Positions 1 to 64,000 of a stretch of DNA of 64,000 bases are shown in pieces. This DNA comes from Brugia malayi (Eukaryota > Nematoda > Chromadorea > Rhabditida > Onchocercidae): contig NW_025062477.1 in assembly GCF_000002995.4 (NCBI RefSeq), positions 10,450,649 through 10,514,648 of the forward strand, read 5' to 3'. Position 1 is the stretch's first letter. Every line of letters begins with the position of its first letter. The notes under the pieces were generated by a model. It searched no databases. It worked only from the letters and a program-made list of their open reading frames with translations, and had not been told where the DNA came from. A program made the translations under genes and the position numbers.

Positions 1-847
1 TAACAAACTTTAATTCATATACACTTTTATACCATTTACTTTTAATTTTTTTTTGCTATGGTTTTGTTTGTTCTATGGTCAATGAGAATTTTATAAGCCT
101 AAAAAAATATGAATGCGTGAAAATGACTGAAAAATAATAAATAAGGCAAAATGCATTTTGAATCAATTAATCAATAAATCAGTAAATGGATCAAAAATAT
201 TCAATCATAATTTTTCCACAAATATACACCAATTTTATAACGAAACGAAAAAAAAAAACGAGAAAAAACAAAAAAAGAAGAGGAAAAATAAGAAAACAAC
301 AAAATTAATAATTTTTTAAATTTAGCGCTTAAATTTTTTTATGAAAATTTCTTTCCCGTTGTGTAAAATACTTGCAAATAATTTCATAGCATGCAAATAA
401 AATGCAACTTCTTTCTTCTCTTTCTCTTTTTCCTTTTCTTTTTTTTTTCTTTCCTTTATAAAAGTATTTGATAAAAAAAGAAAAAAAAATAAAAATAAAA
501 GATTTCTTTTTAAAAATTTCTTAAATTCTCAAAAATTTATATTTATGTATTAAATTTTAAATTAAAAAAGAAAAGTGATGGAAATTTGTTTGTTCTGCTT
601 ATAATTATGTATTTTGTTAATATTATATTATAAATACTGTAATAAGAAATTATTGAATGAACAAAAGATTATTATTCTATATTATTGTTTATCTTTTTTC
701 TTATGCTAGAAATAAATGAAGTTTAGAAATTAACAGATATAGTAATTTAAAATTAGTTATACAAATTGTAAATTTTAATTACTTTTAGACAATAGATATT
801 TTATTAATATGGATGCAAGAGAGGAATAAGGTGGTGAGATTGCTGTG
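1..847. other. Intergenic / 5' flank of rme-8
   Basis: AT-rich sequence with long A and T runs and a C/T-rich tract near 415-455. I see no open reading frame or RNA gene. It ends at the first exon of rme-8 and probably holds its promoter, but no clear motif decides this. Confidence 0.5.
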
Positions 848-3800
848 ATGGCATCATTTTCTGCTGATAATCGTGATATTATTTGTTATTTGGTGACAAA
901 ACATTCATGGAAAGGAAAGTTAGTTAAATGTTTATAAATTTTTCGCTTTCCGAAGAAATCATAACATTAAATTTTTATGATGTCATTTATATCATTAATC
1001 TTATGTTTCCCCGTTCTTTTTTTTTAAATACTTGTTGAAAGTTTCGGCATATATAGAAAGTATCAGATATGTGATTTAAAATATACTTAATTTTCATGCA
1101 ATATTTTCATTCATATTTTTACCCATATTTTCATATTATTTACAGATACAAAAGGATATTTTCAATTGGTACTTTAGCCATTACAACTTATAATCCATCT
1201 ACACTTGAAATAACAAATCAGGTTGATAATTTTCCCTCTTTTTTTTTTAATGATTCTAAACGATTTAAATTTTCGTGTATGGTGGGAGTATTAAAATTAA
1301 ATAAGCTTAAATAATATACGAATATAAGCAGTAATAATTCAAATATTCTCAGTAAAGTTTTACTGTTTATGTATTAACTATTTAGTTAATAAATTTGTTT
1401 CATACGTCCATGACGTGACGTAGTTCCTTTCTAGCAGATAAATTAATATTTCTTTTTCTATTTTGATTTTCAGTGGTTATATGAGGATTTTGTAACAATT
1501 AAACCAATATCACGTCCATTGCAAGGTCAGGATGAATTTGTCATCCAGATTCGTTCCAAACGAAAAAATGACACGATGCGATTCTCATCAGAATATACAC
1601 AAGAAATTTTATCAGAAGCGCTTATGCATATGCCTAAATTTTCTGATGCTGAACCTGAGACACAGGTAAAACTAACGACCATAAGCTTATGTTTTTGAAT
1701 TAGTCGGATTTGATTTTGGTTTAATTTTAATCTTTTATGTTTTAATTGATTAAATGAGAAATCATTTGTGTCTATTTCCTGCTTCAGACTTATGTGAAAT
1801 TCAAACGGTTATTTTGAAAATAGTTTTAGAATTTTGCCTGCTACAAACATGATTGGTCTGATCGCCGTATACCGATTCTACTTCGAACAAAAAGTTATGC
1901 ATTGGAAAGGCTAAATAATAACGGTGAAGTGATTGCATCATACGCATATCAGCGCATGAAATCTATCACTATAGTGAGTAGCTGTAAGATTTCTGAAATT
2001 CAAAGTTTCATTTTTTCTTGCCGAAAAAATTCAAACAGTACGTGTAAGCTTTATTCGTATCTGTGTTTGTTTTATTCGTATGTCTGTTTGTTATCAGAAA
2101 TGTTCATGACATTATAATCAGAAATTCTTCGGATATCGAGAAAATATTTGAATTCCTTTTTTAGATGCAAGGATATCAGAATGGATTTGTTGTAGAAATG
2201 GATGAACATCGTCGTCGAGTTTGTTTTTTTTTTTTTTTATTTATTCTATATAAAGTTACAGTTTTTCTTCTCATTTCAAAGTATGATTTTTCATGTTATT
2301 AATTCGAATCTGACTTGTATATCATTTCTATTTTCGTCTCCAAAATAAAAAAGAAAGAAATTGCGAATAATTTTTAAAGAGAATTGTATTATATTGTCAA
2401 CATAGAAAATCACATTTCCTTGTTGCAATGAAATACTGAATTATAAGATATAAGATAGGCTTACTTATCATCTCAGATTACCAAATTTTCCTATGTATAG
2501 TCATTGCAAAGATCGCTGATGGAACAATGAAAATTCATTTGATTTTTTTTTTATCACTTTTATAGCATTTATTTGTATGCGAATTGTTAGATGATCTAAT
2601 CTCTGTGATACGGCAAATGGCTGCAACCTATTTGGGAATTTCAATACCGATCGCAAAAGAGGGATTAACTTTGGAGCAGTTTATGCTAACACGTTTGGGT
2701 TTGTGTAGGTTAGTTTTATCTAGTCAGTGCAGTTTTTACTTATGATTTTTATTAATAAATGGCCTTAATTAGAACATTAATTTATTATATGATAATTTGA
2801 TTTCTATTCATCTTTTTTTTTCATCTACCTATTCATCTTTGTCCTGTCTTCAAAATGCTTCTCTGTACTGCTTCACTTCTAAAAATCTTGCGGAAAACAA
2901 AAAGACAAAAAGGCAATTTATTAGATTTCATTAGAATAGTAACATTAGAGTAATGCTTAAGCAATCATTTTCCAATTTATTTTTGAGTTTTACAATTTAT
3001 TTAATGATTTTAGACATTGATGGTATATAAGCCACTTACTTTTTAGTCGTGATGAACAGCTAACTTCATATGTGGAGTTCAAAGTTCAAAAGATTGCACC
3101 GCGACAATCTCCTTCAGTGAAACGATTATTATGTTTGAGTAGTACATGTATTATTGAACGGGATCCATCAACTTATGCAGCGATTTGTGCGCGGCCATTG
3201 AAAACGGTTCGTTTAGTTATCTTAAATTGAAATCACTGTTTTAATTTTTTTTTTTTAAATAATTGGTTTCATTATTCGTTTTATTCTATTATTCCTTCCG
3301 CAAGCAAGATTCATTAATTTTAAACCTCTTATGTATTCACTTTCATTAATGTTTCAGTTTATTTTATCTTGATACTTTTGTTTATACTTAATTTATGCTT
3401 TCGAAATTTTTGGATAAGTAAATATATAATAATTTGCATAAGTGAATATATAATGATTTGGACAAGTAAATATATAATGATTTGAATAAGTAAATATATA
3501 ATGATTTGCTGTACCAGTGAATCGTGAAGTATGAGTTATGTAATTCTTTTTTGAGCTTCTGTGACTTTTATCATTCCATGCAATCTCTCTTCCACTGACA
3601 TCTGTTCTTCTATATCAGATTTAGCCTATATAAGGAAATCTTGAAAATGGCGACGCGAATCGGAGGGTTTATCACTTCCTGTATTCCACAGTTATTCCAC
3701 AACTGTGTGTTAAGTTCAGATAATTTGAATCTACTGAGCTTGCCAACTGATCAAATGCCATATCTTTAGCTTTGCGTCAATTATTTCTACATATTTCGCG

Positions 3801-6800
3801 TCTTTTTTTTTTTTCTAAAGATATTATTGAATAACCTTTAATAGTTTTAAATTGTTTCAAAAAGCCATCTAAATTGATGAAACGAAACCTGCCAGCTTTT
3901 TGTTGTATAATTTTCACCCTTCTATTCAAAACCGTTTTTGTTCTTGTAAAGTTGATTGTCTAGTGAAAAAAAAAAAAAATTTGTTTCAGACACAACAAAT
4001 ACATTGTTATGTCCTAATAATAATTGGACCATTCTTTCATCGAAGTCATTCGATAAAATGATTTTTCTACTTTTTTTTAAATCTAATTGTTAAATTAGGT
4101 GGATCGCTGGAATTTCGTATTTTAGAGATGTTAACAAGAACTTCGTAATTCCAAATTCAGCACATTTTATTAAATGACAAATAATATCGTTGATGGAATT
4201 CATCCTTAATCAAATATGTTACTTCATTAAATTATAAAATTAAATTTAAAATCTATTCATTTTTTACTTTTAGATTGTTTTTGTGATTCGTGATGAAACA
4301 GATCCGCAAAGCTTTACTATTCAATATGATGAAGGTGATATCCGGTCATATACTTCTCCAGAACGGTATAATCTTTCTCGTTTTAAATATCTACTTCAAG
4401 TTTTCATATTTTTAGATTTCAGTTTTATTGAAATTTTTCCAGGGATTTAATTCTCACATCACTCATTGATGGATCACGGGCTTCTGGAAATCAATATATA
4501 TTTATTACTTGTAGCAAATATGATCGTGCTTTACGAATTATACCATATAAATTTTTGTTGGATGAAGATACGGAATCACAGTGCATGAGACATGTTATTT
4601 CAGTACCACGTCTGTGTTTTTCTTTTCTCTTTAGTTTTCAACAAAATGGAATATTTATTGTTTTACTTTTTTACATGCTTGTTGAGAAGAGAAGAACTGA
4701 AAAGAAGATATGATTCTTAGAGCTTAATTCTTTTAAAGTTTTGAAATAAACTAGTTGTCATTATTTTTTTGATCCCATAAAATTATGAGTGAGCATTTGA
4801 TAAAATTAATAACTATTAATGAAATTTAGCATTTTACATTTCGAAGTTTTGAGAGAATGATTCATTTGTTTTCATCATTTTAGTTGGTCTGAAAAGATAT
4901 GATTTGATTCGTCGTTTCAATGCCAATGTACCATACGGTGGACTTACCTATACAGTCTCACAAGAGGTTTATTTCTTTTAAGTTATTATTGAAATATCTG
5001 CAGTAAGCATTTTTTGTTCCTTTCATTAATTATGCTATATGTTTTACAGGGTTTTTTTACCGAAAATAAAGCGAAAACAATTGTTGCTTGCTTAGAATCT
5101 GTATTAATGGAAAATTTTGGTAATGAAATTAATAAATGCGAAGCGCAGTTACAATGCTTACATCGCTTATTTGCATCGAAGAGTGGATTTCAAGCGTTTA
5201 CAGCAGTGCCGGGGTAAATGATTATAGTTAATTATTTCTGTATGTAAATTATCTTCCTGATTCGGATGATTTCCTCTTTAAAAGCAACTTTCAGACATTT
5301 GACATATGAATATTCTTTCATGTCGAACTTGCACTTCACTGATAGAAACCAACATTTAACCAACTTTTTTTTTTCTTGAGACAAGAGCAAAGGAGAGTTG
5401 GTTTTAAAGTTAAATGTAAAGTTCAAATTGAATTTAACCCATACAATGAATTCTGAGGAGTGAATTTTGATCAAGAAATTACTATGTTAAGTTAGATCTA
5501 AAATTTTCGGATTGAAAATTGTTCAAAATATATTATTCGCGGAGAATCCTTAAAAGAACTTGTTAATTACTACTCGAAACAGGTTCCAGTGTAAGTTTTG
5601 CAGCCGTTATTTTGGTAATTATTTTTGGTACCTCAGCTACAGTTTTTAATTTTTTGCAGAGTTCGTGAGAAATTGGGTGATTTGGTAGTTCGTATGCTAA
5701 ATATATCTAACGAATGCATCGATTATGCAACTGTTGAGATGCTTTGTTCATTAATGCAGCCGATGCATTCAAATTACGAATTGAAATTAGAGCAACTTAA
5801 TAAGCAATCCTTGCTTGCAAATTCACAATTCGTGGAGCATTTATTGGATTTAGTTGTTAAACATACGGTAAAACTACAAAAGTTTCTACAAATTCTGATT
5901 TTTTTTTTTTAGTCTTTGATAAATTTTTCGACTTGCATATATTGCAATAACTAGACATGTACTTAGATCTTTCAGTGACTTTTAATTATCATCTGAATCT
6001 CATTTCACTACTTGTTAATGTTCATTTTCTTAAGTTAATATGCATTTTATTATCAATATAAGTAATTTCCATAACATTTTATCTGCAATTTATTGAATGG
6101 AAAGATGAATAATTCATCAATAACTTGATAAATGAATAGCTGAAACTGAAAAGTTGAGTTTGTTATATTTTAGAGAATTGTAAATGTATAATAAACAATC
6201 ACTGAACTAAATGAATGAATAATTTTCATAATTTCATTAAAAAAAAAATTGATAACTTTGAAACTAAAATATTTCTGTATTCAGCTTATAATATTTTACT
6301 AAATTCTATGCGCAGTAGTTTTTAAGAATATTTTTAACTTCAGGTTGAGTTAATTTTTAGAATTTAAGATTAAAACATGTTAAATGATTGTGTTTTCATG
6401 GAATTTTCAATAGCTTTAGGAGCAAAAAACTGGTGCTCTTGTTATTGCTAGCATGCTTGATTTCCTAACATATGCTTTATGTGCTCCATATAGTGAGACA
6501 ACATTGGGTGCTATATTTGATTTACTGCTAGAAATGGTTGCTGAACGTGGCTCAAGCTTTTATCGGCTTTTTCAATATCCGTCGATGACAATTGTTAAAG
6601 GTCAGTATGATAAGAATATTGCTCAAAGAAAATCATTTGTAATTAATTGAAGAATTTGATACAAACATATTAAAGCTGAAATATTTGCTTTTAAAATACT
6701 TCAATTTTTTTTTTTTTACAAGTTTTTGAATTTTTGATTTTTTTACTTATTTCTTTTATTGTCAGCTTTAATTTATATCATACTACTATGATAAATAAAT

Positions 6801-9800
6801 TTGTTTCACATAGTTTATAATCATATAATCTAACTTTTTTATTTTTTCAGGAGCAGGTATGATAATGCGTGCTATCATTGAAGAATCAACAGTAGAAATT
6901 TCAAAAAGAATGCAAATGTTATCGTTAACAGAAGGAGCATTTTTGGTGCATCTTCATATGGCTTTACTCAGTGTTGGTCGCGATCTTCGAGTCCTTGCAA
7001 ATAAACAACTTAGTGGACATTTACTTTCATTGTGGATTGCTGATAATAATGCTGCCACTGATTTATTGTCAAGATGTTTGGTAAAATTTTCTATTCTAGA
7101 ATGAAATTATTATTAGTTCGAATGATATAGTTATTGTAATATAAAGTAAATCAAAGTAAAATTTGAAATTGTTTACAATATTTTAATAATGTGGCTATAC
7201 ACCATATGTTCTTAGCCTCGTGGATTGTTGGATTATATGGATTCACTTGAAAAGCCAAAAATTGTGGAAGTAGATTATTTGTTGACACGAAACAATTTGC
7301 AAATGGCTAATGAAGAATCAAAGCAAAATCATCTTTTGGTAAGTATAATCGTTAATCTAATTTCAAAAATGAATAATAATAATATTATTGTCATTTATTT
7401 CACTGAATTTCCCAGTATTTTTTTTCGAATAAATTCTGATATTTCTTTCTTCAGGAACAAGTACAACAAGTGCAACTACAATTAGAAGCGAAACTTGATC
7501 GGTTGTTACAGCATTGGAATTTGGAGCATAAATTCCTACAAAAGAAAGATGTTAGAATTTGTTTTCTTAAGCTAACTTTTTAATATCGAATTTAGATACT
7601 AAGGTTAATTGCACAATTCATTATGTATGATTAACACTCCGAAATATGAGAATCTTTTCTTGCTTTAATCAGCAAAGTTAAAGTAGTTGATAAAAAAGCT
7701 AATATTTAAAAAATAAAAATTAAATGTTATCCAAGGAAGTGGTAATCTGGGACATCAAAATTAGTTTGTCTTTATATTAATGTAATTATGCAATGATGTA
7801 TTATCATAATGAATAAATAATTCATACCATAATGAATAAATAGTTCACGCTAGTTTTATAAAAGCAGTTTAAATACTTTCTTTGTACTAATGTTAAATTA
7901 AATTTTAAGTTTTTAATTGGCAGTAATTTTTGCAGGATAAGATGCAGAAACCAGTTATATTACGCAAGAGACGACAACGAGTGAAAAGTGGGGTGAATTG
8001 GAAGCTGTTTTGTTTTCAGTTTACTAAAGATCATTGTAAAGTAAGAGTTTCTTGTTATTTATTTCTGTTGACTTTTAGAACTCGAAAGAATCCGATCGGA
8101 ATTTGCTTTTCTTTTTACTCCATGTTATTGTTGATGTGAAATTTATTAAACACAAAATTTCGTAGAGACCTTTTCTTTTTCTTTGTTTTACAGTAAATGA
8201 TTAAGAAATTACAATTTTAACAGTACGTGAAATATAATTTCATGTTTAATCATAACCTGATATCACGATCTATTTCATTTATAATTTTTAAATATCGATA
8301 TAATTATTTTTAAATACATTTATTAAAGGCTAATTTGATATGGAATGAGACGACACGAGAAGAATTTCGTCGTTCAATTGAAGATGAAATGAGAATTTTG
8401 GAACAAGAAAAAGAGCTTGTATCTACCAATGTTCCAATCTCATGGAATCATACCGAATTTCAGGTACCCACACAGAATTTTGATTTCATTTTTTTGACGA
8501 TTCTTTTTCATTTCCGTTTTCGCATAAAATATGGTATCTGATTATTCATGTATCTTGTTTTTGGTTATATATAAATTTATGAATATTTAGGTTCGATATC
8601 CATCTTTGGCTGATGAAGTGAAAATTGGTGATTATTATTTGCGTATTTTACTTCAAGAGAGTGATGCCACTGCTACACCGATACATAATCCGTTAGTTTC
8701 AAGTATCATTAGATGTAGTAATTACATCATAGTTTTATGGTAATATCACTACGAGCATGTGTTACCTTCTGTTATACAATAAGTAGGCAACGGACTTTAT
8801 ATGATCGAACTTATATGTACTCTTTTTACAATCACAGATTTAAATTTCTCATAACCATTTAAATTTCAAATTGATTTTATTTTTAGAGGAGACTTTTTCA
8901 ACAGTGTTTATCACCGATTTTTGCTTTCGGCAAAAAGTGAAATGCGTTGCCTTTGCTTGAAAGCAATGGCTATAACATACGGACGTCATCATATCACCAT
9001 TGGACCATTTATGGATTCCAAGTATATTGTTAATATGTTATCAAAATGCTCCAATCCGACTGAAAGAGATCATCTGGTATGTGAATTTTGTCGTAATATT
9101 TAATCTACTACTTCAGTTCGACGAAAATTCATTACCATAAAAAATTTATAACTCTGTTAACTTTACAAAAGTTATCCAATGAAATATCAGTCCTTTATTT
9201 TTTATTCTTGTGTTTCTTCATAGAATGTTGAGAGACTTTTCTGCAGTAATGCATTCCCATCTCTGAAAGTAAACTAAGTAAGCTGATAAGGTGGGTTCGT
9301 TATTTGCTACAATTTCAAAAATTTTTTTATTCATTTTTAAAATTATCTTTGTGCATTATTTATAGGTATTCTTAATCAGTAAATTAGTACAAAACAAAGA
9401 TAACGTTCGTGAATTGCTATGTGCTGGTGTATTGCCATTACTTACTGACATGGCTGTTCTTGCTCATCTTCATGTAAGCCGGGCGAAAATTCACAATCAG
9501 GTTTGTTTCCTTCTAATCATACAGTTTGCTTTTGTGATATCATCAAAATTTTATAGTCGCTTCAAAGTCTTTTTCGGTTTTTCCAGGAAAAGCAGTGGTA
9601 AAGTGAGAAGAAAATTCGATTTTGTGTTTCAATTTGCAAAATTTTTCTATTATTTCTAAATCTGCAGTATGTTTTCTGTTCATCACAGGCAATATCTTAT
9701 TCGAATCTGAATGATGGATGATAGCCAAATGAGAAAATTTATTTGAATTGTGAATGTTCATAATTAATTTATAGGTTCAAACAAATGTAATCGAAGCTGA

Positions 9801-12800
9801 TATTTCGACGAAAAATGATGGCACCGCAGAATGGTACTACAATGATAAAGGTGGTAAACGACAGGGACCAATAACTTTTAATGAGGTATCTGTTTTATTT
9901 GACAAATTTTCGTAAAATCTGAACCTGCATAATTTATCAGTTAGTGTTGTGATTTTTCTACTAATTTCCTTCTCGTATTCATCGAATTCAAAAGTAACGA
10001 TATTTTTGTAGGAATAATTTGACTTCTAAGAATATTTATGTGCCGTTGAATGTACAATTTTTCTAGTTTTAAATTTTAATTTTATGTTTATTAGCATAAT
10101 TTCTGTATTCAGATGAAAAAACTTTACGAACAAAAAGTGATTTTCGAACGAACCCAAATATGGGCACAAGGATTAGATCAGTGGACAACTCTTTCAGCAG
10201 TTTCACAATTTCGTTGGACTGTTTGCTGTTCATTGGGGACTAATTCATTGTACAACTTTACTGAACTTTGTACACTTATTCTGGATATTTTCATCCAGAT
10301 GTGTATGTTTTTTCCATCACGGTATGTAAATTTTATAATGAATGGGGTTTTTTTTTTTTTTTTTTTTCAGAAATAACATATCGATTTTAACACTTTACAA
10401 TTTATGTTTTTATATCGATTACAAAATGGAGGATTTAGGTTTTTCCAGCTTTCTTCATGGAATTTCAATCCTATTTTTTAATGATTTCTTAATGAAATCG
10501 AAAAAAACTTGAATCGGCTCTAATTTTAAACAACATAAAGTTGTGAATACACAACTTCAATTTCAAAAATATAATCAGGCTTGGCATTTTCAGATTTTTT
10601 TTTCCTAGTCAGATATAAATAAGCAATTGATTCTGGTTTATTTCAGAGATGAAAATGAATATATAGTGAGACCATTACCGCATGTTAAACGAAATTTGTC
10701 CGAACCAGTATTACTTTATCAAGTTGTTCAATTACTTCTCACGTATGACCCTGCAATTGTACAGCGGGTTGCATCTTTGCTACTGCATATTCTTGAGGCT
10801 TGTATTTTTCGAAATTTTTAGAATGAAATTTTTTTCACTAAAAATTTGGTCAGAAGTATGATTGGGCGTAATAATCCTTTTCCATATGGTTCATTTTTTT
10901 TCTTTAATTTTATTTATTTTACCTGCTAATTACAGTTAAACTTCAATTTTAACCTATGATAGAAATATTACAGGATAATCCTTTTTTATCACGGTTATAT
11001 CTCTCGGGTGTCTTTTTCTTTATTCTCATGTATAATGGCTCAAATTTACTACCAATTGCACGATTTCTTCATTATACACATATGAAGCAAGCATTTCGCT
11101 CTGCTGTGGTGAGTTATGCATTTTTCAAATCGTACAAGATTTTTGACTAAATTAAAAATTTTGCAACACATTTAACATGTGATTTGTTTTAGGCAAAATC
11201 AGAATTTGTTTCACACAGTATTTTGAGTCCATTACTTCCGGAAGCTGCAATTTTGTATCTGGAAGAATATGGTGCCGAAAAGTTTGCCCAGACTTTTCTG
11301 GGTGAATTTGATAATCCAGAAGTTATATGGAACAACGAAATGAGGCACAGATCTTATTTTATTTGTTCTAAACTGGAATGAAACGTAGAATAGTTTTTTT
11401 GATCTTTCATAAATTAGTTCATTTTTATAACTTTAGGTTATGTCACTTGAAAACATGAAAATAATTTGATCACAAAGACTATAATTTTTTGCCTCTGAAA
11501 AATCAAATTTAGAATTAAATTTTTTGTTTTTCTAAATAATTCACATAAATTGGCATAATTTGGTCATGAAAGAAAAAACCATTCAATGTAAATTCCAGTC
11601 AATTATTTTTGACAAATTTTAGTAGTTAAATCATCAAATGGTGAAGTATCATTTCAGGAGACATATGATTGAAAGGATTGCTGTGCATATCAGTGATTTT
11701 TCTATTCGTCTCCCGTCAAACATCAAAGCTTTATATCAGTATTGTCCTATTCCTGCTATTGATTATCCGCAACTTGACGGAGAATTATTTTGCCATGTAT
11801 ACTACCTGCGACTACTTTGCAACACTAAACGTTTTCCATCTTGGCCGATACGTGATCCAGTATGTATATTATTTTGCAAAAATTATCCAGTCTTAAATCA
11901 CTGCTTATTCTATCTTAATGAAACTAAAGTATAGACACAAAAGGTCTTAAATTTTAAAAAAAAAAGAAAAAAAGAAATTCTGCACTTTCAAAATTCAATA
12001 AATTATACTTGACAATAGATTTCTTTGCCCTGACTGTTGTTAGAAATTGTTCATGTTCGCAATTATACCATTTAAAATTATTTGCTAAGATGATCAAAAT
12101 TTTCTTCCTAAATGTTTTTTCATTCTTTTTACATGAATCCAATTTCAGGTTACATTCTTACGTTGTTGTTTAGCCACATGGTTAGATGAAATTGATAAAA
12201 AGCCGCCTGCAATGTCGCTAGAGCAAGCATGTTCTGTTTTATTACTTCCCAGCAATGAATCTGCGTAAGTTTTACTCCATGAAAACATGCATACGTTATC
12301 AGAAGATTTAATGCGTTATCTATTATCCACACATACCATTAACCTATATAAGAAGGAAGTTTGCTGATTAAATTTTGATATTTTTCAAAATTAAAGGTAG
12401 CTATAAAAACACGAATTTTCATTTTATTGTTTTTAGATGGAAAAATAAAGCTGAAGTTCGACGAGCTTATTTTAAACTAGCTCAAAAGTATCATCCAGAT
12501 AAAAATCCTGATGGCCGAGAAATATTTGAGCAGATAACATCAGCATATGAATTACTTACATCGAACGTGAAACATTCTATCATGCCAGATTTACAGCGTA
12601 TTATTCTATGTCTGCAAGCGCAATCGATCGTTTACAAGAACTATTCTGAAGGTTTATTTATCTTATTCGATTTATTCGAGAATTTTGTAAATATCAAAAA
12701 ATGATATCAATTGTTTGAATTAAGAATTTTTCTAAGAAAAAATATTCAGAGTTCTCTAGTATTAGCTTAAAATATTGAATAGCAAGTTTGATGTTTACAT

Positions 12801-15800
12801 CCTATGAGCATAAATTGTTTTAGCATATTAGTCTTCCTAACACACTTAATTCTATATTGAATAGCAAGTTTGATGTTTACATCCTATGAGCATAAATTAT
12901 TTTAGCATATTAGTCTTCCTAACACACTTAATTCTACTTTAAATGTTGATCAATTAAAATATTGCACTGAACTGAAAGTTTATGTGTGAAATTGTTTGCA
13001 TCGAAATTTCTGTCAAAATGGTATAATCATTATAATAGTTGTTTTCTTTTATTCTTTTCAGAGCTTTCACCTTATAAATATGCGGGCTATGGACAGTTAA
13101 TTAAAACAATTGATTTGGAATCGAAAGATGATGCGCTATTCGCGGAAGGTGGCGGACGATTACTTGGTGCTGCTGTAGAGTTATGTCGTTACACTCTGAT
13201 GAGTTCTGCTTTAAATGCTGAACAATTAAGACGTGATGCTGGTTTGGAGGTTAGTACTTCAATTATTTTGATCATGTCATTCAGCAAACATTTTCGATTT
13301 TTTTTTTCTGTATTTTTGTTATTTTTATCTTATTTATATGAAATATATGAAAGATTTCATTTTTTTTTTTTTTTTTGTTTGTTTGTAAATTGGTAACTAT
13401 TATCTTCTTTATTGATAACGAAAAATTATTAATTTTATAAGTTTCTTAATTGGAAAGTGCAGGATGCCTACTAAATTTAGTTAAAAATTATTGTTTTCTT
13501 TTATTTCTATTCTTTCCAAGTTAGCTTTTTATCTTTACACACTTTATATTTGTTAGATTATGAAAAGAGGAAATAACTGTTTCAGGCGCTGTTGGCAGCA
13601 TTTGAACGATGTGCTCCAATGGTCAGTTTGAGTTCAAAGGAGGATGATATGGCAGTGCAAGTACAACTTCCATTAGTTTTCATCTTTTATTATGAACTCT
13701 AAATTTTCTTCCTTTAATAATTTAACTGTAAATTTTTATTTGTTGATTGTGTAGTTTAATACTAGCCCATAAATTTTGCATAGTAGTTAACTTGGCTATC
13801 TAACTTCCTGAAAAAAATTGTTTCGATTAATCTAGGAAGTGAAGCTGCAATATTAAGTTTATTTTGCAGTTGTCTATTTATTTTGATAAATATTATTTAA
13901 GATTTGTATCCATTCGCTTTACTGTTTTGGAACAGCTGCCCAATTTGATGCTTGCCGTGAAAAAATTTCGGAGATGCCAACTTTGTTCATTAGCATATGT
14001 AGACTATTACAATTTAATGTAAGTTTATTTTTGCTAATATCTGGAGTTAACAATTTTATCTTGGACAGAAATAATTTTGAATGATTTGAAATTTAAATTC
14101 AAAATTTTTTAAAAACGTAATTTTGCAATATTTGCAAGCATAAATATAAGTTTGCAGTTTTTACGAATTGTTTATATTTACAGCATGTTATTCGTCTTGC
14201 TTGCGCAGTTGCAGAATGTATTTGTTCACTTGCTGTTTGCACCATTCTTCAAATGCATCTCTTTCAATCGGGTGTTATCTGGCAGTTAATTCCACATCTT
14301 TTCCGATATGACTATACTCTTGATGAAGGAGGTCAAATTTTTCTGGTTCATAGATTATTTACAATCAGTAATCCTTTAAGTTACCTTCAAGCATGATGAA
14401 ATTTTATAAGTCAAATTCAAGTTCGAATTTTAATTACAACTTTACCATTGCTATATTTATGATTAATTTTTTAAATTATTTGTAGGTGTGGAACATAGTG
14501 AAGAAACAAACAAACAATCATTGCTTAATAAGTTAGCAAGATCTGGATGTGAAGCACTGGCATGTTTAGCTGGTTTCCGACAAGGAACACCTGATAATGA
14601 TGGCGTGCAAAAAAGTCTTAGAGCTATGCTTACACCTTATATATGCCGACTTATGCAACAATCTGAAGATAATGATCGTGTAAGAATTTTACATGAATTT
14701 TTTGAAACACATTGAAAATAATGAGTTATCGTTAATAAAGGCTAATCTTAAAAGAAAAAAAACAAAATTCTTTGCTCAATTTAGTGGTAAAATTTTTAAT
14801 GTTAATATCAGGTATTGAAAATTTTGAACAGTAATACGGAGGATCCATATCTTATTTGGAATAATAGTATACGAAATGAATTGTTGGAATTTGTGGAGTA
14901 TCATCGTACTTCCATATCTAATATGGTTTGTTTACTTTTAATTTTCGAATTAACTTAATAAAATAATTCTTTGTTGTGATCGTTACCATCTTATATTTTT
15001 AACTTTTGGTTTTTCTTGTAAAAAAGCTTTGAATGATTTCATACTTTACTGAACTATTTTTTCTTGAACTTTTATTATCTGTTCCTTAAGAAAAATCTAT
15101 TATAGAGTGAATTATTTGGTGGCGAATTCAAACTTTCGGCACACGAAAAGGAATTAATTGTGGGCGATATATTTATACGAATTTTCAATGAACAACCAAA
15201 TTTTAACATACAGGTTCATTCATTTCTTTGAATTATTCAAATATATCACTTTTGTTTTTACTTTCGAAAATTACTGCTGTGAGCTTGTGACAAAAAAAAA
15301 AAAAAAACTAACGAAGTAATTGAATTTAATATTTTCTCTTCCGTTTGGAAAGATACTTCATATGTAACATGCGATCACATTTTCTATTTTAAAATTATAA
15401 TTTTAAGATGCCCAGATGATTTCTTTTGCTAACAACAGTGGAAATCTTATTTCTTGTAATTTTATGCTACCTTCTGATTTTTGATTCACAGAATATACTG
15501 ACGAGATAACTGAATTTAATATCTTCTCTTCCGTTTAGAAAATGAAATAAAATAATTTCAGGAACCAAAGAAATTTTGCATGGATTTGTTAGATTTTGTG
15601 CAAGAAAAAGCTGACCAATTATTTGAAGATGAGAAGGAAAGAGATGGAAAAAAAGATGATACAATGATTGATTGGTGTATTGAGCCTGCTACTATAGCAT
15701 CGGATGAGATTCTATTACAGACTGTAATGTCACTGCAGGCGCTTGCGAATTTACTTGTTGCAAATGCAGGTACAGTTTTTTTCTTAATATATTATATTTT

Positions 15801-17549
15801 TTTATGTGTATAATATATTATCGTTTTTTATAACAAATTACTTATAATATATAGAATTTCATTTCAAAATTTTGTCATATTATGTATTGCATTAATTTCA
15901 TTAAATTTATATTAATTAAAATGACTAATGAACTGAATTTTCTTTTGATAAATTTACATAGCCGATTTTGACATGATTGTTTTATCGCACTATCTTTTTT
16001 AGGTCTTGAAATTCTATTAATTGGTCACTACAAGTTATTATTTTCATTTTTTAAACTTCATGAATCTGTGGAATTACAAGGAATTGCTTTAAAAGTGAAT
16101 GCTTTTTTTATATTTCATAATATAAAGTCTCGCATTTGCATTAATTGCAATATTTCACTTTGTGTTTTTTAATAGTTCGCTTTTTGTATTACACTTATTC
16201 TTTTTTATTATTAATTTATAATTGAAAAAACTTCAGGTGGTATCGTTAACTTCCGTAAATCGTGAATGTGTGGCTGACATTGCTGATTCTTCACAGTTAC
16301 CTCTGTTGTTTTCTTTAATTCTACAGGATCACAGCTGTAAGTTGATTTTTTGAAATAAACTATTATTTATCTGTAATGATTAGTTGAATTTTTACTGCGA
16401 AATGCTCTACAGGGAGACATACTGTCGTATGTAGAACTATAAGGCTTAGTATGTTTTCACTCAATCATATTATCTTCTGGTGATAGTGTAATATTTACTA
16501 TGTATACTACTAAATGAATATTGTCAAATTGATTTATAGACTAATGTTAAGTCTTTTCGTTTAGTACATCTCATTTCTTTTTGTAATTACTAAATTCCAT
16601 TAGTTACAGTTATTCCAATTGTCCTTTCAACGATGATCACATTGGCATCGAATACAAAAATTGTCAAAGAGTCGCTGGAATATGGTTTGTTTAAAATTTT
16701 ATTTTAGACAAATGAAATTGAATAGTTGTTTGCTTAATATAACTTCATGTTCCTATCAGAAAATTGACTGTTTTTGTTGATTTAAAATGATTTTGAAGAT
16801 TTTGATGCTTTCTCTTTTCATTATTCCTTTTGAATAATCAATCTATTTCACTGTGACTTATTTCGATTATGACTGAAGGTAGTGATTAGTGCACAAATTG
16901 ATAATCTGCTAGTATTTGTCTGTAGGTGCTTGAATAATAGAATAAACACATTTCAATTTTTTTTTTTTTCTTTTAATCTTTATCCTTGATTAAAGTATTT
17001 TCATACTGCATTTTATATAATTTTTTTTTTGCTGATTTCGATGTGGCTAGCTGCAAAATATAATCTTTCATTACTCTTTTAGGCATGTATGCATAAAATG
17101 ATGACAGAAAACATCATTTGATAATGGTGATACTTAAAAATTTTGCCAAGAAATCATAATTTAGATTTTGATTCTAAAATATTAATGCATTACTTTGTTT
17201 TAGGTGGCTTATTGCACATTTTAAGTGTATTTTTCAACGATCAATTTGATCCAACCACACGTATCTTAGCAGCAGAATTGTTAGCTAAAATGCAAGCAGA
17301 TAAATTGACAGGACCACGATGGTCACGATTTATTGTGCGCTTCTTACCACCTATCTTTACGGATGCTCTAAGAGATTCGCCGCAAACAGCGTAAGTGATT
17401 TTTTTCTCCTTTTTTTTCTGTTTTTTTTTTTTTACTGATGCCTTATTTTTTATTATTTTTTTTACAAAAATTTTTTTGACTAGATTTAACAGCTCTTGTT
17501 TTCAGTTCATTTATGCTTTGAAAATTTTGAATGATAATGATCTAACTTG

Positions 17550-17582
<33 letters not shown>

Positions 17583-20346
17583 TACAGTTGCTATTTTTAC
17601 AAGAAATTTTTGAGAATTTTAATATTATACTAAGTACAGATTATCGATGTTCGATTCAACACATGAAAATCCGGAATTAATTTGGAATGATGCGGTGCGT
17701 TCTAATGTCAAAAATATTGTTTCGCATAAATTGAATGAATTGAATTCATTGCAATTGCAGAATCCATGCACTAAATGGAAGACGGTTCATATTTGTTTTA
17801 TTTACCCATTTTTTTTTCTTTTGTTTCAAAATATGTTATTTCAAATGAAACTTAAATATCACTAAGCTATCCATTATGTTTTTAAGATTATCTAAGCGTT
17901 CTTAACTACTACATATTTGCGCCACTGTATTGCTTAATTGAGATACTTTTTTACTTCATTTGTATTGTACAGAGTTTTTTTTAACATATTTGTTCTTCTC
18001 TTTACTGTTTCAACTTTTCTAAGCCGAAATAACACCGTACGATAATCATTATTCTTAAGCGATAGAAGATGCAAGAAAATTAAATTAATTGCTCGAATTT
18101 CGAGTGACCTTTAAGAATTCTGAGAAATTTGTTAAACTTCAGGATGTAGCAAATGAAAAATGCGCATATTCTGATATAATGGACGATGAATTAGTAGTTG
18201 CGGGAGTATTTTTACGACTTTTTGTGGCAAATCCATCATGGCAAGTGCGTCATCCAAAACAATTTGCTGCTGAGTTAATTGAAAAAGTTCTGGAATGTAT
18301 GGAACGACCAACACCTGATTTAGATATCATTACATCTGCATTCGTTGCTTTACTTTCCAATCATCCAGCAGTTGCTAATCATGTATATATTTGAAATATT
18401 TTATTGCTCTATCAATTTTTTAGTCAAATTTCTCTCTCTTTGGTCTAACTTCTGAAAACCATGATAGAATAATTTGGAATGAATATACAAGCTCAACCTT
18501 ATTTTATCGATGCTAGTACGCCATGAAAATAAATAAGTCGTCTTAGCTTTTTCTAATTTTTCCTGATAAACGTGAAATTCATTTTGCTTTTCAAACAAAA
18601 AAAAAGAAAAGCAATTTTTTTAGATTTATAAACTCATCCTTAACTTGTTGATGCTACTATCTCACAATGATAAATAGAGTTCATTTTTTCCTAGATTTTG
18701 ATTTAAAGTTATTTTTAATATTTTTTTAAAAATTTTGCTTAGAATATATTTTTTTTTTTTAATTTAAGTGATCCTATGATTTTTGTTGAGTCTAATTCCA
18801 CAGCTAGCTATATAATGAACCCGAATATGATTTATCTCGCTGAAGGAAGATTATACTTTGAAAATGAATGTTAATAGTAATATTTTTTAAGCTACCAGCA
18901 CAAGGTTATTTACCACAATTTTGTGCGTTAATGTCATCATCAGTTGGTCATGCTTCCCATTCCGCGATTGTAATTCTTTCACATCTTGCCGAAAATACGG
19001 TTTGTTTTCGTCCCACAACTTTTTTTTTTTTTTGTTTATCAAATTTTTTCTTGTTTATTCATTGATCAAGATTCATTTCGTTTCTTTTCAATTAATTCTA
19101 TATTTTAGACTCAATTTGTTAGTTATCTAAATCTGTTCATTTATATATTTTTTAAAAATATTTCATTCAATCCATTTCTTTATACTGTTAATTAATAAGT
19201 AAGATGATAATTATGGAAGTTTTAGTACTGCGCTGATTCGCTTGCTAAATTGAATTGCATTGGCGGCATTATGAAATCGATGAAACAACAGCCAGGTTAA
19301 TTTTAATTCGGAATTTTGTGAACTTTAGATGTCTGATATTTTAGTTTACTTGCCAATTTGATCTATTTTGAACTTTAAGCCAATTAATTGATTAAATGGA
19401 ACATTTTGATTCTGATTAAGAGTTTTGGAAAACACTATATTGTTATCAGTAAGATTGTTACTGATTTGCTGATTTACTAGGTAACGGAATTCTTGACTGA
19501 ATATACCAGCTATAAATGATACCTTTAAATTAGCTACTTTAACTGTCATTTGTAAATTTACTGTAAATCTAATTTCGTTGAGTTTTACAGCGTTAATAAG
19601 AGATTCAGCGCATGCATTAAAATGTTTGTTGAAACGAAACTGCAGCGATCTTGCTGCACAAATGCTCTCTACTGGCATGATTGAGTATTTGTTGCAATTA
19701 TTGGGTGATGATATGAAAGGTTTGTGACAATTATGAAGAATGAAATTAAACTTTTAAATTTTATTTCAGTAAATAGTTTGATCAATTATCACATATTTTT
19801 GCTTGTAGAAAATATTGTTTATGGTCATAATTTAAATTACTTTTTATTCATTTCATCAATTTACCGGAATTTCTATAAATGAAAATTTATATTTTACACT
19901 TCTCTTTCGTTTAAGGTGTCGATACTGTTGCTGCAGCAAAAGCAGAAATAGTGGGTGCGTTAAAAAATGTTTCGTTAGATTTACAATATGGAGCTAAAAT
20001 TGCGGAAATTTTGGGTGAATCTTCTATCTGGGCACAGTACAAGGATCAACGACATGATCTTTTCATTCCAGCAAATAATGTGCATTCCATTACAGGTGAA
20101 AATTTCACGAAATTTCGTTATTTTTTCAGAAAAAAAAATGATAAATATACCAAAGTGGTACCATTTGAACATCACTTTATGAATTTTCCTATTGAAATTT
20201 TGAAAATTTTAGCACCAAAAATTGAAATTTTACTTTTAGGCGCACCATCAGGCATTGCTGGTTATTTAACTGAGCGAATGTTTGCACCACCTTCTACAAA
20301 TTTCACACCGCCTCCTGTTTCTTCTAAAAAACTAAATCACGAATAA
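848..20346 (+). CDS. rme-8: RME-8 / DNAJC13 endosomal J-domain protein, 48 exons
   Basis: Endosomal Hsc70 co-chaperone that in animals acts with SNX1/retromer and WASH on early endosomes. I joined 48 exons: 848-918, 1146-1221, 1474-1665, 1830-1973, 2165-2218, 2566-2708, 3047-3206, 4274-4365, 4443-4609, 4884-4966, 5050-5213, 5660-5867, 6420-6600, 6851-7080, 7216-7338, 7455-7550, 7936-8040, 8329-8463, 8591-8691, 8887-9076, 9366-9500, 9775-9885, 10113-10321, 10647-10797, 10974-11108, 11193-11344, 11658-11859, 12149-12264, 12437-12651, 13062-13249, 13586-13660, 13902-14018, 14184-14331, 14486-14679, 14812-14925, 15106-15213, 15562-15769, 16003-16094, 16237-16336, 16604-16684, 17204-17390, 17640-17784, 18143-18382, 18892-18999, 19226-19295, 19591-19719, 19916-20095, 20240-20346. 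All phases match; total 6732 nt, 2243 residues, the length I recall for human DNAJC13. Visible: N-terminal [13 protein letters not shown] motif, GYF-like W..G..GP region near 965-1020, J domain with YHPDKNPDG (HPD 1328-1330), and IWN motifs near 767, 1197, 1636 and 1932. The start ATG gives [10 protein letters not shown]. Least certain junction: the donor of exon 9 (GTCTGT). Confidence 0.95.
3412..3510. repeat. Tandem ~28-bp repeat in rme-8 intron 7
   Basis: About four imperfect copies of a unit containing AAGTAAATATATAATGATTT lie side by side inside the intron between exons 7 and 8. It is a local minisatellite with no coding content. Confidence 0.8.
10798..10973 (+). other. Probable GC-AG intron of rme-8 (intron 24)
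   Basis: The exon before it must end ..CTT GAG to keep the conserved [16 protein letters not shown] alignment with DNAJC13. The intron then starts GCTTGT and ends TTACAG. GT sites a few bases on give the wrong phase or run into stops. Confidence 0.6.
11345..11657 (+). other. Probable GC-AG intron of rme-8 (intron 26)
   Basis: Exon 26 ends ATG AG and the intron begins GCACAG; the next exon starts G AGA CAT after TTTCAG. The joined protein reads [12 protein letters not shown], in register with the DNAJC13 family. No GT donor in the required phase lies nearby before a stop codon. Confidence 0.6.
12773..12936. repeat. 82-bp direct tandem duplication in rme-8 intron 29
   Basis: Two almost identical 82-bp copies start with TATTGAATAGCAAGTTTGAT and include ATCCTATGAGCATAAATT. 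They differ at few positions, so the duplication is recent. It is intronic and does not affect the reading frame. Confidence 0.9.
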
Positions 20347-22000
20347 ATCGACGAATTTCGATTTGATTTGATTTGATTCTTTTGCTTATTTTTGTATTAA
20401 TCTTAAGTGTCCTTTTTGAAATTTGTTTTTTTTATACATTGCTCTGTGATATACAGAAGAAAATAGGTGAATTAAGAATTGATCAAATTTTATCTTTTTA
20501 GTGTTAATTTAGCCTTCAAACTTTTACAGTTCAAATTTAGAAACTTTTATCGGTGTAAGTTGATAAGAACCATCCATAAATTTGTTTGTATGTGGAAAAG
20601 TGCAAAGTTGCGGTTAATTTTTATGCTTCCATTAGAAGAATATATAAAAGCAAATTTTTATTGTTTATTAAAATGACTGTTCATCATTTTGTAAACTTTT
20701 TTCACTTCTATTTCCAAAATGTATCTGTATAATATTTAAGAAAAGCCAAATAGTCATCGGACTATAAATGCATGTATTTTCTATGTTTGACATATTATCA
20801 TTGCTTAGTTGTCTTCAAGCTGTTTTCTGGCTTTCTTATCAATCATTAAGTTCCTCTTTTTTTATCAGCAGAAACTATTGCTGGCTTTTTTTTTTCATTT
20901 CCCTAATCTTTAAACTGTTACCATACACATGAAATTCTCTTTTATTGATGAGGAATTTACATGTTTTACAGATTTCAAAAAAGATTATGACTTCAAATTC
21001 TGTCTTCAAATTTCTCTCTTGTTTAACTTTTTTTTTCACTTTATTTATTTCTAATTTAAAATTTTCATTTCAAGCTTAAAATTTATTTTTCTTGTTCCGT
21101 GCCTTACTACTGTGTTATTTTACATTATGAAAAACTTTTGAAAATGAGCAAAAAGATTTTCGTCTCTAATAAGCTTTAAAATTTGATGACTTTTGATACA
21201 ATTTTAAATTAAAATGATTAAAATATCTTTTTTCATTCATTTTTTAAGTATAATTTTTTTTTCTTTCTCTGACTTTTTTGCAATCATATTTAATCAATTG
21301 TATATCACCATATCATATAATGTCTATTATTCTTGATAATGCAAATATTAATTTTTATTCATTTCTTATACAAATTGCCATATTTATTCCAAATATTTTT
21401 AGTCTTTTGATATTCTTTGACGCTTATCAATTATTGGATGTGTACACTGTGAAATAAAAAGATGAATAGTTTTTTATTTTGTTCAATAATATTCACATAA
21501 TTTTCAAATTATTGCAGATCTTATCAAACAGTTAATTACTTGTAATTGAACCATAACAAATTTACATAAATTCCAGAATTTTTTCCCTTGAAAATACTGC
21601 AAAACATTTCTTTTTTTCGAATCATTTCATTTAAATTTGGCTATTAATTCAAATACGACTATGATTTGAGTTTTGTCCTTTAAGCAATCAATGCTTTCAA
21701 TTTGTTTTGAAAATTTCCATAATACCTTATTTACATTCTTCAATGATATCATTATCAGATGAGAAGTAAATTTTGATAAATTTGATTGGACTAGGATATT
21801 ATGAAGAGGAGTGTAACCATTTAATGATTATATGAAGTGCCAATGCTATATTGCAATACATTTTATTTACTAATCTAATGAAACACTTAATTAGATGATA
21901 ATAAAGTGATAAGAGTTATCATGAGTGATAGTGGATGTCACATGAGTGATAGTGGATGTCACATTGTTATGTTAATTAAAGACTAATTACAGTCACTTCA
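20347..22000. other. Intergenic: rme-8 3' UTR and flank of the next gene
   Basis: Very AT-rich, with scattered short open frames that have no splice-supported continuation. Possible polyadenylation signals are present, for example AATAAA near 21454. I see no gene here. Confidence 0.5.
21921..21962. repeat. 21-bp direct repeat, two copies
   Basis: ATGAGTGATAGTGGATGTCA followed by C occurs twice in tandem, 40-80 bp before the start codon of the saposin-like gene. It lies in the expected promoter or 5' UTR region; function unknown. Confidence 0.85.
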
Positions 22001-25000
22001 ATGATTAGTACTATCGTTACTACTACGCTACTACTGCAGAGTTTTGGTCATTTGACAATCAGTAATGCTCGTTTGTTTTCGGTTTGTTAATTTAATCAGT
22101 GTGACAGAAATAAATTTTACAATTGTTAACAATTTTAAACTATTTCAAGTCTTTTTCTTTCCTTTTAAACATTTAGAACAGTGAAAAATTATTGATATAG
22201 AAATTTAGAAATAAGCATAAGAATTTGAAAATTCCAAAATTTATATTTTATTGTAATTACATTCAATAACGCTTATCGTAACATCTCTCAAATAATTTTT
22301 TTTCCTCCTGAAATGATATGGAAATTTTTAGAAATAAATGAAATTTTAGTAAAATTATATCCTCTAATTATAGCTTCAAATTTGTTCAAATTTGAATTTA
22401 AAAAAAAAAATCAAATACTGAAGAGTTGAACAATAATTTCTATCATTCATTTGTATAAATTTTAGGTTAAACGATGCTATCATGAATTAGAAAAAGGTCG
22501 TAAATTTTTGCAACAAATTAAACATGAATTACTAATTGACGAATATAAGCGTCAAAAGCAACATATTCGGGCCTTATTGTTAAAGCAAAATTCAATTTCA
22601 ATATTTAATTTTACCACCACAAAATATAATCCATCCACTTGTTCAGCGTTTGTTGCATACTTTTACTATTCATTAATTGAAATTAATTATATATTTTGCT
22701 TAGTAAAGATTTGAAATTATCTTAAATACAAATATAATTAATGCTTCAATGGCATGAAAATGAGATAAAATTAACTTATAATTGTTGGTGTTAGTTCTAA
22801 ATTATTAGTTTAAATTGTTATTTTAATTGAAGTTAACCTAAACTTATTAATTTAAACTATCATTGATTTAAACCAGAAAGGAAAGGATGAATTTTATACC
22901 AAAATTTGCTAACATAATCATCTAAGACTATCAAATTTAAATTAATATTAAAATCCTTTCTTAATAAGTTAACAATTAGCATATTTTCCTAAACTGCAAC
23001 TATTAATTGTCAGCCTTGCATATATTTATAACATATTAAAGTACTTGATAATAAGAAATGAGAATATGAGAACTTAAACATCAGTAAATACTTAACTATG
23101 AGGAGATATGCATGAATAAGTTTTATTAATATTATTGTTGATTTCAGTATATCCATTTCCATTTCACGTTTTAATGGAACTTAAATTTTAACACCACCAA
23201 TGATTATTCCAGTTCTGATAGTAGCAGCAATAGCGGTGATACCGATAATAATAATGATAATAATTATTATTATAGTAATGATGGTATACTTCCTTTGGTT
23301 AATTGGATCAATGAAATGCATGTAAGTTTGAAATTTTAATTGAGAATTTTGACCAATTTTATTCATTGAAATATTATTAAAAATTAAAAAATTGTATACA
23401 TTATATTTTGGAAGTACAAATCACAATTAAATAATATTATTAAGATTTTGGTAGTAAATTAGCAAATCATAGATTGCAGAAATAAAAAAAAAAAATATCT
23501 ATCAAAGTTATTTTTTGCATAGAATTCATTAAATTAATATCTATGAATAAGGAATTATTTATTGTGTACATACAAACAAATGATTGGATTCCATATTAAA
23601 AAAATATGATTTAAAAACAATAATCGATAATATTAATAAGTATATTTATACGTTTTGTTGAGTTATTTTGAGATAAAGACCGTATTGCAAAGTTGAGGTT
23701 TTATCACATTTTCGAAATTTGATACCAGAAATTTATTGAATTAATAAGGAAAAATTATTAACTGTATCATTGTTTAATAAGGATAAATTATTTATGTGCA
23801 ATAGTCTCATAGCTATTATTATTATTATTATTGTTATTATTACTATTATTTTAGCCAAAAATTAACAATTTCTAATTTCAGAGCTATTTATCAAATTCAA
23901 GAGACACTTGTGAAGGACCAGAATTCCACAATATTACGACAGTAACTATGCCACAATTAAAATCATTTTTTTCACTATTCATAATTAATCATGGCTTACC
24001 GCTATGTTCCATATGTGATCGTATGCTTGCAAAAGTTAAAAGCATTCTTTTTTCAACAAATTCTGCAGGATTCACTGTAAGTATCAAAGAAAAATTGCTA
24101 AGCATAATCGTCGATTAATCTTAGTATCATTTATTTTATAATATTATGGCCATTACAGTGATATCCTAATGATAGCATATACAGTATCAGAGAAAAATTG
24201 CTAATCATAATCATAGTATAAGAAGGAACTGAATACGCTTTATATAATAGTACCATAATTAATTGAAAGTGATATATTACTTTAAAGTAATAAATATGCT
24301 TTTCAGTAATAACTTACATTTTAAAAAGAATTGTTCAATTATCATTCTTTCTCAAAAAGAATTGTTTAATTATCATTCTTTCTCATAATCTACAGTAAAA
24401 TTTTACAACGAAGAAATATTTTAAAACATAAAATTAGAACTTCTTTACAGTACACCGAGCAAATACTTTATCAATTTTTTCTTACTCATATACCTGCTAT
24501 TGAAACGATTTGTTCAGGATTGATACCAGATTGTTATCATTATTACAAAACAAATGGTATAAATTTATATAATTAGTAACTAATTGCAGTTAATAATCAA
24601 TACATTTATTAATTTGGATAATTAAATAAAATTAATTAAAATTCTTTTTTGAATTTTAACTATTTCTCAGTGACTGATAATATATGTGATAGGACGAAGA
24701 CCAAAAATATTATTGAAAAAAGCGATGAAAGAATGAGAGAAGATAAATGGATGACAGTTTTTAAGCTACAATGACACTTAATTAAAAGTTAATCGTACTG
24801 ATTTGATAATATCAGTCGATTAATAAAATGAACTGAAAAATGTTTCACTAATATAACAAACTTCAAATTTGCTTATTTATTCATTCATTGTAAAATAAGC
24901 AAATGATATGAGCATTGTTTTTGAAAGAATTTCGAATATCTTAGATCACTCTGTCCTTTTAATCTATAATAGTTTTAGGACATTCTATTTGGTAGCAATG

Positions 25001-26944
25001 CAAACTTTTTTTTTTTAAAAAAAAAAAACTTTTTTGACCTTTGGCTTCACCGAACTCTAAAATATCACTGTTTTTTGGTATTATTCCTAATTTTACCTGT
25101 TGAATTTTGATAAATTGAAAAGAAAATTGAGATACAGAGAGAGAGAGAGAGAAAGAAAGAAAGACTACACGCATATGCGTTATATTAAATAATTGAGGAG
25201 TGAAATAAGCATTAACTGTGAAGAGAAAGTAATTTATTAATACTCTTAAATTTCAAAAAATTTAAAAGCCAAAAATTTATTATATTTGTTAAAAAAAAGA
25301 AAATCAAAACTTTGAAATTACTACATCTTTTGTTTCTACATTTAATTTGAAGCATTATCAATAACGCCTGCTGCAAAATGCGCCCAATGCAACATTTGTA
25401 TGGCTACAACGACATATGTTGAGGTTTTCTTTTTTTTTTTTTCGAAAAAAACCAGGAATGCCTATAAAGGTGAAATATAATATTCTAAAATTTATATATA
25501 TATAAGCTAATAGCATTAATGAATATACCTTAAGTAATGTTTTATAAATTAATCTTGAAATTTTAATTCTATTGAAATTTTTAACTTTCTAAATTTACTG
25601 CTTAACTGAGTTATAAACATTTTTCAGAATCGTATCTTATTAAATCAAGCTGTAATGGATTATATTCACAATTGGATCGAATTTTATTTGCATAAAATTT
25701 GCTTAGAAGCTAGTCGATTATTTCCATCAAAATTTTATTGGAATGGAATTAATTACACTCATGTTTGTTGTAAAAATTTCAATAAAAATTCCATAACTCT
25801 AACAGTCATATTTTTCTCTTTCCTTTAAAATCTTTTCAATGAATTAAATTAAATTACATTTCTAATTATTTTATATTGTTCATAGATCAATTCATTTTCT
25901 TTTTTCAGTGCAGGACATGGATGCATAAATTTGTTGTCAGTTTGATAAATCGTTTAACCAAAAATATTTTACCGGAAACATTCTGTTCTATGGTAAATTT
26001 CATTTCTCGAATTCGTTAAATAGGGTAATCGAAGATAAAAAACCGATGAGAATTATTTTAGTACTGATATCAGAAATGGAATAATTTTTGGATATTTATT
26101 TAAGTAGACAGATTGATTTTACAAAATTTATTTTTACATGACACAGCAGGTCATCTTATTGATCATTTAAACAGCATGCCACTGTTCCGCAAATGGATGA
26201 AAATCATTTTCAGAAATTGATGAGAATTTGTCCTAAAAATGATGTTCTGGAAATATTACTGAATAGATCTAAATAATAAACAATTACATTTAAAAAAAAA
26301 AAAAAATTGCAATCCGGAATGTTTGAAGGACCAGTAATTTTATTTCTCTCCATTTTTATTTCATCCTTTTACCCATATTTTCTTAACTATCCCTTTTTCT
26401 TCCCCACATGCAAGAAATGCCAACTTTTAGTACAAAATATCTTCAATTTTTGATAATTCTTTCCTATAATTAACTTTTCTCGTATTTTCAATAATTATTG
26501 CAACTCTTTTGAGTTAATTACTACTGACAATTATGTTTTATTTCATTAATTTGATAACATTTATTACATTATTTTAATTTCTTGCTAAGTAACAATAAGG
26601 CTAACAACTGATTCGTAGGATTCGATTTTGATTACAATTTAAATATGCAAATTCAAACCTCAAAATATTTTCGTCCCAAATTTGTTGCACAAAGTTTTCT
26701 TTGGTAACAATTTTATCAATGATAAAAATTCATCTAATCATCTAATCGTCGAATTATTTGATATAATTTTCAGCTAAATTATTTCTTATTTTAGACATTG
26801 AAATGGTGCAAACCGTATGAAATACCAAGCATTATTGATTGTTTGGAAGAATTTTGCAATGAAAGTTTTCCGGAAGAATGGAAACTCACAATTTGCGGTC
26901 TCGTACATAATAATTCCGTCAATTCGGCTGCCTTTCCTGAATAA
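22001..26944 (+). CDS. Secreted cysteine-rich protein with saposin-like (SapB) spacing, 9 exons
   Basis: Exons 22001-22081, 22466-22647, 23213-23321, 23882-24076, 24451-24556, 25353-25423, 25628-25762, 25909-25992 and 26795-26944 join in consistent phases to 1113 nt, 370 residues. Exon 1 encodes a good signal peptide (MISTIVTTTLLLQSFG). A basic, helix-like stretch (about 28-75) and an Asp/Asn/Tyr low-complexity patch (about 96-108) follow. Cysteines come as CSIC (166, 169), C210, C217, then CAQC (234, 237), C240, C273, C294, C319, C326, and a tail with C337, C342 and C355. A Cys-x2-Cys opening, distant helical cysteines and a closing pair are what saposin-B-like proteins show, but the spacing is irregular (C273 to C294 is long). 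Such proteins usually bind lipids or membranes; that role is inferred. It could instead be an unrelated nematode secreted family. The first exon is a prediction from signal peptide plus phase. Confidence 0.65.
24323..24384. repeat. 31-bp tandem duplication in intron 5 of the saposin-like gene
   Basis: AAAAAGAATTGTTCAATTAT plus TCATTCTTTCTC is repeated once directly after itself with one base changed. Non-coding. Confidence 0.85.
24671..24774 (+). CDS. Possible alternative terminal exon of the saposin-like gene
   Basis: After TTTCTCAG at 24670 a frame compatible with exon 5 (which ends in phase 1) runs VTDNICDRTKTKNIIEKSDE, then further charged residues, to TGA at 24772-24774. Using it would end the protein after the first cysteine group, giving a shorter isoform. 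There is no other support; it may be intron. Confidence 0.3.
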
Positions 26945-28352
26945 CAAATTGTTGTTAATTGATGAACAAAAAACGAAAAATCACAAATCAATATTTATGA
27001 TTGCTGTTTAAGTGTAGTAATTCGTTTCATTTTGATATTTTAACAGCTATTCTTCAAATAAATATTTTTTATTACTTATCATTTTTTTTTTTTTTTTTTT
27101 CATAAAGCAAGTTAGAAAATTTTCTCTGAAAAGGAATTAATAATTAATAGTTTTTCCTCAATTTTACAATATTTTCTGTGTTTTTTTTTTTTTTTTTGTT
27201 TTATTATTTTATTATTTTTTTTTTTTTTTTTTTTTGTAATTGAATATATTTATTAAAGATATTGCAAAAAAAAGATCTGTTAATGCTACATGGAAAAAAT
27301 GCTATCAGTAATGAATAATGCAGTGATTAGTGATGCAATAATATCAATGTTTCGTACATTTAAATATTTAATTGATTTGTTATTATTATTACTATTATTA
27401 TTGTTATTATTATTATCATCATCATCATCATTATTATTATCATTATCATTATTATTATTATTATCATTACTGTTATTATTTCATAATTGTTCATCGGCTT
27501 TCACAGCATGGAAAGTTATCATTCGAAATAACATTTCTTGATAATATATGTAATATAAAGAAAAGCAGTCATTTCATTTCGATTAAAGCAAAGAAAAAGA
27601 CAATTTCCTGAAAAGGAAACTAAAATTAGAAAGATTAAGTTAATTAATTTGATATGAATTATTATTATTCTTTAATATATACATTTATATTAAGTTTAAT
27701 ATGAATGTAAAAATACAATTCAAACAAATTGAATACAAATTAAGTTTAATAAAAACTTAACACAAATAAATTAGTTTAATATAAATGCAAATTAATTAAG
27801 AAACAAAATTCTGATGCAAAAGCAGAAGAATAATTCAAACGATTTCATTCAAAATTTGAATATTTTCCAGAAGTTTCTGTTTTGATGATTTTCGCCATTT
27901 CTTCAAATATTAAATAGGAAATTACCAGCAATCATTGCCTTCATTCCTGTTATTTTCTCATTATTTGCGGTTGATTTTTCAATTTAATTTTTAAATTATT
28001 TGGAAATGTTAAATGCCCAAAGTGATCACAAAAATTTGCATAAGTTTACCGTAAATTCCTTACATCTCAGTTATTTGCATTGAACTTTACTTAGACTGAA
28101 TTGTGCTCATTCATTGTCAACGAATATTACTGTTTGATTCAGTGACAGGAATGAGTCAACGATTAGTTAGTATGAGTCAGCAGCTAGTATGGTATTTTGT
28201 CGTTCATTTTGCTGGACAATGTCGCTAATATAGGTCGCCAATATAGGAAGGATATTGTTGTTTGGTTCGCTTTCCACTTTTGTCGTGAAAGCATCAGGAA
28301 GCAAATAGCAAAAATTATAAATAATTTTAGGATAGTATTTGAGAGTAGTAAT
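26945..28352. other. Intergenic, homopolymer-rich
   Basis: Contains long T runs (27080-27100, 27180-27235) and a trinucleotide repeat (separate entry). The leucine- or tyrosine-rich frames over the repeat are artefacts. An open frame from about 28197 runs into the coiled-coil gene and may contain its 5' UTR or an earlier exon. Confidence 0.5.
27376..27482. repeat. ATT/ATC trinucleotide microsatellite
   Basis: Imperfect run of TTA/ATC/ATT triplets. Similar shorter ATT-type tracts occur near 23816-23852 and 33775-33960. Confidence 0.9.
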
Positions 28353-29127
28353 ATGGGGAAGTGTAATTTCGAGATTAACAACAGTCGAGACTGTCCGAAG
28401 GTCACAAAAGTGGAAAAATCGATTTCCCTTCCTGATATTCATGAACACAAAAGGGTCGCAGTAACTCTCAGTGAAGGTTAATCTACAATTTTGTTTTTTT
28501 TTTTTGTCTTTAATTAAAATGTGAATGCTAATAAGTTTCATAATCCTTTCTAAAATATCGCTTCATTTGTTGAAAAATTTAGGTTCGCTATCATTTCCTC
28601 ATCGCCTTATTTACGAAGATACCATTGGAGTTTTGGATGAAAACAAACGACTTAAAGCGGAATTATTTAACATAAAGTTACAATTGCTTTCGGTGAAAAA
28701 AAAATTTCCGCCAATGTTTGATAAGGAAGGCAATAACATAACTGAAAAAGTTAATTATTATTAATTTTTCATCTCCTACTCTTAATTTCTTTGCTATTTG
28801 AATGGAATGAAGCTTATGACTTATAAAAGTGATTATGAAAGCTATTGATAATATCAAAGTCTTATCATTTACCTTTCATAATATCCTCTCTTTTAGTATG
28901 TAGCAACACTAATCGAATTGAACAATGAGAAGATTCGACGACTAAAATTGGAGAAATTATGCCAATCAAAAGAGAAAAAACTCAATGAACAGCGATTACA
29001 GCTTGGATGTGAAAAGAATGTTCGCGAGAAGGAACGTCAGAAGCTTCTTATGAAGATGAAAGGACTTGAAATTAAATTAAAAGAGATTAATAAGCAGTTG
29101 AATGAAGATGATGGTGATAGTGAGTGA
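28353..29127 (+). CDS. Small coiled-coil protein of unknown function, 3 exons
   Basis: Exons 28353-28476, 28583-28749 and 28897-29127 join in phase (123+1, 2+165, 231 nt) to 173 residues ending at TGA 29125-29127. The N-terminal part (about 1-41) is short and polar with two cysteines. From about residue 52 the protein is rich in Lys, Glu, Leu and Gln with heptad-like spacing (DENKRLKAELFNIKLQLL, LKLEKLCQSKEKKLNEQRL, MKMKGLEIKLKEINKQL) and has an acidic tail, DDGDSE. This predicts a largely alpha-helical coiled coil. No signal peptide or membrane segment is visible, so it is probably cytoplasmic or nuclear. The start is the first in-frame ATG; the frame stays open upstream to about 28197, and TTTTAG at 28330 could be a cis or spliced-leader acceptor. 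I do not recognise the family. Confidence 0.65.
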
Positions 29128-32008
29128 TATCTAACTGATATCAGAGATTATATGATAAAATATGATTGCAATTTATTATATGATAAAAAATGAAACTAAT
29201 TGCATTAAATGGCAACGAAAATAAGTTTTATTAAATTGAAAATTTTATGTTAAAATCTAGAAAAAATTATATATTAAAATCAAATTGAATATATATACAT
29301 TAAATTTTATACTGGAAACAAACGAAAAAATATTTTCTTTTTTTATTTCTTTAAAAACCATTGATTTTTTTTTTTCGCAAATCATTTTTTATTTAATACT
29401 CAGCCATTCTGTTTTTTTTTTTTTTTTTTAATGAAATAGAAACTTTTCTCAAAAAAAAAAAATTTCAAATGAAATAAGTAAAAAGGAAAAAACAAATTTT
29501 TAAAAAATGACACGCATGCACTGATAAAGCATGTTGAATTATCATTTTTTGTAATTTTTTTAATTTCAGCAATTTCGTTCATAATAAATAAAAATAGAAA
29601 GCGGAAAAATGGTTAATTAAAGGTGAAAGGATTGAACATATATTCGAAAAAGCGTAAGGGACTTTGGTTTATTATTTACGAGAAATATGTGTAAATGTAT
29701 TATTGCACGGTAATTTTATTAAATTTACACTAATATAAATAATTATTAATTTTAATAAATTTTGAAAATTTCGAAGCAAATATAATTTTTTGTTCATTTT
29801 TTACAAGAAGATTGTATCGAAATGTTAAATTTTGTTGAAATCTTTCATTTTCTTCTTCCGCAAAACATTTTTGGAATTTCAAAAATTTCAAAAAGACATT
29901 CTTAACAATTGGAATGAAATGACACGTTGAAGTTCATGTAAGCATCAGTACACGGAATAATATGTCAGGTCAACAAAACAAAGGTCACAAGCAATTGACC
30001 TAGAGATGACATTCAGCGCTGGGAAAGAACGATTCTTCAGAGGATTTTAAAGGAATCAAACCAAAAGAGAAATTTAATATGTTTAGACGAATTCGATTCG
30101 ATATATTCCTTAATTCAACAGTTCATCCGATGTGACACTTCCACCAGAGGATTGATTGTGCAGCGAAAATGCGACAATTTAGTGAGAAGTTGACATTCTT
30201 TCATATTTAATGCTTCGTCATTCCTTCTTATTAAGCACTAAACTAATGAGATTAATTTATACTTACATTTCCTTTTAAACAAAGCTCAGTTAAAGTGGAG
30301 TGCTAATAAAGTTGAGAAGTTATAACAGTAAAAATACCAATGAAACTTTTATCGCCAGCAATTGAATTGGTGAGAATACCATGCAGGTTGCCTTTCGGTA
30401 TTCATAAATGGAGAAGGTCACGGGTCATGGTTAATTTATAGTTTTTCTTTTAATTAGAGTAGAATGCTAATAAACCTGAGAAATGTTAATTCAAATTCAA
30501 TTCATTTTTATCCAACAAATGACCTCTACGTAAAATTTTATTTTGCTATCATTTTTAGAAATAATAATAATAGATTCTATAAAAAATGTAAACATTGTAA
30601 TGACAATAAGTGATAAAATGATAAATTGTTTACATTGTTTTAGCATTTCCAATTTATTTTCATTTCTAAAATGAATTCTGTTCGTTAATATATCCATCAG
30701 ACATAAACTTTTAGATTTATGCAAATAATATTTTTGATAATAACAGCAATAGATTTTTGTAAAAAAATAATTATCAAAATTGTAGTGAGAAATGTATATA
30801 AAATAATCAATTAAATTGATTGAAAATGTCTATTGTTTTTAATGTTTTTAAAATAGTTTTAACACTTAATTAAAATTAAATTTGATAATCTTTGAACTTT
30901 TTTACTTGTTCAACATACAAAGATTCTTACGATTTGTAAAATTTCCATAAAAAACAAAATTTTAATTTGATTTAAAAATTAATTTTGTTTGTAAAAATGA
31001 ATTAAATCCATGACTATTTAAAAATTTTATTAATTTTACTACTGAATTATTGTTCACAACTTTAATAATCAAGTTTTTTAAAGTTTATTTTATTATTATT
31101 ACCGTGAAATGACCAAACCGTACATGACCAACACCCAAGAAATGCCTATAAAATAATCAATTAAGTTAAAAATATTTACTTTTTTGATGAACTGATATTT
31201 TTCAAAAGTTTTAACACTTAATTAAAATAAAATTTGATATTATTAAAACTTATTTCCCAATTTAATATACAAGCTTTTTTTTGTATTTATAACAAATTTA
31301 ATTTGAGAAAATTAATACAATGTTATACTTCATTCAAAAAATTTAACCTATTAGATTAAAATTAATAAATATTTAAACATTTTAATAAAAATATTTAGCA
31401 AATAACTTGCTAGTTAATTAATTAATAAGTTTGCTTAATTGAATGTATAATTAAATACAACTAAAATTTTCTTTGTAATGTAATACGTATTAAGTAATTT
31501 ATGCAAAATCGAATTTTTATTTTTATTTTTTTTTTTTAAAAAGGTAAATTTATTCTACTATTAAAAATTAATAAATCTAGTAGAAAGAGAAGAAATAAAC
31601 CACTGTTTACATTCTTTTATCACTCGTAATCGTAAAGCTACCATCAGATATTAGTAAACCATTATGATAACTGTGCTTATCGTTGATAATGTTTATACAT
31701 TGATAAAGATATCGTTGATTGATAAAGTTATTTCAAATAATGAAGGTTTACAAACTGATAAAATTATCATTGATAATTTAGACTTTTCTTACGGAAAAAA
31801 AAATTATTGTTCATAAATGTGAAATATGCGAAACAAACTGTTCAATGATCTCTTTAAATATTTAATTTACAAATTGACAATTTATAAAATTTTCATATCA
31901 ATTATTAAAGTTATAATTTTTTAGTTCGTAATTATTTCCATCATCATTTTTTTTTCCTATTTATTACTGTGTTAATTTTTTATTTTGTTATTTATCACTC
32001 AAAAATGT
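29128..32008. other. Gene-free stretch with one compositionally richer patch
   Basis: Mostly AT-rich with no supported exon. The part from about 29920 to 30440 is visibly less AT-biased and less homopolymeric than its surroundings but has no long open frame; an RNA gene or conserved regulatory DNA is possible but not shown. Confidence 0.4.
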
Positions 32009-34245
32009 TCATATTATCGGATTTTCTTTTGTTGAACTTTCTTCCTGTCTTGATGTTGCATGAGAATCCGTTTCCGCTTTAACAGTTACTAATTCATCTT
32101 TCTGATTTCTTTCCGATTTTCCAGAACTTGGAATTTTTGAGCTTTCCATTGATCTAGAAATTACTTTATTCTTTTCTTCATTTCAAATGACATATATTAT
32201 CTATTTTTTCCTCTTCTTATGACAATCTTATTCGATTTTCAGAATAAATACTTATTTACTTATATACTCAATGGTTTTACTTAAATAATTTCAATTAAAG
32301 GAAAGAAAAACAACAATGGAAAAGCAATACTTCTGTGCTTGTGCTTCATCTACTTCTTTCGGTATTTCCAGTTGTGTTTTCTCACTTTTTACACTTGTAT
32401 CTATTGTTGCTATTTGTGTTTTGCACAATTCTAAGTTCTAAATTATTTAATTAGATGTAAAATGAAATTGTAATTTAAAAGCTAATTTAAGTTCTAATTA
32501 TTATTTTCACGTAAATTCAGTGCAAAATCAAAGAAGAGACGATGAAGAAATAAAAACAAAAAAAAGAAAAGTATTTGGTTTTGTTATTTAAAGTATAAAT
32601 TGCTTCAGTAAATTAATTTATGGTTGTAGCTTCATTTTTTTTTTAAGTTTTACTTTTTTTTTATAGTTTTATTTTTTAGTTTTTTTTTTATTTATAGTAT
32701 TGTTTATAATACTTCACAATGTGCTTTAAAATATTTAATTATATATAAATGTTATATGTGAAATGAAATTGTATTTTTATGCTAATTTCAATATTATTCA
32801 AGAGTGGTAATGATCTCAAGAAAACAATTTGCTAATTCATTCATTACTTTTACACTTTTTACTCTATGATAATATTTATCATATAGCAGTTGTTTTTTCT
32901 TTTTCTTAGCAATTATAATTTGTAAACATTGAAATGAATTAAATTTAAATTTATTAATAAGATTTAAAAAGTATTTTGCTACCTGATTATCAGCTGCTGT
33001 TTCTTTCTCAACTAAAAATATCAATTATATTAATTAATAGTTCGGTTTTATGACTTTTGTTTTTTGTTTCATCAAAATTCTTTTATATTTAAAATGAGAA
33101 ATAAAATGTAATTTTAGAAGCATAAAATATGCAAATAAACTTTTGAAATAACTTACTTTTGCTTGTATGAGATTTGTTTAGTTGGTTATTTTCACGTTCA
33201 AATTCAATTAATAATGTTTTTTCAACATTTGGTTTCTTAAATAAATTTAAAAAAAAAAAGACGAAAACTGATTAACTGTTATATAATGCATAATTATAAA
33301 TGAAATTTTTAAAATTTTTATCTTTTTTCACTTCTTTGCCTTTTATATTCTATAAATTTAATATTTAAGCATTAAAAAAAGTTTAGAATATCAATTTGCA
33401 ATAATTTTTTTTCAGCTATTTTGTTTTCTTTTTCTTTAAAAGAAATAAATTTTAAACAAATAAAATAAAATACATCTGGTGATGGCTTGCCGTCATGCTT
33501 TTCCACTAGTATTTTTGGAAAACTTTGTTGCTGCTTACTCTGTAATTATCACCAATTTTTGTTGTTTGATAAAATTTTACAAAATTATTTATTATTTTTT
33601 TTTTTTTTTTATACCTCTCTCAATTTGTTAAAATAGATGAAAGCAATAAATTTTCAACTATTTTGATTTAATCTTACAAAAAGCAATTAGTAAAAATATG
33701 CAAAATGTAGGAATGTTAAAATTTTCACAATTCTTTTTTTTTTGAAATTTTAAACGTTTCAGATTTCATATAAATTATCATTATTATTGTTACCATTGTT
33801 TTTACTATCATTGTTATCATAATTATTTTATTAGTTGTTGTCATTGTTATTGTTAATAAATTTACCAATATTGTTATTATTATTATTATCATAATTATAG
33901 TATTAGTTGTTGTTTTCGTCATTGTTATTTATTATTTTTGTTATTATTGTTGATATTGTTAATAAAAATTAGATAAGCTTTTATATTCCATATCAATTCT
34001 TAGTTAATCACCACCACCTATCACCTCTATCCCGGCTACCTGATTATCCTAAATTTTTTATTGCATTATTTTTCGACTGAAAATATTTCATAAAACGGTA
34101 AAACTTACATCATTTTTTGTATCAACTGAAAAAATAAATCATTAATTATATTTAATAATTTAAAAAAAAAAAAAGAAACGAAAAAGGAAAATAATTCGTA
34201 AAATTAAAATAAAACATCAAGATTTACAATTAACACTTGCAGCTT
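32009..34245 (-). CDS. Micro-exon gene encoding a polar, low-complexity protein (5' end missing)
   Basis: Minus-strand exons, in transcript order: 34245-34237 (9 nt), 34125-34109 (17), 34048-34040 (9), 33539-33474 (66), 33235-33157 (79), 33011-32983 (29), 32437-32331 (107), 32153-32009 (145, stop TGA). Each is bounded by AG and GT, and all phases agree, giving about 152 residues: AAIDTKND, DNQ, SKQQQSFPKILVEKHDGKPS, KPNVEKTLLIEFERENNQL, EKETAADNQ, NLELCKTQIATIDTSVKSEK, then a Ser/Lys/Glu-rich tail ending STKENPII. The product is hydrophilic, has one cysteine, and looks disordered. The first listed exon starts in mid-codon, so an upstream exon ending in phase 1 is needed. The phase-1 signal-peptide exon of the ShKT gene at 37495-37603 would fit, but that is speculation. 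The two 9-nt exons are the weakest. The pattern recalls micro-exon genes of parasitic worms. Confidence 0.55.
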
Positions 34246-34924
34246 CTGTAAAATAATTATTATTAAAAATCAGCGACTAAAAGAGATTTATAACATTATT
34301 AATTTCTAAGAAAGTGAAATTATATTTAAAATAATTAGATAGTGAAAAATCTTATTAAATTATTATATCATATAAAAAAATTAAAAATTAAACCAAAAGT
34401 TTAAAATTTGCTATTTAACAACATTTCAAAATAAACTGGTTAACAGAACACTAAATTCTGTAGGAATGCAATTTTTCGATCATTCTAAAAACTTATAGTT
34501 AAACAAACTTTAATTTATATATAAAATGCAATTAATTTATTTTTGTCTTTATTTCATAAAATCTCTTAAATAATTAATAATTTTTATGATATTGTTGAAG
34601 TCTTTAAAATTATCAAATTATTAGTTATAGTTAAGGATTTAGTATTTCTTGTTTTATATTTTTTTATCATTTCCAAATGATAATAATAATAATTGGCTTA
34701 AAAAAAAAATTGTGATTCTATTTATTGCTAAAGAATTTAGGCATAAAGTTGAATAAATATAACTTTCATTTATTTATTAAAAAATTTTTAGAAAGTATTA
34801 AAAAAAAAGTATTAAGAAATTTTTATTTATTAAAAAATTTTTTAGAAGAGAGAAGAGTAAACAAATAGAGAGAGAGAGAGAGGGAGAGAGAAAAAAAAAT
34901 AACAAACTAGTTGTTCCAAGCACA

Positions 34925-35017
34925 ATGCTTTCCTGTGGTTTTGGTTTATTTTTCGTTTTCTTCATACATGTTGCAATTGAAGCAAAAATGAGTAAACATG
35001 CAAATAGCGCTTCCTAA
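34925..35017 (+). CDS. Candidate signal-peptide mini-ORF or first exon
   Basis: An ATG opens MLSCGFGLFFVFFIHVAIEA followed by ten polar residues and a TAA, 30 residues in all. The hydrophobic core and small residue before KMSKH look like a signal peptide. A possible donor (ATGA|GTAAAC) lies near 34991, so it could be exon 1 of an unresolved plus-strand gene, but I found no convincing partner exon. It may be chance in AT-rich DNA. Confidence 0.25.
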   Translation: MLSCGFGLFFVFFIHVAIEAKMSKHANSAS

Positions 35018-36146
35018 AATTTTGCATTTTTTTTTTTTTTTTGATGATTTTTAAAATTTCCTCTAATTTCATTTCAAAATATTTCAAATTGAATAACTGA
35101 TAAAAAAAAAAAAGAAATTCTTATTGAAATGATAACGAATATTTCATGCTATATCCGGTCTGATCAATTTTATTTCACAGTTTATTTCAAAAGATCAATC
35201 GATCAATCATCCCTAATTTTAATTTTTTTTTATAAATCTTGAGAATCCTAAGCTATACTACAAGCACTGATAGCATTTGGAAGAACAATTGGACGTTCAC
35301 AATTTTTTAGATTTTTTTAAACTTTGTTAGAAAATTTAGGCAAAAAAAAAAAGTAGAAATGATGAGAAAATGAACTGACAAATAATGATGAATGCAATTT
35401 TAATTAAATGATTTCAAATTTTAATATTTGTTAAGTTTAAAATATATCTTTAATAAAAAACCTTATAGCTTCAAATATAATTTCAGTCAATGATTTCAAC
35501 CAGTGATTTTCTATTTCTCGGATCAGTTAACTAATTTTTGTTACCTTATTTTAGTTTTTTTCATTTTACGTCAGGATGAAATGCATTATAATATCAAATG
35601 AAAAATGAAAATAATTTTAAAATGTTAAATTTCATTTTCAATAATGAATTTTATTTTCATTTTGCATATATCAGATTTGTAAATTGTTGAGGTCTTCAAT
35701 TCTTGCTTTTTTTTCATGAAATTTTTAAGGCATATATGAATTAAGAAGCAGGGAAGTCTTTTTGTGTACAAATTGAAATGTTTAGAGTAAACAATGATTG
35801 CATAAAAAAGTTTATACGTAATTCTGAAATTTTTTATGCTTAATTCCCGAAGAGAATGAAAAATTTCTTACGTAAATTGTGATATTTGATGGAAACAATA
35901 AATAAAATTCAACGAGCATTGTAAATAAAGACGAACTAAGCCGTCTCTCAAACAATTTATACTGAAAAATGACCGAAAATGCTTGAAATATTTTTTTTTA
36001 TGTTTCCATAAATAAAAAAAAATTTCATATGCAAATTTTCATTTTAAATAAATTTAGAAATTTTTTTTTTTTAAATTTCAAATAAATGCAATATTTTTTT
36101 ACGGAATCATTTTAGCGGTTAACCGAATTCGATTCACAAATTTGAA

Positions 36147-36420
<274 letters not shown>

Positions 36421-36944
36421 ATCATCGAAAATCCGCAAATATAAACATTTAATACTGATAGCATTTTGACCAAAAATATTTGAAATGAAATATAAAAATC
36501 TTATTGAAAACCTTATTAATTTTTTTTTTTTTATTTTCTTTAGTGTAAATTTTGCGTTTATTTCATTTCTACACTTTTACAATAAAATAATCAAATTTTG
36601 AAAAAAATCATTCAATCATTCATGAAAATGACGAGTGAATTTGCTTATTGCTCATATTGTTTATTTCTTCGTCGCATTAAACGCATTGCAGTAATACTGT
36701 AATAATGTTATTTGATTATTTCCAATGAAACCATAATCTTTTTTTTTTTTTCTATCCTTAATTTCTAATAAAATTATCTTATGGCAAAAAAGCATAGAAC
36801 AAAACTTTTTTTGTCTTTTATCAATTTAAGCGCTAATAAATAAATAATGGTAAACAATAAATGCAAATAAATTAATGATTGTTGTTTTCTTAGTAATGCA
36901 TTCTCCTTCAGCAGAAAGATTTTTTTTTTAATCAAATATGATTT

Positions 36945-37210
36945 TTATACCAATTAAATTGATTTTTATACCAATTAAATTGATTTTTTTATACCAAAAT
37001 TTATACTAATTAAATTGAAACTGATTAAAATTTGTAAAATTTGCTTAATTTTAACACTTATTTAGAAAAAAAAAAAATTCTATCTGGTTATTTGCATTTT
37101 TTGCAAGATTTAGCGCAGGATCTCACTGCATAATGCGGAAATCGAAAGCAATCACCGTATAGCATCACCTGACTGCAATCTTTCCATTTATCTTCACATT
37201 CTTAAAATTT
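36945..37210. repeat. Segmental duplicate of 39705-39930 (3' part of B genes)
   Basis: The sequence from ATTTTTATACCAAAATTTAT through the ShKT exon is almost identical to that around 39710-39927. It covers the last exon and 3' flank of B1 and B2. Tandem TTTATACCAATTAAATTGAT units precede it here only. Confidence 0.85.
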
Positions 37211-37603
37211 CATTTTTTTATCAATATTTTCTATCATTTCTCAGTAATAAATAATAAATGCATAATGTAATTTAGAATGACTTTGATTTAATCCATTTTA
37301 ATAATATATTTTGACTTATTTGCATATTCATCCCAAATCTATAATCAAATTTTATTTATTTTTAATTAATTCTATAATAAAGCAAATCATTGATATTACT
37401 ACAGCATATTGTAATTTCGTCGAAAATTAACAAATTATCACATAAAACACAAATTATTGAACGAAATTATTTTTATATGATAGAAAATTTTTACTTCCAT
37501 TAGTTTCGGTCTCAGTGATGATTTTATCATTAGCATCGGTTTCTTTTTCTCCAAAAATGAAACCAATACAAATAAAAATGATAGTACACGTTAATAGATT
37601 CAT
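37088..37603 (-). CDS. B1: secreted ShKT-domain peptide, 2 exons
   Basis: Exon 1 (37603-37495) encodes a signal peptide beginning MNLLTCTIIFICIGFIF followed by an acidic, Thr-rich linker. Exon 2 (37200-37088), joined in phase 1 to 2 nt, encodes a 36-residue cysteine-rich module and a TAA stop; the total is 73 residues. The six cysteines are spaced C-x6-C-x8-C-x10-C-x3-C-x2-C, the ShKT (SXC) fold pattern common in nematode secreted proteins, here the only mature domain. Such domains can block potassium channels or act as protein-interaction modules; which applies here cannot be read from sequence. It lies head-to-head with A1 (ATGs 1.43 kb apart), suggesting a shared regulatory region. Confidence 0.75.
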
Positions 37604-39028
37604 TTGAAATAAGTTCTATCTGAAATGGTAACACTAAAATATAATCAAGATTGAAAATTTTTGTGGATATGAATGAATAATTTTTATGAGTATTATTTAA
37701 AACTCATATAGATATATACTAATTGGTGGGTGGATGTTATGTTGCTGTCAAAAGTTTGAAAGATTTAAATAATTTGTGGGGAGATGGGAAGCTGAATTTT
37801 ACTTCCCTGATAATGAAATAGTTGTGTCAACATAATGATGTCAATTTGTGATAAAATTTGTATGGCGAAATATACTTTTTCACTTGTAAAATTAATACGG
37901 ATAATAAAATTGTTTAAAAAAAAAAAAAAAATGATGAAATGAAATTGAAAGTTTGAACTGCCATTATTTATTAGTTGAAATTGATGTTTGTAAAGGTAAC
38001 ATGAAAATGCATTATAGACTTGAGATTTGATTTTGGTTTTATTTTTTATTTAAAAAAGCTGATGTGAATAATTGTCTACTAATTTCAAATGAATCATGCA
38101 CTGCTTTCCTAAATTATAAAAAAAATTCCACGTATTTATTTTATAAAATTTAAATCGTAAGGATTTTTTTTTTTTTAATTTGCAAGAAATTTAAATTACA
38201 TTTGGAAAAAAGTACATCTGATTTTAGGCATTTAAGAATTAAATATTTTCAAAAAATAGTTGTTGTTTATAATTTATAACAGAAGATTACTGATAAATTG
38301 TGATAATCGTTGGGGGAACAAAATAACTTGTTGGTCACAAATTTCATTTCTCATCCGATTCAATTTGTTCGTTTTTTCCTTCCAATCAATTCGAGAGATG
38401 TAAAATTGGGGCAAAAACATAGTTTGAATCCATCTACAGATATCAGACAGGTTTCCATTCAGGAATTCCGCTATTGAAATATAAAAAGTATTGTCTTTAG
38501 TCCAGCCATTCTATATTTTTTCTTCAAAATTAAAAAAAAAATACTTTTAAGTATTACTTTTATCAGTGATAATTTCAATGCTAAATCATACTCAGAGTAA
38601 TGTACTATTCAAGAATAAATTTACTTCTTTTTGTAATCATAATGAATTATGGGAAAAAATTTGTTAAATTAACAAATGGAATGCTTGATAGAGTGACAGT
38701 TAACTTGAACAATTAATTGTTTATTATTTAAATTCTTTTTTAATTACTGTTGTTTCATGCATACTGCAAACACTAGCGGACTAACATAACAGCTTGATTA
38801 TATGCAAAAGGAATAATAGTGTAGAGAAATGATCTTTGTATAGTGTCAAAATCGAGAATGAATGAAATTTAAAAAACAAATCATCATTTAAGCCTTCTGT
38901 TGAGCATTTCATAAAAACGATAAGATCGTTTTGGATTGGATTTTGCCAAAATAATCTCGTAGTTGATCAATCAAATATATTAATAAATTGAAGTCTGCAC
39001 TTTAGCAAATATCAAAATTGCAATAAAA
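37604..39028. promoter_or_regulatory. Divergent intergenic region between B1 and A1
   Basis: No exon seen. Stretches near 37620-37960 and 38450-38510 recur in the same order in the B2/A2 (40404-41952) and B4/A10 (60796-62326) intergenic regions, so this is a repeated bidirectional control unit rather than random spacer. Confidence 0.55.
38448..38500 (+). promoter_or_regulatory. Conserved TATA block of A1
   Basis: CAGGAATTCCGCTATTGAAA followed by TATAAAAAG at 38480-38488, 549 bp before the A1 ATG. Slightly diverged from the cluster consensus. Confidence 0.6.
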
Positions 39029-39674
39029 ATGGCAAGATTAATAGTGTATCTTGCTTTCATCATCTTTTGCGCTAATCGACAACAAAATGCGGCAGTAGGA
39101 CCAGGAGGAGTAGGTATGCACCTCTTTTCGACTAAAATGAAAATCTCGAAATATATATATCTCGTATTCTACATCATTTTAACCACTTTAGTTAGATTTC
39201 TAATAAAACAGGCTGGGTTCGATTTCAATATGAATATCACTGATATTCACTTTTGCAGTGAAAATAGTATATCATTTAAAATCTCAAAGGTTTCTACTTA
39301 TAATCAAATAATCGCTAACATCAATTTCAGCCGCTGAAGTTGTCACAAATTATAGAGCTGACAAGTTATGGGATGATGATTTATTAATGGAGACAATGCA
39401 AGTAGAAGAATGTATGTTCATCTCATCAAGAATTAATTTAGGCGTCATTAAATTTTGAATGATTTCAAGGAGATTTAATTTGATAATTCCTTTCAGTTCC
39501 ATTTGCTGGCTTCTTTTTATTAAGAAATGAATGAATTTGAATAATTATTTTAATACAATGATTGCAGCAACACTGACGAATTGTGACACAATGAAAGATG
39601 GAAGATTATTTGTTTTGGAAGAAAAACCGTTGTTATTGATGACAAATACTGTTAACTTGATGAAATGGAATTAG
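39029..39674 (+). CDS. A1: small secreted peptide of an unrecognised multigene family
   Basis: Exons 39029-39113, 39331-39411 and 39568-39674 join in phase (84+1, 2+78+1, 2+105) to 90 residues. Exon 1 encodes a signal peptide (MARLIVYLAFIIFCANRQQN) and a short Gly-rich linker; exon 2 the acidic core with KLWDDDLLMETMQVEE; exon 3 the most conserved part, TNCDTMKDGRLFVLEEKP, ending NTVNLMKWN. After cleavage the protein has a single cysteine, so an intermolecular disulphide is possible. All introns are GT-AG with GTATG donors. The frame continues open into intron 1. I do not recognise a domain. A likely splice acceptor (CACTTTAG) lies about 24 nt before the ATG. Confidence 0.8.
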
Positions 39675-39704
39675 GAAAATGTAAATGTGCAATGTGCAAG
39701 TGAT

Positions 39705-39930
39705 TAAATTGATTTTTATACCAAAATTTATACTAATTAAATTGAAACTGATTAAAATTTATAAAATTTGCTTAATTTTAACACTTATTTAGAAAAAAAA
39801 AAAATTCTATCTGGTTATTTGCATTTTTTGCAAGATTTAGCGCAGAATCTCACTGCATAATGCGGAAATCGAAAGCAATCACCGTATAGCATCACCTGAC
39901 TGCAATCTTTCCATTTATCTTTGCATTCTA
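39705..39930. repeat. Segmental duplicate of 36945-37210
   Basis: Second copy of the ShKT-exon segment, nearly identical, placed tail-to-tail against the end of A1. This shows that B/A pairs were duplicated as a unit. Confidence 0.85.
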
Positions 39931-40403
39931 AAAAAATCATTTTCTTTTTGTTAATATTTTCAAAATTTTCTTTTTATGAATTCACTTATTATTTTTTTTT
40001 ATTTTTTACACTTATTGTTTTTTTTTATATTTACAACGAACAATTTAGAAAATTTTTGATTTTAATCTATTCCAATGCTATATTTTGTCTTATTTGCATA
40101 TTCATTTCAAAATTTATTCTAATTCTATTTGATCTTAATTTATTTAAAATTCAAATAAAAATACATCACCATAATTCTTTTTACTGTTTTTTTTTTTTTT
40201 TTTTTTTTTTTTTTGTATACAAATTAGTAAATGATACTATTATCACATTATAAAAAATTTTTACTTTGTTTGGGTGTAGGTTTTTTTTTTTTGTTGGGAT
40301 ATTTACGGCTAGTGAGTCCTTTGATTCCTTTTTTGTGGGTTTCTTTTTTTCCAAAAATCAAACCAATACAAATGAAAATGATAACATACGTGGAGAGATT
40401 CAT
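39815..40403 (-). CDS. B2: secreted ShKT-domain peptide, 2 exons
   Basis: Exon 1 (40403-40265) starts MNLSTYVIIFICIGLIFG and runs into a strongly basic linker with four consecutive lysines. Exon 2 (39927-39815) carries the ShKT module with all six cysteines at the same spacing as B1; total 83 residues. Compared with B1 the ShKT exon is nearly unchanged, but the linker is completely different in sequence, length and charge (acidic in B1, basic here). B2 is divergent from A2 (1.55 kb between ATGs) and convergent with A1 (140 bp between stop codons). Confidence 0.75.
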
Positions 40404-41040
40404 CTGAAATAAGTTCTATCTGAAATGAAAACATTAAAATAAAATAAAAAATTTCGTTGATATGAAAAGTAATTTTTATAACTATTATTTAAAACTCATA
40501 GAAATATATACTAATTGGTGAGCAGTACAAATGATAAGCAGCACTTTTTGTAAATTATTGTAACATAGCAAATTTCATTTGAAATGTTATGCTGCCGTTT
40601 AGAAGTTTGAAAACTTTTAAATAATTCTGAACTGTACTTCATTGGTGATAAAATAGTTGTGTAAACATAATAATATCAATATGTTATAAAATGTTTTTCA
40701 ATTGTAAAATTGATACGAATAAAAAAATTGTTTAAAAAAAAAATGATAGAATAAAATTGAAGATTGAAATACCCATTGTTTATTAGTTGAAATGAATAAA
40801 TGTTTGTAAAAGCAGCATGAATATTATCCGAAATACAATAATTTTAATCTGATATTATAAACATTGGTTTTTATTTTGATTCATTTGTTTCTTTATTTCA
40901 TTTTAGAAAACATTGATGTATTATTTAAGTATTATCACATGAATTATTGATGTTAGTTTGCTTTTATAATTAACAAAAAATAAAATAAAATAAATTCCAC
41001 ATGTTCTAATCATAATATTTATATTGCATGGATTTCAGAA

Positions 41041-41530
41041 AAAAATGAATTTAGGCATTTAAAAGTTAAACATTTTTCAAAGATAATCGTTATATATAAT
41101 TTATAATAAATTGTGACAATTGCTGAAGAGAGAATAAAATAACTTAAAATCAAGTTTTTTTTCTGATAAAAACCTGATGATTAAAAATCCATCCTTTTCA
41201 TTATTTATCCAATTTAATCTATCCTTTGTTTTTCTTCAACTGAATTCGAGAAATATGAAAATCACAGCAAAAACATAAGTAGTTTGAATGCATCTAACAG
41301 ATATCAGACAGGTTCTATTCAGGAATTCCGCTTTTGAAGTATAAAAAGTGCTGTTTTTAGGTCTTCAACCACTAGTTGGTTCCACTATTCCCCACTTTTT
41401 TTCAATATTTAATAAAATAGTTTTAGATATTATTTCTATCAGTGAAAATTCCCTGTGTTAAATAATGCTCGGAGCGAGATCAAATTTAAAATCAATTTGT
41501 TGTATTAATAATCCTTTGTTTTACTTCAAA
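41041..41530. repeat. Segmental duplicate of 43343-43831 (A2 and A3 upstream regions)
   Basis: About 490 bp upstream of A2 are nearly base-for-base identical to the region upstream of A3 at an offset of about 2300 bp. Similarity ends abruptly after TTGTTTTACTTCAA, marking a recombination or conversion boundary. Confidence 0.9.
41310..41370 (+). promoter_or_regulatory. Conserved TATA block of A2
   Basis: ATCAGACAGG, CAGGAATTCCGCTTTTGAAG and TATAAAAAG (41340-41348), 613 bp before the A2 ATG. Confidence 0.65.
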
Positions 41531-41952
41531 TTTACTGTATAAATAAAAATGAGCTATGAGGATAAATTGTTAATAATAACAAGGGCAACGCTTGATATTG
41601 TGATAGTTAATCTGAAAAATTAATCAACTCTTTTTTGATTACTATCTTTCTGAATGCATGTAAATGCATTCATGCATGCTGCAAGTATTAGCAAACTAAT
41701 ACAGTAACTGCATTCTACATAAATTCATGATAGTGTATAATCGCTACTGAATCATTTCAAGCCTTCCGTACAACGACAAAATCAAGAATGATATTAAAAC
41801 TGAAAGATAAATCATCAATTAAGTCTTTTGTTGAACATTTCATAAAACAACTAAAACCTTTCGATTGCGCCGAAATAATATCATAGTTTGATCAATAAAG
41901 TGAGGTCTACCCTTTAGGAAATATTGAAATTGCAGTAAAACTAACTTCAAAA

Positions 41953-42587
41953 ATGGCAAAATTGATAGTGTATCTTGCTTTCATCATTTGTTGTAATCGA
42001 CAGCAAAACGGAGCAGTAGTACAAGGAGGAGTAGGTATGCATCTCTCTTTAAGTAAAATGAAAATCTCGACATTTACACTGCATTCTAAATTATTTTAAC
42101 CACTTTAGCCTGATTTCTGATAAAACAAGTAGCGTTAGATTTAATTCGATTATCACTGATATTCATTTTTGCAATGAAAACAGCACATCATTTTTTTTTT
42201 TTAAATCTCAAAGGTTTTGCTTGTTTTGTAAGCTTAATCAAATAATCCATGGTGCCAATTTCAGTCGCTGATGTTATCACAGATTATAAAGCTGACAAGT
42301 TATGGGCTGATGACTTATTAATGAAGACAATACAAGTGGAGGAATGTATGTCCATTTCATGAAGAAATACTTAGGCATTATTTAATTTTGAGTGTTAATT
42401 TTTAGTTCCATTCGTCGGCTTCTTTTTATTAAGATAGGAATGAATTTAAATAATTAATTATTTCAATAAAATGATTGCAGCAACACTGACGAATTGTGAC
42501 AAAATGGAAAATGGAAGATTATTTGTTATGGAAGAAAAACCGTTGTTATTGATGACAAATACTGTTAACTTGATGAAATGGAATTAG
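41953..42587 (+). CDS. A2: small secreted peptide, A family
   Basis: Exons 41953-42034, 42265-42345 and 42481-42587 give 89 residues. Signal peptide MAKLIVYLAFIICC, then a linker of Gly, Ala, Val and Gln. The core reads KLWADDLLMKTIQVEE, with WA and MK where most paralogues have WD and ME or MA. Exon 3 has TNCDKMENGRLFVMEEKP and the full LMKWN ending. An acceptor (CCCTTTAG) precedes the ATG by about 35 nt. Divergent partner of B2. Confidence 0.8.
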
Positions 42588-42815
42588 GAAACTGTAAAAG
42601 ATTGATGGTCATGTTTTAAAAAAAAATGGAAAATTAAAAGAGAGGAAAACACGAGAACTCATAAAATTGGAAGATTTGAAATTTTATTTTGCAGCGGAAA
42701 TTCGGAATTTTTATGCACAATGTGGATTATGATTTTTTCAGTTGTTATCCAATTATTGTCAAGAAAGCTATTAAAGAGTACGTATGTGTTCTTATTGTTG
42801 TAGTAAATGCAAAAT

Positions 42816-43125
42816 GTCAGTAACAGCTTTATTGTTCTTTTACAATATCGTATTTGTACAAGAATAGGGAAGAAATTAATAATTTAAATATAGAATTATA
42901 CCAATAGTCCATCAAAGTTTGTGCTAAATTGTCGTACTTTCGTATTGCACTTATTGCTACTACTACGCCATTCATTGCCTTTTGAACTGAGTGCGCAAAA
43001 GTCAATTGAATCAAATCGAATCGGACCTAAAAATACTCTGAGAAATGATCTAAACTTTTCATCTAGTGGACATCAACAAAGCGCGTGACAGTGGGTCAAA
43101 AGCAGATGAATGATGACCTTTACTC
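42816..43125 (-). mobile_element. BEL/Pao LTR fragment (solo LTR-like)
   Basis: Starting near TGTCAGTAACAGCTTTATTG, this is the reverse complement of the terminal region at 48560-48850 and 55510-55800, with scattered substitutions. It shares CCAATAGTCCATCAAAGTTT and CATTCATTGCCTTTTGAACT-like stretches. No coding part accompanies it. It occupies the place where a B gene would be expected upstream of A3. Confidence 0.7.
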
Positions 43126-43342
43126 TTTACATAGTACAAGTTCGTTTTTAACATTGCATATAAAGTCAGTAAACTTTGGATTTGATTTTGACTTATTTTT
43201 TTCTTCGTCTTAGAAAACACTGATGCATTGTTTGAAATTATTGATGTTAAATTGCTTTTGTTATTAACAAAAAATATAATAAAAAAAATTCCACATGTTT
43301 AAATTTTAAATCTAAATTGCAAATATTTCAAAGCAAAAAGAA

Positions 43343-43831
43343 AATTTGAATTTAGGCATTTAAAAGTTAAACATTTTTCAAAGATAATCGTTATATATAA
43401 TTTATAATAAATTGTGACAATTGCTGAAGAGAGAATAAAATAACTTAAAATCAAGTTTTTTTTCTGATAAAAACCTGATGATTAAAAATCCATCCTTTTC
43501 ATTATTTATCCAATTTAATCTATCCTTTGTTTTTCTTCCACTGAATTCGAGAAATATGAAAATCACAGCAAAAACATAGGTAGTTTGAATGCATCTAACA
43601 GATATCAGACAGGTTCTATTCAGGAATTCCGCTTTTGAAGTATAAAAAGTGCTGTTTTTAGGTCTTCAACCATTAGTTGATTCCACTATTCCCCACTTTT
43701 TTTCAATATTTAATAAAATAGTTTTAGATATTATTTCTATCAGTGAAAATTCCCTGTGTTAAATAATGCTCGGAGCGAGATCAAATTTAAAATCAATTTG
43801 TTGTATTAATAATCCTTTGTTTTACTTCAAC
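43343..43831. repeat. Segmental duplicate of 41041-41530
   Basis: Upstream region of A3, nearly identical to that of A2; see 41041-41530 for boundaries. Confidence 0.9.
43612..43675 (+). promoter_or_regulatory. Conserved TATA block of A3
   Basis: CAGGAATTCCGCTTTTGAAG then TATAAAAAG at 43641-43649, 616 bp before the A3 ATG. Confidence 0.65.
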
Positions 43832-44256
43832 CTACTGCATTAGTATTAAAAATGAGTTATGAAAATGAATTTCTTAAATCAATAGCAAGCTTAATGCATG
43901 ATGTGGTGACAGTTAACTTGAACTTTTAATTGTTGAATATTCGAATTGTTTTTTGGTTACTCTGAAATGCATTTGAGCTGTTTCATGCATGCTGTAAACA
44001 TTAGCAGGCTAATACAGTAACTGTATTATATGTAAAAGAATGATAGCATAAACCGTATAGTGATAAAATTACGAATGATATGGTAATTGAAAGATAAATC
44101 CTCCATTAAGACTTCAGCTCAGCTTTTCGTAAAACCAGTTAAAACGTTTGAGATCCGATGTGTTATAATAATAGTACTGCTGAAATTAAAATATATGAAT
44201 GAAGCAAAATCTATATATCAGGATATATTGAAGTTGCAATAAATTTAATTTCAAAT

Positions 44257-44975
44257 ATGTCAAAATGGATACTGTATATTGTTTTCATCATTTATTGTGC
44301 TAATCAGGCACAAAACGCAGGAGGAGGAGGAGGAGGAGGAGGACCAGCAGGTGCAGCAGGAGTAGGTATGCATCACTTTATAAGTAAAATGAAAATCTCG
44401 ATACAAATATATCTTGTATTCTACATCATATTAACCACTTTAGTTAGACTTCTGATAAAACACGCTCGGTTCGATTTCAATTTGAATATCACTGATATTC
44501 ACTTTTGCAGTGAAAAGAGTATATCATTTAAAATCTCAAAGGTTTCTACTTATAATCAAATAATGCTAACATCAATTTCAGCCGCTGAAGTTGTCACAAA
44601 TTATAGAGCTGACAAGTTATGGGATGATGACTTATTAATGGAGACAATGCAAGTAGAAGAATGTATGTTCATTTTATAAGGAATTAACTTAGGCATTATT
44701 TAATTTGGAGTGATTTCAAGATGATTTAAGATGAATTTGACAATTCCTTTTAGTTCGATTCGTAGACTTCTTTTTATTGAGGAAACTATGAATTTAAATA
44801 ATTAAAAAAATTATTTAATAACTAAGAAATAATTTAAAAAAGAGAAAATCTCTATACAACGATTGCAGCAACATTGACGAATTGTGACACAATGGAAAAT
44901 GGAAGATTATTTATTTTGAAAGAAAAACCGCTGTTATTGATGGCAGATACTGTTAACTTGATGAAATGGAATTAG
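44257..44975 (+). CDS. A3: small secreted peptide with poly-Gly linker, A family
   Basis: Exons 44257-44365, 44582-44662 and 44869-44975 give 98 residues, among the longest of the set. The signal peptide (MSKWILYIVFIIYCANQ) is followed by eight glycines in a row encoded by a GGA repeat, then PAGAAGV. The core is KLWDDDLLMETMQVEE; exon 3 has TNCDTMENGRLFILKEKP and MADTVNLMKWN. Intron 1 is exactly 216 nt and free of stops in frame, so an unspliced reading continues through exon 2 to 44679 (140 residues) and would contain an extra hydrophobic segment. Confidence 0.8.
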
Positions 44976-46522
44976 GAAACTGTAAATGTGCAATGTGCAA
45001 GTGATTAAATATTGATTGAAGGTCACATTTAAATATATTGAGAAGATCAGGCTGTTAATAAAAGAAATCGGAAAAAAAATCAGACGAAAAGGAAAAAAAA
45101 GCTAAAAATAATGAAATTGAAAGATTTAATAAAATTGCGATTTATCATACATATTGTGCAGAATTTGTTTTTGTAGAGAAAGTTAAGATTTAAAATTTAT
45201 TCTACTATGTTTTCTTGTTTAAAGAAAAATTTAAACTAAACTATTAACCTTCCATTGGAAAAATTATATAAAGATTACTATTTTGTGAAAAAAACTTCAA
45301 AAAAGCAATAGGTGATATCGGCAGTAATACGGCTGTATAGCTATCTGTAAACTGTTCATTAATTGTAATTATCAATATTTTTCTATAAATTATAATTAAT
45401 AAGGTAGTCATCGTAGATGAAATCAAAAATTAACAACAATAATTAATAATTAATGAAAATCGTTAATAAATTAATTAACAAAAAACTTGACCAGAGGAAC
45501 AAAAATGAAAATAAATAATGACTTCCTGTGTTTTTGTCGGATTTAAGTAATGAAAACAAATTTGCTCAATATTTATCACTTAATTTGACTCATTTATTGA
45601 TTTCAACAACTAAGAACAAAGAAGATTAAACTATAATACAATAAGTGTCAAATTAATGCTGTAATTTATTAATTGATCAGTTTTAATGATGATTTTAGCC
45701 CATATTCCATAACGAAATTAATAGATTTCAAATTTCCGGTGGAATTATAAAAATCTTGTAATATTGGAATGAGAATAGCTCAGAATTCGTTTTCAAATTT
45801 TCAATTGAAGATATTTCAGAGAAGAAAGTTTGATTTTGGATATTTTTTAAATTAAATATTTAGAGCAAATAGTTATTTTTGTTCAATTTATGATAAAAGA
45901 TTGCTGATAAATTGTAATCGCTGGAGAACAAAACAATTTAATGGTTAGAAGTTCGTTTTTCCTTTTTTTCCGGTCATATTCAGTCCTTCATTCTTCTTTC
46001 TTCTATTCAAAAGGGAGTGACACCTGCAATATTAAACTGGTTATGCACAGGATCGCAAAGTATAAAAAGCGCAGTTTGTAAATCTTCAATTATCAATTAG
46101 TTCGTACTTCATTTTTTTTCAAACTTTATGAAGCTACTCGTGGATACTGTATCTATCATTAAGTATTTTGTTCGCTAAATCTTGATCTCTCCTGACATAA
46201 ATAAAGAATTATTTGGCATTTAAAAACAAATTCACTGTATTAGAATGAGCTATGAAATTGAAATCCGCTAGTAGTCACTGAAGTAACTTTCCGAATAGCA
46301 ATTCCCTTAGCTTTATGTTAAATTGCCATTGTAATGCAGTAAATTTATTCATGCTAAAATTGTTGAAATGAATGAAATTTTAAAATAAAATCATTCATTC
46401 GATGATCAAAAGCGATTCAGATCAGATCGTATTGAAATAATATCGTAGTTAATCGATAAAAAGTATTAATAAGGTGGAATCTGCACTTTAGCAAATATCA
46501 AAGTTGCGACAAAACTACGAAA
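44976..46522. other. Intergenic between A3 and A4; includes left arm of inverted repeat
   Basis: No B-type exon is visible. From about 45510 the sequence is mirrored at 49790-50790. The short frames here are not supported. Confidence 0.5.
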
Positions 46523-46530
46523 ATGGCAAA
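45510..46530. repeat. Left arm of ~1-kb inverted repeat (A4 upstream)
   Basis: Runs from near TTTTTGTCGGATTTAAGTAA to the start of A4 and matches the reverse complement of 49780-50790 closely, including CCGGTCATATTCAGTCCTTC and AAGCGATTCAGATCAGATCG. The arms flank A4, a Pao remnant and A5. Confidence 0.9.
46045..46090 (+). promoter_or_regulatory. TATA block of A4 (variant type)
   Basis: GATCGCAAAGTATAAAAAGC with TATAAAAAG at 46061-46069, 462 bp before the ATG. The TATA core is kept, but the GGAATTCC part of the cluster consensus is replaced. Confidence 0.55.
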
Positions 46531-47145
46531 GTTGATAGTGTATCTTGCTTTCATTATATATTGTGGCAGAGCTGCTAATCAGCAACAAAACGCGCAAGGA
46601 ATGAGAATAGGAATAGGTATGAATCTCTTTTTAAGTAAAGTGAAAATCTTTATAACTCGTATATTACATCATTTGAACCGCTTTATCCAAGATTCTTGAT
46701 AAAACAGGAAAGTGATTTTAATTCGGATGCCACCTGTCATTTTCAAGTCGGAAAAGTTCCTGTTTTTTCTGTAATTTTAAACAAATAATTCATGGCATCA
46801 ATTTCAGTCGCTGATGTTATCACAGATTATAAAGCTGAAAAGTTGTGTGATGATGAGTTACTAATGGCGACAAAACAAGTAGAGGAATGTATGTTCATTT
46901 CACAAAAAATTAATTTAGACATTATTTGATTTTGAATGATTTCAAGAAGATTTAATTTAATAAATCCTTTTAGTTCCATTCATCGGCTTCTTTTTATTAA
47001 GAAAGGAATGAATTTGAATAATTATTTCAATACAATGATTGCAGCAATAATGACGAATTGTGACACAATGAAAGATGGAAGATTATTTATTTTGGAAGAA
47101 AAACCGCTGCTATTGATGACAAACACTGTTAATCTGATAAATTGA
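46523..47145 (+). CDS. A4: small secreted peptide, A family, short C terminus
   Basis: Exons 46523-46616, 46808-46888 and 47045-47145 give 91 residues. Signal peptide MAKLIVYLAFIIYCGRAAN. The core has KLCDDELLMATKQVEE, where the usual Trp is Cys, adding a second mature cysteine. Exon 3 has SIMTNCDTMKDGRLFILEEK and stops at NLIN because the TGG of LMKWN is TGA. Exons 2 and 3 are identical in protein sequence to A7 over nearly their whole length, while exon 1 differs. It lies in the left half of the inverted duplication, facing A5. Confidence 0.8.
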
Positions 47146-49330
47146 AATTAGGAGAATGTAAATATGCAAGTGATTGACGGTCATATTTCAATAAATTGAA
47201 AACATCGAGTTGTTAATAAAGAAAATGCAAAAAGGAAAATCGGCAAAAAAAATTTATGGTTGGAAGTGATAAAAATGGACAATTTGAAATTTTATTTCAT
47301 AACAGAAATGATCAACAGAACTCGGAATTAATAGCATTATGTTTTTTCTTGTGTATGAAATTACAACACTAAACTACTGCTCCATCCATTTGAAAAATTT
47401 TCAAAGTTTGTTATTTTTTCTAGTAGATGACTTCAAAAACTAATCAGTGGATGATATTTTAGTTGTAGTAAGGTACTGCTGTATAACTGTTCGAAGTGTC
47501 ACACGAGATTTGCTTACTGTAATTATTAATAATGTTTATTAATTAAATTCGATGAACAAATTATTAATACTAATTGTTGTTAAGATCAAAAATTAGTAGC
47601 AATAAATAATGAATAATAGGCAATTATTAATAATTTAATTAATAATGCGCTAAGGATAGAGAAAATTAGAGTGGAATATAATAATTATGTAAAATGGAAT
47701 TTTACGTTGACAATGTTACATCATTAGTTAAGGGAACTCAGAAGGCACGAAGAAACAAAATGTATCTTCAAAGAAGCCTCAATGAACATTAGAGAATTCC
47801 TTTCAAATGACAATGAATTCAACAAAATTATTTTTAAGCACATCAAGCAGAATTCATTGGAATCGATTATGTCGGTCCTCGTTTTATTAAAACTCAGATT
47901 TGCCAATTTCAAAAGATAGATGGCACTCTTCACATCGAGATTAGAATTAGTAGAAAATCTGTCGTCCGAAGATTTTTTGCACTTTAAGAAGATTCGTTCA
48001 ATTGGTTTTTATATCATTATGGAACGAAATGCACAACAGAGTTCTTAACAATCGGTATAAAGTTGTTATGGGAAAAAGAGTTGATAACACTAATAGTAGA
48101 AAGAAATTACGTCCACTGACTTACGCAAATTTTGAAGATTGTTTAATCATGCGCAGAACTGATTTCGTTTCACCTAACGCTTCCCTCAATGTTCCAATCT
48201 TTAACGACAATGACCCCCGCAGAATTTTCATCACACAAACCAAATAACAAAGAGAAACTTATTAAGTACTGGTCAAGCATCCTTGGAATACAAGGAAAAA
48301 TGAATATTTGACCAGCCTTCGAGAAAGAACTCAAAGAGAACAAGAGCTCTCCGGGAGGGATTGTGCAATGAACTGAAAATTTCGCGTTCCATGTGTGTCT
48401 TTTGTTAGAGACCAAATCGATTTGCAATGACGAATTGAATTGTTCCAGAAGTCTTTTGATCTGACAGTCACACTTATAAGCAACTGATACTATATGCAAT
48501 GTTAAGAGCGAACTTCTACTATGTAAAGAGGAAAAATCGTTCAATTGATAATGACAGCTCTTTACTCACTGTCACGCGTTTTGTCCTAAGCCAATGTCCA
48601 CTAGATGAAAAGTTTGGATCAAAAAAAAAAAGTATTTTAAGGTTCGACTCTATTTGCCTTTTGCGCACTCAGTTCAAAAGGCAATGAATGGCGCAGTAGT
48701 AGCAATAAGTGCGGAACGAAAGTACGACAATTTAGCACAAACTTTGATGGATTATTGGTATAATTCTATATTTAATTTATTAATTTATTCCCTATTGTTG
48801 TATAAATACGACATTGTAAACGAGCAATAAATCTGTGCAGTTATGATAACAGCAAAATCATTTACGTATTATTTAAAAAACTTTCTTGATATTAATTGGA
48901 GAATATAGAGAAGTAAAAAAAAAATTAAATAATTTGGAAAGCTAACAACTGAAGAATAACAATCCACAATGTGTTTAATCTTTGTTATTCATTTTTGTTT
49001 TAAAATAAAATTGCAATTAATCTGATTCCACTGTTTTCCTTTTTTTTTTTTCGTTTGATTTACCTTTTTCCGACTTTTTTTATTAACAGCCTGATCTTCT
49101 CAATATATTGAAATGTGATCTTCAATTAATATTTAATCACTTGCACATTGCACATTTACATTTTCCTAATTCCATTTCATCAAGTTAACAGTATTTGTCA
49201 TCAATAACAACGGTTTTTCTTCCAAAACAAATAATCTTCCATCTTTCATTGTGTCACAATTCGTCAGTGTTGCTGCAATCATTGTATTAAAATAATTATT
49301 CAAATTCATTCCTTTCTTAATAAGAAGAAG
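46815..49330. repeat. 2.5-kb segmental duplication, copy 1 (other copy 53758-56275)
   Basis: Covers exons 2-3 of A4, the Pao remnant and exon 3 of A5, and is nearly identical to 53758-56275 at an offset of about 6945 bp with a few small indels. Similarity drops inside exon 2 of A4/A7 and inside the A5/A8 3' region, so the ends fall within genes. Confidence 0.9.
47700..48850 (+). mobile_element. Decayed BEL/Pao retrotransposon remnant, copy 1
   Basis: Short in-frame blocks separated by stops and frameshifts match the Pao type: SMNIREFLSNDNEFNK (near 47778-47830, reverse-transcriptase region), DYVGPRFIKTQ (near 47868-47900, integrase), LSSEDF, and RPLTYANFEDCLIMRR with DFVSPNASLN (48110-48190, integrase end). 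An LTR-like tail with CAATAAATCTGTGC follows to about 48850. Most of gag and pol and the 5' LTR are absent, so it cannot be autonomous. It sits between the convergent A4 and A5. Confidence 0.75.
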
Positions 49331-49791
49331 CCGACGAATGGAACTAAAAGGATTTATCAAATTAAATCTCCTTGAAATCACTTAAAAGATAGTGTCTAAG
49401 TTAATTGTTTGTGAAATGAACATACATTCCTCTACTTGTTTTGTCGCCATTAGTAAGTCATCATCCCACAAATTTTCAGCTTTATAATCTGTGATAACAT
49501 CAGCGACTGAAATTGGTGCTAGAGATTATTTGATTAAACTTATAGGCGAGGAGGAAACATTTGAGATTTAAAAGTGAGTCGCTGGCATTCGAATTGAAAT
49601 CACTTTCTCTTTCCATTTGATCAAAAATCTTGAATAAAGCGGTTCAAATGATGTAGAATACAAGATATAAAGATTATAATTTTACTTAAAAGGAGATGCA
49701 TACCTATTCCTGCTGCCATTGCTTCCATATTTTGCAGCCGCATACCCCCGCAACAGATGACGAAAGCAAGATACACTATCAACTTTGCCAT
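49166..49791 (-). CDS. A5: small secreted peptide, A family
   Basis: Exons 49791-49704, 49506-49426 and 49272-49166 give 91 residues. The signal peptide (MAKLIVYLAFVICC) is followed by an unusual linker, GGMRLQNMEAMAAGI, with no Gly run and three methionines. The core is NLWDDDLLMATKQVEE (Asn for Lys), and exon 3 carries TNCDTMKDGRLFVLEEKP with the full LMKWN end, identical to A1 and A8. Convergent with A4; its upstream region is the mirror of A4's. Confidence 0.8.
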
Positions 49792-50790
49792 TTTCGTAGT
49801 TTTATTGCAACTTTGCTGAAATTTTCACTTTGCTAATATTTTTTATCGATTAATTACGATATTATTTCAATACGATCTGATCTGAATCGCTTTTGATCAT
49901 CGAATGAATGATTTTATTTTAAAATTTCATTCATTTCAACAATTTTAGCATGAATAAATTTACTGCATTACAATGGCAATTTAACATAAAGCTAAGGGAA
50001 TTGCTATTCGGAAAGTTACTTCAGTGACTACTAGCGGATTTCAATTTCATAGCTCATTCTAATACAGTGAATTTGTTTTTAAATGCCAAATAATTCTTTA
50101 TTTATGTCAGGAGAGATCAAGATTTAGCGAACAAAATACTTAATGATAGATACAGTATCCACGAGTAGCTTCATAAAGTTTGAAAAAAAATGAAGTACGA
50201 ACTAATTGATAATTGAAGATTTACAAACTGCGCTTTTTATACTTTGCGATCCTGTGCATAACCAGTTTAATATTGCAGGTGTCACTCCCTTTTGAATAGA
50301 AGAAAGAAGAATGAAGGACTGAATATGACCGGAAAAAAGGAAAAACGAACTTCTAACCATTAAATTGTTTTGTTCTTACATTACAATCTATCAGCAATCT
50401 TTTATCATAAATTGAACAAAAATAACTAATTGCTCTAAATATTTAATTTTGAAATATCCGAAATCAAACTTTCTTCTCTGAAATATCTTCAATTGAAAAT
50501 TTGAAAACGAATTCTGAGCTATTCTCACTCCAATATTACAAGATTTTTATAATTCCACCGCAAATTTGAAATCTATTTATTTTATTATGGAATATGGGCT
50601 AAAATCATCATTAAAACTGTTCAATTAATAAATTACAGCATTAATTTGACACTTATTGTATTATAGTTTAATCTTCTTTGTTCTTAGTTGTTGAAATCAA
50701 TAAATGAGTCAAAATAAGTGACAAATACTGAGCAAATTTATTTTCATTACTTAAATCCGACAAAAACACAGCAAGTCATTATTTATTTCA
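49780..50790. repeat. Right arm of ~1-kb inverted repeat (A5 upstream)
   Basis: Reverse complement of 45510-46530. Outside the arm the sequence switches at about 50790 to the promoter-type sequence of another unit, truncated at 50945. Confidence 0.9.
50215..50260 (-). promoter_or_regulatory. TATA block of A5 (variant type)
   Basis: Minus-strand TATAAAAAG at 50241-50233, 450 bp before the A5 ATG; mirror image of the A4 block. Confidence 0.55.
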
Positions 50791-50894
50791 TTTGTATTTC
50801 TTTGGAAAAATTTTCACTGATAGAAATAATATCCAAAAGCATTTTCTTAAATATTAAATAAAAGGTGGGGAATAGTGGAACCAACTAATGGTTG

Positions 50895-50944
50895 GTGACC
50901 TAAAAACAGCACTTTTTATACTTCAAAAGCGGAATTCCTGAGTA
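50895..50944 (-). promoter_or_regulatory. Orphan TATA block fused to A6 exon 3
   Basis: Minus-strand CAGGAATTCCGCTTTTGAAG and TATAAAAAG (50920-50912) directly adjoin the broken end of A6 exon 3. It points towards A5 but lies a further 0.7 kb out, so it is probably a deletion relic. Confidence 0.5.
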
Positions 50945-51535
50945 GTCCAAAGCAAATAATCTTCCATCTTCCATTGTGTCACAATTCATCAATGTTGCTG
51001 CAATCATTCTGTTGAAATAATTATAAATCCATTTTTTCTTTATAAAATGAAAGCCTGGAACTATAAGGAATTATCAAAGTAAACCTCCTTGAAATCATCC
51101 AAAATTAAATAATGCCTAAATTAATTTTTTGTGAAATGAACATACATTCTTCAATTTGTGTTGTCGCTATTAGTAAGTCATCATCCCACAACTTTTCAGC
51201 TTTATAATCTGTGATAACATCAGCGATTGAAATTGGTGCTAGAGATTATTTGATTAAAATTACATAAAAGATGGAAACCCTAGAGACTTGAAATGATAAT
51301 ATGTTGTTTCTATTACAAAAACGAATGTCAGTGATATTCGAATTGAAATCGAATACTTACTGTTTTATCAAAAATCTGACTAAAATGGTTAAAATGATAT
51401 ATAATGGGATGTAAATACTGAGATTTTTATTTTACTTAAAAAGTGATGCATACCTACTACTGCTCCCATTCCTTGCTGATTTTGTTGCCGATTACAAAAG
51501 ATGATAAAAGCAAGATATACTACCAATTTTGTCAT
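50945..51535 (-). pseudogene. A6: truncated, splice-damaged A-family pseudogene
   Basis: Exon 1 (51535-51454) is intact: MTKLVVYLAFIIFC, linker QQGMGAVV. Exon 2 (51226-51146) keeps the core KLWDDDLLIATTQIEE, but the acceptor before it reads TTTCAA instead of TTTCAG. Exon 3 (from about 51002) keeps TLMNCDTMEDGRLF, then at about 50945 the sequence jumps into a promoter-type block, replacing the conserved C terminus. The lost acceptor and the chimeric 3' end both argue that it is dead. Its head-to-head neighbour B3 is also broken. Confidence 0.8.
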
Positions 51536-51989
51536 TTTTCAAGTTTGGTTTATTGCAACTTTGATATTTGTTAAAAAATTCACTTTACTAAAATTTTTTA
51601 ATGATACAGCTACGGAATCATTCCGACACAAACTGATCCGAAACAGTTTAATCGTTTTATGAAATGCTCAACTCAAGGTTTAATTGATAATTTGTCGTTA
51701 AATTTCCATGTCTTTCTTGAAAACAAGGTAAAAAAAAATTTGAATAGTCGACAAATTGTTTAATTTTTATTAATTTAGTAAATTTGTTTTCATAACTCAT
51801 TTACTAATATATTGAATTATTAAACAGCAAATTTGAAGTAATACAAAAGTTTATTAATACAACAAATTTATTTTAGATTTAATATTGCTCCGAGCATGAT
51901 TTAACACAGGGATTTCCACTGATAGAAATAATATCTAAAACTATTTCCTTAAATATTGAAAAAAGTGGGGAATAGTGGAACCAACTAAT

Positions 51990-52070
51990 GATTGAAGATC
52001 TAAAAACAGCACTTTTTATACTTCAAAAGCGGAATTCCTGAATAGAACCTGTCTGATATCTGTAGTTGTA
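51990..52070 (-). promoter_or_regulatory. Conserved TATA block of A6
   Basis: Minus-strand ATCAGACAGG, CAGGAATTCCGCTTTTGAAG and TATAAAAAG (52020-52012), 485 bp before the A6 ATG. The promoter block is intact although the gene is not. Confidence 0.6.
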
Positions 52071-52538
52071 TTCAAACTAACTATGTTTTTGCTGTAATTT
52101 TTACATTTTTCGAATTCAGTGGAAGAAAAAAAAGGATAGATTGAATCGAATAAGTAGTCAAAAAGAAAAGACGGATTTCTCGAAAAAAAAAACTTGATTT
52201 CATGTTATTTTATTCAGCAGCACTTATCAGAATTTATCAGTAATCTTTTATTACAAATTGTAGAAAGTAATTTTTTTTCAAAAATATTTAACTTTCAAAT
52301 GTTTGAAATCAGATTTTTTGTGCTGGAATCCTTGCAGTGTAAATTTTATAAAAAAGGCATATTGATCAGTAATTTATCCGAGATTAGTCAAACGATAGTT
52401 CATATCAGCGTTTTCAAATGAAAAAAATTATCATAGAAAAAAAAAAGGATTATCATAAAAATTATTCCTTCATATAAACGAAATTTTTCATCTTTGATTA
52501 TATTTTAATGTTTTCATTTTAGATACAACTTATTTCAA

Positions 52539-52658
52539 ATGAATCTCTCCATATATGTTATTATTTTGGCTTGTCTTGGCTTCATTTTGGAAAAAAAACA
52601 AATTGCTGAAAAAGAAACCCCTGTTATCAATGAAAGCGAAACTGCTACAATTAAATGA
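52539..52658 (+). pseudogene. B3: orphan signal-peptide exon of the B family
   Basis: MNLSIYVIILACLGFIL plus an acidic linker (EKETPVINESETATIK) matches exon 1 of B1/B2, but a TGA falls just before the donor-like AAGTATAAAT, and no ShKT exon follows: the sequence goes straight into the A7 upstream region. It is divergent from A6, the reversed form of the B/A pairing. It could make only a 39-residue secreted peptide. Confidence 0.65.
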
Positions 52659-52934
52659 AGTATAAATTTTCTAATATTTCTTATTTTTCATAAAAAAAGT
52701 TAAATGTTTTCAGAAACTAGTCAATGATTATAATTTATAATAAAAGATCACTGATAAATTGTGATAAGTGCTGGTGAATGAAATTAAATGAAATCAAGTT
52801 TTTTTTTTTCGAGAAATCCGTTTTTTCTTTTTGATTACTTATTCGATTCAATCTATCCTTTTTTTTCTTTCACTGAATTATGCAAAAATTACAGCAAAAA
52901 ACACAAGTAGTTTGAATGCATCTACAGACATCAG

Positions 52935-53000
52935 ACAGGTTCTATTCAGGAATTCTGTTTTTGAAGTATAAAAAGTGCTGTTTTTAGGTCTTCAACCATT
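52935..53000 (+). promoter_or_regulatory. Conserved TATA block of A7
   Basis: CAGGAATTCTGTTTTTGAAG and TATAAAAAG at 52967-52975, 477 bp before the A7 ATG. Confidence 0.6.
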
Positions 53001-53443
53001 AGTCGTTTCCACCCTTTTTTTTTTCAATATTTAAGAAAATAGTTTTAGATATTCTTTCTATCCACGAGAATTTCCTGTGTTAAATAATGCTCGGAGGAAT
53101 ATGAAATTTAAAATGACTGAATTAGGTGTATTAATAATTCTTGTTTTATTCGATAAAAATAAATTTGTTAAATTAGAAACAAGCGTAAAGTTTTATACGG
53201 TTACAATTAACTTGAACAATACAAACGTTCGTTAGCTGAATCATTTAAGTCTTCCGTATAACTACAAAATCAAGAATGATATTAAAATTGAAATACAAAT
53301 GATCAGTTAAGCCTAATTGAGCATTTTATAAAACGGTTAAAACCTTTAGGTGTATCGAAATAATATCATAGTTAAAATTAGAGTGCATCAATAAAATCTG
53401 TAATTTAGGAAATATTGAAGTTGCACTAAAACTAATTTGAAAT

Positions 53444-54088
53444 ATGTCAAAGCTAATAGCGTGTCTTGCTTTAATCATGTATTGTGGTAATCAGCAACAA
53501 AATGCAATGGGAGCAAGGGGAGCAGTAGGTATGGATCTCTCTTCAAGTAAAACAAAATCTTGATATATATATATGTACATATATATACCGTATCATTGAA
53601 GCCATTTTGGTCAAGATTTCTCATACAAGAGGAAAGTGATTTCAATTCGAATTGGTACTCTGTAATGGAAACTGAGCTGTCACATTATCATTTCAAATCA
53701 ACAAGGTTTAAAACTTTTCTGCAGTTTTAATCAAATCTCTTTTTTTTTAGCCGCTCAGGCTGTCACAGATTATAAAGCTGAAAAGTTGTGTGATGATGAG
53801 TTACTAATGGCGACAAAACAAGTAGAAGAATGTATGTTCATTTCACAAAAAATTAATTTAGACATTATTTGATTTTGAATGATTTCAAGAAGATTTAATT
53901 TAATAAATCCTTTTAGTTCCATTCATCGGCTTCTTTTTATTAAGAAAGGAATGAATTTGAATAATTATTTCAATACAATGATTGCAGCAATAATGACGAA
54001 TTGTGACACAATGAAAGATGGAAGATTATTTATTTTGGAAGAAAAACCGCTGCTATTGATGACAAACACTGTTAATCTGATAAATTGA
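53444..54088 (+). CDS. A7: small secreted peptide, A family, short C terminus
   Basis: Exons 53444-53528, 53751-53831 and 53988-54088 give 88 residues. Exon 1 encodes MSKLIACLALIMYCGN and the linker QQQNAMGARGAV. Exon 2 begins AAQAVTDYKAEKL and then matches A4 (LCDDELLMATKQVEE). Exon 3 and the whole 3' flank are the A4 version, with the early TGA giving NLIN. The head of the gene thus comes from one lineage and the tail from another. Convergent with A8 across Pao copy 2. Confidence 0.8.
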
Positions 54089-56275
54089 AATTAGGAGAAT
54101 GTAAATATGCAAGTGATTGACGGTCATATTTCAATAAATTGAAAACATCGAGTTGTTAATAAAGAAAATGCAAAAAGGAAAATCGGCAAAAAAAATTTAT
54201 GGTTGGAAGTGATAAAAATGGACAATTTGAAATTTTATTTCATAACAGAAATGATCAACAGAACTCGGAATTAATAGCATTATGTTTTTTCTTGTGTATG
54301 AAATTACAACACTAAACTACTGCTCCATCCATTTGAAAAATTTTCAAAGTTTGTTATTTTTTCTAGTAGATGACTTCAAAAACTAATCAGTGGATGATAT
54401 TTTAGTTGTAGTAAGGTACTGCTGTATAACTAACTGTTCGAAGTGTCACACGAGATTTGCTTACGGTAATTATTAATAATGTTTATTAATTAAAATCGGT
54501 GAACAAATTATTAATACTAATTGTTGTTAAGATCAAAAATTAGTAGCAATAAATAATGAATAATAGGCAATTATTAATAATTTAATTAATAATGCGCTAA
54601 GGACAGAGAAAATTAGAGTGGAATATAATAATTATGTAAAATGGAATTTTACGTTGACAATGTTACATCATTAGTTAAGGGAACTCAGAAGGCACGAAGA
54701 AACAAAATGTATCTTCAAAGAAGCCTCAATGAACATTAGAGAATTCCTTTCAAATGACAATGAATTCAACAAAATTATTTTTAAGCACATCAAGCAGAAT
54801 TCATTGGAATCGATTATGTCGGTCCTCGTTTTATTAAAACTCAGATTTGCCAATTTCAAAAGATACACACACACACATCGAGATTAAAATTAGTAGAAAA
54901 TCTGTCGTCCGAAGATTTTTTGCACTTATTAAGAAGATTCGTTCAATTGGTTTTTATATCATTATGGAACGAAATGCACAACAGAGTTCTTAACAATCGG
55001 TATAAAGTTGTTATGGGAAAAAGAGTTGATAACACTAATAGTAGAAAGAGATTACGTCCACTGACTTACGCAAATTTTGAAGATTGTTTAATCATGCGCT
55101 GAACTGATTTCGTTTCACCTAACGCTTCCCTCAATGTTCCAATCTTTAACGACAATGACCCCCGCAGAATTTTCATCACACAAACCAAATAACAAAGAGA
55201 AACTTATTAAGTACTGGTCAAACATCCTTGGAATACAAGGAAAAATAAATATTTGACCAGCCTTCGAGAAAGAACTCAAAGAGAACAAGAGCTCTCCGGG
55301 AGGGAGGGATTGTGCAATGAACTGAAAATTTCGCGTTCCATGTGTGTCTTTTGTTAGAGACCAAATCGATTTGCAATGACGAATTGAATTGTTCCAGAAG
55401 TCTTTTGATCTGACAGTCACACTTATAAGCAACTGATACTATATGCAATGTTAAGAGCGAACTTCTACTATGTAAAGAGGAAAAATCGTTCAATCGATAA
55501 TGACAGCTCTTTACTCACTGTCACGCGTTTTGTCCTAAGCCAATGTCCACTAGATGAAAAGCTTGGATCAAAAAAAAAAAGTATTTTAAGGTTCGACTCT
55601 ATTTGCCTTTTGCGCACTCAGTTCAAAAGGCAATGAATGGCGCAGTAGTAGCAATAAGTGCGGAACGAAAGTACGACAATTTAGCACAAACTTTGATGGA
55701 TTATTGGTATAATTCTATATTTAATTTATTAATTTATTCCCTATTGTTGTATAAATACGACATTGTAAACGAGCAATAAATCTGTGCAGTTATGATAACA
55801 GCAAAATCATTTACGTATTATTTAAAAAACTTTCTTGATATTAATTGGAGAATATAGAGAAGTAAAGAAAAATTTGAGTAATTTGGCTAACAACTGAAGA
55901 ATAATAATCCACAATATGTTTAATCTTTGTTATTCATTTTTGTTTTAAAATAAAATTGCAATTAATCTGATTCCACTGTTTTCCTTTTTTTTTTTTCGTT
56001 TGATTTACCTTTTTCCGACTTTTTTTATTAACAGCCTGATCTTCTCAATATATTGAAATGTGATCTTCAATTAATATTTAATCACTTGCACATTGCACAT
56101 TTACATTTTCCTAATTCCATTTCATCAAGTTAACAGTATTTGTCATCAATAACAACGGTTTTTCTTCCAGAACAAATAATCTTCCATCTTTCATTGTGTC
56201 ACAATTCGTCAGTGTTGCTGCAATCATTGTATTAAAATAATTATTCAAATTCATTCATTTCTTAATAAAAAGAAG
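53758..56275. repeat. 2.5-kb segmental duplication, copy 2
   Basis: Second copy of 46815-49330. Small differences include an added GGGA in a GGGAGGGAGGGA run near 55300 and a short CA repeat near 54866-54876. Confidence 0.9.
54640..55800 (+). mobile_element. Decayed BEL/Pao retrotransposon remnant, copy 2
   Basis: Near-identical to copy 1 and carries the same disabling breaks, so it was copied as part of the larger segment and not by transposition. Here LSSEDFLHLLRRFVQL reads through in one frame at about 54903-54950, which confirms the integrase assignment. Confidence 0.75.
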
Positions 56276-56594
56276 CCAGCAAATGGAACTGAAAGGAATT
56301 ATCAAATTAAATCTCCTTGAAATCATTCAAAATTTAATGACGCCTAAATTAATTCTTGATGAGATGAACATACATTCTTCTACTTGCATTGTCTCCATTA
56401 ATAAGTCATCATCCCATAACTTGTCAGCTCTATAATTTGTGACAACTTCAGCGGCTGAAATTGATGTTAGCGATTATTTGATTATAAGTAGAAATCTTTG
56501 AGATTTTAAATGATATACTCTTTTCACTGCAAAAGTGAATATCAGTGATATTCAAATTGAAATCATGTTTTATCAAAAATCTAAGTGGTTGAAA

Positions 56595-56655
<61 letters not shown>

Positions 56656-56782
56656 GGATTTTCATTTTACTTAAAGAGAGATGTATACCTGCTCCTGCTG
56701 CTGCTGCTCTTGCTCCTGCTTGAGCGTTTTGTTGTCGATTACAACATATGATGAAAGCAAGAAACACTATCAGCTTTGACAT
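56111..56782 (-). CDS. A8: small secreted peptide with Ala-rich linker, A family
   Basis: Exons 56782-56689, 56454-56374 and 56217-56111 give 93 residues. Signal peptide MSKLIVFLAFIICC, then the linker QAGARAAAAGA encoded by a GCA/GCT-rich repeat. The core KLWDDDLLMETMQVEE matches A1 and A3 exactly, and exon 3 is the TNCDTMKDGRLFVLEEKP form with LMKWN. Intron 1 carries a long TA repeat. Convergent with A7. Confidence 0.8.
56597..56654. repeat. (TA)n microsatellite in A8 intron 1
   Basis: About 28 TA units inside the first intron, just after the donor region. Confidence 0.95.
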
Positions 56783-57369
56783 ATTTGAAATTAGTTTTAT
56801 TGCAACTTTAATATTCCCTAAAGTGCTGATTTCACTTTATTGATACATTTTAATTTTGATTACGGTGTTATTTCAAAGCTGTAGGATCCGAAACTTTTTA
56901 ACTGTTTTATGAAATGCTCATCAATTTTAATATTACTTTTGCTTTTTTCCTTATACAAAAATGTTGAATTATTTAATTAATGATTGTTTGTTTACACTAT
57001 CATTCTTTTATCTATAATGCAGTTTTTGTATTGGTCTGCTAATTCTGCAGCATGCATGAAATAGCCGAGACGCATTTACATACATTCAGGAAAACAGTAA
57101 TTAAAAAAGAATTTGAATAATCAGCAGTTTAATTGTTGAAGTTAACTGTCACCATTTCAAACATTGCGCTTGTTGTTAATTTCACAAATTTATTCTCATA
57201 GCCCATTATTAATACAAAAAAAAAAAAAAAAAATCCCAAATATGTCAATTTATTGTTTTACATTACTCAGGAAAAGAAATTCTCATTGATGTAGCTAAAA
57301 ATAATATTTGAAAATATTTTCTTAAATATTGGAAAAAAAAGGTGAAGAATGGTGGAACCGACCAATGGT

Positions 57370-57440
57370 GGAATGCCTAAAAACAGCACTTTTTATACTT
57401 CAAAAGCGGAATTCCTGGGTGGAACCTGTCTGATATCTGA
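57370..57440 (-). promoter_or_regulatory. Conserved TATA block of A8
   Basis: Minus-strand ATCAGACAGG, CAGGAATTCCGCTTTTGAAG and TATAAAAAG (57397-57389), 615 bp before the A8 ATG. Confidence 0.65.
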
Positions 57441-57599
57441 GATCATCAACAATTATCACAATTTATCAGTAATCTTTTGTTATGAATTATAGACAATAAC
57501 TAGTTTTTAAAAATATTTTTTTTTTTTAAACGTCTAAAATCAAATTTTTTTCTCTGAAGTCGCCGTAATTTAAATTTTATAATTTGAACACGTAGTTTT

Positions 57600-58420
57600 T
57601 TTTTTTATTAATTACAAAAGCAGTGTTGACGTCAGTGTTTCATGTGTCATGTGAGTTTTTCAAGAAAAATGTTTTCAAAAATAAATAAACTTTTTTTTTC
57701 AATGTTTTAAAATACAAATAAATAAATGTTTTCAAAAAACAAAAAATAAAAAAAAAATATTAATAAATGAAATTATTTTTGTATTGTAAAGAATTTTTAC
57801 TTAAAATTATGCAGCAATTTATCATTAATGATTTCATTCCCTAATTCGTGCTTTCGGATATGCATAAACGAAATCAGTTATCATTACCTCACTTAATTTA
57901 TTAATTTTCTACAAAATTACGATATACTAATATCAATGATTTGTAATATAAATGATTTGCTTTATTGTATAATTAATTAAAAGTAAATAAAATTTGAATA
58001 AATTTAAGATGAATGGAAGATAAGCCAAAGTAAACTTTTAAGGTAGTTTAAGTGAAAATTATTTCATAAAACAAAAGTTGAAAATATTGACATAAAATGA
58101 ACTTTTCAGAAGATAAATGGAAGGATTACAGTCAGATGATGTTACATGGTGAATACATTTGACATCTGTAAGATTCTTCGTGTACTTCGTTGACAATGTT
58201 GTCAACATAATGTTGCCAATATGTGACAAAATGTTTATGATGCAATGTACTTTTCATTTGTAAAATTGATACTGATAACAAAATTGTTTAAAGAAAATAA
58301 TGATAAGATAAAATCGAAAATTGAAATACGTATCGATCATTAGTTGAAAAAAATAAATCTATCTAAAAGACAACATGAATATTATACGAAAAGTAATAGT
58401 ATTTTCTAGGCTAGCATTAT
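57600..58420. other. Remnant of a B-side region lacking its exons
   Basis: Stretches near 57610-57790 and 58190-58380 resemble the sequence on either side of B4 exon 1 (60480-60640 and 61060-61200), but no MNLS signal-peptide exon or ShKT exon lies between them. A B gene has probably been deleted here, between A8 and A9. Confidence 0.45.
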
Positions 58421-58469
58421 AAACTTCAGATTTCATTTTAACTTTTTTTTTTTCAATTCGAAAACACTG

Positions 58470-58542
58470 ATTCATTGATCCTTGTGTTCATCTCATAAAA
58501 TTTTCATTCATTGATCCTTGTGCTCATCTCATAAAATTTAGA
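58470..58542. repeat. 36-bp direct duplication
   Basis: TTCATTGATCCTTGTG(T/C)TCATCTCATAAAATTT occurs twice in tandem upstream of A9. Confidence 0.85.
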
Positions 58543-58854
58543 TTGCAAAAATTTCAGAGAAAGAAAAATCTGACTTGAGACATTTTAGATGTTAAATGTT
58601 TTCATAAATAGCTACTTTCTATAATTTATAACAAAGAATTGCTGATAAATTGTGACAATTGCTGAAGATTAAAATAACTTAAAATCAAGTTTTTTTTTTC
58701 AAAAAAAAAGAAACAACTTGGTGGTTTAAAATCCGTTTTCTTTTTTTGATTACTTACTCGATTCAATCTATCCTTTTTTTTCTTCCACTGAATTCGAGAA
58801 ATGTAAAAATCACAGCAAAAACATAAGTAGTTTGAATATATCTACAGATATTAG

Positions 58855-58920
58855 ACAGGTTCTACTCAGGAATTCCGCTTTTGAAGTATAAAAAGTGTTG
58901 TTTTTAGGTCTTCAACCACT
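58855..58920 (+). promoter_or_regulatory. Conserved TATA block of A9
   Basis: CAGGAATTCCGCTTTTGAAG and TATAAAAAG at 58887-58895, 649 bp before the ATG, the longest spacing in the set. Confidence 0.65.
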
Positions 58921-59535
58921 AATCGGTTCCACCATCTCCACTTTTTTCAATATTTAAGTTTCTATCACTGAAAATTTCCTGTGTTAAATCATGCTCGAAG
59001 CAATATAAAATTTAAATTCGCATTATTAATAATTCACTGTAATCAGTTGTTGTCAATAATAACAATTAATAACAAGTGCAGTGCTTGATAACTGGGTGAC
59101 AATTAACTTGAACAATTTATTATTTACTATTCAGATGATTATTTTGATTGCTGTTTTTGTAAATGTATCTGAGCTATGTCATGCATAATGCAAACATTAG
59201 CAGATTTATTCTGCTATGTGTGTTCAAGTTTTAATTGAATGCATTAAATGTGTGTTTAATTGAATATATTTTTTTTAATTTGAATGTGTCTATAAAAAAT
59301 GAATGATTGCTTATAAATGAACGTTAATTAAATCATTTCATGTCTTCCATTTAGGGACAGAATCAAGAATGATGTAGAAATTGAAAGATAAATCATCCAT
59401 TAAGCCTCCCATTGAGCATTTTATAAAACATTTAAAACCGTTTTGGATCTGACTATGTAAAAAATACCGAAGTTAAAATTAGAATAAAATGAAATCAGCA
59501 CTTCAGGAAATATTGAAATAAAACTAATTTTAAAT

Positions 59536-60357
59536 ATGTCAAAATTGATAGTATATCTTGCTTTCATCACATATTGTGGCAGAGCTGCTAACCAAAGAAA
59601 CCGAGTCGCAGGTATCAAACAACTTCTCACTTTTCTTCTATTATTTTATTTCACTTCCAAATGAGATACAAATTTTAATATGTAATTCGCTCATTCTCAA
59701 TCGTTCCAAACATTTTACTTAGACAAAACAGCATTTAATATGAAAGTAATTTCATTTCGAATGCTAGTGAAATCATTTTTGCAATATCAATAGTGACAAA
59801 CAACGAATAATTAAAATAAAATAACAACTTAATCATTTGAAAAAAAAAAAATATTACTGTAATTCTTTGCGAAAAAGAAATTCGAAGAAGTGGAAAATAA
59901 AACTTCAAAGGACTAATTTATGACTGATAATTTGAAGTGATAGCTTGTTCTTTAATCTTAATGGGATATTCTTAGCACCAATTTCAGCCGCTGATCTTAT
60001 CATAGATCATAAAGCTGATAAGTTATGGGATGATGGCATAATAATGGAGACAAAACAAGTAGAAGAATGTATGTTCATTTCACCAAGAATTAATTTAGGC
60101 ATTATTCAATTTTGTGATTTCGAGAAGATTTAATTTAATAATTCTTTTTAGTTCGATACATGAGCTTTTTTTTATTAACGAAATAATGAATTTAAATAAT
60201 TAAAAGATAATTTAAAAAAATAAAAAAAAATTTCTATATAACGATTGCAGCAACACTGATGAATTATGACACAATGGAAAATGGAAGATTATTTATTTTG
60301 GATGAAAAATCGCTGTTATTGATGACAAATACTGTTAATCTGATAAAGTGGAAATAG
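59536..60357 (+). CDS. A9: divergent A-family peptide lacking the conserved cysteine
   Basis: Exons 59536-59611, 59988-60068 and 60251-60357 give 87 residues, the shortest. Signal peptide MSKLIVYLAFITYCGRAAN, linker only QRNRVA. The core is KLWDDGIIMETKQVEE (DGII for DDLL). Exon 3 reads TLMNYDTMENGRLFILDEKS: Tyr replaces the otherwise invariant Cys and Ser the Pro of EEKP. The end is NLIKWK. Reading frame and splice sites are intact, so it is either a neofunctionalised or a slowly decaying copy. Intron 1 is long (376 nt) and A-rich. Confidence 0.75.
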
Positions 60358-60659
60358 GAGAATATAAATGATTCTTCAATGTTAGCCTTAAATTATTTGT
60401 TTTTTTTTTTTTTTTTTTTACAATTTCTCTATAATTTTTAAATAATATGTGTATGATACAATTTAAATTATATAATTTGGAATTTTACTAATTACAAAAG
60501 CAGTAATAATATCAATAAGCCATGTGAGATTATTCAAATAATACTTTATATCAGTGATTTTAAAAAGAAAAAAAAATCGAAAAATAAAAATTATATTAAT
60601 GAATGAAATTATTATTGTATTGTAGAAAATTTTTACTTTGTTTATGAATGAAATTGTAT

Positions 60660-60795
60660 TGTAAAAAAATTTTATTATTACTTTGTTTACTTTTTATTTT
60701 CATTGATAATAAGGGTTTCTTTCTCAGCAATTTCTTTTTCTTCGAAAAAAGAAGCTAAAGCAAGCCAAAATAATAATATATATGGAGAGATTCAT
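60660..60795 (-). pseudogene. B4: frameshifted B-family signal exon
   Basis: From ATG at 60795 the sequence gives MNLSIYIIILACFSFFF, then a one-base change in a T run shifts the frame to RRKRNC and a TGA. The shifted sequence still encodes the EIAEKET-type linker of B3 in another frame. A donor-like AAAAAGTAAAC follows near 60690, but no ShKT exon lies between it and A9. Divergent with A10. Confidence 0.65.
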
Positions 60796-62326
60796 TTGAA
60801 ATAAGTTGTATCTAAAATGAAAACATTAAAATATAATAAAAGATGAAAAATTTCATGGATATGAAGGAGTAATTTTTATGATAATTATCTAAAACTCATA
60901 GAGATATACACGAATTGGTAGAGAGCATAAATGATACGCAATTTTCATTTCAAATGTTTTGTTGCTGCCAAAAATTTGGTTACTTTAAGTTATTAAATAA
61001 ATTGTGAGAGGATGGGAAGTTGAATTATCGGTGATGAAATGATTTTGTCAAATTAATAATGTCAATATGTGACAAAATGTTTATGGTTGCAATGTATTTT
61101 CCATGTGTAAAATTGATATGGGTAATAAAATTGTTTTAAAAAATAAGGATAAAATAAAATCGAAGGTTGAAGCTTGTAATTATTACTTGAAATGAATAAA
61201 TGTTTGTAAAGGCAACATGAATATTGTTGGAAAAGTGATAATACTTTTTAAGCTAGCATTATAAACTTCAGATTTGATTTTATCTTTTTTTTAAATCTGA
61301 AAACGCTGATATGAACTATCGTTTGACTAATCTCGGATAAATTACTGATCAACATGCTTATTTTATAAAAATTTACACTGCAAGGATTCCAGCGCAAAAA
61401 ATCTGATTTCAAACATTTGAAAGTTAAATATTTTTAAAAAAGTTACTTTCTAAAATTTGTAACAGAGAATTAGGTAATTTGTTACAATTGCTGAAGACTA
61501 AAATAACTTAAAATCAAGTTTTTTTTTTTTTCAAAAAACAAAAAGAAAAAAGCAACTTGGTGATTTTATTTATTTTTTTTTCAATACTTACTGATCCAAT
61601 CTATACCTTTTTTCTTCCACTGAATTCGAAAAATGTGAAAAACACAGCAAAACCATAGATAGTTCAAATACATCTACAGATATCAGACAGGTTCTACTCA
61701 GGATTTCCGCTTTTGAAGTATAAAATGTGTTGTTTTTAGGTCTTCAACCATTAGTTGGTTCCACTATTCCCCACCTTTTATTTAATATTTAAGAAAATGT
61801 TTTTGGATATTATTTCTATCAGTGAAAAGTTTTTTGCGTTAAATCATGCTTGGGGCAATATAAAATTTAAGATAAATTTTTTGTTTTAATAATCTTTTGT
61901 TTTACTTCAAATTTGCTGTTTAATTATTCAGGTATTAGTAAATAACTTATGAGAGCAAATTTGTCAGATTGATAAAATACTCTACAAAATGCTATATACA
62001 GTTAACTGAACAATGTATTATTAATTATTCAAATTCTTTTTTGTTTATTGTTTTCTTGAATGCATGTAAATGCATCTGAGCTATTTCGTGCATGCTGCAA
62101 GAATAGCATAGCAATACAACGACTGCATAGCGAAAAATCAAGAGTAATATGAAAATTAAGGGACAAAAAAGGGACAAATCAATTAAGCCATCCATTAAGC
62201 ATTTCATGAAACGATAAAACCGCTTCGGATCTGATTTTGTTGAAATAATACCGTAGCTAAAATTACAAATTATCAATAAAACGCATTTCAGGAAATATTG
62301 AAATTGCAATAAAACTAATTTGAAAT
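60796..62326. promoter_or_regulatory. Divergent intergenic region between B4 and A10
   Basis: Retains the B/A spacer elements (for example GTCAATATGTGACAAAATGT near 61060 and the TATA block near 61719). No exon seen. Confidence 0.5.
61680..61760 (+). promoter_or_regulatory. Conserved TATA block of A10
   Basis: CAGGATTTCCGCTTTTGAAG (one change in the GGAATTCC core) and TATAAAATG at 61719-61727, 608 bp before the ATG. Confidence 0.55.
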
Positions 62327-62942
62327 ATGTCAAAGTTGATAGTATATCTTTCTTTCATTGTCTATTGTGGTAATCAGCAACAAAATCGGCAAGGAATGAG
62401 AGTCGCACCAGTAGGTATGCATCGACCTCTCAGTAAAATAAAAATCTCGAAATATATATGAATCTCGTATTTTACATCATTTCAATCACTTTAATCTGAT
62501 TTCTGATAACAGGTAGCAGATTTCAATTCGAATATCGCTGATATTCCTTTTTTATCATTTAAAATTTTAAAGTTTTGTACTTCGTTTGTAATTTTAATCA
62601 AATAATCAATTCCAGCTGCTGATGTTATCACAGATTATAAACTTGACAAACTGTGGGATGATGAGTTACTGATGGAGATAACGCAAGTGGAAGAATGTAT
62701 GCTCATTTCATGAAGAATTAACACAAGCATTATCTTTTAAGTGATTTCAAGGAGATTTAATTTCATAATTCGTTTTAGTTTTTAGTTTCTTTTTATAAAA
62801 AGGAATGAATTTGAATAATTATTTCAATACAATGATTGCAGCAACATTGACGAATTGTGACACAATGGAAAATGGAAGATTATTTATTTTGGAAGAAAAA
62901 CCGCTGCTATTGATGACAAACACTGTTAATCTGATAAATTGA
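62327..62942 (+). CDS. A10: small secreted peptide, A family, short C terminus
   Basis: Exons 62327-62414, 62616-62696 and 62842-62942 give 89 residues. Signal peptide MSKLIVYLSFIVYCGN, linker QQQNRQGMRVAPV. The core has KLWDDELLMEITQVEE, exon 3 TLTNCDTMENGRLFILEEKP, and it stops at NLIN like A4 and A7. A clear acceptor (GCATTTCAG) lies 36 nt before the ATG. Divergent partner of the damaged B4. Confidence 0.8.
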
Positions 62943-64000
62943 AATTAGGAGAATGTAAATATGCAAGTGATTGACAGTCACATTTCAATAAATTGAGAAC
63001 ATCGAGTTGTTAATAAAGGAAATCCGATAAAGGAATACCAAACGAAAAAAGAGGAACACTAAAACTGATAAAATTTTGAATTTTTGAAAATTTGTTTACA
63101 ACACAAAAGAATAACAATAGCTTCTAAATTAACGTTTTTCTTTCATATTTTCACTATTTCCCTATATCCTCCAGTTAGTGTCAACAAAGTAGTACTTATA
63201 TATTGCTGTAAATACAGAATGTCCACTAACAGCTTTATTGTTCTCTTACAATATCGTATTTGTACAATAACAGTAAGGAATAAATTAGAATAATATCAAT
63301 AATCCGTCAAATGCGTGATGCCATGACGTACTTTCTCTCTACACGTAATTTCTATTACTGCGCTATTACCTTTTAACTGAAATGAACTGAACTGAGTGAG
63401 CGAAAGCCGGAGTAAATCATCGAGTCGAATCTCACAATACTCCAAGGAGTAAGTGATCTAACTTTTCGTATAGTGAACATTGGCGACAGTTAGATCAAAA
63501 GGCTTCTGGAACGATTCGACATTGCAAATCGATTTGGTTTATTGAAGAAAGAACGGTCAGATTGGAAAGTCTTAACAATAAAATTGGGAACAATATTCAA
63601 CACACTAAGCAATGTATATGTTATTTGTTAACATAGTAGAACTGTACTGAATGATAGATATAAGCTCTACTATAAGTGGAAGATGATTATTGAATAAAAT
63701 GATTTCTCCATTTATGGTATAAAGTTGAAATAATTATATATTTGTCTATAGAATATTAATTAAATTAGACAATCTGTAGTGAACAAATTTGTATTTTCTG
63801 ATTTAATATAAAATAATTTTGACAGATTATATTTTGGTTTTTTTGACATTTTAGTGTCATATCGTTTCATTGTTATAAACTCAAGATAGTAAGTCACATT
63901 ATCTGTTAAGCATTCAGAAAGTTCAAGAGTGGAAATAGCAGGTTTAGGAATTTTGAAATATTTTGACTATCGTTTGACTAATCTCGGATGAATTACTTAT
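62943..64000. other. A10 3' flank, LTR fragment and start of another unit
   Basis: After the LTR fragment (separate entry) no exon is seen. The last ~40 bases (ACTATCGTTTGACTAATCTC and on) repeat the sequence at 61316-61353 and, inverted, that at 52375-52410, both of which lie in A-gene upstream regions. Confidence 0.5.
63190..63510 (-). mobile_element. BEL/Pao LTR fragment, diverged
   Basis: Begins near CTAACAGCTTTATTGTTCTC and resembles the inverted LTR at 42816-43125 and the LTR ends of the two Pao remnants, but with more substitutions. No internal coding part is next to it. Confidence 0.55.

Follow-up and report, generated by a model that had tools for sequence, protein, structure and literature searches.

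Gene content of the locus

The window, a stretch of 64,000 nt from Brugia malayi, a parasitic nematode and a cause of lymphatic filariasis in humans, contains ten three-exon loci of one gene family (A), on both strands between positions 39029 and 62942, and genes and remnants of a second family (B) of ShKT type. Nine of the A loci are open and one (A6) is damaged, which bears out the original prediction of ten three-exon copies in 26 kb. No Rfam family reaches its gathering score in the 64-kb window. Except where another source is given, the exons below are from gene models, the conserved upstream blocks from block comparison and the B remnants from alignment.

Seven A genes lie on the plus strand. 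A1 (Bm10174; exons 39029..39113, 39331..39411 and 39568..39674) follows an upstream block at 38431..38500 (89% over 70 nt) and encodes a protein identical to P0003; A2 (Bm10173; 41953..42034, 42265..42345, 42481..42587), identical in protein to P0001, follows a block at 41291..41395 that contains TATAAAAAG; A3 (Bm10172; 44257..44365, 44582..44662, 44869..44975), one residue from P0018 and with the longest linker of the cluster, follows a block at 43592..43696; and the nearest database entry to A4 (46523..46616, 46808..46888, 47045..47145) is Bm13490, whose C-terminal end differs. A7 (53444..53528, 53751..53831, 53988..54088) has its block at 52919..53012, A9 (59536..59611, 59988..60068, 60251..60357), with the shortest linker of the cluster, at 58840..58935, and A10 (Bm13488; 62327..62414, 62616..62696, 62842..62942; protein identical to P0016) at 61671..61774. 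Three A loci are on the minus strand: A5 (Bm10170; 49704..49791, 49426..49506, 49166..49272), identical in protein to P0007; A6 (51454..51535, 51146..51226, 50900..50997), with its block at 51965..52063; and A8 (Bm10171; 56689..56782, 56374..56454, 56111..56217), one residue from P0004, with its block at 57347..57439. A further minus-strand copy of the block (50865..50945) lies inside the 3' end of A6, approximately 1.1 kb upstream of A5. The exon 2 acceptors of A5, A6 and A9 were shifted 12 nt from the first automatic choice to the position found in the other copies, as was the exon 1 donor of A5 from its own first choice. The proteins of A1, A2, A5, A10 and A11, the last of which lies outside the window, are exactly those of database entries, which probably derive from the same assembly and so do not bear on variation between individuals.

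The intact B genes are both on the minus strand. B1, whose protein is P0107 (Bm516), has a first exon (37495..37603) encoding a signal-peptide-like start and an acidic linker and a second (37088..37200, stop included) that is the ShKT exon with six cysteines; the left edge given in the original prediction, 37088, is the B1 stop codon. B2 has a lysine-rich linker in exon 1 (40265..40403; possible alternative donor at 40307), similar to the linker of P0108, a homologue from W. bancrofti, and its ShKT exon at 39815..39927. The remnants are B3 (52539..52643, plus strand), exon 1 only and head-to-head with A6; B4 (60733..60795, minus strand), a broken exon 1 head-to-head with A10; and B5 (58106..58153, plus strand), part of an ShKT exon head-to-head with A8. 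The first two had been predicted; B5 is new.

Genome-wide, the A family has no fewer than 23 complete genes, besides three orphan exons, and all of these lie within 1.02 Mb of a single chromosome. Cluster 1, to which the window belongs, continues with an eleventh gene (A11) that begins 2.5 kb past the window edge, and clusters 2 and 3 follow at distances of about 0.6 and 1.0 Mb. Twenty-two genes were modelled: 11 of cluster 1 (one outside the window), eight of cluster 2 and three of cluster 3. In alignments of unit U2 with the other B/A units, the main pieces are 67-82% identical and extend into the B exons, which supports the claim that the unit was duplicated as a pair; also supported is the claim that B has been lost more often than A (three of five B copies broken, versus one of 11 A genes of cluster 1 damaged). 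The copies are embedded among direct and inverted repeats; the segment at 48.35-48.75 kb matches six genomic sites, of which four are inside the window.

Coding constraint and mosaic structure of the A genes

The stereotyped layout that had been described for A (signal peptide, variable linker, acidic core) recurs in the sequences. Residues 4-13 are hydrophobic in the 22 models (mean hydropathy 2.2-3.5), hydropathy being the sole basis on which a signal peptide was judged. Cys14 is invariant (22/22) and residue 12 is Ile or Val in 20 of 22, a pattern compatible with the -3,-1 site of signal peptidase, and cleavage probably follows Cys14. Next come a compositionally biased tail, or linker, of 11-27 residues, nearly all of them A, G, Q, N, V, R, M or P, and an acidic, conserved core of approximately 60 residues.

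The length of exon 1 is 1 modulo 3 in all 22 models even as it takes seven distinct values between 76 and 109 nt; exon 2 is 81 nt in 22 of 22, and both introns are always in phase 1 (22/22), with lengths that occupy all three residues modulo 3. Purifying selection acts on the core: between A subfamilies, dN/dS is 0.34 in exons 2-3 (110 pairs), and it is 0.21 in the signal segment (121 pairs). Because exon 1 keeps its phase, exon 2 its length and the core its constraint, the A family is protein-coding. An acceptor-like AG site 20-40 nt 5' of the ATG, absent from the original prediction, is also conserved. AATAAA occurs within 150 nt past the stop in 8 of 22 genes versus 11.8 expected from shuffles, which lends no support to a polyadenylation signal.

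Several copies deviate from this pattern. A6 looks damaged: its usual exon 2 acceptor reads AATTTCAA, it lacks the acceptor-like AG before the ATG, and its exon 3 runs on into the promoter-block copy that replaces the normal end. Splicing of A6 may use an AG 12 nt upstream of the usual acceptor, which is the acceptor in its database model (P0095) and in the B. pahangi relative P0073. A9 has tyrosine in place of the core cysteine (in exon 3), and the core tryptophan is replaced by cysteine in A4 and A7.

The A genes of cluster 1 are mosaics, which had not been reported and was not part of the original prediction. Over 55 pairs, identity of the front (upstream DNA and signal segment) is uncorrelated with that of the back (r = 0.03): A4 and A11 are 0.99 identical in front and 0.81 behind, and A4 and A7 are 0.59 identical in front and 0.99 behind. 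Correlations between segments drop with distance along the gene. Mosaicism is less clear in clusters 2 and 3, where the front correlates with intron 1 at r = 0.64 and with exon 3 at r = 0.33.

The linkers of five B. malayi/B. pahangi partner pairs are 0.89 identical, versus 0.39 and 0.41 among paralogues, and likely orthologues across species are marked by their A/G/Q/N-rich linkers. Exon 2 tracks the linker between species (0.885 identity in the partner pairs); thus, exons 2 and 3 do not form a single fixed unit. Trees of the segments group weakly by species, with 11, 8 and 8 label changes on 27 rows. Positive selection on the linker is not established: its pN/pS is 1.06 in clusters 2 and 3 and 1.14 in cluster 1, but pS is raised as well, which favours mutation or old divergence and does not clearly point to selection by the host. 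The p-distance of the 300 nt upstream in cluster 1 (0.372) is nearly that of the linker (0.416); the linker stands out only in clusters 2 and 3 (0.338, with flank values of 0.197 on the upstream side and 0.190 for intron 1).

Distribution and possible roles

All 106 database relatives of A are from Brugia, Wuchereria or Loa, in agreement with the predicted lineage restriction of a family whose start is signal-peptide-like, and none has an assigned function. They include B. malayi Bm10168, Bm10170-Bm10174, Bm13488-Bm13490, Bm459-Bm461 and others, the QQG55 entries of B. pahangi, and LOAG_15445 and others of Loa loa. Most are labelled as uncharacterised, hypothetical or unnamed; a few entries bear assorted, mutually inconsistent automatic domain names, and the Pfam annotation is blank for every entry listed. 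Pfam scans yielded no more than stray weak matches (the best to PF23240, E 0.0031, 18 bits against a cut-off of 27.7). In a profile search of solved structures, the best match of A had an E-value of 0.44 and B had none at E up to 1, and two AlphaFold models are of low quality (mean pLDDT 49.5 and 51.2). A literature search by 24 gene names yielded no confirmed paper on these genes; the matches were one unrelated paper and PMC4154664, which mentions Bm13488 once, though not in the passages covered. No paper on the family was recognised by title and abstract start among the topic matches listed.

We favour, at a probability of about 0.5, the reading that A is a multigene family restricted to filariae, that its small proteins are probably secreted and act at the host interface, and that exchange between copies has made it mosaic. 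Copies would arise by tandem and inverted duplication, and exchange within cluster 1 would re-pair fronts (upstream DNA, signal and linker) with backs (exon 3 and its flank); the switch falls within or close to intron 1 where it is clearest, and further downstream in other copies. The proteins are predicted to exit the cell and most likely to act outside the worm as excretory/secretory products, for which the number of copies would provide dose, and N-terminal variety on top of a core that hardly changes. B would be a conventional ShKT peptide gene that, in part of cluster 1, came along as the head-to-head neighbour of A. The exchange of front and back parts would make the A family a good candidate for a product released by the worm. 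Brugia, Wuchereria and Loa are parasites of humans; putative small secreted proteins that have so far turned up in these genera alone are natural candidate markers of infection and a possible entry to the host-facing side of such parasites.

A less probable reading places A among the secreted proteins of reproduction or the embryo, as a component of seminal or uterine fluid, of the eggshell or of the microfilarial sheath, with low-complexity tails that would confer a matrix property. Brugia, Wuchereria and Loa are filariae with sheathed blood microfilariae, and rapidly duplicating mosaic families are common among reproductive proteins; the finding of A in these genera, its A/G/Q/N-rich tails, its fast duplication and its mosaicism would all fit. 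However, these genera are related to one another and a single origin may underlie the correlation with sheathed microfilariae, and Litomosoides, which is also sheathed, contributes no protein to the 106 relatives of A, although database coverage of that genus may be low.

That A and B form one functional system, co-produced from a shared divergent control region as, for example, a peptide and its partner, is improbable. As originally proposed, A1 and A2 are head-to-head with the complete ShKT genes B1 and B2, and these two pairs and the three broken ones have alignable spacers. The lysine-rich linker of B2 could be matched to the acidic A proteins (net charge -2 to -7 if cut after Cys14), and a B homologue is present in W. 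bancrofti. However, the linker of B1 is acidic, B was not found in Loa or B. pahangi (three candidates scored), and an intact B accompanies just two of 23 A genes; no close relative of B was found in the genome beyond cluster 1, clusters 2 and 3 included. The upstream DNA of A3, A7 and A9 also aligns to U2. On these grounds the proposed co-organisation of the two families stands for part of cluster 1 and is not supported as a general rule: the A/B pairing is local to that cluster.

The suggestion that the A frames are decayed or non-coding repeat copies and the apparent protein an artefact, which could draw on the damaged copy, the three orphan exons, the surrounding direct and inverted repeats and an AATAAA no commoner than in shuffles, can be set aside as extremely improbable, since the frame is kept in 22 of 22 models, splice sites are conserved, homologues are known in five species, and copies that sit in three neighbouring clusters under purifying selection are not a dispersed repeat.

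Comparison with known systems

Transthyretin-like proteins share with A a KLWDDD-like stretch, which we take to be a feature of that family, and have lent their name automatically to two A members. A transthyretin-like origin is rejected because none of 51 A proteins matches PF01060 at E up to 1; true transthyretin-like matches are numerous in B. malayi, many of them beginning or ending at model positions 23-25, and the A motif lies inside exon 2. The likeness of B to ShKT peptides is closer: B1 and B2 have six cysteines and the CxxxCxxC end, and UniRef names B as ShKT domain-containing. Its score against PF01549 (20.2 bits, E 0.00091) is just under the Pfam cut-off (20.9), and B is not among the PF01549 stretches listed in the genome, 58 of 67 of which pass; the scanned A proteins gave no match to PF01549.

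The HYP effectors of potato cyst nematodes are described, in passages of PMC4177990 and PMC11228951, as secreted and modular, with variable and conserved parts and with allelic variation made of repeated motifs. As far as those passages go, the A layout of a signal peptide predicted from hydropathy only, a variable domain and a conserved remainder is similar, whereas A linkers are short, gene-specific and common to likely orthologues across species. The A clusters show a family that holds its core near-constant although tail and control region differ from copy to copy. We would tentatively describe them as a module-swapping system of an animal-parasitic nematode, in which intragenic recombination may re-pair units of promoter, signal and tail with a shared core, so that a single secreted scaffold would carry a stable set of gene-specific N-terminal tails under separate control regions, a HYP-like design that would be fixed in the germline.

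Extent and coding nature of the A family

The original prediction placed ten copies of the A gene in a 26 kb array, which was confirmed, but the real extent of the family is larger, with an eleventh gene and two further clusters. Ten A loci occupy 39.0-62.9 kb of the window on both strands, and their proteins are identical or nearly identical to Brugia malayi database entries. The eleventh gene (A11, on the neighboring genomic stretch L031) starts 2.5 kb past the window edge, and protein searches of the whole genome located clusters 2 and 3 farther along the contig that carries the window (positions 10450649-10514648), cluster 2 at 11.09-11.14 Mb and cluster 3 at 11.51 Mb. The genome contains at least 23 complete A genes (11, one of them damaged, in cluster 1, nine in cluster 2 and three in cluster 3), all counts being lower bounds; models were built for 22 of the 23, the ninth gene of cluster 2 being represented by exon matches alone. 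The same genome protein searches found three orphan exons, copies of exon 1 at 11.078 Mb (containing a stop) and 11.107 Mb and of exon 3 at 11.514 Mb; two of them, an exon 1 and an exon 3, sit at the edges of these two outlying clusters (2109-2177 of L035 and 4196-4258 of L040, two stretches fetched from outside the window). Two genes of cluster 2, one on each strand and separated by about 33 kb (9345-9979 of the fetched stretch L033 and 2240-2874 of L037), encode identical proteins, which suggests either that a large segment was duplicated in inverted orientation or that the genes were recently converted.

Judged by their sequences, the A frames behave like genes under purifying selection. 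Exon 2 is 81 nt long in all 22 models, in three of them after the modelled acceptor was shifted by 12 nt; both introns are in phase 1 with donors that start with GTAT; and the seven lengths of exon 1 are all 1 mod 3, while intron lengths take every residue mod 3. Comparison of 55 core codons between cluster 1 and clusters 2 and 3 (110 mutually dependent pairs, A6 excluded) gave a dS of 0.645 and a dN of 0.218, a ratio of 0.34. The core ratio was 0.22 inside clusters 2 and 3 and, more weakly, 0.57 inside cluster 1, and the between-cluster ratio of the signal segment was 0.21 (121 mutually dependent pairs, A6 included).

Residues 4-13 of the A proteins are hydrophobic, with I or V at residue 12 in 20 of 22 and C14 in all 22. 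Signal peptidase sites follow the -3,-1 rule, and predicted cleavage after C14 would be compatible with the A N-termini. The predicted mature N-terminus is the linker, a tail of 11-27 residues composed of 27% A, 22% G, 15% Q and 10% N, in which S, T, K, D, E and aromatic residues are almost absent (61 proteins). The core that follows is acidic (net charge of the predicted mature protein -2 to -7 in 22 models), and its W is present in 51 of 51 aligned database proteins, with C instead in A4 and A7. A single cysteine is present in the predicted mature protein of 18 of 22 models; A4 and A7 have two each, A6 has three and A9 has none. A Pfam scan of the A proteins gave no credible match, a search of solved structures with the A sequence found no relative, and AlphaFold produced no usable model, its output being at best suggestive of a long beta hairpin.

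Elsewhere in the window, an intron-rich forward-strand stretch (1-20400), which from its length and layout may be an RME-8/DNAJC13 homologue, includes an exon (12372-12701) that encodes a DnaJ domain (PF00226, E 2.2e-12) and also matches DnaJ structures. A long CA/TG dinucleotide run, seen in the reading frames, lies at 36120-36440, about 0.6 kb ahead of the cluster. A segment of about 2 kb occurs twice between tail-to-tail A genes (47150-49240 and 54100-56185) at about 99% identity, with an extra piece at 42.9-43.2 kb; its core matches six sites genome-wide, four of them inside the window.

Mosaic genes and exchange between parts

For two cluster 1 genes, identity in front (300 nt upstream plus the signal segment) is no predictor of identity in back (from exon 2 through intron 2 and exon 3 to the 3' flank), with r = 0.03 over 55 pairs: A4 and A11 are 0.99 identical in front and 0.81 in back, and A4 and A7 are 0.59 identical in front and 0.99 in back. 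Adjacent segments are highly correlated, at 0.67 between linker and intron 1 and 0.61 between exon 3 and 3' flank, and the correlation is gone over the whole length of the gene (0.05 between front and exon 3). Exon 2 correlates more with intron 1 (0.47) than with exon 3 (0.20), and therefore the switch point varies among genes. Similarity between copies of intron 2 (0.85) is about that of the flanking exons (0.86 and 0.88), and because protein-level selection alone would not keep an intron so exon-like, exchange or recent copying is the better account of this region. Inverted repeats of 523 nt at 98% and 489 nt at 99% identity, and segments repeated at a spacing of 6.94 kb with 99-100% identity, show that raw material for exchange is present. 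The mosaic pattern is less clear in clusters 2 and 3, where the front correlates at 0.64 with intron 1 and at 0.33 with exon 3.

Between species, a comparison of 10 B. malayi with 9 B. pahangi genes gave five pairs in which each gene was the other's best match by linker, with a linker identity of 0.89 versus 0.39 and 0.41 for paralogues, a value inflated by the choice of partners by linker. The exon identities are unaffected by that choice: exon 2 is 0.885 identical versus 0.73 and 0.75 for paralogues, and exon 3, at 0.78 versus 0.81 and 0.78, has no advantage. By eye, GGLF is encoded by exon 3 in six of the ten cluster 1 proteins of the B. pahangi QQG55 set and in none of 11 B. malayi genes, a split that fits homogenization of exon 3 within species. 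Such homogenization is only weakly visible in trees, in which the species label changes 11 times for signal plus linker and eight times for each of exons 2 and 3.

Upstream DNA and the association with B

A 105-nt probe with TATAAAAAG has 11 genomic matches, every one in cluster 1: eight are upstream of A1, A2, A3, A6, A7, A8, A9 and A10, one falls inside A6 at its 3' end, 1.1 kb ahead of A5, and two are 1.1-2.2 kb upstream of A11; A4 has no match to it. Only the whole block was counted, TATA-like words being frequent in A+T-rich DNA. In clusters 2 and 3, a related-looking consensus was seen by eye closer to the ATG. A script pattern detected an acceptor-like AG about 20-40 nt before the ATG in 16 of 22 genes, and visual inspection added four more (A5, C2d, C2h and C3c); the AG is lost in A6, and the corresponding region of C2a is beyond the fetched edge. 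A comparable site is seen in both B1 and B2. We infer a putative trans-splice or 5' UTR acceptor.

B1 (whose protein is Bm516, P0107) and B2 have two exons, a signal-like start and six cysteines; they are the only two genomic matches to the ShKT exon of B1, and one W. bancrofti protein is a clear homologue. The linker of B2 (window 40265-40403) is lysine-rich whereas that of B1 is acidic, and therefore B copies too vary mainly in the linker. Parts of the five B/A units are mutually alignable, and so the proposed duplication of the pair as a unit holds for part of cluster 1; the upstream DNA of A3, A7 and A9 aligns too. Three of the five B copies are broken. The proposed organization of A with B does not extend to clusters 2 and 3, in which no B was found though A is present, and therefore an adjacent B is unnecessary for A. 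New in the present analysis are the genome-wide A inventory, the exchange among parts of genes and a fifth remnant of B.

Distribution and candidate role

An alignment search that scored 7,994 candidates returned 106 A relatives at E up to 10, every one of which belongs to B. malayi, B. pahangi, B. timori, W. bancrofti or Loa loa, with no Onchocerca or Dirofilaria protein among the 106 returned from the database searched. The A locus tags of B. pahangi form three runs (26980-27040, 27330-27360 and 27565-27580), which suggests that this species has the same three clusters. A role of A in host interaction is a plausible candidate, its main rival being that A acts in reproduction or in the sheath. 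With a role that is a candidate only, A is an unnamed family in human parasites, and its pattern is open to testing.
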